In this document: positions 1 to 64,000 of the stretch, piece by piece
How the letters are laid out: every line of letters starts with the position of its first letter
Numbering within the stretch: the first letter of the stretch is position 1
NCBI GenBank assembly: GCA_030765065.1
Contig: CM060977.1
Coordinates: forward strand, 130,948,295-131,012,294
Direction: 5' to 3'
Length of the DNA: 64,000 nt
DNA from: Deroplatys truncata
Taxonomy: Eukaryota > Arthropoda > Insecta > Mantodea > Mantidae
The notes under the pieces: generated by a model
What the model was told of the DNA's origin: nothing
The model's database searches: none
The model's input: only the letters and a program-made list of their open reading frames with translations
Made by a program: the position numbers and the translations under genes

Positions 1-523
1 TTTGAAACAACTGCTATATATACGTCAGGTTGGGTATTTCTGAGATTGCCCTCGTAAGTGCTGCATTGTTTTGAATTTATTATGGCACATATATTTTTCT
101 CAATTGTCACCTCGTAAAATGGTTGACTTGTTTAGATCATTCAGCCTGCTGTGCCTTTTTCTGACGTTCTGCCAGAAATTGGTTCTTAGTCCGGATATCC
201 CTTTAGTTGTCAGAAGACCTTTTGGTGTCAATTGGTGTCAATCTGCTAGGAGCTTCAAGTGGTTCTCCCTTTGGGGTGAGTTTATTATCACTAAGTAGGC
301 AAAATATTTTCTTTTGCTTAAGGAATCTTGCAGCATTGTAATATTATTATCTGGAGTTTTATTGCTGGCGCACATAGAGGCAAAAATGCATCTTTGGTGT
401 GTAAGTGAACTCATTCTTTATTCCTTTGAAAGATTAATGTTTGCTATTGGCCTTATCGTGAATAGCACATGATTAAAGTTTACAACGTTTGGAGCATGTA
501 ACGGTATTAATTTTTTATTTATT
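1..523. other. Intergenic sequence, nothing recognised
   Basis: AT-rich sequence with no homology-like coding signal. A 75-codon open frame at 71-298 has no recognisable motif and is not called as a gene. Confidence 0.5.
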
Positions 524-1450
524 TAACATTATTGTAGCCCCACGTTGTGGTAGCCAATTTGTAACGGTATAACTTATAATGTTTGTGTATTTGTGTTTAC
601 TTCATGTGAAGCCATCTTGTAACTTCATTCATTTGTTCGGTTTGTAGCTCCATCTGGTGTTAGCAATTAGCAGCAGTGTTAGTGTTCGAAAGAATGCGAC
701 TGTTATTTGATTTAATTTTTGTTTACTGTCCTCCGGCTAGCTATTATTTCTCGGTCGAACATGTCTCTTGATCAGAGTGTGTAAACGGAAAGGAATCTTT
801 TATCCAAATATAACACTGATGAAGAAATTTGTTTTACACATTTATTGTCAAACACGTTAACTATCACATTTATACATTGATCTTAACACTCGCCAAACTG
901 AAACTGTTATAATAACTTCTTACTGATAATTCTTTTAATCCACGTACTTCAATCTTTTGTATAATTAACTTTACCATACTTTAGATCTTTCATAATTCTG
1001 CTGCGCGTAACTTATGAATCTATATCCGATGTATGACGAACTGACTGACTGACTGAAGACGACGTGTAGTGTACACAGATTTTTGATGAACTGACCGACT
1101 GAAGACGACGTGTAGTGTACACAGATTTTTGATGAACTGGCTTGACTTTACCTCTAACCTACTGCTTTTATACCCATACACTCCGATATGCCTAAAGATT
1201 ATAACTGAGTTACTATTGGCTAATAAAACGCGCCAACATTAGCGTCTATTTTTATATCCAATGAAAATTATGAATACATATGCTATAGGTAAACGTTCCA
1301 GAAGATTCTCAACAAAAAAAACGCGCCAATATTACGTAACTTCCTCCTTTCCAATAATGATAAACAGCTCACCCCCCTTCTGCATTATTGCGCGCTATTA
1401 TTGTCAGTTTCAGTAAGGCATTAAAAACTTACTTCTCAACAATAATTACA
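524..1450 (-). mobile_element. LTR-like block with antisense primer-binding site
   Basis: On the minus strand a block with TG...CA type ends (plus-strand edges tgtaacgg at 551 and aattaca at 1450) is followed at 550-524 by a sequence resembling the gypsy-type primer-binding site TGGCGCCCAACGTGGGGC, partly decayed. Within the block the minus strand carries a TATA-like GGTATAAAAGCAG near 1160-1175 and a CCAAT motif near 1213, as expected of an LTR promoter. The outer edge at 1450 is a best guess. No gag or pol reading frame is seen on the inner side, so this would be a solo LTR or a remnant. Confidence 0.35.
1045..1137. repeat. Two-copy 46-bp tandem duplication
   Basis: The block gaagacgacgtgtagtgtac recurs with a 46-bp period (1055 and 1101) and is nearly identical, together with a short (GACT)n run at 1050-1056. 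It lies inside the LTR-like block and could be a duplicated regulatory segment. Confidence 0.85.
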
Positions 1451-1959
1451 ATAAACAAATATCTCAAATCAATGTCACATAAAAATGCATATTCATATTA
1501 CAATCATTATTTACATTTAAGTAATTTGTGATACAAATTACTGCATCAAGCACTTAGGTGTGATTACATTGTTATATCAGGCCGGTTACGTGAATTGGTA
1601 GCATATGATGTACATAATATCCTCGTCTCGAGGTTTGTGTGTATATGTATATAGAACTATATGAAATATCATGAAGGGATTGATGTTACCTCGAGATTAT
1701 AAAGGATTTACAATTTACGTGTGCAGTTGGCCTTGTTGATGCCGCGAATTAGCTGTCCGACATTTGACCTTCGTGACTCTTGACAGATTGTAAATGTTCT
1801 AAGCCGAGTTTCCCATCGCAATGGTGGTGTCGAGTGTATCACTTTATAGTTGTATCAATTGACACCTTTCACTGGCATATAAAACTATGGGTGACGCACA
1901 AGGATAAAAGACCTAATAGCTGGGTGAGTTTATTATACATTTTGTTTTAAGAAAGGTAG
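1451..1959. other. Unannotated AT-rich stretch
   Basis: No gene, tRNA-like box or repeat family was recognised between the LTR-like block and the minisatellite. Confidence 0.5.
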
Positions 1960-3055
1960 TGTAAATTATAATTAATATCAGATACCGGTTCCTATCACGT
2001 TTAATATTATAAATTAAATATCAAATCATTTTACCTACCAGTTGCTATCACGTTAAATATTGTAAATTAAATATCAACTCACTTTATCCACCAGTTGCTA
2101 TCACGTAAAGTATTGTATATTAACTATCAACCTATTAACTCACCAGTTGCTATCACGTTAAATATTGTATATTAAATATCAACTCAGTTGATATACCACC
2201 AGTTTCTATCAAGTTAAATATTGTACGTTAAATATCAGTTCAGTTTAACTACCAGTTACTATCAGGTTAAATATTGTAAATTAAATATCAACCCATTTAC
2301 CCACCAGTTGCTATTGCCTTACATATTGTATATTAAACATCAACTCAGTTGATATATCAGTTTCTATCACGTAAAAATACTGCATATTAAATATCAGATA
2401 ATTTCACCTACCTGTTTCTATCACGTTAAATATGAATTCAGTTTAATTAACAATTACTATCACGTTAAATATTTTAGGTTAAATATCAGTTCAGTTTAAC
2501 TACCAGTTACTATCACGTTAAATATTGTATGTTAAATATCAGTTCAGTTTAAGTACCAGTTACTATCACGTTAAATATTGTATGTTAAATATCAGTTCAG
2601 TTTAACTACCAGTTACTATCACCTTAAATAGTGCATGTTAAATATCAGTTCAGTTTAAGTACCAGTTACTATCACCTTAAATATTGTATGCTAAATATCA
2701 GTTCAGTTTAACTACCAGTTACTATCACGTTAAATATTGTATGCTAAATATCAGTTCAGTTTAAGTACCAGTTACTATCACGTTAAATATTGCATGTTAA
2801 ATATCAGTTCAGTTTAACTACCAGTTACTATCACCTTAAATATTGTATGCTAATATCAGTTCAGTTTAACTACCAGTTACTATCACCTTAAATATTGTAT
2901 GTTAAATATCAGTTCAGTTTAAGTACCAGTTACTATCACGTTAAATATTGTACCTTTAATATCAGATCATTTTAACTACCAGTTACTATCACGTTAAATA
3001 TGGTATATTGAATATCAGCTCAATTTAGGTACGCGGTAAATATTGTGTTGCAAGT
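1960..3055. repeat. 53-bp minisatellite array, about 21 copies
   Basis: The motif tatcacgttaaatattg recurs at a strict 53-bp spacing (for example 2461, 2514, 2567, 2620, 2673, 2726, 2779), with a few 52-, 54- and 56-bp units and one shortened 39-bp unit near 2422-2461. Units at 1996-2422 read 'gttgctatcacg' and are more diverged. Units from 2461 to 2990 read 'gttactatcacg' and are nearly identical, so the right half was homogenised later. Many right-half units differ at 'tttaagtacc' versus 'tttaactacc', sometimes alternating, a hint of a 106-bp higher-order unit. The last unit decays near 3030-3055. No open reading frame runs through it. Confidence 0.95.
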
Positions 3056-3259
3056 TTCAGATTATTATCAGAAATGTGCTACACACGAACATTAGGCATA
3101 TACATGTTGAATGTAAATTCTGCAGCAATTATTAGGACGCACTTTATAATATAACTAAAATATTCCTAATTCTATTAATAACAAGACATAACATATGCAA
3201 CCAGTGTATACGTCTGCGTGTGCGCACGCGTATGTGTGAACCGAGTTCTTATATTTTTA

Positions 3260-4074
3260 CTTTCTCTACTACTTATAGTAAGTAAGGGAAGTATTGTATT
3301 CCTCTCAAAAATTCGATACCGAGCTTTCACCGTAAATACATATTTTGAGACCGCCTGAATCCAAAAAAGAAAGCATTTTTGGAAACATGTGTGCGTGTGT
3401 GTGTCTTTAAACAGCATAGCTCAGAAACGAAGTCGGATAAACAGTAAACTTGGTATTTAGGTTCAGTATCTTCCAGAGATGCGACACAAAGGTTTTCAAG
3501 AAAATCCCCCAACCCAGATTACACTTTACATGGAACATTTTTCGAACGAATTAATTTTCTCAAAAATGGAATATAACCATTTTGATTAAATATCAGACTT
3601 TAATATACCTTTAAGGCAATTTAAATGTATATCTTGTGTTTTTTGGGAATGTCCCCAAAATCCTGCTCATGAATCACTTTTACATAACTGGTAAACTGTA
3701 AGGGATACACAAATTTTTACTGAACAAAAAATTTAGATCTGGTTAAAAAACACGATTTATATCACTACTTGTTTTTGGTCAGTGAACCACTTCCTAGATA
3801 TTCCTTTTTATTTGTTTGAATTTTCTAATACGTATACCTTTTCTCAAATGGGAATTCGTTATTCGTTTTTTATTTCCTGGACAAACAAAGAGAATGGAAT
3901 GCTCCACATAGCAACCAGCTCTTAAAATATTTGACTATCGCTTAAAGCCTACCAATTCCCCTTGCATCTACAAGAAAATTAGGAATAAGATGACATGAAG
4001 TAGATGGACAGTAAGCGTTTGTATAAATAGTTTTTACAATGGTAGAGAAAGTCATGCGAGTGCAACACTTCAGA
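3260..4074 (+). mobile_element. Family H repeat, copy 1 (near full length)
   Basis: About 815 bp, from ctttctctac at 3260 to gtagagaaag at 4042-4051 plus a 23-bp tail ending caga. The first and last 10-mers are exact inverted repeats, but the right-hand one sits inside the terminus. It contains a near-palindrome just after the left end and a short GT/GTCT run near 3390-3405. T-runs flank both sides. There is no transposase. It is one of more than a dozen related copies here and the natural reference copy with those at 20826 and 60653. Confidence 0.8.
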
Positions 4075-5693
4075 TTTTTTTCTGTAGTTTTACATTTCTG
4101 TGCATGACATTTATTCCTTGCATTTAAGTTTTGCTCTGATTGTTATGTAAATTTGGGTGCATAATCTCAAATGAGTATCTAAGAATTCATATATACATTT
4201 TATTATTGCTTGATTCTTGGCTCTCAAAAAATTAATTTATATTAAAAAACAAGGAAACTTGAACAACATATTAAAAACAAACACGGTTTTGAACGTTAGA
4301 AGATGTCATTAACAACTTCCCTGACTTTGTATTTGACAGGCGGTTTGAAATTTTGAGGGTTTTTTTGTTTATAAATTAAAAATATTTAATTATATTATGA
4401 GAGAAACTATTTGAGCTTTGAAATTTTGCACAGTTATTTCTTTATTTATATATTACATGTGTCAATTTTAAAGTGAATACCTATCAGTCCCAGTGCCCTT
4501 AATCTCCCCTTAAGGACGTTAATAGGTGAAAGCCAGAAAGTAACAAGAATGCCATGTTTGAACCCAGGTAGTCGCGAGAATGTTGTACATAAAACGAGGA
4601 ATGAACCCTTACCCACCTGATACAAAGTTATTTCCGGAATGTCTAATCCCTCAGAGCAAGAGGAGCGGAAATAGCAGAATGTTAAACGCGGAAAATGGAA
4701 TAGTAGCTTTTGTAAAATGTAACAAGTAAAAATAAAAGACAGAAAGAATGAAAAAAAATAGAAACATCTAAGTTGGATGTCAGGAGTATGCAAAATACAA
4801 GAGAATGTAATTCGGCTGTAATATTGGGTAGTAAGAGTGTCATTTACACTCTTGCCAACTGTCGAAAAGTTAATTAAAGAACTGTTCCGCTAAACGGGAA
4901 CAGAAAACGGTCATTGCTAACGGATGGGCGTAGCCATTTTCTGTTCTTAATTAACAAACACACGGCCTGTTGCGTCACAACGATGATTTATGTTGCAACA
5001 TGAATGTTTTCATTTTTTCCCCGTGCCACATTTATCACCACTTTGACTGCTGCTGCCTACAAGAATATCATAATGCAGCCGTCTGTCTGGCGTGCTTTGC
5101 CGTGCAATGTAACTTCCCTTAGGGGGGGGGGAAGAATGTGTGGCATTTTACGTCGGTAGCATCAGAAACTTGACGGCACATCACAACAATGAGCAATAAA
5201 AATGTGAGAAAGTAACAGTAGGTCTCTACAGAAATAGAGATTACTAGATATAACGCTTTTTTTAAATTGTATAAAAAATCATTAGTATAAAGTATGACTT
5301 TAAAAACAAAGTATTTTACGAAATACTGTATATGATATACGGTCCACATCCTAATATTCGGTGGCCGAGGTTGTTCAGACATGCACTCCTTAACAAAAGG
5401 TCTAAGGTAGTACTACAGTAGTATTTAATGTACCCCTAAGTAATAATGTATAACTCTCATTTTTACTACATGCGGCAATAAAAACAGAATTGAGAAGGTA
5501 AGGGTACGTTGACGAATGTAATACACAGGAAAAGTGAGGATTAGCATGGATAACAACGGAGTCAGTGTTCTTAAACGGGCTAACAGGACGTGGAAAAGCA
5601 GTATATGAATTATGTGGCAGGAGAAAAAGTATACAGCACTACATGACTGAGTGAAAAGAAATAACGATATGGAGGGAAAAAGAATGGGGAAAA
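4075..5693. other. No gene seen; small foldback inside
   Basis: Open frames here (for example 4446-4793 minus, 5119-5382 minus, 5425-5712 minus) have low-complexity compositions and no family motif. A small foldback lies at 4869-4955: gttaattaaagaac on the left and gttcttaattaac on the right, with an inner aacagaaaacgg / ccattttctgtt pairing. Confidence 0.5.
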
Positions 5694-6391
5694 TCTGATG
5701 TTTCACACACATGACTTTCTCTGCTCTTGTACAAACTGTTTTTACAAACGCTTATTCTCCATATGCTTCATGTTAATCGAGATAAACATTTGCAGACTCT
5801 ATCTTATTGCTAATTTTCTTGGAGATCTAAGGGGAATATATATATCTCGAAAATGGTTCACTCAACAAAAAAGTTTATATGACATAAATAGTGTATTTTA
5901 ACGCAGTCTACATTTTATGTGTAGTAAACGTTTGTCTATCTCTTATGGTTTACCAGTTATGCAAAAGTCGTTCACAATGAAGAATACTTTTGGAGACATT
6001 CCCAGAAAATTTAAGATATATATTTTATTCGTCATGAAAGTATCTTAAATATATGATATTTTAATCAAAATTGTTAAAGCCATTTTTGAGAAAATCACAA
6101 TTTTCGAAAAAATGTTCCATGTAAAGGGTAATCTGTGATGGGGAATTTTCTTCAAAACCTTCGTGTCACATCTCTGGAAGATGCTAAACCTACATACCAA
6201 GTTTGGTGTTTAACCGACTGCTCGTTTCTGAGTTATGCTGCTCACAGACAGACACACACGGACATGTTTCCAAAAATGCCTTTTTTTGGATTCAGGGGGC
6301 CTCAAAACATATATTTCCGGTGAAATCTCGGTATTGAATTTTTGAGTGGAATACAATACTTCCCCTACTTACTATACGTAGTAGAGAAAGT
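5694..6391 (-). mobile_element. Family H repeat, copy 2 (internal deletion)
   Basis: Reverse-oriented copy from tctgatg (5694) to gtagagaaagt (6391). About 120 bp is missing at 5840, where the copy jumps from the 'aaggggaat' block to 'tctcgaaaatggttcac'. A 62-codon open frame at 6135-6323 is the recurrent frame seen in other copies. It joins directly to a second truncated copy at 6392. Confidence 0.8.
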
Positions 6392-6848
6392 AAAAAACAA
6401 TAACGAATTCCCATTTGTGAAAAAGTATAAATATTGGAAAATTTAAACAAATAACAAGGAATATCTCGGAAATGGTTCATTCGACAACAACAAAAAATGT
6501 ATATGACATAGGTAAATTGTGTGTTTTAACGAGATCTTCTCTATCTCTTACGGTTTAACATTTATACTAAAGTCATTCAGAAGAAGAGGACTTTTGGGGA
6601 TTACTCAGAAAATTCATGATATACATGTCATTTGCGAAGAAAATGTCTTAAACATGTGATATTTTAATCAAAATCGTTAGAGCCATTTTTTAAAAATTCA
6701 AAATTTGCGAATAGTGTTCCATTTAAAGGGCACTTTGAGGTGGCGGGATTTTCCTGAAAATTTTATGTTGCATCTTTGAAAGATACTGAACATAAATATC
6801 AAGTTTGGTATTTATCCGACTTTTCGTTTTTGAGTTATGTTGTTCACA

Positions 6849-6884
<36 letters not shown>

Positions 6885-6940
6885 CGGGCCTTTTTCAAAA
6901 AATGTTTTTTTTAAATTCAGAGAGAATATAAAACTATAGA
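6392..6940 (-). mobile_element. Family H repeat, copy 3 (5'-truncated, fused head-to-tail to copy 2)
   Basis: Starts directly after the terminal gtagagaaagt of copy 2 with the family's internal block 'aataacgaattcccattt' and runs through the central CA tract (6848-6882) to about 6940. The terminal third of a normal copy is absent. The same breakpoint recurs elsewhere in the window. Confidence 0.75.
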
Positions 6941-9168
6941 TATGGGGATGCTTTTAGGGAAGTAAAAGAAAATGGAATAGAAAAGTAAGAGATGCAAAGA
7001 AAGAAGGATAACAAAGGGTAGGGGAAGAGGACAGGGTGTAAGGGGCAAAAGTTAGAAAAGGGCTACTCTGCGAGTTACAAGGCCAGGGAGACAAGTTAAA
7101 TAAGTAGCACAAAATAGGCTTACAGCCCAGACAACTTGTACATGGGTACAGTTAGTTCTAGAAATAGTGTATGATGTATAAATCCTGTAAATTAATTTAA
7201 ATTATTTGTACAAACACATTCAGTACTACATACAGCATCACAGGCGGTGGACACTGATGTTCCATGCACTGCAATTATACTTCGGAAAGGAATTGTGGGA
7301 GGAAACATTCCAGGCCGAAGTTAAGAGTACCTTCCCGGCATTTGCCAGGGAAGACTGTCCTGGCGAGATTTGAATCGTCCTCCCGAATACGTTATCGCGA
7401 AGCTCTCTCGTACGGAAGCTAAATACTACTTAAAAATAAAGAAAAAATACTGCGAAATCCTGATCAACCTGCTTTCTAAACAGAGTGTAGTGACTTCAGC
7501 TGTTCATATTCATTTACACTGCAAGGTCGCAATCGTACCTTCTCCCGTCATTCACTTACTAAAAGTCCTCTGCTTGGTAATAACTAAATTACCCTTACGT
7601 AATTAGGAGGCCCTGGGCCTTAAGGGAAATACGTTTAGTTTACTTATCATTATAATTTAAACCATTTCTGTCGAGTGTTTATCATTATTATCAGGGACTA
7701 TATAGAAATAGTAGGTTTAATACCCATAACTTATAGAAAACTCCATAAAACAAATGGTTTTCGATACGGAAATTATGACCGCTGCGTCAATTTCCTCTAA
7801 TTAAGGGACATTGTTGCACGTTGTCGTAGATTTAATGTCATTGTTTATAGTGAAAATACATCGAACACAAAAGTACTCTGTCTCGTCTTGCACTCCCATA
7901 GAGTCCATATTTTCCGGGAACAAATTATAAAGTTTTAAGTTACAACTTAAAGGTTCAAAGTTACAACGGGTGACCTTAACTCTGTTCTCCTCTCAACAAT
8001 AAGCTGCCTGAAACTATGCCAGATGCTGCAGTAAATCTATACAAGGTTGCCACAAATGAAGGGTAGTATTTCTCAAAAATGGGAATATTGAATTCGGAGC
8101 TGGCAACTGAAAAGTGTAATACATATGAGTTAAAAATATAATATTATGCATGTTTAAACGGTTTTCATATGAGAACGTAGGCACAATTTGAATATAAGAG
8201 ACTTTATTTCCAATACTTTTCATATCGCTCCAAACTTTAAACTTTGTCATTTATAATATAGTTTATACCAAAAAGAAATCTAGACATATGTGTATAATAC
8301 GTCCTTATAAAGAATAGGGTACTATTGAATTGGTGTAAACACACACACACACACACACACACACATTCAGACGTTCCAGCAGTTTAATCATTTATAATTA
8401 ATACGTTTATTTTTCAATTAAAATTTAAGGAGAATTAAAACTCTCACGCTGCATGGAGACATACAGCTAATGGAAAGAAAAATATCGTATTCCTTCGTCA
8501 ATGTATCAACACAACCGCGGATGGGACGGGATAATAAACTTTGCCCCTCACCGAGGCTACAAGTTTCTGCGCGCAAGACCGCACCAAAGATAAATTTCAA
8601 CTAAGATTACATGAATTGAAGAGAAAAGCCAACAAATATTTTTTTATCCCAGTGATGGGTGCCTCCAAGAAAGGAGAAAGAAAAGAAAAACTTTAGAGAC
8701 ACAAATTTGTAAGTTCTTTCGTTTAATGCTTTTTAAAGGCCGTTATATGGAAATAATTATATATTATTAGTGAATCATTCTAATTTTAAAATACTATTTT
8801 TCTTCTGAAACTTGCTCTATGGGAGATAAAGTCTAGACACGGGTATTTTTATTTTCGATTTAATTTCACTGAAAAAAAGAATCACAGCTCGATCTGTAAC
8901 ATCAATTGACAGTGACCCCTTGTAAGCTAGCAAATATTGTAAATTCCCCATGTATCCATGCTAAAGTAGTGTGAATATGCATTCTCTTGCATGTTTCTCA
9001 TTTAAATACAGAGTATCAGTGTGCAAAAGTACAATTTCATGCTTCGGGTACGCATTTAGCAACTATTTTAAGCCCCTGCTTACTGTGCAATATTTCTCAC
9101 AAAGTTGTCTTTTTTAGGTCTTAGGTTTTTGAAGTAAATTTATTGCTGCTACGTATCGAAAGCCAATT
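6941..9168. other. Mostly unannotated; CA microsatellite and a possible SINE head
   Basis: A (CA)n tract lies at 8339-8366. Near 7225-7415 the minus strand has a degenerate box-B-like cgattcaaatc and a SINE-like body, but this is weak. The part next to 9169 would be the internal leader if the LTR there belongs to a larger element. It shows no gag or pol frame. Confidence 0.4.
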
Positions 9169-9939
9169 TGAAGTAGGAGTTGTATTGTAGTTCAACTGTT
9201 TCTTTAAATATTATATATTTATGTTTGCCTCGGCTGCGTCAGTATTATTGTTAGAGACATGGATTTCTTTGCAAGGCGTGGTGCGGCTGAAGAATGTAGG
9301 CTTACACAGCTTATAATTTTTAATTCACTCCTTTATATTAATTCTTGACACGATTTAAATAACACTTCACTGATAGAGAGAGAGAGAGAGCTGTGAGATT
9401 TTTTTATTAATTATTTGCACTTTTTAACACGTAAACTATTTTTCGCCTCACACTGAATTAAATTTCTCGAGGACGCATCTCGCGTCCGGTTAGGAACACT
9501 GTCTACAACCAACTGACTTCTGAATTTGTAAATTTTGCTATATTTCAGTTTCTGATTAGCTAATCCTACTCCAATAGAATGCCTTCACTTAATTAAAGCT
9601 TTTTCTCGTTGTAGATTGGCTATTTTATAAACTATCACAAAAGTTACATTATTGCTTCCAAAAATTACAAGTATTATTGTTAAACTTTCAAATTCATTAT
9701 TACCTCAAGGTTGCCTCATTGTTAGCAACTTTTAATCCATTATTCTCACAGCTGCTACATTATGTAATACATTCACATAACATTATTACACATGTATACA
9801 ATAATAAACATATACAATGACTGTAATATACACTTCTTATATATTGTTACCTACACATATTTCTTTAAGACTGGCTGTTATTGTATTTATATATTATATA
9901 ATTAGACTGAAATCATTTAAGTGTTAAAATACTGCCTCA
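9169..9939 (-). mobile_element. Family L LTR, copy 1
   Basis: On the minus strand it begins TGAGGCAGTATTTTAACAC (9939) and ends CTTCA (9169), so TG...CA. It matches the copies at 39437 and 55192 over most of its length, including the 'gcctcggctgcgtcag' block, a CCAAT-type 'attagctaatcc' segment and the AT-rich start. The minus-strand sequence just beyond the end, GGCTTTCGATACGTAGCAGC, is in the primer-binding-site position and is shared with copy 2. A (GA)n run lies at 9376-9391. No coding region is attached, so it is a solo LTR or a fragment. Confidence 0.6.
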
Positions 9940-11413
9940 TTTTTTAATAGTTTTTTTTCTAATATCATGTTATACTAAGCTTGAGCAATAAAATTAAGCT
10001 ATTTGTAGCTGTTTTATATTTAAAAATAATAATTTTTTATATAAAATTGTAGTATTGTTTTTAAAAAGAAGAAGTAAATTCCATGCAATTGCAGCCAAAT
10101 ATAACCTGTTAGCACCTAAGCGTGCCATCACACCGGTCATTTTACTTGGGCCCTCCCCGTCCTTTCACTACAGACTGCAGTTGCTAACGATCACCGCTAT
10201 TCGAATTCGGTGTGGTGACCGTGAGAGGGATATAAATGCCGTTTAGGAATTATAGGAAGAGAGTCATATGTAGCAAAATACTCCGGACAATAAACAGTTA
10301 ACTCTCTGAGTACCGCGAATACCGGCCAGCAATTGCTCAACATCGCAGAAATGTTCTGTGAATATCAACGCAACGTAGCGTTTTCCTCCATATTCTGACT
10401 TTGTGTTCAGTGGCACAGTGTTTAATGCATGATAACAGGGGTAAGAAATACTTACTTCTAGCCATATAGACAAGTTTGTAGCATGCAATAATGTGAGCAT
10501 CTTGACGTTGATTATTAACTTGAGGTAATAACAGTCAAACGAGTTCACGAAACTGTTCTTAAATAAACCTTTGGTGTCTGTTTGTTGAACCCAGTAATTT
10601 ATTTTCCACACAAGCAATTTTCCTAGATGTTCCTGGATGAATGCTTCCAGCTAAGTTTTCCTTCGAAAACTATTCATTTCTTTACTTGTTTAAAAGGAGA
10701 GAGTGTCACCTAAAAGAAGCTTTGCGTGACTGCACAACTCCTAACGACTGCAGTTCTGATTCACATGGAAATAGGACATTTTACCAGGTAGGAAGCAATT
10801 TATTATATAGCTATACATTACTCCACGTTTCTCGTGTCAATGGTAAATCGAAACGCAAGTATCGTTCTATGTGCCACTTAAGCTAATAAATTTAAAAAAT
10901 AGGTTTTCATGTTCCTGGAGGAAATTAATGTGGTACTCAGTGTAATTATTATTAATAGTATTATTGTTATTGTTACATAAATTACACTTCTTATATTATT
11001 GAAATTGCATTTAATACTTATAAAAGAAACAATTTAGAGATTACAAACATGCCAGGTGGCCCAACCACGCCGTATTTAACGTGTGCAGATAACCATTCGT
11101 GCGTTAAGGGTTGCAGAACTCAGCGGGGCAATTCCAAGTAAACCCAGGTCAGTGGGGAATTGGCGCATTAGCGCTCTAAAAATCTTCTTCTACTACTACT
11201 ACCACTATCACTACCACTACCACTACCACCACCACCACCACCACAACCACCACCACCGCTACCACTGCAACAGCGGTTCTCAGAAACGTCTGTATGGATA
11301 CATGGAGACGGTTGAAACATCGTATCAATTAACAGGGGCAAAATTTCCAACATCTATTCAATGAACGAAATCAGCATAACAATATCGTTAGATTATAATG
11401 ATACTACTATTAC

Positions 11414-11449
<36 letters not shown>

Positions 11450-11810
11450 TTAGTAATATTTATAACATCAAGCAACAAATGCCAGAGAAGCACTGCATGC
11501 TCTGGTTGTTGCTTATAGTCTGTAATGTTGGACAAGAACAGCATAAACCCAATTAAATATAGCTATAGGCCAATACGGATAGGTCAAATAAAGACATTTT
11601 AATTATTTGTCAGTCTAAAAAGTGAGTTTGTTCCCTCGAAAATAAAGCCTGTGTAACTGAAGTGGAAAATCTTCTAAGACCTTTTCGGTCTAATTTTGTC
11701 TATCATCACGGACTGTACATACAGTCTTGCAGGCCTCAGAACTACTTCTCAAACAGCACGATCCGCCCATCGTCTTTGTTGATAAGCAAGAGGAGTAGAA
11801 CGAAGCTCGG
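9940..11810. other. Unannotated, with two trinucleotide microsatellites
   Basis: No gene recognised. 11190-11270 is a CTA/CAC-rich run that reads as a histidine/tyrosine or glycine/serine tract in translation, which makes spurious open frames on both strands. 11416-11446 is (TAA)n. The open frames at 10264-10617 and 10641-10886 show no family motif. Confidence 0.5.
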
Positions 11811-12090
11811 CTGTCCCCGTCGCTCAGTCAGTAGAACACCTTCCTGCTGTGCGAGGGTTCCTGGGTTCGATTCCCGACTGGGAGTGGGAATTTCTCTCTA
11901 GCCAAGATTATTATCTATTCCTCCAGTGTGGGAGTATGAATGGGAATGTGTGTGTGTGTGTGTGTGTGTGATCTAATGATTAACCCCAATGTTTACTAGA
12001 AACCCAAAGACAATATTGCCTATAGGCAATACTATGTTCCAAAGGAAAAGGTTCCCATAAGACCACTGTAGTAGAAGGCAGGTATAAATG
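11811..12090 (+). mobile_element. tRNA-derived SINE
   Basis: The head resembles a tRNA: box A gctcagtcagtaga at 11822-11835 and box B ggttcgattcc at 11864-11874, at the usual spacing for an internal RNA polymerase III promoter. The body runs through a (TG)n tract (11947-11970) and an imperfect palindrome near 12020 (attgcctataggcaat). It is not a working tRNA gene because the 3' acceptor half does not close a cloverleaf. Confidence 0.65.
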
Positions 12091-12360
12091 GAACTAAAAA
12101 GAAACAGAAACATGAAGCTCGCTCACATTAATTTACCAGTTCCCCACTGATCTGTTTTCCCTTAGATTTGTCCTGTTGAGTTCTGCAAACTCTTTAACGC
12201 GCGACGGGATATCTACACACTCGAAATACGGCACGGTTGGGCCACCTGGTATGCAGCTGTAAATGGGCACACATTCTACATGTGCAGTTTATACTCACGA
12301 TTAACAGATTTGTGAACAAAGTTATACAGATGCTACGTTGCTTTTAATAGTATATTATTC

Positions 12361-13294
12361 AACAAGACTATAATGGTAGTAATTAAGACGCTACAGCTCA
12401 TTATATAATTTAGATACGAGTGTTTTAATTAATATTATAGTCTTGTTGCACACGACTTTTTTGGTACACCACACTATAATTTCAAAACTTCGAATTTTTA
12501 CAAAATATCTTGCCTTAACTGTATGTAATGAAATACTAATCGGATGGCAGCGCTAATGGTGCAACAAATGACAGCACTGTTGAATTCTCGTCGCTGTGTT
12601 TAATGATTTTTGCAGGTAACGTGAAAGCAACACACATTGAAGCAAAGGAAATGAACTCAATTTATTAGAATTAAAATTACATTCATTCAGTCATTATCTG
12701 TTTACCCTCCTCTTATGTAGGACTTACACCCCCCAGGACTTACAAGCGGGTGCCTGGGGTCAGAGGCCCGTCGAGGAGCAGACATTCATGGATCATACAG
12801 AGCATCCAGGATGGGTGATCAGCCCGATGCCTGGTATGGGATGAAGGAGGTAGATGAAACGAAATGTTGGTGAAATGGATGAAAGGAAAGGTGATGATGG
12901 AGCAGTTGGTGGAATGAATGGCGGGGGAAACCGGAGAACCCAGAGAAAACCCGCCCAGACGCCGCTTCGTCCACCACAAATCCCACATGCAGGTCCCTGG
13001 GATTGAACCCGGGCCGCCTCGGTGGGAGGCAGCGGTCTAACCACTCGGCCACGGCGCCGCATAGAATATTAAAATTACAATGAACAGAATTTATTTTATT
13101 TCAAATACACACATTTTATTGTTTATCTGGGAAATGGATCCTTGTGGACTGCTGTTCTGAAGATATTATAAGGTATCGCCGAGCTGTGCGCGCCGCCGAG
13201 TAATGTGATAATGAGTCGCTGAATTACTATGGATGTGGTAACAGTTCAGTTACGTCAGATTTAATCAGCGTATTATAGTGTGGTCCACCAAAAA
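12361..13294. mobile_element. R3 element, copy 1 (interrupted by a SINE)
   Basis: Matches 18519-19090 over its whole length apart from the inserted SINE. The left module is a foldback (caacaagactataat at 12362 and attatagtcttgttg ending at 12449). Inside it, tttttggtacaccacact (about 12458) pairs with agtgtggtccaccaaaaa (13278-13295). The internal sequence 'gtaacgtgaaagcaacaca' is shared by both copies. No coding capacity, so a non-autonomous TIR element. Confidence 0.65.
12682..13067 (-). mobile_element. tRNA-derived SINE inserted in R3, with 12-bp target-site duplication
   Basis: The minus strand begins ggcgccgtggccgagtgg, a tRNA-like 5' half with box A near 13040-13051, and carries box B gggttcaatccc near 13000-13011. 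The body ends near 12690. The 12-mer attaaaattaca flanks it at 12670-12681 and 13068-13079. The second R3 copy has the uninterrupted site. Overlapping open frames at 12740-13062 are spurious readings of this SINE. Confidence 0.85.
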
Positions 13295-13295
13295 T

Positions 13296-14101
13296 CAATT
13301 ACCACCTGCTACCTTCTTCACAAAAGTGTTATTTACTGACCGGTAAGAAATAAGATGAATGAACTTAGAGGTCAGAACATCCGTTCCAGTTCCAAATCTA
13401 CTGGTTCCAAATAAATGCTCCAAAGCAAGCCCTAAAGGATTTTGCTATTTGCGCGTAACTGTAACATCGAGATACTCTTGGCCCCCTGCTCTTCCGGTTC
13501 GAGTTCTTTCGCATCGGGATTCTTTGTTCCGTTCCTTGCTATCATGCACGAGTTACAAGGACTTATGATTGTTAGGTACTGAAGAAAACGTTGCAATGGA
13601 AAAGGTCGCTTTTAGTATGGAATGGTTCCAAGCAACTCAATAACAAAATTCTCTTGGCTACATTGAACGTTTTGTCAACTACAGACTGACTGAGATATTG
13701 TCGGATTGCACTGAACTAATAAGAAACTGTGTTGTCGTTGTGTGCGTTTTACAAAGGAATGGATTGCATAGCAGCATTCAATCATGTCTCGTTGCAAGAC
13801 GAGGAAGAAGCTATTCTTCCTGCAGAAAAATTAACTTTTGTTGTCCTGAAGTGCAGTATATAATTTTATTTCAGATTAGTGGCAATAACTTCTCTCATTG
13901 CATTTGCTTAGGAGTGTAGGTATATATTCGTTCATTGTCAACAAAAATCCAACTGAAAAATGTGAGTAGTATTTTGAGAAGGAAGGAGTGGCTGTTAATC
14001 AATAACAGCTGAGTTTGCAAAAATTAACTGAAAAATTATAATTTATAAATGTAGTGAAATCTAGTACAGTCAATGATTGTTATCGATTTCTTAATCAGTA
14101 A
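13296..14101. other. Unannotated
   Basis: No repeat family or coding motif recognised. Short open frames at 13359-13568 and 13698-13919 have no recognisable features. Confidence 0.5.
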
Positions 14102-14103
14102 TA

Positions 14104-15440
14104 CAGGGTGATTTTGAATGATGGACCCATTTTATAAAATTCTATTTATTAAAGTACAAATCCAACATGAACCATCTTTATACCAATAAACAGAGAAATG
14201 TTCAAAGTTTTGTTTAATACATTATAAATGTTCAATGTGTCCACCGTTTGCTGCACGGCAAACATCTACGCGATAGCCAAACTCGTCTCACACACGAGCT
14301 TCTGTTACTGAGTGCACGGCAGTAGTTATACGGTTCCGCAGGTCGTCCAGAGTTGTAGGTAGAGGAAGGACGTAAACAGCTTCCTTAACATAACCCCATA
14401 AGAAATAGTCACATGGGGTGATATCAGGAGATCTCGGCCAGAAGTGTAGAGCCAGGTCTTCATTTACCCTGCGACCTATCCAGCGCTGAGGAAGGGATTC
14501 ATTCAAAAAGCCTCGTACATCGCTGAGCCAATGGGGCGGAGTTCCATCCTGTTGGAAAATGAGGTCCTGTGAATCTTCCATAATTTGAGGGAACAGCCAT
14601 TGTTCCTGACGTTATTCCAGTTAGAGATTTTTCCCCAAAGAAAAATGGTCCATAAACCTTTGTACGGGATAAGGCATAGAACACGTTTACATTCGGTGAG
14701 TCTCTTTCGTGTTGCGATGTTGAATGAGTATTTTGCAAACCCCATATGCGAACATTGTGTCTGTTGACTTTTCCACTAAAGTGGAAAGTAGCTTCATCGC
14801 TAAAAATGATTCGCTGTAGAAACGCGTCATCCTCCATCATTCCTAGCACATAACCACAAAATTCGAGACGCTTCTCTTTGTCTTTAGGTTTAAGAACCTG
14901 CACAAGTTGTAATCGGTAGGATTTGTACAGCAAACGCCGTCTCAGAACTTTCCACACAGTTGGTTGGGGTATTCCATGTTCTCTACTAGTTCTATGGGTG
15001 GACTGTGAACAAAACTGTCTTCAATCCGTCTGACGTCCTCCTCTGACACATACGGTTGGCCTGTGCTTTTTCCTTTACACACACTTCCATTCCATTTAAA
15101 TTGCGTAAACCAACGGCTAATACTTTTTCTAGTTGGTGGTTCAATACCGAATTTGCTACGAAATGCCCGCTGCACTACAATTTGCGGTTCACTTTTTGCG
15201 AACTCAATAATGCAGAAAGCCTTGTGCTCCACAGTAGCCATCTCACTACGTACTGACAGTAAAGCGCAATGGCGGCCTATTGCGCGAGCGCTCTACCGGT
15301 CGCTTACAAAACCAAAACCGCCCGCCGAAAAAACCTTTGAAACTTCCTCTTTTCATTGTTATACAGATTGTTCTTGTTGGATTTGTGCTTTAATACATAC
15401 GAATTTTATAAAGTGGGTCCATCATTTAAAAATCATCCTG
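14104..15440 (-). mobile_element. Complete mariner-type transposon (dead)
   Basis: A 1337-bp element with imperfect inverted ends of about 65 bp: cagggtgattttgaatgatg at 14104 and its counterpart caggatgatttttaaatgat read from 15440 on the minus strand. A TA dinucleotide lies immediately outside each end (14102-14103 and 15441-15442), the target duplication typical of IS630-Tc1-mariner elements. The single gene lies on the minus strand and is broken. The right flank is a (TAA)n tract. Confidence 0.9.
14222..15241 (-). pseudogene. Mariner-superfamily transposase, frameshifted
   Basis: Begins MATVEHKAFCIIEFAKSEP at 15241, the N-terminal helix-turn-helix region of this transposase group. It continues in a second frame from about 14980 (PQPTVWKVLRRRL, then FSDEATFHFSGKVNRHN with the first catalytic Asp) and returns to a third frame near 14612 (FQQDGTPPHW with the second Asp, then WPRSPDITPCDYFLWGYVK with the third acidic residue). 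A TGA near 14288 interrupts the C-terminus before GGHIEHL and the natural stop at 14222. About 340 codons in total, the family's usual length. Two frameshifts and one nonsense codon mean no active enzyme. The Asp-to-Asp spacing between the second and third residues is about 45, longer than classical mariner (34). Confidence 0.9.
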
Positions 15441-15477
<37 letters not shown>

Positions 15478-15478
15478 G
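15441..15478. repeat. (TAA)n microsatellite
   Basis: About twelve TAA/ATA units directly abutting the mariner element, whose TA target lies in the tract. Confidence 0.9.
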
Positions 15479-16283
15479 TTCCGTGGCGCTACGTCCTGAC
15501 AACCGCCCACGTACGCGCGACAGAGGATCATCCAAACGATACGGTGAGGCTATGTAACCATCATCGCATCCCCCAGTCGAAATGTTGGCCTATGTGGATG
15601 GATCGCTGCCTATCGCAGCTCCTCACTTTCCTCACGTGCTGAGTAGGCACCTGTCCTACACTCGAGACGTAAAATCCGCACCCCCATGGTGAGTTCGAAC
15701 ACCGGGTGCATTCCATGGGGTAAACCATATCTACCCGCTGTAGTCCACACAGTCAGGTAGCAGGGCGATCAGTAATATAGGTACTTTAAATGTTTACTTT
15801 TACCATTTAATGTGAAGCTGATGGACAAGGCACTGATATCCAATAGTTTTTAAAGTTAATGTGGGACTAAAGTTTCCATCGATTAAATAAAGAATCAGAA
15901 GAGGGAGGTATAGTAAGTAGACTTGTATTTTAATAAAATAATTCGATATCGAAATGTCACTGGAGGAATTATAGAGGATGGAAGGGGTAAATAGATGTCT
16001 ACTTATAAACTACTTAGCTATCTCATTGAAAGGAACAAAGGTACCAAATAAGAAGTGATTTGCAAGGTAATGACAACGCTATATTAAAGAGGCCACGTGT
16101 TAAGTGCCCGATAGGAGCCTACCTCTGAGGTAGGTCACGAAGTACGTATCTACGGAAAGCTGAGAAAATAAAAATAATGCAATTTGTTCTGTATAAAGAA
16201 TTCTTTTTACGGTTATGTATCTGAAAATCTACTCTTATATCCATTAAATTGTCATGAACAAATAAGAACGTCTTTCATTGTTG
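15479..16283. other. Unannotated, moderately GC-rich segment
   Basis: 15480-15770 is GC-richer than its surroundings and has a box-B-like gagttcgaacaccg near 15692, so it may be a degraded tRNA-like repeat. No box A was found and no gene is supported. Confidence 0.35.
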
Positions 16284-16832
16284 TTTCTGTACCACCTACA
16301 TAGTAGGTCGAGAAGGTATTGCATTCCATCCAAAAACTCTATACCGAGATTTCATCGGAAATTATTGTTTCGAGAACCCCTAAATCCAAAAAAGCATTTT
16401 TAGAAAAAGGTCCTCGTGTGTGTGTGTGTGTGTGCGTGTGCGCGCGCGCGTGTCTGTGAGCAGCATAACATAAAAACGAAAAGTAGGACAAATACCAAAC
16501 TTGGTATTTAGGTTCAGCACCTTTCAGAGATGCGACACAAAGATTTTCAATATAATCCTCTCACCTCAACCTACTCTTTACGGAATATTTTTCCAAAATT
16601 TTCATTTTCTCAAAAATGGAGATATTTACATTGTAAATAAAAAACTTAAATCTTGAATTTTCTGGGAATAGCCTGTGAACTCCACTTCATTGAGAAGGAA
16701 GTTTTTATTACCCTGTATAACAGGTAAACGTTAAGCGATGGACGAAAACTATTACACTAAAAATGTAGATTTCTTTAAAATGTACAATTTATTTCTAATA
16801 ACTTTTTTATGGCATCAACCATTTTCGAGATA

Positions 16833-18063
16833 CACACTACGTGATCAAATGTATCCGGACACCTGGTTAAAATGACGTACAAGTTCGTGGCGCCCTTCAT
16901 CGGTAATGCTGGAAGTCAATATGATGTTGGTCCACCCTTAGCCTTGATAACAGCGTTCACTCTCGCAGGCATACTTTCAATAAGGTGCTGAAAGGTTTCT
17001 TGGGAATGGCAGCCCATTCTTCACGGAGTGCGGAACTGAGGAGAGGTATCGATGTAGGTCAGTGAGGCCTGGCACGAAGTCGGCGTTCCAAAACATCCCA
17101 AAGGCGTTCTATAGGATTCAAGTCAGGACTTTATGCAGGCCAGTCCATTATAGGGACGTTATTGTCGTGTAACCACTCCGCCACAGCCCGTGCAGTATGA
17201 ACAGGTGCTCGATCGTGTTGAAAGATGCAATCGCCATCTCCGAATTGCTCTTCAACAGTGGGAAGCAAGAAGGTTCTTAAAATATCAATGTAGGTCGTGC
17301 CACGTAAAACAACAAGGGGTGCAAGCCCCCTCCAGGAAAAACACGACCACACCATAACACCACCACCTCCGAATTTCGCTGTTGGCACTACACATACTGG
17401 CAGATGACGTTCACCGGGCATTCGCCATACCCACACCCTGCCATCGGATCGCCACATTGTGTACGTGGTTCGTCACTCCACACAACGTTTTGCCACTGTT
17501 CAATCGTGTAATGTCGACGCTCCTTACACCAAGCGAGGCGTCTTTTGGCATTTTCCTGCGTGATGTGTGGCTTATGAGCAGCCGCTCGACCATGGAATCC
17601 AAGGTTTCTCACCTCACGCCTGTCATAGTACTTGAAGTAGATCCTGATGCTGTTTGGAATTCCTGTGTGATGGTCTGAATAGATGTCTGCCTATTAGTCT
17701 TTACGATCCTCTTCAAACGTCGGCGGTCTCTATCGGTCAACAGACGAGGTCAGCCTGTACGCTTTTGTGTTGTACATGTCCCATCACGTTTCCACTTTGC
17801 TATCACATCAGAAACAGTGGACCTAAGGATGTTTAGGAGTGTGGAAATCTCGCGTACAGACTTCTGACACAAGTGACACCCAATCACCTGACCGAGTTCG
17901 AAGTCCGCGAGTTCCACGAAGCGTCCCATTCTGCTGTTTCACGATGTCTAATGACTACTGAGGTCGCGGATAATGAGTATCAGGCAGTAGGTGGCAGCAC
18001 AGTGCACCTAAGATGAAAAAGGTATGTTTTTGGGGATGTCCGGATACTTTTGATCACATAGTG
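16833..18063 (-). mobile_element. Tc1-like transposon nested in family H
   Basis: A 1231-bp element. The left end cactacgtgatcaaatgtat matches the right end read on the minus strand, cactatgtgatcaaaagtat, for about 30 bp, with TA outside both ends (16831-16832 and 18064-18065). Two extra bases (CA) precede the left TIR match. The gene is on the minus strand. Confidence 0.9.
16916..17929 (-). pseudogene. Tc1-family DD34E transposase, broken
   Basis: Starts MGRFVELADFELGQVIG at 17929 and would end at the TGA at 16916-16918, about 338 codons, the normal Tc1 length. Order of motifs: N-terminal helix-turn-helix, then VVWSDE (first Asp, about 17470), VMVWSCFSWRGLAPLV, FQHDRAPVH (second Asp, about 17215), and PA-stop-SPDLNPIERLW (Glu, near 17110). 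There are 34 residues between the second Asp and the Glu, counting the stop, so DD34E. Damage: TGA in place of Arg near 17750, frameshifts near 17615 and 17455, and TAA in place of Gln in PAQSPDLNP near 17135. The stops look like C-to-T decay. Confidence 0.92.
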
Positions 18064-18518
18064 TACGTTATGAATGGTTGGATTTGTTCAATACTTTAAT
18101 TATTTTCAAGTACTTTCGATATTCAGTTGTTTGTCGCAATTGCATGTAGAGCATGCAATTATTTTAAGACCAGTACATAGCGTCCAGTTCTTAAACATTT
18201 GACTACTGATATTCCCTTTGTATCTGTAACGAAATGTAATACAGCTGTTTCCCGAAGGGTTTATCTTGATTAAAATGAAAATAAACTTTTGAAAGAATAA
18301 TTTGTATACCGACTAATAAGCGACAGAGCTAGAGAATGTCGTGAATGTTATCACATCAGATTTTACACTTATGATTTTACCAAACGGAACAATGTACTTT
18401 CATATCTTTTCGAAAATTTTATTTTTTTAAGTTCGGTAAGGAGGTGTTAAAAGTGTAGGTAAGAATTGATATAATTGTCTATAAGGTTTCAGAAACATTA
18501 ATATAGATAACATATAAT

Positions 18519-19090
18519 GCAACAAGACTATAATGGTAGTAATTATGATGCGAGTATGTTTAAGGCACGAGTTATCTTAAAGATACGAGCGTCTTAATTA
18601 CCTTTATGGTCAAGTTCCATACGATTGCTTTTGTCGACCACTTTCAGTGTTTACTAGAAGATCTCGTCTAGTTAATTATGTGTAATTAAATGCTCATCGA
18701 AAGGCAGCAATAATGGCAGGATTTTGAACGTGTTTGCAAATAGTGCAACACATTGCAGCACTGTTGAGTCCACTCCGTCTTTATTGATGTTTTGCAGGTA
18801 ACGTCAAAGCAACACATGTTGAAGCAAAGGAGATTAACTCAATTTATTAGAAGCTTAAATTTATAATGAACACAATTTATTTTATTTTAAATACACATAT
18901 TTAATTGTTTATCTGGGGAATGAATCCCAGTGTAATTGGGATTGCTGCTTTGAAGGTGTTAAAAGGTATGGGCGATAGGGGAGCTGCACGCGTCGTTGAG
19001 TAAGATCATAAAGAGTCGCTAAAGTATTATGGATGCCAGTTTCTACGTCACATGTAATCGGCGTATTATAGTGTGAACGACAATAAAATT
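18519..19090. mobile_element. R3 element, copy 2 (no SINE)
   Basis: Aligns with 12361-13294 minus its SINE: left foldback module gcaacaagactataatgg (18519), middle 'gtaacgtcaaagcaacaca', right end 'cgtattatagtgtg' near 19063. Around 18830-18870 it preserves the R3 sequence uninterrupted where copy 1 has the SINE. Inner ends are more decayed than in copy 1. Confidence 0.65.
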
Positions 19091-19669
19091 ATAAATTTGC
19101 TGTGAATCTGTTGTTCGCTTTACCTTCACCTGTGGTTCAACGTCGTCTTGAAAGGAATTTTGTACTGCCTAGAGGACTTTGTCTATGTGTGCTAAGTAGC
19201 TGTGGGAACAGATACTAACGTGATAGCTTAGACATGTTTTTCAGAATGTATCACCTCCGTTTGTGGGCGGAGAAAACACGAAGGCTAAAGACAAGTTCAT
19301 TTCCAAGTACTATTGGTCAAATACTTCATTTTATGCGCTTTTCAACTTTATTTTTTTATTACATTGGTATCAAACCCGAATACTATTTTGTATTATTGTG
19401 TGCCAACATTTTTTACAGCAGTGCCCATAATAATTTCAAACAGTTCTAATTATTTCCGCATATTTCCTATTCTTTCTTTCGTGGTGTGATATGGAGCGCT
19501 CTTTGTTGCTCTGCTATAGGAGAGGGAGCGGTCCTGTCTGATACACATGCCTTTAACTGCAGAGTTTATTGCGTGGTGAACAGTATTGCCATGTCTCTGT
19601 AATTTATTACTATACTTGAATATTTTATTAATATTTTTATTATTAATACTTTTATTAATATTTCTTATA
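19091..19669. other. Unannotated AT-rich stretch
   Basis: No gene or repeat family recognised. A 71-codon open frame at 19234-19449 has no identifiable motif. Confidence 0.45.
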
Positions 19670-20137
19670 GGTAGTGTGCCCGCAAGACGGATGGGAATAC
19701 TGTGACCATCTTATTATCGGAGGGGACTCGGTACTGATCCTGAGAGGATAATATAGATATGCCCCACAAGGGCTGTCCCAGGAGGGAGGAGTAGGTGAGA
19801 GGAGACGCCGGGAGGCCGGAACCAGGAGTGACGGCGCAACAATGACAGGGTCCCTATAGTTTCCGGATTTAGACGCTCCGACAATCGGACAGGCAGACCG
19901 GAGATTCTGCCCCATACAGTGTCCAACGCCCCTTTGTAAAAGGGAGTTTTGATATACCCAGCAACCGCCGAAGACCGAGGGACGGAGAAAGCTCCACAGA
20001 GAGCATCCTTCTCCCGCATCGCCTGACAACCAGAAAAATCCCCGAAAAAAAAACAATGGAATGAGTGGGCGGTCGCTGGGAATCGAACCTGCGAGCTCCC
20101 GAATGCGATTCGCACGCGGCACTACCTCGCTCGGTAA
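19670..20137 (-). mobile_element. Long tRNA-head SINE (family S), copy 1
   Basis: The minus strand starts ccgagcgaggtagtgccgcg, has box B ggttcgattcc (revcomp of 20079-20089) and a roughly 400-bp GC-rich body with 'ggatgctctctgtgg' and 'actcctccctcctggg'. The same body is seen at 46493, 49345, 50319, 52410, 56690 and 62338 with different degrees of decay. Long open frames here (133-155 codons) come from the GC-rich body and are not genes. Confidence 0.65.
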
Positions 20138-20825
20138 ATATTATTGTTTCTTTTTTATATTTTATTCTTGTTTTATATGTATTTTTAACTGCGCATTCAA
20201 AGCCAAAAACTAAATAGTGTTGTCGATGTTCGATAGGGCATTACTATATAGAACTTCTCGGATATGTTTTATCAGCCAGGATATTTATTAAGTATTTCTA
20301 AACTTTTGGGTTGTATTTCTTTTAAGCAGTCTTGAAACTGTTAAGCAAGGGCAGATATGTTTATGTAAATGCCTAGTCTCACATATTGTAATTTTGAATT
20401 TAAGTACATTTCGTAAGTCTAATCTTGGGGCAATCGTGTTTCAGAATCTGTTATTTGCTTTTAAAATTTACCCATCGACCTCTGCGTTATTTCTAGCAAT
20501 AAAGTTTTAGAGGAGGCACACAGAGAAAGGGATGAAAGGGTAGTGCGGAATAGTGCAACAGCATGTAATATAAAATGCCGTAGACATATTTCGTATAACA
20601 TTGCTCATTAATTTATTCACCCATTAGCCTTGCTATATCCCAATCGAGGAGAGGCGAATGTTCTTGAGAAATAAATCAAATGATTGAGAATAATCCCAAT
20701 AATTTGAAAATTTGCTATTCTTGCTTTTCTTGGAAGTGTGATATGCCAACGGTACCTATATTTTTCCATATTCTTGGTAGTTTTGGCGATTTATTTCGAG
20801 ATTTACTGAGAAAACAGTCTTTTTA
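20138..20825. other. Unannotated
   Basis: AT-rich sequence with no recognisable gene or repeat. Confidence 0.5.
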
Positions 20826-21655
20826 CTTTCTCTACTACGTATAGTAAGTAGGGGAAGTATTGCATTCCACCCAAAAATTCTGTACCGAGATTTCACCAGA
20901 AATACGTGCTTTGAGGCCTCCTATATCCAAAAAAAGTATTTTTGGAAACAAGTCCGTGTGTGTGTCTGTGTGTCTGTCTGTGAACAACATAACTCAGAAA
21001 CGAACAGTAGGATAAACGCCAAACTGGGTATTTAGGTTCAGTGTCTTCCAGAGATGCGACACGAAGGTTTTCAAGAATATCTGCCCACCCCAGATTACCC
21101 TTTGCTTGGAATATTTTTCGAACATTTTAATTTTATCAAAAATGGCTCCTACGATTTTGCTTAAAATATCATATGTTTAAGATATTTTCATGACAAATAA
21201 AATGTATATCTTTAATTTTCTGCGAATGTCTCCAAAAGTATTCTTCATTCTGAACGACTTTTGCATAACTGGTAAACCATAAGAGATAGACAAAATGTTA
21301 CTACACAAAAAATGTAGATCGCGTTAAAATACACAATTTATGTTACATACATTTTTTTGTTGAGTGAACCATTTTCGAGATATTGCTTGTTATTCCCTTG
21401 AATTTTCCAATACATATACTTTTTCTCAAATGCGAATTCGTTATTCACTTTTTTGTCCTAGTAATGCAAAGAGAAGGGAATACTGCACATAGCATCCAGT
21501 TCTTAAAATATTTGACTATCGCTTAAAGCCTACCAATTCCCCTTGCACCTACAAGAAAATTAGCAATAAGATTGACATCTCGATATCTCGATTAACATGA
21601 AGCATATGTAGTTTGTACAAGAGTAGAGAAAGTCATGTGAGTGTAACACATCAGA
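20826..21655 (+). mobile_element. Family H repeat, full-length copy
   Basis: 830 bp from ctttctctac (20826) to tcaga (21655), with gtagagaaag at 21623-21632. The left-end hairpin ctactacgtatagtaagtag is intact. The central tract is 'gtgtgtgtctgtgtgtctgtctgtg'-like (20956-20985). Left flank is ttttta and right flank is acttttt. One of the cleanest copies for building a consensus. Confidence 0.85.
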
Positions 21656-22952
21656 TACTTTTTTCATGTATTAATGAGAAAAGTTCGTCCGGACGCAATT
21701 AATTTAACTGTCTTTTTCTTCTCGTATCCTCATGTAAACCATTTAGCTTAACGATGCATAGATGTTAACTACACTTTCCAATTCATTATTGAGTCTAATT
21801 TATCTGCTAGCAAGCAATTTCTTCACATTATATGTCTCTTCGTTTTTTCTTGGCCCACTTTTCCCTAAACAGCTTTGCTGGTTATTTATTCTGTTTAAAT
21901 ACTTTCAATCGCTTTTCGTCACTTCATCGCAATATACACTTTGCCTCATATTTTATGTCAACTAACAAAAACAGTCTCAGAGGTATCGGTAATATTGAAT
22001 TTTTTTAAAAACAATTGAGACCATGCGCCTCAGCTATTCCTACCGAGAATCGAACCTATGTCCACAGGCTGGAAGGCAGAGCAGTTACCACACGCCAGTA
22101 GGTAGAGTAGCTAGTAAATTTCCCATTCTCGCTTTTACCATGCTAATGTTACGTTTACAATGTTACAATGTTGGTAGATGTTACTGCAAATGTAAAGCTT
22201 AGAAGTCCTTTTCGCTGAATAGCCCGAATGAAACTGCTATTGCATTTGTGGATGTGTGGAAGGAAAGAGCTATGAGTTTCAAACCCCTGACCGCAGCCCA
22301 TTCAAGTACCCCGGCTGGTGGTCCCATTTTGCATCGCATACGCTGACACTGCCTTAGATCGATCGATGTTTAAGTTGGCTACACTGTAAACATGGCACCG
22401 CTTGCCGCTACGGTATAATTATACACAGCGCAAAGTGTTATTTGTCTAGCGAGGCTGGGAAACATTCCCCATTAAATTGTATTGTTCTCAACCAACATTA
22501 CCGACACAGGGAAATAACAAGAGCGAACGGCTGGCAATGTGCGCATTGCGTCAACTTTTACAGCGATCCAATGGTGCATCTACACATGGCAATCTTTAGT
22601 GACCGCATGTAGTGCAGTCTGTGGGGCAATGCAGACCTATAAAAGCAGTAAAAGCCATAACACGAAGCAGTATGGTTTGTATAGGTAGCAAAGATTTCAC
22701 ATTAAACACTAGCCTTACGTTTTGACCTTTCATATATTAGAGCAACTGTTACGAAGAATTTATGAAGCAGGCATAGGCAATTAACGGGTGTATTGCAAGT
22801 TAAATTAAATTGATTCAACACTTCAGTGACGATTAGAGCACGTAACTGTAGTCATAAATGTGCTGATTTTTAACAACCACGTTACACATAAGTGGATAAA
22901 AGGCTACTGCACTGGTTTTAAGGGGCAGTTATTTTGCGTACAATTAAAAAAG
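21656..22952. other. Unannotated; tRNA-like fragment near 22030-22110
   Basis: The minus strand at about 22105-22035 has a box-B-like ggttcgattct preceded by 'ggtaactgctctgcc', suggesting a decayed tRNA-like SINE head. The rest, including an open frame at 21762-21965, is unrecognised. Confidence 0.35.
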
Positions 22953-23775
22953 GCTGGTGTGTTACATTCGCATGACATTCTCTACCCTCTTTCGTTTATT
23001 AGTGAGTATACAAATTATTCTTACGAAAGTTAAATTACTCTTTTCGTTATACAAACAGCGATAGTCAAATGTTCAGGAGCTGGAGGCTATATGTTGTCCT
23101 TAAAATTCCATATTGTTTCCATGACATCGGTAGAAACAATTTAGGAAGAGTGAGAAAGTATTAAACAAATCGAACCATTAATAACTTATACCTCGGAAAT
23201 TTATGGTGCCAAAAAAGGTTATTTGAAATAAATTGTGTGTTTTAAAGAAGTAAGTTTTTGTGTAGGCAGTACGTTTATGTCTATTGCTTAACGTTTACCA
23301 GTTAAGCAACATTATACAGAATTCCTTCCTAATAAAAAGGACTTCACAGGTTATTCCCATAAAATTCAAAATATATATTTTATTTGTCATGTATATATCT
23401 TTAATATATAGTATTTTAGTCAAAATCGTTAACATTGTTTTAGAAAATAAAAAATTTCGAAAAATGTTCCCTGGAAAGCATAGTTGAGGTTGGGAGTTTC
23501 TTTAAAATCCTCGTGTCGTATATTTGGAAGATATCTACTGAACTTAAATACCTACCATGTTTGGTATATATCTGATTTTAATTTTTGAGTTAATATTGTT
23601 CACAGACAGACAAGTCAATGTTGTTTACAGTCACTACATATAGACCTTTTTTTTTAGAGATTTTTGTTTTTGGATTCAAGGCCTTAAAATGTGTATTTCC
23701 GATGAAATATTGGTATAGAATTTTTGGCTTGAATGCAATACTTTCTCTAACTACTAAGTATGTGATAGGGGAAGT
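22953..23775 (-). mobile_element. Family H repeat, old subfamily
   Basis: Reverse copy with the old-subfamily blocks 'ttaacgtttaccagttaag' and 'ttcacaggttattccca', ending near 23775 with gggaagt. The central microsatellite has decayed to a short acagacagac run. It joins a second partial copy head-to-tail at 23776. Confidence 0.7.
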
Positions 23776-24110
23776 AAAAACGAATAGCGATTACCACTTC
23801 AAAAAAAAGGGTATTTAAGTATTTTAAAATTGAAACCAATAAGAAACAATATTTCGCAAATGATAACTGCCACGAACAATTTTATTTGATATGAACTGTA
23901 TTCTTTAGCGAGATTTATATATTTTGTAGTACGATTTTTCCTTTTCATTATGGTTCATCAATTATACAAAGTTCAGTCAGAATACAGAAGGCTTCACAGG
24001 CTATTCCCAGAAAATTCAAGATAAGTATTTTATTTTTAATGCTAATGTTTTAAGTGCATGGTATTTTAATTAAAATCCTTAGAACCATTTCTAAAAAATG
24101 CAAAATAATG
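23776..24110 (-). mobile_element. Family H repeat, partial copy fused head-to-tail
   Basis: Begins with the 'cgaatagcgattacca' version of the internal block and continues through 'tatttcgcaaatgataact' and 'cttcacaggctattcccaga' to about 24110. The junction is at the same family position as the 6391/6392 junction. Confidence 0.65.
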
Positions 24111-24352
24111 AAAATGTCAGGTTGATGTCTAACCAGCTCATCATTATTGAGCATTTTGTTCTCTCTCTCTCCCTCTCTCCCTCCCTCTTTCTATCTCTCA
24201 CCACACATAAAGATGCACAGTGGACCTTTTTATAAAAGCATTTTTATTCAAGAGGAAGAGTTAGTGGAACTTTTCCTAACAAAATATTTTATGCTTCGGT
24301 CCCATTTATGAAGAATTGTTGGATATGCTGTAGTTTACATGACACATTTTAG
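24111..24352. repeat. CT-rich microsatellite and short spacer
   Basis: A (CT)n/(CCCT) run lies at 24161-24199, followed by unassigned sequence up to the next family H copy. Confidence 0.7.
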
Positions 24353-25154
24353 CTTTCTCTACTACTTATAGTAAGTAGGGGAAGTATTGTATTTCACCAA
24401 AAATTCGATACCGAGATTTCACCGGAAATACATGTTTTGAGACCCCCTGAATCCAAAAAAAAAACATTTTTGGAAACATGTCCGTGTGTTAGTCTGTGTG
24501 TCTGTGAACAGCATAACTCAGAAACAAATAGTCGGATAAATACCAAACTTGGTATTTAGGTTTAGTATCTTCCAGAGATGCGATGCGAAGGTTTTCAAGA
24601 AAATCCCCCCATCCCAGGTTACCCTTTACATGGACACATTTTTCGAAAATTTTAATTTTCTCAAAGGTGGCTCTAACGATTTTGATTAAAATATCATATG
24701 TTTAAGGTATTTTCATGACAAATGAAATTTATATCTCCAATTATCTGGGAATGTCTCCAAAAGTATTCTTCATTCTGAACGACTTTTGCATAACTGGTAA
24801 ACCATAAGAGAGAGACAAAATTTTACTGCACAAAAAATGTAGATCGCGTTAAAATACACAATTTATGTCATATAGTTTTGTTTGGTTGAGTGAACCATTT
24901 TCGAGATATTGCTTGTTATTCCCTTAAATTTTCCAATACTTATACTTTTTCTCAAATGAGAATTCGTTATTCATTTTTTTATGTCCTGGTCATACAAAGA
25001 GAATGGAATGCACCACAAAGCATCCAGATCTTAAAATATTTGACTATCGCTTAAAGCGATTCCCCTTGCATCTACAAGAAAATTAGCAATAAGATTAGCA
25101 TCTCGATTAACATGAAGCATATGGAGAATAAGCGTTCGTAAAAATAGTCTTTAA
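24353..25154 (+). mobile_element. Family H repeat, right end truncated
   Basis: Starts ctttctctac at 24353 and follows the young-subfamily sequence to 'gaataagcgttcgtaaaaat' near 25148. It then leaves the family, losing the gtagagaaag motif and the terminal tail. Confidence 0.8.
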
Positions 25155-25734
25155 TCGCGGAACAAATTCCCTTGTATTTTTCTGCTGTCTGTGACAAACA
25201 ATGTTTCTTCCATTATAAGTGTTTAGATAGCAGGGGCTCTTATCAGGAAAAATGTCTGCTCGAAACGCAAATTTTATTCAGCTGGAGTTGTGTTACAATG
25301 CTGATAAGCAGGTATAGAATTTCTAAGCATTAAAGCCAAAACAGAAGGAAATTAAGTTGAACTGTTATTGGATATTACGCAGTGATGTCGCGGGTTATCC
25401 CTATCCTTCGTACAGTCAGTTGGCGTTTGCAGACGCGCTCACCACAAAGGTTTACCTGAAGCCAATGGGTGGTATTAATAAAACGCAACGACTCAAGCTT
25501 AGCGTGTTCTTCGACTTATCAACGACTCAAGCCCTTCTTCTAGCGAGTCACGGCTCTAGCCGTGGTAGTAATAAAACGAACTGTGACTTCACTTTAAGAG
25601 CCATGGCTTACGATTTCTTAAGCCACCTCAGTAGCTGTCTCAAACTTGAAGGCAATGGCTCAGTTGCAGATGAACGTCAACCTGAGAAAAGAAAAATACT
25701 ATAAAATGCGCCGGGATTCTGAAGACTACAATTA

Positions 25735-26010
25735 TAAACAACCTGTTAGGTTTGAGAAAGAAAACATGAGGTGGCTCGCCCGGCATTTCCTTCTGGAAAC
25801 TGTGGAGACAAGATGAAAGGCCCTTATGTACTAGAGATGGAAAAATGAGAATATTTCTACGCTGCATTGGGGACCCGGATTCCAGTCTGGCGTGGCAGAG
25901 GAAGTTGACGTTTCACAAGGTACAGTTTAAATATATTTTGGGAAGTTTCTTCTCGCATTAAACAAAAATAGAGAAACTGTATCAAATTCCCAACAAACAC
26001 TGCTAAATTT
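25735..26010 (+). pseudogene. HARBI1-like transposase fragment
   Basis: Readable in two frames: VRFEKENMRWLARHFLLETVETR near 25748-25815, then FLRCIGDP near 25855-25880, then after a +/-1 shift GFQSGVAEEVDVSQGTV near 25878-25930 followed by a stop and YFGKFLLALNKNRETV. This is the helix-turn-helix region upstream of the DDE domain in HARBI1-type nucleases, where 'GDPGFQSGVAE..GVSQ.TV' is characteristic. The DDE catalytic residues are not present in the window, so the fragment is N-terminal only and inactive. The family call rests on remembered motif patterns, not on a search. Confidence 0.7.
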
Positions 26011-26164
26011 GAATGGCAGCGTTTTTTTACGTTATTCCAACCTCTCAAAAACAGCAAAAAGTTTTGTAACCTTGAATTATTTCATAAAACTACTAGTATC
26101 AATAAACTGGAGAATAATCGAAAGTCGTCCTTACTATCTTACCTCTTAACGAAACTATAGATGG

Positions 26165-26467
26165 ATTTGATTCCCCTTGAATAAGGTCTAAAAACTTGTT
26201 ACCAGTTTTTCAGGGCTATGGGCTTGTTACCTGTCCGTCGCAGATCAGTCTTCACTTTTAGGCTGCTTTTCATATTTCTTATTTTCTTTGCTGTCTGGCC
26301 CTCTGTTAGGCGAAGATTCAGATTCTCTTTTAGTTTTCGCTGCACTTCGGTCATAGTAGAAGTCTTTTCCGCTTGTCCGCAGGCAGCAGAGATTTGCTCA
26401 TTATCTCTCTGTGGCTGGTTAATAAGTTCACAAAAGAAGATACAAATTGATTGCTTTCTTCAGTCAT
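26165..26467 (-). pseudogene. Myb/SANT-like Harbinger accessory protein fragment
   Basis: The minus strand from 26467 reads MTEESNQFVSSFVNLLTSHR and, after a frameshift near 26355, TEVQRKLKENLNLRLTEGQT then KKIRNMKSSLKVKTDLRRTGNKPIALKNW before a TAA near 26190. The tryptophan-poor trihelical pattern ending in 'K.K.D..RTGNKPI.L..W' resembles the Myb/SANT/MADF-type DNA-binding protein encoded as the second gene of Harbinger elements. Its opposite orientation to the nuclease fragment also fits that superfamily. Assignment is by pattern only. The overlapping 181-codon plus-strand open frame (26218-26763) is taken to be its shadow. Confidence 0.5.
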
Positions 26468-26727
26468 TTCTGATGGATATATCTACTGCCACAAAAATAC
26501 CTAAACTGAACAGAATGTTTACTGCCGCTCGACAACAATGCATTTGCAATCAGGAAGAGAGGAAACACGAGTCAGAGACTCGCAATCATAGAGCCAAGGT
26601 TCAGCACGGAGGGGAAGTTTTTATTAATACCAAATCTGTGACACCCGACTCGCTGCTAGCGACGACTCGGTTTTGCTACAAGCCATGGCTCATGAGTCAC
26701 GGCTCGCTTTTATTAATACCACCCAAT

Positions 26728-27174
26728 GACTCATGGGTGATTGGTTACATTCTTTTATATTGATGTAATGGTTTGTGTATAGATAACTTGAAGCCAGAAG
26801 CTTAAGAATTCCTATACCTGTTTTCAAGACTACAGAACAGTGGACTGTAAAATGTGGCTTTAAACTGAGTTTACACTAGTTATTTAATCATTAACTCCTG
26901 CTGATTTCACTTAACATGTAAAATATTTCCCAAGCAAAATACTTGGGATCCGCAATCTCAAAGCCGTTTCACTCAGAACCGCATAATCACTGTTTAAGTT
27001 AAGTCATCTCAGTGACGTCATATGTTATTGAGATGATGTAGCCATACCTAAGCCACAAAAACCTGTAATCCCTAGACAGAGCTAAGGCCAGACATAAATG
27101 AATGAATTATTATTGTCTGGTTTAAATTTTACATACAATTTGTATGTACAATGTATAAAATGAAGTTGTTTATT
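26728..27174. other. Unannotated
   Basis: No gene recognised. The sequence may include the 3' untranslated tail of the adjoining minus-strand LINE remnant. Confidence 0.4.
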
Positions 27175-27720
27175 ATTTCTCTTCTCTCTTATATTTAACA
27201 TTCCACTATAGTATAAGTATAATGTATCCACTATTTACTTCTGTGTCTTCTTATCCCTTTTCCATAATTTCTGCAATTTGCTTCACATTTATCTTAACCA
27301 TTTTAAACTTATTTTTTCTAAATATTTTCCAGCCTTCTCCGTATAATTCGATCTTGTATTAAAAAGTTTCTGAACTTTTAGCTCTATTAGTGAATTTTTC
27401 CATTTCTCTACTATTAAATTCCCTCTTCTTTTATCCATATCATTGCATTTCAGAATATAATGCCCATTGCCATGCAATCCATTACCTTTAGCACATATCT
27501 CCCACTTCTTTTCCCTGTTAGGCCACTTAAATTCATTATACCTGTCCTCGCCCATGCATGCCCTATTTTGATCTCTTTGTTGCATACTTCGATGTATCGT
27601 TTTTTCTCCACTCCGTTTTAAAATATTTATAATGTATTAATGACCTTTTTTTCCTTGAAATTGCTTATAATTTCTTACTTTTCTACTCTTGTTCTAATTT
27701 TTTTCTGCCCACGTTTCTCC
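27175..27720 (-). pseudogene. Non-LTR retrotransposon (LINE) C-terminal remnant
   Basis: The minus-strand frame at 27585-27289 contains WEICAKGNGLHGNGHYILKC followed by NDMDKRRGNLIVEKW. A Cys...His...Cys cluster followed by Arg-rich sequence is the usual shape of the post-reverse-transcriptase zinc-like region of LINEs. The first Cys pair is incomplete (C-AKGN rather than C-x2-C). The frame ends in KWLR and is followed by A-rich non-coding sequence. No catalytic YADD box was found upstream, so only the 3' part survives. Alternative: an unrelated lysine-rich open frame. Confidence 0.4.
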
Positions 27721-28261
27721 AAATTCCCTTTTTTCTCAATGTGCATCCAAGCTTCTTTTTCCTACTTTTTCCTCTACAACTAAGCATTGCTTTAAGGCCG
27801 GATATGTAAAAAGAACTCTCTGCATCTCAAAATTTGCTTCAACCCGACTTGCTAACAAGCTGGCAGGAGCAACATCTTTCATTGAAGACCTGATGGCCAC
27901 CCACAACGTGGCACCAATCCCAGTCTCCACATTCTAGAGGAACAACTCCAAAACAACGAGGAATGGACTGCAGCGAATTTCGAGTTACTCACATCTACAC
28001 GAGGGGTGCAATACAAGTACCCAATGACTGTGCGTGTGAAATCTGTGCTCTACATTGTTCATTGTGCCACCTGTTTGAGTGCACACTAAGGACATTGCCA
28101 CTTTCTCACTATGCAAAAATAACAATTTTCAATCAGCCTGTACACATTGTGTTTAATAACATTTATTATTATGCAAACTATTTCGGCATAAGCTCAAAAC
28201 AGAAACACAATATGCTTTAATATAATGGTTTTTATAAAACATGACGTTGACCTTTGATACA

Positions 28262-28385
28262 TCTGTGTTCTTCCTTGCTGTCGCTTCAGGAGACTCAGAG
28301 TCCCGGGTTCGATTTTTGGATGGCAGGGATTAGGAATTTGTTCTGGTAGAGCTGAGGTTCTGGTTTTCAGGGGTGGTGACACTAC
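28262..28385 (+). mobile_element. Partial tRNA-like SINE
   Basis: 'gctgtcgcttcaggagactc' followed by a box-B-like cccgggttcgatttttgg (28300-28318). The box A part is weak and the body is short, so it is a truncated or old copy. Confidence 0.35.
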
Positions 28386-29185
28386 CTTGATGATATTAAT
28401 AATGCTGCCGGCGAAGATTGAGTTATTATTTCTTTATTTTGTCACGAAGATTCCTATCTGGTCGACCCGCCACTTTGCCGTCAAAACCACTGTTATTATT
28501 GTCATCACTTTCGAAGTCGCTACTTATGTGTTCCTCCGACTAGCCCTCGAATTGCCTAGATTTCACAACTTCATTTCACACTTCAAACTTTCTAATTATT
28601 TTCTTCTTATTTTGTTTCATCAACCGTCCTCGTGGTTAGTTTTTACCCGAATGAGTGCTCGGCGTTTCTTTTCTTACTTCACGCCTTTCGCCAAACTTAG
28701 AATTTTCCCCCACCTTCCTTATGTTTGGTTCCGTTTTAAGTTCAACGTATCATATGATGTATACGCGATCTTTTGATTGGCTATCATTTTTGTTTCATGA
28801 TTTTATTATTGGCTACCCCCACCTTGACAACTTACACGTCGGCTTCTTACAACTTATTTTGAGTTTAAAATCCTCCCACGAATATTCTTAGATCGGAGAT
28901 AAAACACATATGCTTTCTGAACCTGCTAAGCTTTGAGACCATTGTTAACTTCACGTCCGAGCCAAAGTACAAAAGCGAAACTTCCGGTAGACTTCTTGTC
29001 GCCGATAGCAGGTACATCCGCTTTCCTTTCGAGGAAAACAAAAATTGTTTTTCTGCCTTTTCAACAAAACCCATTCTTGGTATGAATTTACAGAGCGGGC
29101 GCCTTTTTATTTTATAAATTGATTCTCTTTATACCCTTTGTCTCTTTTCAGCATGTTTTTGTCATTATGTTTGATTTCGATCGTA

Positions 29186-29224
<39 letters not shown>

Positions 29225-30249
29225 ATTATTGTTGTTTTCTCTCCTGGGTCTCGATAACCGGCTTTAAACTATTTTACAAAACTTGACATAGAATTATAGA
29301 CATAACATTCGAAATCCCATTTACACTATTAAGGTTCTTCAATATCTGCTATATGTTTAATTTTGCGAACCTCTGCAGTGTAGCTGATAAGGTCAATCCT
29401 CAGAAAACGTATATGGTGATTAAAACAGAGTATGAGGAAAAAATACACGTCAGCACAACCTTCACAAATTACACTCCTTACGGTGATGGCGAATATTATC
29501 TCTTGAAACTGATAGATTATACTGAAACTGAATGTCCATGCGACTACCAAACTGTATTTTAGTTAAGAAGATGGTGGATTATCTAAAAAATCTAATTGCT
29601 ACCCAGAATCTAAACTAGGAAATTGATTTATCACAAAAATACATTCTGTCATTCATAAGAATTTTCTTTCTGTATTTCTCTATGATTTAATACTCTTGTC
29701 AGACTTATCAGCATCTCTATAGGTAAATAACTAGATTTAATAATATCCATAAGCCACTAGGAAGCAATTTCTCAAGTTCGTTCAAATATTTCTTCTGCCC
29801 TATGTACTGCAGTACTCCATTCGCTGCTAGTCATTTAAATATGACTAATCCATACACGTGAAGCCGTAGGATGGCCTGTATTCACCAAATTAAATGTCTT
29901 TGTACTCAAACCCATGTATAATATTTGATTAAAAGTTGCTTTTAAGGCTGAAAGCCTTTCTTTGTTAGGTACATGCAATATTGGATGCCCATTATCTGAT
30001 TAAATGCAGAGCGAATAGGGAAAGATAAATTTGTATTATTGGTGTAGAGTGGGGTGTAGTACAGACAGGAACGTGAGGTATTTCATAATATATTCTAACG
30101 AGGATATTTTCATTGTCCCACCTGCTACTTCTAAGGCAGGACGTAGGTTAGCAGGTAAAGTCTTCAAGGGGATATCCTAGCATTCAATGTGTAGTAGTAA
30201 CGTATCGCTGCTTGCTTTCGCTAAAATTCAGCTATAATCCACGGCTATC
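28386..30249. other. Unannotated, with (TTA)n microsatellite
   Basis: A (TTA)n tract lies at 29187-29221. 28750-28830 contains two ATTGGC motifs, and the segment could be a decayed promoter or LTR. Open frames of 69-129 codons (28387-28776, 29353-29562 plus; 29329-29550 minus) show no family motif. Confidence 0.4.
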
Positions 30250-31726
30250 GAGGGTGGACCATTTAAGTTTTGACTGTACAATATCTCCAAAACTAAGCGT
30301 TGTAGAAAGAAATGTCTTTGATAAACGTTTCTTGATATTATGGGGGAAAATAAATGTCATTAGACATGTTACGTTTGAAGGACGTTATGGTGTTCATTTT
30401 AGCGTCAATTTAATGTTTTAAATGGGAACCTACATATGGTATGCTGTTTTCCCATTAGAAAATGTTATATAAAACGCTATTTATTTTGTAACGAGGAATA
30501 GGGAAACAAAATAAAAAATCTGATGTGTTACACTCACATGACTTTCTCTACTCTTGTACAAACTATTTTTACACACGCTTATTCCCCATATACTTCATGT
30601 TAATCGAGATGATAATCTTATTGCTAATTTTCTTGTAGATGCAAGGGGAATTGGTAGGCTTTAAGCGATAGTCAAATACTTTAAGTGCTGGTTGCTATGT
30701 GGAGTATTCCATTCTCTTTGCATTACCACGACAAAAAAATGAATGACGAATTCCCATTTGAGAAAAAGTATAAGTATCGCAAAATTTATGCGAATAACAA
30801 GCAATATCTCGAAAACGGTTCACTCAACAACAAAAAATGAATATGACATAAATTGTGCATTTTATCGCGATCTCATTTTTTGTGTAGTAAAAGTTTCTCT
30901 ATCTCTTATGGTTTACCAGTTTTGCAAAAGTCGTTCACAATGAAGAATACTTTTGGAGACATTCCCAGAAAATTCGAGATATACATTTGTCATGAAAATA
31001 TCTTAAACGTATGATATTTTAATCAAAATAGTTAGAGCCATTTTTGAGAAAATTAAAATTTTCTAAAAATATTTCATGTAAAGGGTAATTTGGGGTGCGG
31101 AATTTTCTTGAAAACCTTGGTGTCGCATCTCTGGAAGATACTGAACCTAAATACCAAGTTTGGTGTTTATCCAACTGTTCGTTTCTGAGTTGTGCTGTTC
31201 ACAGACACACAGATGCACACACGGACATGTTTCCAAAAATGCTTTATATGCGTTCAGTGCACTTCATAACATATATTTCCGATGAAATATCGGTTCGAAT
31301 TTTTGGCTGGAATGCAATACTTCCCCTACTTACTATACTTGGTAGAGAAGGTAAAAATATTGGTTTCCAATTACGAAACGTAACTTGACCCTTAAATGAC
31401 CATCTCAACCTTCATTGCGCTCTTGGTACACAGCCATTCAGAATTTTGGTTGTTATCGACTTTGGTATAAGAACAATTGCAAAGTGCTTTACACAAATGT
31501 TGTTTATTTTTTTATGAGGAGTGAGAAAATAACTTAAAAATGAAGGTTCCCGTTTAAAAAAATTAAATTGACCCTAAAATGACCCGCACAACGTTCTCCA
31601 AATACAACACGACTCATGGGATTTACTTTCCCCCATCACATTTATCAACTTTTATTAAAGACACTTCTTTCCACAACACTTAGTATTGCAAATATTGTAC
31701 AATCTCAACTTAAATGGTCCACTCTG
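30250..31726. mobile_element. R2 mariner-like MITE, copy 1, split by family H
   Basis: Left arm from agggtggaccatttaagt (30251) and right arm ending acttaaatggtccactctg (31726) are inverted copies over about 165 bp, including 'acaatatctccaaaactaag' and 'ttttagcgtcaattta'. TA follows the right end. Without the inserted family H copy (30521-31352) it would be about 640 bp. Ends starting C/GAGGGTGGACC plus TA targets suggest an IS630-Tc1-mariner-mobilised non-autonomous element. No gene inside. Confidence 0.75.
30521..31352 (-). mobile_element. Family H repeat inserted in R2
   Basis: Full-length reverse copy from tctgatgtgttacactcaca (30521) to gtagagaaggt (31352). Runs of five or more A flank both sides. 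The uninterrupted R2 copy at 42774-42790 reads aaataaaaagtgttgc, with only one run of five A, so this locus gives both filled and empty sites. The recurrent open frame is at 31095-31388. Confidence 0.85.
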
Positions 31727-31727
31727 T

Positions 31728-32379
31728 ATATTGAGGATACAGTGTTTTTCCTTCATACCGTGACTAATGCCCGGCGGGCTCGAAACAGTTAAAATATCCG
31801 CGCAACCGCCTCAAGTTCTCGTATTTACAATTATCATTTCTATGATAATAATCACATACCTTATAAGAGATGTTGTAAATGTTGTCCTCTCTGGCTTCTT
31901 TTAACAACATTTTAATTTACACTCGAGAGTTCAATGTCTAAACTTGAGTGAATTTATAATCTGATGCTTTGTTTTGGTTCTTCTAATGTATTCGGTTTTC
32001 TGCATACACTTTATTTTTCACGTGATCATCAGAGTCGGTTAAACTTCTGTAATTGAATTTTGCGAAATGTCAATGACAGATAATTGATCCTCACTTAATA
32101 TTATCTGACGAAGCAATGTTTTCATTTACATGGTTATGCTCCGTCGTAAAATAACAGATACTGAAGCACCGAGAAACCCGATTATATACACGAGATTACT
32201 TTGCATGACGCGAAAATTGCTGTGTAGTGTGCAATAAATGCATATAGAATAATAGGACCTATACTTTCTGAACAAATAATAAATGCACAGAGGTATAGGA
32301 ATGACTTACTCAAATCATTTTTTGAAAAGCTGACCAACATTAAATATCGGTCTGGGTGCCTCGAACAAGACTTTGCTAC
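31728..32379. other. Unannotated; probable decayed transposon flank
   Basis: No motif recognised. The 3' part may belong to the element whose transposase fossil lies at 32380-32575. Confidence 0.35.
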
Positions 32380-32575
32380 CGCGATTTTCATCTTTGGTGC
32401 GACTTGAAAAATAAATAGTGTTCAAAAAGTCCACATACATTGGAAGAATTAAAAGAAAACATCACACAGATATTCACTCAATCTCAGATATTGAAGTCTT
32501 GATAATTAATGAACATTTTCTGAGAAGATACCAGAAATGTGTAGATAAAGAATTCTCAACATCTGTTGAGATAAG
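32380..32575 (+). pseudogene. Mariner-type transposase C-terminal fossil
   Basis: Frame-corrected plus-strand reading gives DLKNK near 32400, a stop in place of Val, then SPHTLEELKENITQIFTQSQ (32429-32488) and, one frame over, INEHFLRRYQKCVDKE (32503-32550). This order, 'W..LK.KVY ... LEELKENI ... F.RR..KC', is the C-terminal signature of the DDxD transposases with SPDLTP(L/C)DFFLWG. The catalytic part upstream is too decayed to read. It ends before the usual G-x-HFE motif, so the fragment is short and old. Confidence 0.5.
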
Positions 32576-32694
32576 GTATGTTATTATTATAACTATGAGA
32601 TTATTATAACTATGAGAATGCGAGGCGGTTGCGCAGATACTATATGCAACTGTTTCGGCGGCAGTCCGAGCACCCTGTATACTAGGCTGAATGT

Positions 32695-33206
32695 AATATA
32701 AAGTTAAATACTAGCTATACACTTAGTCCAAAAATTTCGGCATTAACTCTTCAGTCCCCGTAGGGGGGTTCCGACTCCTTCAGCTGCCTTGGTGCGAGCA
32801 CTGAGGACCCCTAGCACTCGTGGTACTTCTGACGATACTAGAAGTACGCCAGGCCGAACATTCGGAAGGGATTTGTTCGGATTGGGTTGAACTCGGCGGG
32901 GCAGTGGTTTCCGAAACCCATGGGAGATTGAGTACGCCTCGCTGGTTTTCTGCCCAGGCGGGATATGAGACGCCTAGATGTTCTCCGGCACCAGCCATGA
33001 GTGAGAGCTAGTAGACGGTGACTAACGCTGTCGCCCCCATAGAGGTTGTTCGGTAGTCTTCTCTAATAGGGTTTTCGCTATTGGGCTAACGCGCGTAAGT
33101 GACATGTCCACTTCCGTTTTGTGAAGCGGAACGTGTAGTTGGGTAGTGTAGCGGGAAATACTCGTCGGGCACCATTTGTAGCGGTAAATAGTCCTTGGGC
33201 GCCATT
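32695..33206 (-). other. Possible internal leader of the LTR element
   Basis: Relative to the LTR at 33207-34061 this is the internal side, starting with the primer-binding site on the minus strand. It is GC-rich compared with its surroundings. A 73-codon minus frame (32998-32780) has no gag motif, so it is recorded only as leader sequence. Confidence 0.3.
33147..33206. repeat. Two 30-bp tandem copies of the LTR-end/primer-binding-site junction
   Basis: The unit 'tgtagcggg/taaata...gggcgccatt' occurs at 33147-33176 and 33177-33206, with a third start (tgtagcggga) at 33207 leading into the LTR. Each unit contains an LTR-terminus-like TGTAGCGG and the antisense TGGCGCC/TGGTGCC core. Confidence 0.8.
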
Positions 33207-34061
33207 TGTAGCGGGAATTCGTCGATTCTGGGTTGTTGTGGTCTTCTGCAGTGTTCTTCCTCAGCTATTGGTGCTCATCGATTGTTGCGTATTCCATTCC
33301 TAACTATATCTAATTATTAATTCTCAGGTTATAGTAGGTGAGGCAAGCTAAAGAAAATACACTGCAAGTTTCCCTTAATCAATGAAGGTTATTCACAATT
33401 GCAATAATTATGGACGGCTAGCTTTTCCCATTATTATAATCCCACCACTTTAAATTTGTCAGGAGCCTAGCTAGCTGCACACGCACTCCCACCCCTTTGC
33501 ACACACGTGCATTTGCTAACAACGTAGCACCTCGTACCGACGACAATTCTAAATGAGACAGAGAGTGGGTTGTGAGGCCTTGACTGCCCTTATATACGGG
33601 AGCCTAGTGACGCTCATCTCTGCGTTTAAAAATGTAACGACGTTTCCTATTGGTCCTCAGACCGCGTTACCTTAACATGTATGAGAATGTGTGGCTTCAG
33701 ATCCGTGCGCATACGCGTCAGCTTGGAGCGTTGTGATGCCAGTTCCATATCTCCGTCTCTTTCTTTTCTCTATCTGTCCCTTTCTATTTCTCCGTACCGT
33801 TACCGGTTCCCTGCCAGTTGGCTTGGTGAAAGGTACGCTCTTTATGCTTTCCTGGAATTTTGCTAGCTCGCCCGTTTCTTACAATCAGCTGTGTACAAAT
33901 GTTAGATGTTGAATATTTTAACATATTTGTGAATTATATTATTACTGTACAATTCTTGTATGTATGGTTCCCCTTTCATATGTACAATTCCTATATATGT
34001 ATAATAGTAGCTTTTAGTAGCTTACTTACTCCGCTCTAACGAAGCAGGGGGACGGGTTACA
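33207..34061 (-). mobile_element. Gypsy-like LTR (antisense), 855 bp
   Basis: On the minus strand it starts TGTAACCCGTCCCCCTGC (34061) and ends TCCCGCTACA (33207), then AATGGCGCCCAAGG, the expected start of a TGGCGCCCAA-type primer-binding site. Internal promoter signals on the minus strand: CCAAT near 33648 and TATATAAG at 33590-33597. No protein-coding part of a retroelement is present on the internal side within the window, so this is a solo LTR with some leader. Confidence 0.6.
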
Positions 34062-35108
34062 AAATAGGTACCGTCCTAATGGAAACCCTCACGGGTTTTA
34101 TTCCTGGGTGCCAAAGCGATAGACTGAGCTTTCAATCCTTGTCGCCTAGAGGTTATTTAGTAACTCTTCAGCTTCGAATTATGTGGACACATCACATGTA
34201 TAAAAGATACCGTATTTTAAATGTTACAGTTCTTATAGAGTAGTCTTAACAGCCAGTACACCCATGCCATTGCATTTTTTCTTCAGCTTCCTCATGGCTT
34301 CCTGCCTGAAGTCTATTCACTTCGCTAGCCGACACTTCGCTGCGCGTTACTCTTTGTCATACAGTCGCTCATTGTAGAGAGAAAGGGAGAAACAGCAGGG
34401 TGACCTTCAGTCGGTAACCGGGGCCTAGGTGTAAAAATCAGCAACAAGCTACGAAATGCCCTTTTGTGGGTTAAACATAAGCAGAGTTATAGAACATTTT
34501 GGTTATGCCTGCTTTCCTATAAGGATGTGAAACTTCGAGGTTAAGCAATAAATACTGTCAACGGATTGCTAAATTAAATAGAAAAAAACTACTGTGCGTG
34601 ATTGCTGACACCTTCTCCATGCAGATACATGAGTTTTGAATATGACCTTATTAAGTTTTCATAGATTAAGTCGTGACAGAGAGTATATATCACAAACAAT
34701 GTTTATACATCTAATCTCTAAGTAATTTATATCACCTTATTAGGCTTCCCATTCTGCTGAAGCTGGCAGCGAACAAGACGGCAGTGTTGCGGTATTGTAG
34801 TAGAGTTAGTGCGACCACAGTGTGTATATGTGGCAGCCAATCCATGCCCTTAGGTACTAACAGTAAATAAAGCACATGACTTGACGTTTTCAGCACAGAA
34901 ATACCCGTCATTAAAGTACATAGTAATCAGATACACCGTAATGAGGCTAGTAGGTGTGCTTACTGTTTACGTTCTGAGTTGTATTAACGCTTACACTGAA
35001 ACGAAGCAAAAGTCACTCAGACATCTGTAGACCTGAAACCGTGTAAAATGCCTACATTTTCAGTTAAAATCGCAGTATTAGAAGTAATTCTAAGGGTTAT
35101 ATATCATT
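34062..35108. other. Unannotated
   Basis: No gene or repeat recognised. Confidence 0.5.
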
Positions 35109-35310
35109 GGAATTAATTGTTCTTCCACACAAGCTGCGTGTTGGACAAGGTTGGAAAGGTAGAATCAGATGACCGAAAAATTCATTGCCATAGCCGGATC
35201 TCCCGGTCTCCGTCCGGTTGCTCTAACTATTGAGCTACCATAGCAACAGACCAGCACGACATTAAATTCCCCAAATGATTCAAGGCTTGTGTGGAAGAAC
35301 AATTAATTCC
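35109..35310 (-). mobile_element. tRNA-like SINE head inside a perfect 26-bp inverted repeat
   Basis: 35109-35134 and 35285-35310 are exact inverted copies (ggaattaattgttcttccac...). Between them the minus strand carries 'atggtagctcaatagttaga' (35252 downward) followed by 'gcaaccggacggagaccggg'. Compared with 35473-35555 the box B segment 'tagttcaaatccc' is deleted. Confidence 0.6.
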
Positions 35311-35472
35311 ATTAATTCACCTAATAGTGCTTCAAACTATGAAGCCCAGGACTTAAAGTACTTACAACATTGTAAGTCTCCATAGGGGCATGTCATCTCA
35401 ATACAATTTGAAATATCTTGCGGTCTACCGGGAAAAATGCGAATCAGTTGGAGAATTTAACGTGCCGGCATG

Positions 35473-35555
35473 CTGCCATGGTAGCTCAGTGGTTACAGCA
35501 ACCGGACGGAGACCGGGTGATCCGTAGTTCAAATCCCGGCTATGGCATTGAATTT
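35473..35555 (+). mobile_element. tRNA-like SINE head, second copy
   Basis: Reads 'atggtagctcagtggttaca' (box A) and 'agttcaaatcccggct' (box B) separated by 'gcaaccggacggagaccggg', which matches the inverted neighbour at 35252-35193. Both box motifs are present. The 76-codon frame across it (35418-35648) is not considered a gene. Confidence 0.55.
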
Positions 35556-36273
35556 TTCAGTCTTCTGAATTTATATCCCATTGTTTACGCTTACAGTGCG
35601 CTGAGTCTGTTTCGGGGCACCTATCTACATCTCAATAATGCACCATAATTTAGTAACTTTTACGTATTTTTCCATTATAATGATAAGCGAGTAGTAAACC
35701 ACCTTATTGCTGAATTAAATAACTATAAGCCATGCAGTAAAGTAATAATGTAAGATATACATACCGTGAATCAAGGCAAGCAACAAAGCTGGAGAAGGGG
35801 CATATTTACTGACCTGAAAATAAAATAAAACACACCAATTTAAGGAGTTAGAAAAATATAGCAAAATCATCTTATTCAAGAATCCATAAATGCGCTCTTA
35901 TGAAACTCCTCCGACTACACTTTTCACATCACATAATAAAGATGTCACAACATTACATGTCTATCCCCCTAAAAATAGCATACAAACACAATTTTAAAAT
36001 GCTTATGTTTGAATAACTACCGTCACAGAGATGGAAATTGTATGACTCGTGTGAAAGCAACAATAAATACGTAAAGGAAAAAAGAGGAAAAATAAAAATA
36101 AACATAAAATCTGCGATTCTACGTCCTGGCTCTCGAGTCTATCCTGAAGCAGTATTTTTCACGCATATATACATTAATTAAACGTCTCAGCCCAACCAGT
36201 AATTATAAGTGTCAATGAGTAAAAGGTTAATTAATTTTTTGCATTTTATTGCTTTTGTAGTAATTAGCTTTTA
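35556..36273. other. Unannotated AT-rich stretch
   Basis: Nothing recognised. Confidence 0.5.
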
Positions 36274-36954
36274 CTTTCCCTACTACGTATAGTAAGTAGG
36301 GGAAGTATTGTATTCCACTTAAAAATTTGATACCCAGATTTCACTGGAAATACATGTTTTGAGGCCTCCTGATTCCAAAAAAAAACATTTTTGGAAACAG
36401 GACCAAATTTTAATTTTCTCAAAAATGCCTCTAACGATTCTGATTAAAATATCATATATTTAAGATACTTTCATGACAAATAAAATGTATATCTCAAATT
36501 TTCTGGGATTATCTCTAAAAGCATTCTTCATTGTGAACGACTTTTGCATACTTGGTAAACCATAAGTGACAGACAAAATTTTACTACACAAAAAATGTAG
36601 ATCGCGTGAAAATACACAATTTATGTTATTTACATTTTTTTGCTGAGTGAACCATTTTTGAGATATTGCTTGTTATTCCCTTAAATTTTCTAATACTTAT
36701 ACTTTTTCTCAAATGGGAATTCGTTATTCTTTGTCCTGGTAATGCAAAGAGAATGGAATACTCCACATAGCAACCAGCTCTTAAAATATTTTACTATCGC
36801 TTAAAGCCTACCAATTGCCCTTGGATCTACAAGAAAATTAGCAATAAGATTAACATCTCGATATCTCGATTTACATGAAGCATATGGAGAATAAGCGTTT
36901 GTAAAAATAATTTGTACAAGAGTAGAGAAATTCATGTGAGTGTAACACATAAGA
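36274..36954 (+). mobile_element. Family H repeat with deletion of the microsatellite core
   Basis: From ctttccctac (36274) to aaga (36954). The central GT tract and the block containing the recurrent open frame are missing: sequence jumps from 'ggaaacaggacc' directly to 'aaattttaattttctcaa' near 36406. Confidence 0.8.
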
Positions 36955-37994
36955 TTTTTTGTATTAGTATTTAATTTGAGAGAAATATTGTAACTATATT
37001 AGTAAGAAAGTTCGCTGTTGTGTATGGGGAAGATACCAGGTCCGAAGCCAAACGAAATACATTAAATTTTATTGCCTAGGGGAAAATGTGCGAGGACCAC
37101 AAAAAACAAAAGCAACATGGAACGCGCTTATTAACTGTAGCAAATCCATGTGATATTCGAAATAGCTAATTGAAGAGCTAGCAGATTTAGACAGCCAGTG
37201 AGAAACATGTAAGTAAAAGGTTTGGAATATTAAACTAAGTTTATGAAGTCACAATATAATAGACAGCTCAAGCTCAGATATGGGAAGATGGAGATCTCTG
37301 CGAAAGTGCTCGCATGAAAAGTACTAACAATCTCCTGTTATTATGCGGGAAAGGTAACCTAACTATTACAGACCGTAAGAGATTCACACTGAGCTAAACT
37401 TTATGTGGGGAGATGTTCTAAAGTGTAGATAACGGACTTAGTCTATTTCGCGGCAACCCCAACAGTTTACTCCAATATTCCTGTAAATTTTGAGCAGTAT
37501 ATATTTAAAATTATCATCTAAATTTACTTGCCGATGTGTTTCACGCTCCCACACCCTATAAGAGATACTTGCTCGACCTAACATACTAGCTAACTGGAAC
37601 ATATAATAAGAGTCATAATTTACAAAAAGACAGTTTATGTATTATCGGTACATAAACCCTCTTTTACAATTGGTATAAACAATGGCGCTAAACTGTGATT
37701 TATGGCTATTTAGGCAGGGATCGGCGGAATACCAGGAAGTATTATTCCCAATTTTATCTCTCTTTTTGCACTAAAAGAATGTTTACATACATTTATTTAC
37801 GGATTTTAGCAGATAGTTCCCTAATCTAATATTACTAACTTTATTTTACCTAATCTTACATTAAACATTTAAAACCAAATCTAATCTTTAACTAAAATTC
37901 CCATTTTTTCTCCATTTACCTATTACTGGGGAACCAGTAGCTAATACTTAACTGGAAAACCAGCGGTACCTTTGTCCTAACCCTAAACTCTATA
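36955..37994. other. Unannotated
   Basis: Nothing recognised. Confidence 0.5.
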
Positions 37995-38273
37995 CACGGT
38001 GGACCATTTAAGATGAGACTGTACAATATCTCCAAAACTAATCGTTTTAGAAATAAATGGCTTGAATAAAAGTTGCTTGGTATTATGCAAAAAAGTAAAT
38101 GGCATAATTGTGGTTTGTTTAGGGAATATTATGACGGTCATTTTAGGGTCAATTTATTTTTTTTAGATTGTGAAGCTACAATTAGGGTCAAGCAACTTTT
38201 ATTCAAGACATTTCGTTCTACAGCGCTTGGTTTTGGAGATGTTGTACAATCTCAACTTAAATGATCCACCCTG
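37995..38273. mobile_element. R2 MITE, copy 2, arms only (279 bp foldback)
   Basis: Left arm cacggtggaccatttaag (37995) and right arm cttaaatgatccaccctg (ending 38273) pair over about 110 bp, with TA on both sides (37993-37994 and 38274-38275). The internal region of copies 1 and 3 is absent, so this is a minimal foldback version. Confidence 0.85.
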
Positions 38274-38275
38274 TA

Positions 38276-39436
38276 TAGTATCATCTTATCTTAACTAAAA
38301 TGAAAATACCTATTTAACTATTGGCATTCCTATTTCTATTTTAATTTAAACTTCTACTGGAATCCAGTAGCTATTTCCTACACTAATCTTAATCTAAGTT
38401 GCATACAACCGCTCATTCGTTCCATTTTAATTTTTACTTTTTTAAACCTTATACTATAAATTTTATCCTTTCATCCACAATATTTTATTTTGTCCTTAAA
38501 ACACTATAGTCCCATGTTCTTTAACTTAAAATAATTATTTCCCTAAAATCCAGTTTCAATTAATTTAATTAACATAGGAATTAGACCAACTACCATCACT
38601 TCACTTCTAAAGTGCACTTAATTCTTCGTTCTTCTTTTCTCGTCCTACTCCTCCAGTCAAGCTCCTCCAATTCACAGCACTTCTTCTGTCCGTCCTCCTA
38701 CTAATTCTTTTAGTCATAATCTTCTGCTCAATATCCTACCTCTTAATTCTTAGGTTGTGGAAGTGGATTTGCCCATTTCCTCCTCCTGAGCATATTTTCA
38801 TTGGTTATCATTTAATCCAAACTGATTGAAAAGCCAACTTTTATAGTATTGTGGAAGTTAACTTCTCCTCGTTTCTCTCCATCCTCATTCTTTCCGTATA
38901 CCGGTAACATAGCCTTCTCCGTCTATCGTGCCTAGAACTGATTTCTCTCACCTAAATTCTGCAATTATAATTCAAAATGTCTCCTTCTGGTCACAATAAA
39001 CATCTTTTCTAACCTCTTTATCACATTCCTCCTTATAAATGGTCAATTCCTCCTGTTATCCAACTTCCTTTTCTATCTGCTGCAAATTCATATTTGTTGA
39101 ATTCTTATAGATCTACTCACTTTATGTGGTATCTGAATCCCTAACTGCTGCTTCTACTCCTTTTTCTGGATAATCTTTCTTGGCCTTGAACGATATACCC
39201 TGTACCATTTTTATAATCTTCCTCTTGCCTTAGAATGTTAAATATGAAGTAATATTGTTCATTACCTTGTTTATGTAATTTATTGTTACGTAAGTTATTA
39301 GCCTCACGCTTGCAAAGCCAATTTGAGAAAGTATTGTTCTTCGAGTTTATTTATTTATTTAACTCCACGTATGGATGTCAATTTTGAAGATGTATTTTTT
39401 GTTACGTAATATGCTGCTACGTATGTAAAGCCGATT
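38276..39436 (-). other. Pyrimidine-rich stretch next to LTR L copy 2
   Basis: 38280-39230 is strongly T/C-rich on the plus strand (A/G-rich on the minus). If the LTR at 39437 belongs to a larger element, this would be its internal leader or gag region. No protein motif could be read. 39290-39440 holds a local duplication of 'ttacgta...aagccgatttgaag' (first at 39294-39330, again at 39401-39441). Confidence 0.3.
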
Positions 39437-40260
39437 TGAAGATGTATTTTTTTGTTGCTACGCTCCAAGTTTTAAAAAATATTAACTATTATTAAAGTGC
39501 TTCTTTAACTATTTATGTTTATGTTTGCCTCTGCTGCGTCAGTATTACTTTAGAGATACGTTTCTCTTAATCAGGGCGTGGTGCGACAAGAATGTAGGCG
39601 TACAAAGATTTTTAAGTTTAAATTCACTTCTTTTTATTCATCCTTGGCACAAATTAAATAGCACTACACTGATATTAAGAGCTGTGAGATTCTTTTATTT
39701 AACACTTGCACTTAGTTAAAGCGTATACTTAATATACGACTCACACGAATACGTAATATTTCTTTAGAGAACACATCTTCTATCCGGTCAATACCAAGGT
39801 CTGCAGGCAACTGAACATATTTCAACCGCATAACTTTTAAATCTTTGTATTTCAAGTCTCTGATTGGCTAATCCTAGCCCAATAGAATACCTGCATTTTA
39901 CTAAAGCCTTTTCTGGCTGTTGATTGGCTACTTTTAAACTGTCACAAAATTTACGTTATTAGTGCCCTAATCATGACTAGTAGCATTCAAACTCTCAAAC
40001 TCATTATTGCCTCAAGGTTACGTCATTGTTACCTCATTGTTAGCAACTTTAAACTTATTTTTCTCACAGCTCTTACATCATTAAATTATGTAATGTATTC
40101 ACATCATTGAACATTTTTACAATAATATAAGAATTTGCAATGACTGTTACATACATTTTTACAAATTATTACATACATATTGCATCAAAGCGGGCCGTTA
40201 TTGAATTTTCATATTATATAATTTAATTTAAATTGTTCAAGTGTTAAAAATACTGCCTCA
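39437..40260 (-). mobile_element. Family L LTR, copy 2
   Basis: Minus strand TGAGGCAGTATTTTTAACAC (40260) to CTTCA (39437). Shares 'gcctctgctgcgtcagtatt', 'tctgattggctaatcc' and the A/T-rich start with copies 1 and 3. The sequence beyond the end, CGGCTTTACATACGTAGCAG on the minus strand, matches copy 1. Confidence 0.6.
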
Positions 40261-41075
40261 AATACCCTTTAGCATCCATTCTCCTTTTTCTTCATTCCAC
40301 GCTACACATTTTTTGCATTTATTTACCTGTTTAAGAATATCCAAAACATTAGCATCTTCACAATTTCTTTTTGCTTCTTTCCCCCTTTAAACGAACTCCA
40401 AATGTTGTGTGACATTAAAAGTAATAACTATAGCTTTGACAAGTTTCATACTTAATCTCTCAACACTATTAATAGGTCATCTATCTTCTTCCTCTATTTC
40501 TATAATCCAATCCTCCTAGCAGAGTGGTAGTTTTACTTAATCTGGCTCTTACTATAACAGTATTGCTCCATTATATTTTCAATTTCTTTATTATTATCTG
40601 TTTTTAGCAAATATAAGGGCCCTTCTCTTTTTAATTACGAAATCAATCAGCCATATTCCCAAGATAACTAATAAGGCCAATGTGGATGTTGCACTAACTA
40701 CTCCAGTACACGTGTTAAAATATGGCGATATGCGTTGTTTCATAACTTGTACGTTATTTTCTTTATAATAAGTCAATACTTAAAATACGTAAACAAAATT
40801 AATTATATGAATGACTATGTAAACAGAAGGAAGAAATCCACGGTGATGAAAATAAATGTTATGATAAGCCAATTATTAAAAAGGACTGGAGAAAAGTATA
40901 AAATAGAATACGCATCGAACTGTTGATCGAAAAACCTTAGCACTAATGTCATTTGTACTGGAAGTTCCTTTTTTGTGAATTGCGGATGTGTATAGTATGC
41001 ATCACACATTGTATTCTGTTTCTATGTAGGTATGTAGTAATAAGCCAGTAAGTACAGTGTTGGAGATAGAAAATA
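40261..41075. other. Unannotated
   Basis: Nothing recognised. Confidence 0.5.
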
Positions 41076-41926
41076 TCTGATGTGTTACACTCACATGACT
41101 TTCCCTACTCTTGTACAAACTATTTTTACAAACGCTTATTCTCCATCTACTTCATGTTAATCGAGATAAACATTTGCAGACTCTATCTTATTGCTAATTT
41201 TCTTTAGGTGTAAGGGAATAGATATTTGCAAGGGCAATATAGAAATACAGTAGCCTTTAAGCATAGACATATCTCTTAATAGCTGGTTGCTAGGTGCAGC
41301 ACCATTCTCTTTGCCACAGATTAATACCCTTTGCATATCCAAGACAAAAAAAATTAATAACAAATTCCCATTTGAGAAAATAAGTATTGAAAAATGTAAG
41401 GGAATAACAAGCAATAACAATGGTACACTCAACAACAAAAAAATGTATATGACACAAATTGTGTATTTTAACGCGATCTACATTTTTGTGTAGTAAAGTT
41501 TGTCTATCTCTTATGATTTACCAGTTATGCAAACGTCGTTCACAATGAAGAATACTTTTGGAGACATTCCCAGAAAATTCAAGATATACATTTTATTTGC
41601 CATAAAAATGTCTTAAACATATGATACTTTAATCAAAATCATTAGAGCCGTTTTTTGAGAAAATAAAAATTTTCGAAAAATGTTCAATGTAAAGGGTTTT
41701 CTGGGGTGGGGGATTTTCTTGAAAACCTTCGTGCCGCATCTCTGGAAGATACTGAACCTAAATACCAAGTTTGGTGTTTATCCGACTGTTCGTTTCTGAG
41801 TTATGCTGTTCACAGACAGACACACAGACACACACACGGATTTTTTTGGATTCAGGAGGCCTCAAAACATGTATTTCCAGTGAAATCTCGATATCGAATT
41901 TTTGAGTGGAATGCAATACTTCCCCC
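41076..41926 (-). mobile_element. Family H repeat, left end truncated in family orientation
   Basis: Reverse copy from tctgatgtg (41076) to 'caatacttccccc' (41926), losing the terminal hairpin and gtagagaaag. The recurrent open frame begins at 41706 and runs past the element edge to 42065. Confidence 0.8.
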
Positions 41927-42159
41927 TTGTATAAAGAATTCCGAAGAAGAGAAAAACAACATTAAACTACAGGTCAAGAGGATAATGGTGGTAGACCAAA
42001 TAATACAGAGTGCTTCAGGAGCTCTGCAACTAACTTTGTTGAATGATCAACTAGGATATTTTTAGCGTCAAACAACCGATTTTGGCTCATACGTTGTTTA
42101 GGAGCCACACAATTTAGCATACTAGATCCAGAAATTGCGTAAACTCATTTATTGCTCTA

Positions 42160-42510
42160 AGAACAATGCAAATTAAATTAAAAACGAATTCAAAGTGTCC
42201 ACCTTCGGTTCCAGTACACTTACGACACCGTCGTTCCAATGACTTCGAATCCTCTCCAACATGTGCAGTCGCTGACGAATGCGTCAAAGGCAACGTTTAT
42301 GTATCCCATGAATCCTTGGTGTCAACTGGAGTGGCATACACGACACTCTACACATGCCCCAAAAGAAGGAAGTCAAGCGTCGTTAAGTAGGGCTATCGCG
42401 CTGGCCATGCAACTAGTACTCCTCTCCCTATCCACTTCTCCCTGTAGTTGTTCTTAAGTTATCTTACAGCAAGGCAGTAAGTGTAGCAAGGGGCACATTC
42501 TCCGTGAACA
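42160..42510 (-). pseudogene. Mariner-superfamily transposase fossil (C-terminal half)
   Basis: Frame-corrected minus reading: GECAPCYTYCLAVR (42509 downward), KWIGRGVLVAWPARSPYLTT, LDFLLLGHV, stop, SVVYATPVDTKDSWDT, then RRCRKCTGTEGGHFEFVF. This matches the order WIGRGG..WPARSPDLTPLDFFLWGHVKS.VYATPV...GGHFEHL of a DDxD transposase common in insects. The catalytic Asp in SPD has become Tyr and at least two stops are present. No clear TIRs were found on either side. Confidence 0.7.
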
Positions 42511-42663
42511 GTGGTACTGATTGAGGGCCCCCAAGGGTACACGGCTCCGTTTAAACGTGGTGGCAACTCGGATGGTATGACTGAAGCAACTGCGGTAGTG
42601 AGGTCAAACCGGTGCGCAACTCGTGGAATGGAACATCTTAGGATGCGGGTTCACTACTTAATC

Positions 42664-43143
42664 ACTGATGGTCATGATGGCCATTTTAGGGTCAATTTAA
42701 TTTTTTTAAAATGGGAACCTAAGGTTTATATGTTATAAAACGGTTTATTTTGTGAAGAGGCCCAAGGAAACAAAATAAAAAGTGTTGCTTCCCAATTATA
42801 AATGTAACTTGAGCCTCAATGACTATCCATGGATGGTCCAACGCTCTTCGTACACAGCCATTCAGAATTTTCGTTCTTATTTACGTTGGTGCAGGAACAA
42901 TTGCAAAGTGCTTTATACAAACGTTGTTTAATTTTCTATGAGGAGTGAGAAAACAACATAAAAATGTAGGTTCACATATAAAAAAATTAAAATGGTCATC
43001 ACAACGTCCTCCAAATAAAACACAACTAATGGCTTTTACTTCCCTCCCCCCACAATATCAAGCAACTTTTACCCAAGACATTTCTTTCTACAACGCTTAG
43101 TTTTGGAGATATTGTACAATCTCAACTTAAATGGTCCATCCTG
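42664..43143. mobile_element. R2 MITE, copy 3 (left arm truncated, empty site)
   Basis: Begins inside the left arm (tggccattttagggtcaatt at 42670), has the full internal region, and ends with the right arm acttaaatggtccatcctg (43143) followed by TA. At 42774-42790 it preserves the uninterrupted site where copy 1 carries family H. Confidence 0.8.
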
Positions 43144-43145
43144 TA

Positions 43146-43682
43146 ACATTATATTGGAATATTGACCTCGCAGCTGAGCGCCGCGAGCGTACGTGTAGTA
43201 CATTGGTAACAGTGCACCCCATTTAACCTGTGCTGTCTTTTAAGTGAGCGACGCGCTACAGTGATCACCATTTCGTAGCAGACGATAACACAGGGACTTT
43301 ATAGCAGAAGTGTTTTCGACAGGTGACTGTACACCTCATCGAGCTGCAGGTATAGCTGGATCATTGGTTTTCTCGTCCAAATACGGCAGATAAGCTGCGT
43401 GGAAACATGACAAGGCTTTAGAAAACCACGCCATTGTGCATCAGCCCCAAATCGGGCTTTCGTTCTCAGAACTTGATAGTCAATACAGATCCCTAATCTA
43501 CAAAGTCATAAATACCCTTCCTTAGGCTTAAGCTTGCTGCCATAGTACATGTAGTTGAAACGCGTAAAGAAACCAAATAGTCACGTGAAGTGATATGAAG
43601 CTTCTGACATCTTATTGGGGAATGAACCCTGAGTGAAGGGATCCAAGCAGTTGATCTTGCTCCATTGTTGATAAAATTGATC
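43146..43682. other. Unannotated
   Basis: Nothing recognised. Confidence 0.5.
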
Positions 43683-43819
43683 TACACTGTATTCACTCTT
43701 AGGTTGATTCGCGCCGAAACAAAACCCAGGTGGCCAGTGCCCAGTTTAATGTATCCTTCCGCCATTCGCGTAAGAAATATTCTCATATTTTCACGACAGT
43801 GTTTGAAATTGAAATTGAG

Positions 43820-44094
43820 TTTTATTTATGGACGCTCTTTAACTACTATGGTTTTTAGCGTCCCATTCTATATTGGGCGTGAAACATCGGTAATTTTGCT
43901 CAGAGGCCTCTTTATCAGGCTTGAGGTTCCTTTACGTGGCGTAAATCTACGACACGGGACCACCGGCTTTACTTCCCTTCCGAAGGAAGCCGTGCTAAGG
44001 ATTTTTACGCCCGAAAAAATCCATCGCCCTCCGCCGGGTTTGAACCCGCGACCTTGGGAACCACGGTACCACTAGTCCACGGAGGACGACTGAC
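43820..44094 (-). mobile_element. tRNA-derived SINE
   Basis: The minus strand at 44094 starts 'gtcctccgtggactagtggt' (box A) and has box B gcgggttcaaacccgg at 44051-44036, followed by a body ending near 43820 in a 'tcaatttcaatttcaa' run. Confidence 0.7.
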
Positions 44095-44290
44095 CAGTAC
44101 ACGTGGCACGTAATGCAAAAAGAACAGAGCCTGTATTCCCACAACTTAAACAGTGACAAACATGTTTTGTTAGGGATTAGAGGAAATAAGATTGACAATT
44201 ACAACAAAAATAAGGGTTTGCACTTATAATAATAGTTATTTCTAAAAGATACAGGGAAAAGGAAAGTAACAGATATGCGATAACTTATAT

Positions 44291-44990
44291 AGGGTCTTTC
44301 AACAAAAGTGTCCTATCTTTGAACTTAAATAAAACACGTTCTATAAATGATAAGCTTCATTTCTTTTTTATTTTGGAACATAATTAATGTGATTACGTGT
44401 GGAAGAGAACATTAGTTAAGTGACCGCTGCGACTTCGTTGGGTTGCGCGTATACGGTTGATCCAATTTTCAATGACAGAAGAACGTACATTAGGTCCAAC
44501 TTCACGAATAACACGCGTGATGTTATTCATATCATTTACTGTTTCTGGCTTGTTGACATAAACTCGAGATTTAACATAACCCCACAATATGTAATCCAAC
44601 GGCGTTAAATCACATGATCTCGGGGACCAGTTAACATCACCACCACGGGAAATGATGAAACCTCTGAACTTCTGCTTCAAAAGATCGATTATTTCGAGAG
44701 CAGCATGACATGTGGCATCATCTTGCCGGAATCAGATGTTTCTGAGATCCATATCATCCAATTGAGGCCAAAAATAGTCCCTTATAAGACCCCGGTATCT
44801 TTACTCATTAACATTCCCGGGTGTAATACTTTTCCTGTTTCAGATTTTTCTTTCTGAGCACTGTTTATACTTGTATTCGAAGCACCGTGAACTCAGAAAT
44901 TCATTTCACCACTTCTTTCACCGTAAGTGTTGGACATTTCTCGCATGATTTGTAATAAACATTAAACACAATTTTTCGTTCACCACTGGT
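44291..44990 (-). pseudogene. Mariner-superfamily transposase fossil, DD41D spacing
   Basis: The minus strand reads, in frame-corrected order, RYRGLIRDYFWPQLDDMDL (about 44800 downward), a stop, FRQDDATCHAALEIIDLLKQ (second catalytic Asp), KFRGFIISRGGDVNWSPRSC, DLTPLDYILWGYVKSRVYVN (third Asp) and ends ...RSRSGHLTNVLFHT at 44393. There are 41 residues between the second and third Asp. An end-like agggtctttcaacaaaag lies at 44291. The N-terminal half is barely readable and no matching inverted end was found on the right, so the copy is truncated. Confidence 0.8.
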
Positions 44991-45258
44991 TTGCCCGGCT
45001 TATGTTTTGTGCATACTCGGATCAGATGATCATACGAATTGCATTGTTTAGCAGTAACTCTGTTTAACACTAAAAATCAGAGTTAATTAAACTCTTAGGT
45101 ATTTGTACAAAATATTATAATTTAAGGATAAATTTATTCTAAAATTTAGATTAGCATGGGACTATTTCCCTGCGCGCATTGCTACCCTGTAGTACCACCG
45201 TGCACTGGTCATGTGGGTTTGTTTTGGCGCGGATCAACCTAAGAGTGAATACAGTTTA

Positions 45259-46492
45259 GGTTGAGGGAAAGGTGAAATCTATGGTTCAAACATTTAATAT
45301 CTTCACTCAGATTGTAAAGGTACCGTTATCCTAAGGAAAGTTAAGGGCAGATTAAAAGCACTATGCTGCCAATGGTAAATTAGCTAACTTCGTGGCCCAT
45401 TATCTCAAACTATTTAACATATACGCGTTGATACGTTTACACGATGCAAATGCATGCCTTTTAGGTTCATTAACGTACGTGTATGCAATAATGTACTCCT
45501 TTTTTCTTAATTACACAAATTTGTATTAAAATGTAATTAAGTTTTGTAACGTGCTCTGATGCTTATGTTATTATTCCTTCAAGGCACTCGTTAGCATTTT
45601 ATGAAAGTAATGAAGCTGCTACCCAATTTAACCTTAATGATGTGTCATTTGCCTCAAAGGTATACATTGTTATGGGAGCTCATGATTTAATTACACAAAC
45701 TAGTGAACCGACTTTGTTTTATTATACAAAAACAGTTGTATAGCGTTAAACAATTATATAGTTTCCAATTGTGCCTGCAGCTTCAACATATATAAAATGT
45801 GAAATAGTTTACACCTTTAAATACATGGTAGTTCTCGGTTTTCCTTTCACTTTTCCTTTTTCAATTACTCGTAGTTTCCTTTACAATCAGCCCTAATTCT
45901 TCAAAAGGGTTTTCTGTTTCCTTCAACAGCCATTTCGATTTACGTACAAGCTACAAGTATTGAATTAAATGTTTTTCCCGTAAGCTAAGCAATTTAGAAA
46001 AAAGGGTAATGAATTAAATTTTGAAAATGCTTAACAAAATATATGGAGTTAAATTTAGACAATTCCACAAACTGCTCTTGTTAGCAACATGCCGAAAAAT
46101 GCTCGCCCAAGACAAATGCAAGGCTAGACTGGCTAGGCAATCTATTCGCTATGTCGTTTCCGCATACACGGTCGGTCTTCGCCCGGGAGAATCACGTTCC
46201 TCCTCTTGCCTGGAATCGCTGATGTTCAAACCAACCATTGGCAAGCATGGACGATCCATTACGTCGTTCTACCATGCTTGCGTCAGGGATGACGATATAT
46301 CTTTCTGGCACGTTCCACCAGAATCTTCTGTTGGCGACGTGTTCAACACCAGAGGGGTTTAAACTGGTACAATTGTTAAAACATAACCAGCTTATTAACA
46401 CAATAGTAGATTAGTAATACATTGAGGTGCTGGTTTTCTAACACAAACGTTTCATTTTGCTATATTCAATAGTTCCCAGAAAATGGGTCATT
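45259..46492. other. Unannotated; one unrecognised open frame
   Basis: A 113-codon frame at 46021-46362 (plus) overlaps a 69-codon minus frame. Neither has a recognisable motif. No splice or promoter context could be established, so neither is called as a gene. Confidence 0.4.
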
Positions 46493-46935
46493 TCACCGAG
46501 CGAGACGACATCGTACATGTGAGTCTAGCATTTGGAAGGTCCTGGGTTCGAGTCGACCGTCCACTCTGGCCTGGGATATTTCGTGGTTTTCCTTGATCGG
46601 TAGGCGAATGCTGGGATGTTTCTCATCTACCACGATTTCCTTTGCATCTCCCCTTTCATTCCGTTTACTTCTTATCTTTCAGTTGTACTTCTAGTTTTGT
46701 GACGTATGGTGGTGCCGGACAGATGGCAGAGTGTTTCTTGGTCGACAGGTCGTTCATCGTCCTCTCTAGACAGCTCCAGCAGTGGAACTAGTCCTCGAGC
46801 CTGGAACTTCCGCGGCTCCCTTATCTCCTGCGACCTGTAGCCTCTTATGATTCCTTCACTTCGTCCCTTCCTCCTGGGAGTGACACTCTCAATAGATCTA
46901 TAGTGCGCGAGGTGTCCCTCTCCGTTGAATAACCT
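46493..46935 (+). mobile_element. Long tRNA-head SINE (family S), copy 2
   Basis: Starts ccgagcgagacgacatcg, box B gggttcgagtcgacc at 46544-46558, then the family S body with 'aggcgaatgctgggatg', 'cgtcccttcctcctggg' and end near 46935. It parallels the copy at 62338 nearly block for block. Confidence 0.7.
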
Positions 46936-47258
46936 ATAACCTATGGGTCATTTATATCAGTAAATGTCAGAGAGAACACTGTTCAAAGTAAAAATGGAGA
47001 AAAACACCTAACATATATTTACAAAGCAATATTTGCATTTCTTGGACATACGGAAACTGCAATATTTAGAAGTGGTACCAATGTTTAAACCAAAGTTTCC
47101 CTATTATATGAGCTTAAAATATACCTCTCTAGTCCAAGGAATATAGGAGTTTTACTTTTTCAGTAAAGTGGTGCTGTATTCAAAGGACAAAATTACAGGT
47201 GCAGTAACTTATTTTAAAACACATTTAAGTTGTAAGTATTGTGCCCACAATTAAAAAT

Positions 47259-48080
47259 ATGATATATTACGCTCACATGACTTTCTCAACTCTTGCATAA
47301 AATATTTTTACAAACGCTTATTCTCCATATGCTTCATATAATCGAGATATAGAGATATTAATGTTATTGCTAATTTTCTTGTAGATGCAAGGGCTTTAAG
47401 CGATTGTCAAATATTTTAAGAGCTGTTGCTATGTCGAGTATTCCATTCTCTTTGCATTACCAGGACAAAGAAAAAATAATAACGAATTCCCATTTGAGAA
47501 AAAGTATAAGTATTGGAAAATTTAAGGGAATAACAAGCAATATCTCGAAAATGGATCACTCAACAACAAAAAAAATGCATATGACATAAATTGTGTATTT
47601 CAATGCGATCTACATTTTTTGTGTAGTAAAATTTTGTCTATCTCTTATGGTTTACCAGTTATGCAAAAGTCGTTCAGAATGAAGAATACTTTTGGAGACA
47701 TTCCCAGAAAATTCGAGATATACGTTTCATTTGTCTTAAACATATGATATTTTAATCAAAATCGTTAGAGCCATTTTTGATAAAATTAAAATTTTCGAAA
47801 AATGTTCCATGTAAAGGGTAATCTAGGCTGGGGGATTTTCTTGAAAACCTTCGTGTCACATCTCTGGAAGATATTGAATCTAAATACCACGTTTGGTGTT
47901 TATCCGACTGTTCGTTTCTGAGTGGTGCTGTTCACAATCACACAGACCCACACACGGACATGTTTCCAAAAATGCTTTTTTTGGATACAGGGTGCCTCAA
48001 AACATATATTTCCGGTAAAATCTAGGTGTCGAATTTTCGGGTGAAATGCAATACTTCCCCTATTTACTCTACGTTTTAGA
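47259..48080 (-). mobile_element. Family H repeat, young subfamily
   Basis: Reverse copy from atgatatattacgctcacat to 'cttcccctatttactctacg'. It directly abuts an old-subfamily copy in opposite orientation. Confidence 0.8.
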
Positions 48081-48700
48081 AAACTGTTCCCGTGTGTCTG
48101 TGGACAGCTTCACTGAAAAATGAAAAGCGGGATAAGTACCAAACTTGGTATTTACGTTCAGTACCTTCCAAAGATGCGACACGAAGATTTTAAAGATCTC
48201 CTCCCTCCCAGCCTACCTACTTAAGATTTTTCAAAAAATTTGGTTTTTTAAAAAAATGGCTCAAACGATTTTGAATAAGATGTATATGTTGAATTTTCTG
48301 GGAATAGCCTGTGAAGTCCACTTCATTTGGAAGAAGTTTCGTATAACTGGTAAATCTTAAGCGACAGACGAAAATGCACTATACACAAAATGTAGTTCTC
48401 TTTAAAACAAACAATTCATTCCAAATAATCTTTTTGGTGGCATAAGCCGTTTCTGAGATATCCGTCATTAAAGGTTCATTACTTGGTCATTCTCTTGAAG
48501 TCCTTTCAACGTTCAGTTGTTTCTCGCGATTGCATGGAAACAGTATGGAATTTTAAGGCCAGTATATAGCGTCCAGTTGTTAAACATTTGACTATAGCTG
48601 TTTCTCTTCATATCTATAACGAAGTGTGTAATGTAGATATTTCCGCAACGATTTATTAAAATGTAGTAGAAAAGTAAGATTGAGTAAGAATAATTTGTGC
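48081..48700 (+). mobile_element. Family H repeat, old subfamily, abutting inverted neighbour
   Basis: Begins with 'gttcccgtgtgtctgtgg', losing the left 120 bp, and runs through 'gaattttctgggaatagcct', 'gtttctcgcgattgcatgg' to 'aagaataatttgtgcaccc'. It shares these blocks with 16284-18360 and, inverted, with 59872-60645. Confidence 0.7.
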
Positions 48701-48724
48701 ACCCACAGATGTATTTAATTTAAT

Positions 48725-48836
48725 TTTTTTGCAACCAGGAAGTCTCAGAATCTGTATTTCCGTGGAAATCTGAACATCAAGTTTTTGGGGGGTTGCAATA
48801 CTATACACTATTTACCTGGGTAAGTATTAGAGAAAG
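48725..48836 (-). mobile_element. Short inverted family H arm
   Basis: 'tctgtatttccgtggaaatc...gttgcaatac' is the left-end block of family H in reverse orientation, placed after a forward copy. The same arrangement is seen at 61518. Confidence 0.55.
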
Positions 48837-49344
48837 AAAGGATATTAACTGTCTGTTGTTATAGTGACAGCCTAAATGTCAACCTGGACAATGGAAATGT
48901 GGTTAACTATCTGCTGCATCTCAACAGCAGTAATCGATAATGCACTGCTGTCACAGAGGCAAACCATCAGCGTTCAGGTATGTTCAGATCAGACAACCTC
49001 AGTTACTCAATCATAAAGTGCCTCAGTCTTGCATGACAATATTGCTCAACACTGACGGGGGACAATAGAGCGCCTCCTGTGGGATGCTGATGTAATCACT
49101 AACTATACGGAACCTTAACTATGGGATTATCCTTCTTTCTCTTTTCCTACGAATTATCCAGGCAAGCATCCTGCCAGAAGTGACACTTATGTACATGGAA
49201 AACTCATTTAACCCTCATATCAAAAGGTAATTTTTCTATTTTACAAAGTACTTTTGGTTCCGCATATGAAAATTGTATCAACTGTCCCGTAAACTAAAGC
49301 GTTTTCATAGATTTTCTTCAGTAAATGGATTATAGGCTATGACA
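48837..49344. other. Unannotated
   Basis: Nothing recognised. Confidence 0.5.
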
Positions 49345-49690
49345 GTCTGAGTGGAATGGCTCAGGCGGTAACGTCTGTGGCCCGCATTTGGAAGGCTCCG
49401 GGTTCGACCGCCTGACACTGACCCATGGACTATTTTGGGGGTCCTCAGGCGAATGCTATTTTGGTTTCTTTCATTTCCCGTATTTTCTGTCTCTCCATTT
49501 CGTTCCATTAATCACTGCATTCATTCTTCACCCCGTTTGGTATATTTCAGGGTTGGAAGTGTCGGCGAGGGTGTTTCAGTTGCGACGGACCTCTCCCGTG
49601 GCGTCGTCTTCCTTCCTTCTGTGATTGAGTTGTGGTTGGTCGCAAGCCTAGCACACTTGTGTGTTGCCCTATGCTAAACTCTTCCCCGGG
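49345..49690 (+). mobile_element. Long tRNA-head SINE (family S), copy 3
   Basis: Box A-like 'tggctcaggcggtaacg' (49357-49373), box B ccgggttcgaccgcc (49398-49412), then 'ctcaggcgaatgctatttt' and a body with 'gtcgtcttccttccttctg'. Open frames at 49388-49677 are readings of this body. Confidence 0.6.
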
Positions 49691-49693
49691 GTG

Positions 49694-50318
49694 TGGTAAC
49701 AGTAGACGAAATGAAACTCCTTGGTGATTTAACTTTAATTTTATTATTAGTAGTAATAATAATCATACTTTACAAAGCCGCTAGCCATGTGCGTTCTTTA
49801 ATACACAATTCTAAGGGCCTATCTGCAGAGATTTATCTGCCCAAGCTAAATCTGTTTCCTATTGCTGGTTTTCACACGCATCGCCACAAACATGGCGTGA
49901 ATTTTACCTCCTTTCCAAAATCAGCAAAGCGATAAGACGCCAAAGCTTTACACGTGCTCCCTTTTATACCAACACAGGGGACGCTACATTTGCCTAGCTA
50001 TTTTAAAAGCTTTACTCTTATTGGATCTCCCCTGAGCGTGGTAAGAAAATGTTTGCCCTTATATTTCAAGTCCTGACAAGTTCGGAATTTCCCAAAGTGT
50101 CAAGATCTCTCTTCCTCTCTTTCTATCCTATCGCTATCTCTCTCACTCGTCTCCTGCAAGTGCCTGTTCTGTCACCTTCTCTGTCCTCTTTTTACCTGCA
50201 CTCTTACCTTCTCGTGCCTAGCTGGCCTTTCTTCACATTTTACATTTGTTTTACAATATTAAGTTACCTTAATTCCTATCCCATTCACATTTACAATGGT
50301 ATCGTAGTTCCCGCTACA
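49694..50318 (-). mobile_element. LTR-like block with promoter motifs
   Basis: The minus strand starts TGTAGCGGGAACTACG (50318), carries a CCAAT motif near 50020 and TATAAAAGGG near 49963, and may end at CTGTTACCA (49694). Its pyrimidine-rich segment (50100-50190) and motif order resemble the LTR at 33207-34061. No primer-binding site or coding part was found and no matching 5-bp flank, so edges are provisional. Confidence 0.35.
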
Positions 50319-50560
50319 CAGTGCAGCGTGGTAGAGAGAAAGGATGCTCTCTGAGTTTTCACCGTTCCTCGGCCTTCGGCTGGTTGCCCTGCTATAAGGA
50401 CCGCCACTTGAGGTTGGACCCTGTTTGGGACGAGTTCCAGGTCTGCATGTACGACTGTCGGGGCCACTGATTCTGGAAACTGTAAGCGTCCTATCATTGC
50501 TGTGTCGTCCGGCCGCCGTGTTTACTTTCACCTCATCCTTTCCTCCGGTACAATATCCTC
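50319..50560 (+). mobile_element. SINE family S body fragment
   Basis: 'gaaaggatgctctctgag', 'cctcggccttcggctgg' and 'tctggaaactgtaagcgtcc' align in order with the minus-strand body at 19670-20137. The tRNA-like head is missing. The left edge coincides with the LTR-like block. Confidence 0.55.
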
Positions 50561-51155
50561 ATTCTTGAATCGATGCCGAATCTCCTCCACTTTGCAATCC
50601 AATCCAATAAGCTATGGCAATTTCAGCTGCTGACTTACACGCCTACACGTGTTTACAAAGTAGGTAACATGTATTTAGTGATTCCAAACAGGAGGAAGAG
50701 TTCTCAGAATTGTATGACTGTTCAAAGGACATTTTATTAGCTAAATCTAATTTTGAAGGATTAAATGTTATACAAGGAATAAGAAATACACCAATGTGTC
50801 TGCCAGAATAACTGGAGCAAAAATTATAAGCAGATGTTTTTTATCCTTAGCAACACTACAGTATTGTATTTACAAAAACAAAGGGAAATAAGTATGCAAA
50901 TATATTAGTATGGCTATATTATTCATTCACCGCCTATTTGATATTGACCAATAACGTTTAGCAGTGCTCGTATGTAATGTAATCACGCGTGTTTAATAAA
51001 AGGATATGAATTTATCGAAAGAAACGTAGCTCGTTACTATACCGTAATAGTACCCGTATGCAGTGATTAATAGTGCGACTTTGTCAGCTTTTAACTATCA
51101 TTCCTTTAGTTCTCACTGTCACTTCACCAAGTTTCGTCATTTAACTAATCAGATC
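50561..51155. other. Unannotated
   Basis: Nothing recognised. Confidence 0.5.
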
Positions 51156-51157
51156 TA

Positions 51158-52272
51158 CTGCCCATTCCAAACCAGAGTACCTCTCACTGTAAGCAAACTC
51201 TTTTATTATCCGCGCGAAACTAGTTCGCAATCCCCGCCCCTAATGGCTGCTTGTTCCCCTCGCACGTGCTTGTTGAACATTGTTTCAATCTATAAAAAGG
51301 CACGCTGCGTGAGAAACATAGTTCAAAATGCAACCTGAGGTAACAATCGATTTTATAAGTATGCGGAAATGAACATTTTACTTACGTTAATCACAATCCG
51401 CGGGCAAAAGTGCAACACCCAAATCCGAAGCTTCCGAAGATGGCTCAGCTGCCACTTTGGAATCAGAACTACTCTCCAAAATAATGACAAGCTTATCCAC
51501 AATTTCACAGCAATGTCGCACACAAAACAAGTTCCCACATTTGATTCTCCTACTCTATGTTCTATTACGTCTGTTTATATTCCCCGCGCGGATTGGTTAC
51601 ACTTCTCACTGAAATGCCTGTAAATTCAGATATTACTTTCGTAATATGCACTAATGCAAGTGTCAGGTAGGTTTTTAATAGCGAGTTGAATATATTAAGT
51701 ATTGTTTGTTTTTCGCCAATTTTTAACGGTTTCCCCCTTTTGTGTTTGGGCAATTTATTCGCACTACACGCACCTTCCTCTGCCATGTAAACTCAAATAC
51801 CAACTGACTAAATCACAAGATTTGACCTGAGCTGAGCACACGTGTGTTAGCGTATTATGTACGCCTGTTCGCTTATCATATTTCATCTTTATGCAAAGCC
51901 TTTATTCGGTACTCAGATAGCACCTCTAGGAATTCATTGCTGCATTTATCGTATATGCAAGAGAATGACAGTAATGCATACAGTTGGTAATTATCAAGCA
52001 AGATGCTCTCAGCGTTAGGCAATAGCAGACGAAAATCATATTTTGTAATGTTTTTACAGTTAATATATATCCATTACCTTTAGCAATGTGTTGTTATGAT
52101 AACTACAATAAAATGTGCAGTTCTATGCCTTTCCTGCCCCAATGTTTCATGATTTACAATACATTTTTAAGGAACTATCTACGTTGGCGTAAGAGTGTCT
52201 TCTTGGAATGGTGACAGGCAGAAGCACGTGCTTTTGTTTACTCCAGAGGGAACTCTGGTTTGGAATGGACAG
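51158..52272 (-). mobile_element. Tc1/mariner-type element, internally deleted (1.1 kb)
   Basis: Ends ctgcccattccaaaccagag (51158) and ctgtccattccaaaccagag (read from 52272 on the minus strand) are inverted copies of about 28 bp, with TA outside each (51156-51157 and 52273-52274). A palindromic gcacgtgc lies inside both ends (51260, 52225). The minus-strand gene retains only an N-terminal and a C-terminal piece. Confidence 0.8.
51387..51786 (-). pseudogene. Transposase deletion derivative: HTH joined to acidic tail
   Basis: From 51786 the minus strand reads MAEEGACSANKLPKHKRGKP then LKIGEKQTILNIFNSLLKTY and ITGISVRSV-like ...EFTGISVRSVTNPRGEYKQT, stop at 51565. The 'K..L..GEK..ILN......TGISVRSV..V..EY' pattern is the N-terminal helix-turn-helix of a DDE transposase group widespread in insects. 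About 20 codons later another frame gives FCVRHCCEIVDKLVIILESS then SDSKVAAEPSSEASDLGVAL and LPADCD-stop (51387), resembling the acidic C-terminal tail of the same proteins. The DDE catalytic core that should lie between is missing. A GTAAGT at 51381-51386 follows the stop and is probably coincidental. Confidence 0.55.
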
Positions 52273-52409
52273 TAGTTCAGTTCTCACTGTCACGGTCACT
52301 TAGTTCACGCATACGCGCGGTCCGCATCCCCATAATATAGAGAACGCGCTGTGCACTGTTTTCCTAAAAGGAGTAGAAATACACAGAAGGAGGGGCCTCC
52401 AGAAACTGA

Positions 52410-52815
52410 GCACGGCACCGCACGTAGGCCATAGTGGCCTTTTTGCTTCTAACGTGATCCCTGGGAGGGACGGATATGGGGGAGACGCAAAGATCTGGAG
52501 ACGATGTGCACTAGCAGGGACAGGGCCACTAACAGGGGCCCTTGTGGTCCGAGACAGGTTCCCAGGAACGGGGCCCCAGCAGACTAATCAAACGCCAGAG
52601 AGAAATCTTTCCAAAGCGCATGAACCATCTTCCTGCCGCAATCCACCGAACGCCGTCGACTAGTCCCTTAAACCTGAAAGGTAATTGTGAGGACAGGAAC
52701 CACCATGGCATTCACTTACCGATCCGGGGTAACCACGAAAAAAAACCATAATCATACGACAGGAATCGAACCCGGGACCTCCAGAATGCGAGCTGCGGGG
52801 CCATCTCGCTCGGAT
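52410..52815 (-). mobile_element. Long tRNA-head SINE (family S), copy 4
   Basis: The minus strand begins ccgagcgagatggccccg and has box B cccgggttcgattcctg (52776-52760), then 'cggatcggtaagtgaatgcc' and a GC-rich body ending near 52410. Short open frames on both strands here are readings of this body. Confidence 0.7.
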
Positions 52816-53458
52816 ATACAATGTGTGTATGTGGTGATCCTAAAAGACGAAAATAGATAAATTTCCCCTCCAAGCTCTGTGGTCTCGTATGCGCCACTGA
52901 GGATTACTTTGTTAATTAACGTGGAATTCATGTTTCCGCCTCATATCTGGGATTCATTTGCTGTAGTTAAGATATCCTTTATAAGTTACCCACGTTTCAC
53001 CGTGATTCTAGCTCGAGCCTGGTGAGCGGGAAGCAGAAACTCCGGTGAGTGTGTGGCCCAGATTTTTCTGCCGTGTCTATCGACCCTGGTGAAGAAGCAC
53101 GCCGTTATCTTGCATCGCCCTCTCCACTGTTTGCCTTGCTCGAGTTCGCAACGAAAACTCTTCAGATAATCTCGAAACGGGGCCAGTGGGACGCGCTCTT
53201 TGTTACAACTACACTTCCGATTATTGTCAAACTTGAGAACACTGTTGGTAACCGCGTGCAGATAAAGTTGTACCTTTATTCCTGTCATTGAGAAATCCTT
53301 CTGGATTAGCTGAGAACTTTCACAGCGTTCGCTTCAACTATAAGCTGGTGACTTGGTATTGACGCTGTGGTGTCTGCTTTTAACGATATCACTTCAAAAC
53401 TGCACAGTCAGGTCCTATTTATAATGAAAATTAAGCGTAAGCATAAAGTAAAATTAAA
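52816..53458. other. Unannotated
   Basis: Open frames on both strands at 52986-53291 (100 and 80 codons) overlap each other and have no recognisable motif. No gene is called. Confidence 0.4.
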
Positions 53459-53556
53459 AATCGGGTGCGTTGCATTCACCTGACTTTGTACACCCCCTCT
53501 TCCGCAAACCAATCTTAATAACCCTTACTCTTCTATCTGCTTCATGCTAATCCATA
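53459..53556 (-). mobile_element. Family H terminal fragment
   Basis: 'gggtgcgttgcattcacctg' to 'ctgcttcatgctaatcc' is the reverse-orientation tail end of family H, cut off at a (TA)n run (53555-53570). Confidence 0.55.
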
Positions 53557-53567
53557 TATATATATAT

Positions 53568-54213
53568 ATTCCATCCAAAAATTCGATACCAAGATTTCAC
53601 CGGAAATATATGTTTTGAGCCCACATGAATCCAAAAATGCATTTTTGGAAACATGTCCGTGTGCGTGTCTGTCTGTCTGTCTGTGTCTGTGCACAGCATA
53701 ACTCAGAAACGAACAGTCCGATAAACACCAAACTTGGTATTTAGGTTCAGTATCTTCCAGATATACGACAAGAAGGTTTTCAAGAAAATTCCCCACCCCA
53801 GATTACCCTTTACATGGAACATTTAATTTTCTCAAAAATGGCTCTAACGATTTTGATTAAAATATCATATATTTAAGATACGTTCATGACAAACAAAATG
53901 TATATATTGAATTTTTTGGGAATGTCTCCAAAAGTATTCTTCATTGCGAACAACTTTTGTAATACTGGTAAACCATAGGAGATAGACAACATTTTGCTAC
54001 ACAAAAAATGTAGATCGCGTTAAAATACACAATTTATGTCATATACATTTCTTGTTGTGTGAACCATTTTAGGATATTGCTTATTATTCGTTAAATTTTC
54101 CAATACTTGTGCTTTTTCTCAAATGGGAATTCGTTATTCCTTTTTACTTTCTCTACTACATATAGTAAGTAGGGGTAGTATTGTATTCCACCCATAAATT
54201 CGATACCAAGATG
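53568..54213 (+). mobile_element. Family H repeat, tandem-junction copy
   Basis: Starts inside the left end (attccatccaaaaattcg), runs to 'gggaattcgttattcc' (54139), then switches directly into a second unit start tttttactttctctacta at 54140-54158 and ends near 54213. This is the forward equivalent of the 6391/6392 and 23775/23776 junctions. Confidence 0.75.
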
Positions 54214-55191
54214 ATATACATGATCATCATTAAAGTATATTTTACGTTTTGATAGTGTGTTTTGTGTTTTGTTAGAATATAAAGTATAGGTTTTGTTGCC
54301 TAGTAACTACGAACTAAAGTATCATTAATTATTATAGTAGTAGGTAAAAGATGCAGAAGGTTAGAAAAAATACGAAATGCACATATAAGAGCAGCACTCA
54401 ATAAATAGTAAAAGTAAAAAAATATCTAAATAAATGGATGCAACATTTGCAAAGAATAGGAGATTCAAGATTAAGATTGCACTTCATTACCAACTAAAAA
54501 GGAGAAATGTCGGCCGACCCAGAAAGAGGTGGAGGGAACCACTATGAGATGTGATGGGCATTGTGCCCATGTCGTGAATTGAAGAAGAAGACTGAGTAAT
54601 TTAATCATCCAGGAAGTGTATTATTCACTAAGATAATCACCGCTATCTCCATGTCGATTTTAAATCTAAGCAATCACAAACGCAAGATCGTGGAAATCAC
54701 TTCCTTTGTGTGTAAATATTTCACGTCTTCTTAGCTAATATCTTTGAACAATGCAATAGCTTTCCGGAGTATTTGCAATTATCCTTTATTTCAGTATGCA
54801 TGCGCAAACGTTAGTGGCGACACAGTTTCGACAATAGACAGTTTTAGATACTTCAAATTCTTGACGAAACGAAACTGTTCCAGTGCTTGATTTTGAGGTT
54901 ATGTTGTGCTTACGGTTTGTAGAATGAAGTGAGAAAATGAAGAAATAATTTAATTCCTGGATTTATATGCAGTGCGGAAGTTCTTATGGGGTTTTTATTA
55001 TATAAACTTTAAAAATAAAGCGAAATTGTGCCGCTGCGCTTGGGTTAATTTTGAAACCACGTAGTATGGATGAAATAACAATAGAAGAATTTAAAAAGCG
55101 AATTTATTCCACAAAATACAGCTACACAAATGAAATACGGAAGATGGAAAAGATTAAAAAATATGGAAGTGGCACTGACCTTAAGGCAGTA
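54214..55191. other. Unannotated
   Basis: Purine-rich in places (54330-54600). No family motif recognised. Confidence 0.45.
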
Positions 55192-56157
55192 TTTTTAACA
55201 CTTAAATAATTTCAGTCTAATTATATAATATATAAATTCAATAACAGCCCGTCTTAAAGCAATATGTGTATGTAACAAGATATAAAAAGTGTATATTACA
55301 GTCATTATATATTTTTATATTATTGTATACCATTGTATACATGTTCAATAATGTTATGTGAATGTATTACGTAATTTAATAATGTAGGAGCTGTGAGAAT
55401 AATAGGTTAAAATTTGCTAACAATGAGGTAATAATGAGGTACGTTTGAGGCAATAATGAGTAAGAAGGTTTAATAATGCTACTAGTCAGTCTTGGAGCAA
55501 CAATAATGTAATTTTTGTGACAGTTTATAAAATAGACAATCAACAAACAAAAAAAAGCTTTAGTTAAATGAAGGTATTCTATTGGACTAGGATTAGCCAA
55601 TCAGAAACTGAAATATAGCAAAATTTTCAAATACAGAGTTCAGTTGCTTGTAGACAGTGCTCATAACTGGGCGCGTTGGTTGTAGGGAGTGTTCCTAATC
55701 GGAGATTAGACACGTCCTTAAGAAATTTAATACCTATTTTGTGTGAGACGAAAATAGTTTACGTGTTTAAAAAGTGCAAGTATTTAATAAAAGAATCTTA
55801 CAGCTCTCTATATCAGTGAAGTGTTATTTAAATCTGGTCGAGAATTAATAAAAAGGAGTGAATTAAAAATTATAATCTGTGCAAGCCTACATTCTTCGGT
55901 CGCACCACGTCCTGCTAAGACATTAATGTCTCTAAAAATATAAATACTGACGCAGCCGAGGCAAAACATAAATTTAAAGAAACTGTTAAATTACAAAGTT
56001 AATTTTTTTAAACATTTTTGCAGCAAAGGCCACCGGAAAGACATTTGTGGCGAAGGCTACCGGAAACCGGGTACTATACGTACGGTTGCAACCAACTTCA
56101 AGTTCGGCTCACCAACAGTTGAAATATAATAATACTCCTTCAATACAACCTCCTTCA
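55192..56157 (+). mobile_element. Family L LTR, copy 3, with primer-binding-site-like end
   Basis: Starts taaggcagtatttttaacac (mutated TG) and ends cctccttca (56157), followed by aattgacgcccaaatggtgc, which resembles a decayed TGGCGCCCAACGTGGGGC primer-binding site. Shares 'ggattagccaatcagaaac', 'aatactgacgcagccgagg' and other blocks with copies 1 and 2. About 100 bp at 56015-56110 has no match in copies 1 and 2, suggesting an insertion. No downstream gag or pol. Confidence 0.6.
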
Positions 56158-56685
56158 AATTGACGCCCAAATGGTGCAAAATAACGTAAAGATATAATAA
56201 CTACTTCAACCTCAGGGAGAAATTTTGAAGTTATGCTTTTTGGGACCTGATACAAAAACTGTAGCGAGAAATATGAGTCCCATTTGCAAGATTCTCAATG
56301 CAATTTGTAATTTTAGCTATGATGTTAGTGCTTCACGCATTGCAGTATTTTGTTTCTTTTCACCTCCCCAAGCAAAAAGCTAAACTGCTCCGAAGTTATT
56401 TTCAAATGAGCGTGATAACTTTTTGTATCATTTACAACAATTTCCTTCAACAAAGTTGCAGAACAACCCTCTCTGGATCCAACATCTGGTCTACATTCGT
56501 CTCCTTCGCTTTCTCTCATTTTTAAGGACAGCAACAACATCTCTGCCACTACTGTAGCTTCTGTAACATCTTGACCATCCATTTTTACAAACTACCGCTA
56601 CAGAAGTATGTTAAAAATCGACGAAGGTAAACGTAAAAAGTACGGTGGTGCCTCCGAAACCGTGGTAGAACACTGCACGCAGACT
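56158..56685. other. Unannotated, downstream of LTR L copy 3
   Basis: The internal side of the LTR. A 75-codon plus frame (56298-56525) and its minus shadow have no recognisable motif. Confidence 0.4.
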
Positions 56686-56689
56686 ACTC

Positions 56690-57132
56690 AGCCCATTGTG
56701 CTTCCAACGTGATCCCTGCGACGGAAGGATGTGGGGAGAGACCCGAAGGGCGACCAGATCCGGATGTTGACGGGCGCAAGCATGGACGGGGTTCCTAATG
56801 TTTCCAGACAGAACGCATCCGCCTCGCGGTCCTGCCCATAAGACACCAACCTCCAGGGTCTCCCGGAGCGGAGCCCCATGCTGAGATGAGACCTAACTGC
56901 GCGGTACCGCAGAGACGCCAGGAAAGAAACCTTTACGGAGCGCAAGCCACCGCCCAGCCACAACCCGCCAAACATCGTTGCCTGGTCCTTCCTTATCCGA
57001 AACAAATGATAAGGAAGATGATGGGTACGTGAAATGAGAGAAGATGAACCACCCCAGCACTCGCCTAGCGCCCCGAGGAAACCACAAAAACCAGACGCAA
57101 CCGCCTGAGCCTCCCGCTGGGTAAAAAAACAA
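56690..57132 (-). mobile_element. SINE family S, head deleted
   Basis: The minus strand begins 'ggaggctcaggcggttgcgt', which is the box A-like part seen at 49357, but jumps directly to 'ttttgtggtttcctcgg', losing box B. The remaining body matches the other family S copies up to 'gggatcacgttggaagcac'. The 197-codon minus frame across it is not a gene. Confidence 0.6.
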
Positions 57133-57133
57133 A

Positions 57134-57908
57134 AATCTATGAAACTAAAGTATACACAACTGTCACCATGCAAACAGCATCTTGCGCAAGGAAGTGAATT
57201 CTGTGGATGGGAAAGAGCAGAGCATGTAAATAAAACACAGGTAGCATTTTGGAAAGGAGTCCTTGGAGTTTCACAAGTCACATCAACTTCGGGGGTATTG
57301 AGGGAGGTGGGATGTTATGAAGACACAATACACTGTATAATAAGAGACATCAACCAACAGGAAACAGAATCGGATTGTAAAATGAAACCTTCTCTAAGTC
57401 TATCAAATAAAATAAAATTGGGGTACTTATCTTAGGAAGAAAGGAAAGTTCAGGAATTGTATGGTTTAGACTGGGGGGCTGGAGGGCACAGAAAATGACT
57501 GACGGTTCTGGCAGGAGAATCTGCCCATTGTGATTTGGATGGCTGGGTACATATTTTGGCGGAATGCGCTCAGTGGGGGAACCAGCAAACAATTAAATTC
57601 TTAAGTCCGCCAAGAAAGAGATTGCCATGTTGGGATCTACTGGCTGACCAGAGGAACTGGTAAAACATGGGCAATTTCTTGGCTAAAGGGCGCAAAGTCA
57701 GCTCAAATTTGTTCAGTTAGTCAAAGGTAATTTATCTCTATTTTCCTTTTTCTTGTTCTCTTCCGTTTTGTTTTCTTTTTCTGTGTTTGTTTTGTCACAT
57801 AAAATGTATCTTAAATATGTATGTACGGTCAATGACCCATGCACTAAGTACTTGTGTAATAATTTAAATACTCTGAAACCAATAAAGATACCTTATCTAT
57901 CTATCTAG
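57134..57908 (+). pseudogene. Non-LTR retrotransposon 3' end
   Basis: The first frame (57139-57435) contains AEHVNKTQVAFWKGVLGVSQ and VTSTSGVLREVG, the pattern of the segment after the reverse transcriptase domain in LINEs. A stop follows LGYLS. Further on, ESAHCDLDGWVHILAECAQW (57517-57576) gives a Cys-His-Cys zinc-like cluster. The coding part ends near 57715. A 3' untranslated segment carries aataaag and finishes in a (TATC)n tail at 57890-57907, as many LINEs do. At least two stops make it non-functional. The 5' part, including the catalytic domain, is absent (usual 5' truncation). Confidence 0.65.
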
Positions 57909-59871
57909 TTTCTTAAAAACCTAGTGTTGTCATGTAAACTAGGCTTTAGAAGATGAATTAGCCACGTCTAATAATTCCTTTTTGATCTAAAGCTTTACTT
58001 TGCACTAAGTTTCGTACATCCTTGTAAACCTTTTATCTCACTCAAGCGTTAATACACAGAAATCGCAAGTCTGGTTTCACCAAAATTACCGAAATACTGC
58101 CCTACCTGCTTTCGGTAGGCGTTGTAATTACATGGGTACCACACGAATTAGATACCTTAATAAAGAGCTGTAACTGGACCCAAACGCTGTATCTGGGCCA
58201 CCAAATTGGTGCGAGTTTTGAGCCGAAAGCGACGACCCAGCTAGCCATTTCTCTCACACTTTTTGTGAAGCCCTTTGTCCATAATCTCCGCCGGAGGTGG
58301 GGGCGGGCCTTGGAACAAACGAGGAGCGACGCTGCCAGGTCTCTGTATGAGCTCGCTTGTTTCCCTCAGAGCAGAGAATTTCCCCTAATAACACTAAATG
58401 TCCCTTTGCGCTTAATGAGCGTGTCGCGGCGCTACTCCCGAGCATGCGCAGAACTTGCCGGGATATCATTACGCATTCTGCCCAGTCCGTGATGTCTGCA
58501 AAGCGGTCCTAACATGCGGGTCATCATCGCACTACAAGCGAGCCTGTTACGGTTCCTTACCACAATAACACTAGCGGGTCTCCGTGGCAATTTGTCCAAG
58601 AGTACAATGTGCTTTTGTAAAGGTTCATAAACTTGGGTTACAATTCTTCAAAATTTAGTGAGAGGACAAGGTAGCCTGAACAAATGGAAATTACATCTTA
58701 AGTGTGTTAAATTACCACTGCTCTTAAAGTTCTCAATGTTTTTCCTTAAACGTTTTATGAGTTATTCTATAAATCATGACAATTATTTTAAGTGTTTATT
58801 TGAATAGATAGCTTATGTAGTTGAGTTCCTGAAAATTATTTCATTCAGCAGAAAAATAATAACATTTACTCTTAAAACATGTGAATTCATGTACCTTTTT
58901 CTCTGATACTACTTCTAATACAGAATCACACTTTTTCATGCTTGTTCTTAGTATAATAAGCTATCTTCTGAACCTTCATTATTTAGTTATGCTTATCAGT
59001 TCACTAGAAATGGAACAAAACTATTTGCAAAGTCAAAAAAGTAAAAAGGTGAAAAATTTGCAATGTTGTTGCTTTCTTAATATCACTAATGTAGATTATA
59101 AAATTATGATCGTGGTTCAGAAAGTTTAACTATATGTTGTTTACATGTACTGCAAGTTTCAGCTCTCTACCTCTCATACTTTCTGAGAAAAAGGTACGTA
59201 AGTATCCAAAAATGTTGTTTTGAGGAAACTGAATTTAAAGTTTGAATATTAAAATTCTGACACCTTCAATACATTCCAGGGCCATAATCATTTGCACCTT
59301 CATTCCTCGATTGCTTCAGCTTTTCTGATTGCCTTCTCTTGGTCCTGGCCTCTTTTGTTAACTACTGAACTGCTCGCTGGGCATGACATACCTAGTCGTT
59401 CGTCGTTATAAGATACAAAAATGTTCTAAAAAGAGATGTTGCGCGACAGCTTTAAAGGAATGCAGACTAACAGTTAAATGGTATTTAAATGTATTAAAAA
59501 TCTCAACTCCCAAAAGTATATATTTCCTGAAACTGGAAATAATAGAGAGTTTATTAGTGCTTAAAACAAAAATTGTGATTTTTGACCATTTCAGAGTACC
59601 TTGTCCCCTTAAGGGAGGTGTAGGGTATATGTGTTAAATATATTACTGTATATTTAATAACCTTACTACTAGTAGAGTAAAACTATATACTGAAGACATC
59701 TAAACTTCCACCGTGGCATAAATTTAACAGTAATTTCCATAAAATCATTAGCTTTCTATTAAATAAAGACTAAATGAGGAAAATTGCCAAAAAATTGGCA
59801 TGTATTTTCATTTTGGTATACAAACTTTATTGTTGTATCAAAAGACCCGTATTTAAACACATTTTTTAAAA
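57909..59871. other. Unannotated; GC-rich patch at 58190-58560
   Basis: The GC-rich patch has overlapping open frames on both strands and a 'ccaccaaattggtg' palindrome at 58199-58212. It could be an LTR edge but no supporting partner was found. The rest is AT-rich and unrecognised. Confidence 0.4.
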
Positions 59872-60574
59872 ATTTGATGCGATACATTCACATGACTTTC
59901 TCTACCTCTATCATTTAATAATGGGTATACAGATTATTCTTAGAAGAGCTTATTTTTATATCTACTATACTAAATGCAAATAAACCTTTTTAGAGAAATA
60001 TCTGCATTACACACTTCGTTAGGATACAAAGAGAACAGCGATAGTCAAATGTTTAAGAACTAGCTTTAAAATTCATGTTGTTTCCATGCAATCGCAGGAA
60101 ACATCTGAAAATCGATGGGACTTAAAAAATGACAAGTATTGAACATATCGATCCATTAATAGTGATATCTCGGAAATGGCTGATGCTACAAAAAACTTAT
60201 TTCAAACAAATAGTGTGTTTTAAAGAGATCTACAGTTTTTGTGCAGTACGTTTTCGTCTATCGCTTAACGTTTACAAACTATACAAGACTAAACAACATT
60301 CCTCCCGAATACAGAGGATTTACGGGCTATATGCAGAAAATTCAAAATATAAATTTCATTTGCTATGTAAACATTTTTAATCCATGATATTTAATAAAAA
60401 TGGATATAGCCATTGTTTATAAAATAGAAAATTCCGAAAAGTGTTCATGTAAGGGTGGTTTGGGATGCACGACCTTTTTTTTTTTTAAATATTCCTATCG
60501 CAGCTTTGGAATTTACTGAATATTAATACCACGTTTGGAATTTTTGCAACTTTTTATTTCTTAATTATGCTGCT

Positions 60575-60624
<50 letters not shown>

Positions 60625-60645
60625 GGATATATTTCTAAAATGCTC
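59872..60645 (-). mobile_element. Family H repeat, old subfamily, head-to-head with next copy
   Basis: Reverse copy from tgatgcgatacattcacatg to the long (CA)n tract (60576-60621) and 'tttctaaaatgctcttttt', breaking off before its left end. It then meets a forward copy. Confidence 0.75.
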
Positions 60646-60652
60646 TTTTTTA

Positions 60653-61517
60653 CTTTCTCTACTACGTATAGTAGGTAGGGGAAGTATTGTATTCCACCCA
60701 AAAATTCGTACCGAGATTTCACCGAAAATATATGTTTTGAGGCCCCCTGAATCCACAAAAAAAAACATTTTTGGAAACATGTCCGTGTGTGTCTCTGTGT
60801 GTCTGCCTGTCTGTGTGTCTGTCTGTGTACAGCATAGTTCAGAAACGAACATTCGGATAAACACCAAACTTCGTATTTAGGTTCAAAATCTTCCAGAGAT
60901 GCGACACGAAGGCTTTCAAGAAAATCCTCCTACCCCAGACTACCCTTTACATGGAAGATTTTTCGAAAATTTTAATTTTATCAAAAATGGCTCTGACGAT
61001 TTTGATTAAAATATCATATGTTTAAGATATTGTCATGAGAAATGAAATGTATATCTCGAATTTTCTGGGAATGTCTCCAAAAGTATTCTTCATTGTGAAC
61101 GACTTTTGCATAACTGGTAAACCATAAGAGATAGACAACATTTTACTACAAGAAAAATGTAGATCACGTTAAAATACATAATTTATGTCATATACATTTC
61201 TTTTGTTGAGTGAACCGTTTTCGAGATATTGCTTGTTATTCCCTTAAATTTTCCGATACTTATACTTTTTCTCAAATTCCTTATTCATTTTTTTATGTCT
61301 TGGACATGCAAAGAGAATGGAATACTCCACATAGCAACCAGCTCTTAAAATATTTGACTATAGCTTAAAGCCTACCAATTCTCCTTGCATCTACAAGAAA
61401 ATTAGCAATAACATTAACATCTTGATATTTCGATTAACATGAAGCATATGGAGAATAAGCGTTTGTAAAAATAGTTTGTAGAAGAGTAGAGAAAGTCATG
61501 TGAGTGTAACACATCAG
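60653..61517 (+). mobile_element. Family H repeat, full-length young copy
   Basis: 865 bp from ctttctctac (60653) to catcaga (61517), with the hairpin ctactacgtatagtaggtag and gtagagaaag near 61486. The GT/GTCT core is at 60782-60829. The recurrent open frame is at 60574-60867 (minus). Confidence 0.85.
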
Positions 61518-61610
61518 ATTTTTTATTCAAGGTGACTCAAACATGTATTTCTATTTAAATCTCGTTATCAAACTTTTGGATGGAATGCAAAAAAAATTAC
61601 CTACATATTG
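61518..61610 (-). mobile_element. Short inverted family H arm
   Basis: 'attcaaggtgactcaaacat' to 'ggatggaatgcaa' is a reverse left-end block following the forward copy across a T-run, as at 48725-48836. Confidence 0.55.
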
Positions 61611-62337
61611 CCTGCTAGGGATATTAGCAATTATTCTGAAAGAAGAACATGACTTTGTTTTGCTACGAAAAACAAAGACGGCAAATTCATTGGGCGGTTA
61701 TAAATCACCTACTTTGTAGATCGAGGAAATCCAACCAGGGGTTTGGAAGAATGTATAGCGATGTTGTGTTTATTGCTTGTTGTTAACTGTGAGGCAGGTA
61801 AAAGCTGTAAATTTGGGCCAGCCGAGGTGAATGTAAGCAGACCGGGTTTCGTCTGTTAGACAGAAGCAGTCTGGAACTATTCTGTAGTACAATAAAACGA
61901 AGGCTGCAGTCACTTCCCTTCAATAAACTTTACCGCAAAAGCCATTCTCCCAACCTTGCTCTGAATTCAAAGTGGGGGTTTAACCTATATTCCGACGGCT
62001 GCATCTGCAGGTACACAATATTGCCAACCCTTGGCAAATATTGTAAAAAGGTTTCAACTTTTGTTTCCTTTTCTATCCCATCAAGTTGCAATTTACCGAT
62101 CGCAGAAAGGTTCTTGACAAGAAAGCGGTATGCCAAAGAAACATGTGTGTGTTTACTTCTCGTACTATGCGCTTGACCAGCAAACCAGATTTTAAGGTTC
62201 TTGTATTTGCAAACCCTCCGTAATATTGTTTAAGAAAAAGGTACGAAGGGAACACGAACTGCAAGAAGACTAGGTCTTTGTCTCGAGTATAAGGTCTGAG
62301 AATATAAATGATCTAAAATGTACATTTTTCTTATCGA
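61611..62337. other. Unannotated; one unrecognised open frame
   Basis: A 68-codon minus frame at 62136-61930 has no recognisable family. It could be part of an unrecognised transposon or a chance frame. Confidence 0.35.
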
Positions 62338-62835
62338 ACGAGGTGGCGCCGTTGTAACGTGAGTGACTTGCATTCGAGAAGTGCCGGGTTCGATCCCCAG
62401 GGACGGTTTACTCTGACCCTGGATTTTTTATGGTTTTGCCCGGATTCGGCAGGCGAATGCTGGGTTGGTTTCTTCTATACCACGATTCCCTTTCTATCAA
62501 TTCCCTTTCATTCCGTTTTCTTCTAAACTTTCAAGTGTATTTCTAGGTTTCGTGGTTTATGACGGTTCCAAACATGTCGCAGATGCATGTTCAATAGAAA
62601 AAGTACTCTCCGTGGACACCAGAAGGCTGTTTGATTGGTGGGTTGTTCATGGCCCTCTCTCGGCGGCTCTAGCAGTGAGACGGGTCTGCGAGTTCGGGAA
62701 TGTTGGGACTTCCGAGCGTCTCTGTGGCCTGTTTGTAGCCTCCTTTGGTTCCTTCACCACATCCCTTCCTCCTAGAGGGTGGCAGCCGCAATAGATCTGT
62801 GCAGGTCGCGGCGCGCGATGTGTTCCTTTAGAAAT
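62338..62835 (+). mobile_element. Long tRNA-head SINE (family S), copy 5
   Basis: Starts 'gaacgaggtggcgccgttg', box B ccgggttcgatccccagg (62384-62401), then 'ggcaggcgaatgctgggttg' and a roughly 400-bp body ending near 62835. The closest relative here is 46493-46935. Confidence 0.7.
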
Positions 62836-62884
62836 GAAGTAGGGCATGGTTTAATACAGACTGAGTACGACGGGCACTATTTAT

Positions 62885-64000
62885 ATTTTGAGCCTAATAA
62901 TTAAAACAAAGTAAAATCTGATTGAAAACTGCTTTATTGTTTTTCAAAATATTCGCCTTTATGATCAATATACTTTTGCATCCGTTTAAGCCATTTGTCA
63001 AAGCATTTATTCCAGTCTTCTGGAGACACCCCCAAAACATCTCCTGCCAACGAAAATCGTTTTCCACGCAATTTATTCTTGATGTTTGAGAAATAAAGAA
63101 GTCATTGGGTGCCAAATCAGGACTGTATGGTGGATGACCCATCAATTCGATATTTTGATCCTTCAAATACTCTGTTGTAAGACGAGATGTGTGTGCGCTC
63201 GCATTGTCTTAATGAAGAACGATCCTACGGCTCTTGTTAGTTTTCCTTACTTCACCGAAGACTTCCGGCAAACAAATGGTTGTATACCATTCGGCATTGA
63301 CCGTTCTACATTTCTCTAAAGGCACTGTTGCCACATGCCAGTTTTGCTGAAAAAGCAGGCGACCATTTGCTTTGTAGTGCTTCGAGTGGGATTAACTCTT
63401 GTTGAATTTGCTTCATCTTGAAACACCCATTCAGTCGGCTGCTGTTTACGTTCCGGCTCATACGCATAGACCAGGATTCCTCACCTATTACAATCTTATC
63501 TTACGTCTCTTGAGGCACCGCCATTGTATTTCTTGAGCATTTTCGTACACCAATCGACAAAAGCATGTTTTTGAGATTGCGTCAAATTATGTGGGATCCA
63601 ACGGGAGCAAACCTTTTTCACGGCTAAATAATCATGCAATATGTTATATATGCTGGTGGAACTAATGCCTAGGGATGCCTCAATCTCACAATATGTCGCA
63701 TGACGATCTTTCATTATTAGTTTTTGCACAGCATCAATGTTTTCTGGCACAACAACTGATTTTGAACGACCTTCACCAACTTCATCATTGAGCGAACGGC
63801 GGTCACGATTAAGTTCGTTATACCAGCGTTTCACAGTGGCAAAGGATGGAGCTTCGTCGACAAATGTGGAAGTTAGTTTATCGATGCACTCTTGTATTGA
63901 TAATCCACAACGAAAGTCGTAATAAATCATTGCATGAACATTTTCACGAGTTAATTCCATGTTCTTGTTGACACACATTTTTCAAGTTAGTGTAAACAAA
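62885..64000 (-). mobile_element. Mariner transposon, running off the window
   Basis: The transposase gene lies on the minus strand from 63960 to 62894. 3' non-coding sequence continues to about 62885. The other inverted end lies beyond base 64000, so TIRs cannot be compared. Confidence 0.75.
62894..63978 (-). pseudogene. Mariner transposase (DD34D type), frameshifted
   Basis: N-terminal 155 codons are intact from MELTRENVHAMIYYDFRCGL (Met at 63960; an in-frame Met 6 codons upstream at 63978 is also possible). They cover the helix-turn-helix and linker RWYNELNRDRRSLNDEVGEG through GISSTSIYNILHDYLAVKKV to GGASRDV. A frameshift and stop follow at 63496. Later pieces are GEESW (family GDESW, so the first catalytic Asp reads Glu), KQMVACFFSKTG, then H-stop-DNASAHTS (second Asp kept, stop replacing the preceding His/Gln) and HPPYSPDLAPNDFF (third Asp), 34 residues apart. 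The C-terminus is frameshifted after NDFF. It is of the mariner type often annotated in insects by similarity to SETMAR. Confidence 0.9.

Follow-up and report, generated by a model that had tools for sequence, protein, structure and literature searches.

A DINE-1-like repeat family of Deroplatys truncata and a Helentron of the same genome that probably mobilises it

Introduction

The DINE-1/INE-1 elements of Drosophila carry a near-terminal 5' inverted repeat with a partly overlapping second inverted repeat, a GTCY-type tract, and a 3' inverted repeat with a stem-loop (PMC2374699, PMC4067079). HINE/Helentron pairs have been described in a mite, Culex and Drosophila (Thomas, Vadnagara and Pritham, 2014, PMC4067079), and Helentrons are recognised there by an S, not an L, before the P of the motif QxRG(S/L)PHxH. 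FoHeli (Helitron2) of Fusarium oxysporum has several 5' termini and one 3' terminus; in the scheme suggested by its authors, the element inserts into itself, and transfer then begins at the leftmost 5' terminus and halts at the first 3' terminus (PMC5148889). In the Helraiser/HelibatN system of bats, the 3' hairpin is a leaky terminator whose bypass captures flanking sequence (PMC4778049). These descriptions and the comparisons below refer to excerpts of the cited papers. Here, we describe a repeat family, designated H, in a 64,000-bp stretch of the Deroplatys truncata genome (the window), and an autonomous element of the same genome that shares its ends.

Results

Abundance of family H

A profile was built from 27 copies out of a set of 30 loci that included the window's own copy at 5694; three loci were left out because the left-end motif was not found in them. 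A search with nhmmer (E ≤ 1e-3) gave 24 matches in the window, covering 12,244 of 64,000 bp (19.1%), and none in the reversed window used as a control. Joining the fragments by hand reduced the matches to about 16 elements (Table 1). An earlier sequence-only reading of the window had described about 17 copies; the repeat is real, its nine example positions each lie inside a match, and the count is lowered slightly. In 30 random 500-bp stretches of the 4.29-Gb genome, H occupied 12.7% (bootstrap 95%: 4–24%), and the family may make up around a tenth of the 4.3-Gb genome.

Table 1 Family H features in the window (window coordinates).
Feature	Position	Strand	Evidence
H copy with both ends (element 3259-4074)	3249..4085	+	nhmmer E 2.1e-210
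Two-headed H: complete copy 6392->5694 behind a second, truncated 5' unit 6923->6394	5684..6923	-	nhmmer 5684-5842, 5842-6397, 6394-6923
Head junction of the two-headed H at 5684..6923 (T-run of the outer unit)		-	junction sequence
Old H copy, 5' half	16283..16832	+	nhmmer E 6.8e-100
Probable 3' half of the 16283 copy, split by ~1.25 kb	18087..18365	+	E 4.3e-12; model 14-335 continues from 359
H copy with both ends (20825-21655)	20814..21664	+	nhmmer E 5.2e-264
Old two-headed H	22941..24105	-	nhmmer 22941-23031, 23057-23785, 23777-24105; junction sequence
H copy, 5' end present	24340..25152	+	nhmmer E 1.4e-256
H copy (30519-31352) within another repeat; uninterrupted repeat copy at 42734-42926	30508..31363	-	nhmmer; empty-site alignment
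Empty site: ~77% identical paralogue of the repeat holding H copy 30519-31352	42734..42926	-	empty-site alignment
H copy with internal deletion, both ends (36273-36954)	36266..36963	+	two nhmmer matches
H copy	41065..41954	-	nhmmer E 1.4e-280
H copy	47246..48082	-	nhmmer E 1.1e-247
Old H copy	48074..48703	+	nhmmer E 1.8e-70
H 5' end fragment	48701..48845	-	nhmmer E 6.7e-13
H 3' end fragment	53449..53559	-	nhmmer E 9.3e-10
Two-headed H fragment: 5' unit to its T-run, second head from 54146	53566..54217	+	two nhmmer matches; junction sequence
Old H copy, part one, split by copy 60641-61527	59865..60650	-	nhmmer E 1e-64
H copy (60652-61518), opposite orientation, nested at an A-run site of another H	60641..61527	+	nhmmer E 5.2e-273
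Part two of split copy 59865-60650	61521..61591	-	E 1.1e-8; model 804-875 continues from 805

Ends, layout and target site

H is about 890 bp long. At the 5' end, TTTTT-ACTTTCTCTACTACGTATAGTAAGTAGGGG, a hairpin is nested in an inverted repeat close to the terminus; the 3' end, GTAGAGAAAGTCATGTGAGTGTAACACATCAGA, has this repeat a second time and behind it a small palindrome. The arrangement of the inverted repeats is asymmetric, and the repeat GTAGAGAAAGT is identical in the autonomous partner described below (the rule asks for at least 11 bp). As in the DINE-1 layout, the TACTA..TAGTA hairpin in the 5' region overlaps ACTTTCTCTAC, and a GTCY-type tract, GTCCGTGTGTGTGTCTGTCTG, lies in the 5' block approximately 130 bp into the consensus. 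The sequence-only reading had already noticed the two ends, the inverted ACTTTCTCTAC/GTAGAGAAAGT pair, the GT/GTCT tract, the hairpin and the T- or A-run flanks, and these features recur in copies on other chromosomes. That reading had taken the hairpin end as the 3' end; the coding strand of the partner reverses this orientation and places the hairpin at 5' and tctgatg at 3'. The 5' hairpin is strong (z -3.9 against shuffles, T block included), and the 3' palindrome has a 5-bp stem, ATGTG/CACAT, with a stability no greater than that of shuffled sequences (z -0.2 to -0.8). No CTRR end is present, as had been stated; with the ends T5-ACTTTC and CATCAGA and a T-run target, a canonical Helitron (5' TC, 3' CTRR, A/T insertion) was rejected.

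The frequency of T 5' of the element is 0.89 at position -5 and 0.33 at -6, which delimits a sharp 5-nt block (46 of 69 5' ends used; ends in three recognised H contexts excluded). On the 3' side the flanking T-run varies in length (43 of 66 3' ends, under a similar filter). T- or A-run flanks had been noted on both sides; their presence holds and their symmetry does not. Filled sites contain about five (4–7) more T's than empty sites in the empty-site alignment. Where H 5' ends abut H sequence, 25 of 25 lie at an insertion-strand T-run or right behind another H 3' end, in a count from eye-matched positions that were rounded to 10 bp and are partly non-independent. H inserts just before a T-run, at a T-rich target and without target-site duplication, and the five T's bordering it on the 5' side probably belong to the element. 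A TTATT variant of the block (7 of 65) shows weak clustering on the tree, as low a value being reached by 25 of 1000 shuffles.

H thus resembles DINE-1/INE-1 in layout, T-rich target and very high copy number (PMC2374699, PMC4067079). In the same excerpts the DINE-1 inverted repeat is 13 bp, as against 11 bp in H, and H differs further, in a comparison of layout and not of core sequence, by its five-T 5' block, weak 3' stem and strong 5' hairpin.

The autonomous partner

The genome was scanned for the Helitron Rep domain PF14214, with 150 of 291 candidates scored. At least 152 matches were obtained, and 18 entries among the matches listed have an open frame of at least 2,000 aa. One copy, C9:66062627-66073038 (10,412 bp), has a single 2,324-codon frame containing Helitron_like_N (PF14214, 5e-26) and PIF1 (PF05970, 8e-29), both above the cut-off, together with DUF6570 and Herpes_teg_N. 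In a PDB search the helicase part matched Helraiser (4.6e-25) and PIF1 chains. The HUH motif, in the form RGSPHEH with S before P as in Helentrons, was found in 10 of 10 fetched loci of this class (class B), and the two-Tyr and Walker A motifs in 8 of 10. Domain search of the frame detected neither a DDE transposase nor a reverse transcriptase, either of which had been named in advance as evidence against a Helentron. Another Rep class (class A, L031-L050) was rejected; it has the L-type motif where readable (10 of 20 loci), and most of its loci have stops within the match. H sequence occurs in only two, L040 and L047, of its 20 loci of approximately 3.5 kb. A phage collection gave no match, and viral contigs gave no relative.

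The C-terminal part of the partner probably contains an endonuclease, as suggested by a match to Exo_endo_phos_2 (PF14529; E 4.6e-5) that scores 23.7 bits against the Pfam curated cut-off of 27.4. GDFN, IDII and SDH stretches, which we take to be endonuclease motifs, are visible in the translation. A PDB search with this putative part found nothing, and a single-sequence model of it was too poor for use (mean pLDDT 34).

An H-like 5' end with differing flanks was present in 9 of 9 partner copies whose upstream sequence was read, and an H-like 3' end in 14 of 14 (11/11 plus 3/3). H 1-597 and H 1-740 are 93% identical to the two 5' units of the partner. At the other end, identity is 94% over the last 33 bp, 91% over 35 bp and 63% over 60 bp, and H 741-857 (117 bp) has no match, so that the agreement is confined to about 740 bp at the 5' end and about 33 bp at the 3' end. 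With 63% against the at least 80% over the last 60 bp asked of one subfamily, H and the partner belong by the repeat rule to the same family and by this identity to different subfamilies. Because of this value and the unmatched 741-857 segment, the closest donor of H may be another subfamily.

The sequence-only reading had proposed a non-autonomous Helentron or a new type converging on the same design, and a search of the assembly for a Rep/helicase element with both ends. The 10.4-kb partner, with Rep, PIF1, RGSPH and both ends, is such an element; it bears out the Helentron reading with only the 5'/3' assignment inverted, and the convergent new type was rejected as unneeded. H is very probably HINE/DINE-1-like, derived from a Helentron by deletion and mobilised by this partner.

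This agrees with the HINE pairs, in which a deletion derivative shares termini with a Rep/Hel/endonuclease element whose HUH motif has an S ahead of the P, no target modification was seen, and the border T-runs may be the element's own (PMC4067079). As differences, 22 bp separate the inverted repeat from the 3' end here, compared with about 38–60 bp in the mite (PMC4067079), and the partner protein is longer, with a tract of repeats towards the N-terminus. In the one partner copy read, there is no second frame of at least 150 aa outside the main one, and so none of this length that could encode a separate RPA.

Composite partner copies

All nine partner copies read at the 5' side are composites in which two or three 5' heads, about 630–680 bp apart, stand in tandem. 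These nine are from a set of 14; the rest comprises C8_76 and C5_31, with 2.5 kb upstream each, and L100-L102. An approximate pattern found no head in the 2.5 kb upstream of C5_31. At the 3' side, 8 of the 14 copies end at the inner terminator and 6 at the outer one, which was located in 6 of 6 read-through copies. On a tree of 11 copies, the strongly supported branches (3 of 8 inner branches) force at least three switches between inner and outer ends.

Several 5' heads joined to one 3' terminus are also found in FoHeli, where the duplicated 5' part is typically <200 bp, compared with the wider spacing in 9 of 9 autonomous copies here (PMC5148889). A further difference is that an inner-stop chimera and a read-through product are both present here. 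Leaky 3' termination with read-through is shared with Helraiser/HelibatN, which differs in its TC...CTAG ends and shorter, 1,496-aa protein (PMC4778049). Sequence comparison supports an origin of the composites by self-insertion at an internal T-run, and they support the chimeric/read-through model already in print.

Discussion

The extra T's in filled sites are what a TTTTT duplication would also give, and H has short inverted repeats at both ends; on these grounds H could be a MITE whose parent is a cut-and-paste transposon that has subterminal inverted repeats and duplicates a T-rich 5-bp target. Left and right 5-mers can be compared where the flank contains a non-T base, as in 12 of 40 full copies, and they were unequal in all 12, some of them by a single base that may be a later mutation. 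No clear multi-base duplication, which the sequence-only reading would have counted against a Helentron, was thus seen. The inverted repeats are moreover asymmetric, and the element sharing the ends encodes a Rep/helicase, in which the domain search detected no DDE domain. With no equal flanks, the MITE was rejected, and we regard it as very improbable. The ends might instead be shared through insertion into, or recombination with, an unrelated Helentron, H being moved by something else; nested H-like 5' units in the Helentron copies and the intermingling of the sequences would fit. Against this, the leftmost 5' terminus resembles that of H in every copy with heads read, as does the 3' terminus of all 14, in eight of them without the remainder of an H behind it, and a search that started from the Rep domain brought up no further coding element with the ends of H. 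We consider such accidental sharing exceedingly improbable.

The two kinds of 3' end could reflect truncation, gene conversion or recombination instead of alternative termination, as such similar copies recombine easily and few inner tree branches are strongly supported. The short forms, however, share the same end base, at the terminator, followed by T-rich flanks that differ between copies, which argues that they were inserted as units, and the long forms stop at the second terminator. Truncation, gene conversion or recombination is unlikely, and alternative termination of a Helentron is preferred.

From the directly observed shared ends, protein domains, T-run target, composites and alternative 3' ends, we infer the steps from nick to joining. 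Rep, a two-tyrosine HUH nuclease, would nick at the leftmost 5' end, the PIF1 helicase would peel off the strand until halted by the 3' inverted repeat and palindrome, and the product would be joined 5' of a T-run. H itself carries T-runs; with one on its + strand as the target, 5' heads would be stacked in tandem, and the composite could then be mobilised up to the inner or the outer terminator. A circular intermediate, if formed, would carry a junction of CATCAGA with TTTTTACTTTCTC. Tentatively, and doubting it slightly sooner than accepting it, we propose that the element's own strand-specific T-run landing pads, which would direct self-insertion into a head-to-tail orientation, and a leaky 3' terminator constitute a ratchet that goes on adding 5' heads. 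Multi-headed autonomous forms would then be the successful ones, inner-stop and read-through copies would record germ-line leakage (6/14), and T5 would be a true end matching the target T-run.

Family H belongs to a Helentron kind already known, and the partner/HINE pair of this host is a new instance of it. Both products of the scheme for chimeric Helitrons proposed by the Fusarium authors, inner stop and read-through of one nested parent, are present, and transfer direction, terminator leakage and the role of the T-run target become measurable in one assembly. Since H is linked to an enzyme of a named type, long open frames being present in many copies, it can be classified and is no longer an "unknown" repeat.

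Abundance of H in the window and the genome

A profile search (E ≤ 1e-3) of the window (G000:C3:130948295-131012294) matched the non-coding repeat H in 24 stretches covering 12,244 bp (19.1%) and gave no match in the reversed window, confirming the repeat family described in the sequence-only reading. The profile was built on 27 copies: further H copies were located by BLASTN with two copies from the window as queries, 30 loci (one being the window's own copy) were fetched, and three were dropped. The genome (4.29 Gb, 818 contigs) was sampled with 30 stretches of 500 bp at script-drawn positions on the 16 largest contigs. H was present in 7 of these, with a mean coverage of 12.7% (bootstrap 95% interval 4-24%), and no match was found in the 30 stretches when reversed. 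If this coverage holds, H would total roughly 0.5 Gb, a coarse extrapolation. One contig (C16) is 707 Mb long, beside 15 others of 134-339 Mb, a size pattern that may fit an X0 karyotype in which the X is giant, like that of bush-crickets. Other features of the window are listed with the two-headed elements.

Two-headed H elements and other features of the window.
Feature	Position in window	Strand	Remark
Two-headed H element	5684-6923
Two-headed H element	22941-24105
Two-headed H element	53566-54217
53-bp tandem repeat array	1983-3027		~20 units arranged as two rows, a short way before the first H copy
Mos1-type mariner transposase HTH	63499-63981	-	in open frame, E 4.7e-9
Tc3-type transposase HTH	14502-15020	-	weak match, E 0.0015, below the curated cut-off

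The coding partner and the termini of H

A search of the same genome with PF14214 gave at least 152 matches, and 18 rows among the matches listed sit in frames of at least 2,000 aa. One copy of the coding partner, a Helentron, was read entire (C9:66062627-66073038, 10,412 bp). Its + strand holds a stop-to-stop frame of 2,324 codons with the Pfam domains Herpes_teg_N, DUF6570, Helitron_like_N and PIF1, together with a match to Exo_endo_phos_2 below the cut-off, and the helicase part of the protein matches Helraiser and PIF1 structures. Ten fetched loci of this class (L051-L060), with pairwise identities of 96.1-99.3%, all carry the motif RGSPHEH; the Y-KY and Walker A motifs are present in 8 of them, and 6 are stop-free in frame across ~3.5 kb. 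The S before P is described as a mark separating Helentrons from Helitrons (PMC4067079). Long Helentron copies among the matches listed have frames of 2,108-2,543 aa, a spread perhaps due to a tract of short repeats in the N-terminal part of the protein, such as KKSERKRNKEYMEQAREDEE (L061, about 3830-4760). A second Rep-bearing lineage (L031-L050) mostly contains stops; RGLPH, of the Helitron type RGLPHAH, was found in all 10 of its 20 loci with a readable motif.

The outermost 5′ end of the Helentron is ACTTTCTCTACTACGTATAGTAAGTAGGGG behind T's in all nine copies with enough upstream sequence, and the flanks of these ends differ; in some cases the flank is itself H, at another position. At the 3′ end, 11/11 copies and 3/3 more have GTAGAGAAAGTTATGTGAATGTAACACATCAGA, with one change in L102, followed by T's (ATTCTTT in L102). 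In the orientation of the coding partner, H (consensus 890 bp) begins with ACTTTCTCTACTACGTATAGTAAGTAGGGG and ends with GTAGAGAAAGTCATGTGAGTGTAACACATCAGA. H 1-597 is 93.5% identical to Helentron 1-613, H 1-740 is 93.4% identical to Helentron 627-1381, and H 858-890 is 93.9% identical to the last 33 bp of the Helentron. However, 117 bp of H are without a Helentron match, and identity over the last 60 bp is only 63%. H is therefore derived from this Helentron family by internal deletion, though its source need not be the subfamily read here.

The interpretation of H as Helentron-like is supported, with its 5′ and 3′ ends exchanged: in the orientation set by the coding strand of the partner, the hairpin end is the 5′ end. 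As single-stranded DNA, this end folds well (z -2.4, 7/200 shuffles equally good), and better with the T block (z -3.9, 0/200), while the 3′ end forms a 5-bp stem only, equalled by shuffles. A GTCY-like tract lies ~130 bp inside H from the 5′ end, and a similar tract near the 5′ end is described for DINE-1 (PMC2374699).

Target site and the T block

The 5′ flanks were counted at 46 of 69 H ends, excluding ends in three recognised H contexts. The T frequency was 0.76-1.00 at -5 to -1 vs 0.33 at -6. Behind the 3′ end, a T-run begins at +1 and fades after approximately +6 to +9 (43 of 66 ends). Several H copies are inserted within other H copies. H sequence adjoins 25 of 66 5′ ends, in the same orientation in 17 (close to consensus 530 or 610-620, or immediately past the 3′ end; several 610-620 junctions go back to a single event and do not count as independent) and in the opposite orientation in 8 (consensus 100-110, 300, 480 and 830). 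Matched by eye, all 25 correspond either to a T-run in the strand of insertion or to the one that follows the 3′ end of another H.

An empty site is provided by an uninterrupted paralogue at window 42734-42926, 77% identical to the repeat holding the H copy at 30519-31352; H copies nested in other H copies supply further empty sites. The two copies of this other repeat (30300-30513 plus 31358-31680, and 42600-43100) span some hundred bp, and by eye the repeat is perhaps palindromic; one copy carries the H insertion. In 6 of 7 filled/empty comparisons, ~5 (4-7) extra T's stand at the 5′ border of the filled site, and non-T bases show no visible duplication; the seventh (L008) was too mutated to read. 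Among 40 full H copies, equal 5-nt flanks were found in none of the 12 informative ones, where single-base differences could be later mutations. On the best reading, the T block is part of the element, and insertion takes place immediately 5′ of a T-run with no duplication. Speaking against an element-owned block, the TTATT variant (7 of 65) clusters only weakly on a tree (25/1000 shuffles as low).

Composite elements and alternative 3′ ends

All nine Helentron copies with readable 5′ regions, among the 14 whose 3′ end was read, start with at least two heads (5′ units), and two have three; the heads are spaced 626-679 bp apart. The H sequence CGTTATTCATTTT precedes the inner head: it is the 5′ part of an H-type unit, broken at its T-run. 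The 3′ region has two forms. Eight of the 14 copies stop at the inner terminator, with their own flanks past the T's, while the other 6 run on past it, through what is left of the interrupted H, to a second terminator, beyond which the flank changes. A tree of 11 copies has strongly supported branches that require three switches from one 3′ type to the other; the type label clusters no more strongly than in shuffles (139/500 as low). An outer-stop copy is hard to regenerate from an inner-stop one, so inner stops probably arose repeatedly. Head-to-tail neighbours were also observed (L089:835-1759, L094, L100 and L102), in which the next element begins with its 5′ end only a few T's, or about twenty bases, behind an H or Helentron 3′ end.

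Proposed mechanism

The enzyme domains, common ends, target, composites and two exact 3′ ends are the demonstrated parts of the mechanism. Transposition would start at the leftmost 5′ end, the strand would be peeled off, and a leaky 3′ terminator would end the process. A scheme of this kind, with a leftmost 5′ start and a 3′ stop, has been suggested for Fusarium Helitron2 elements (PMC5148889), and terminator bypass has been demonstrated for Helraiser (PMC4778049). The Fusarium paper was the only one found in the open-licence literature on self-inserted, nested or chimeric Helitrons; other tests may exist. H and the Helentron fall within an already known type of element, and the analysis adds the passenger-to-master chain, the empty sites, and inner-stop and read-through products as a pair.
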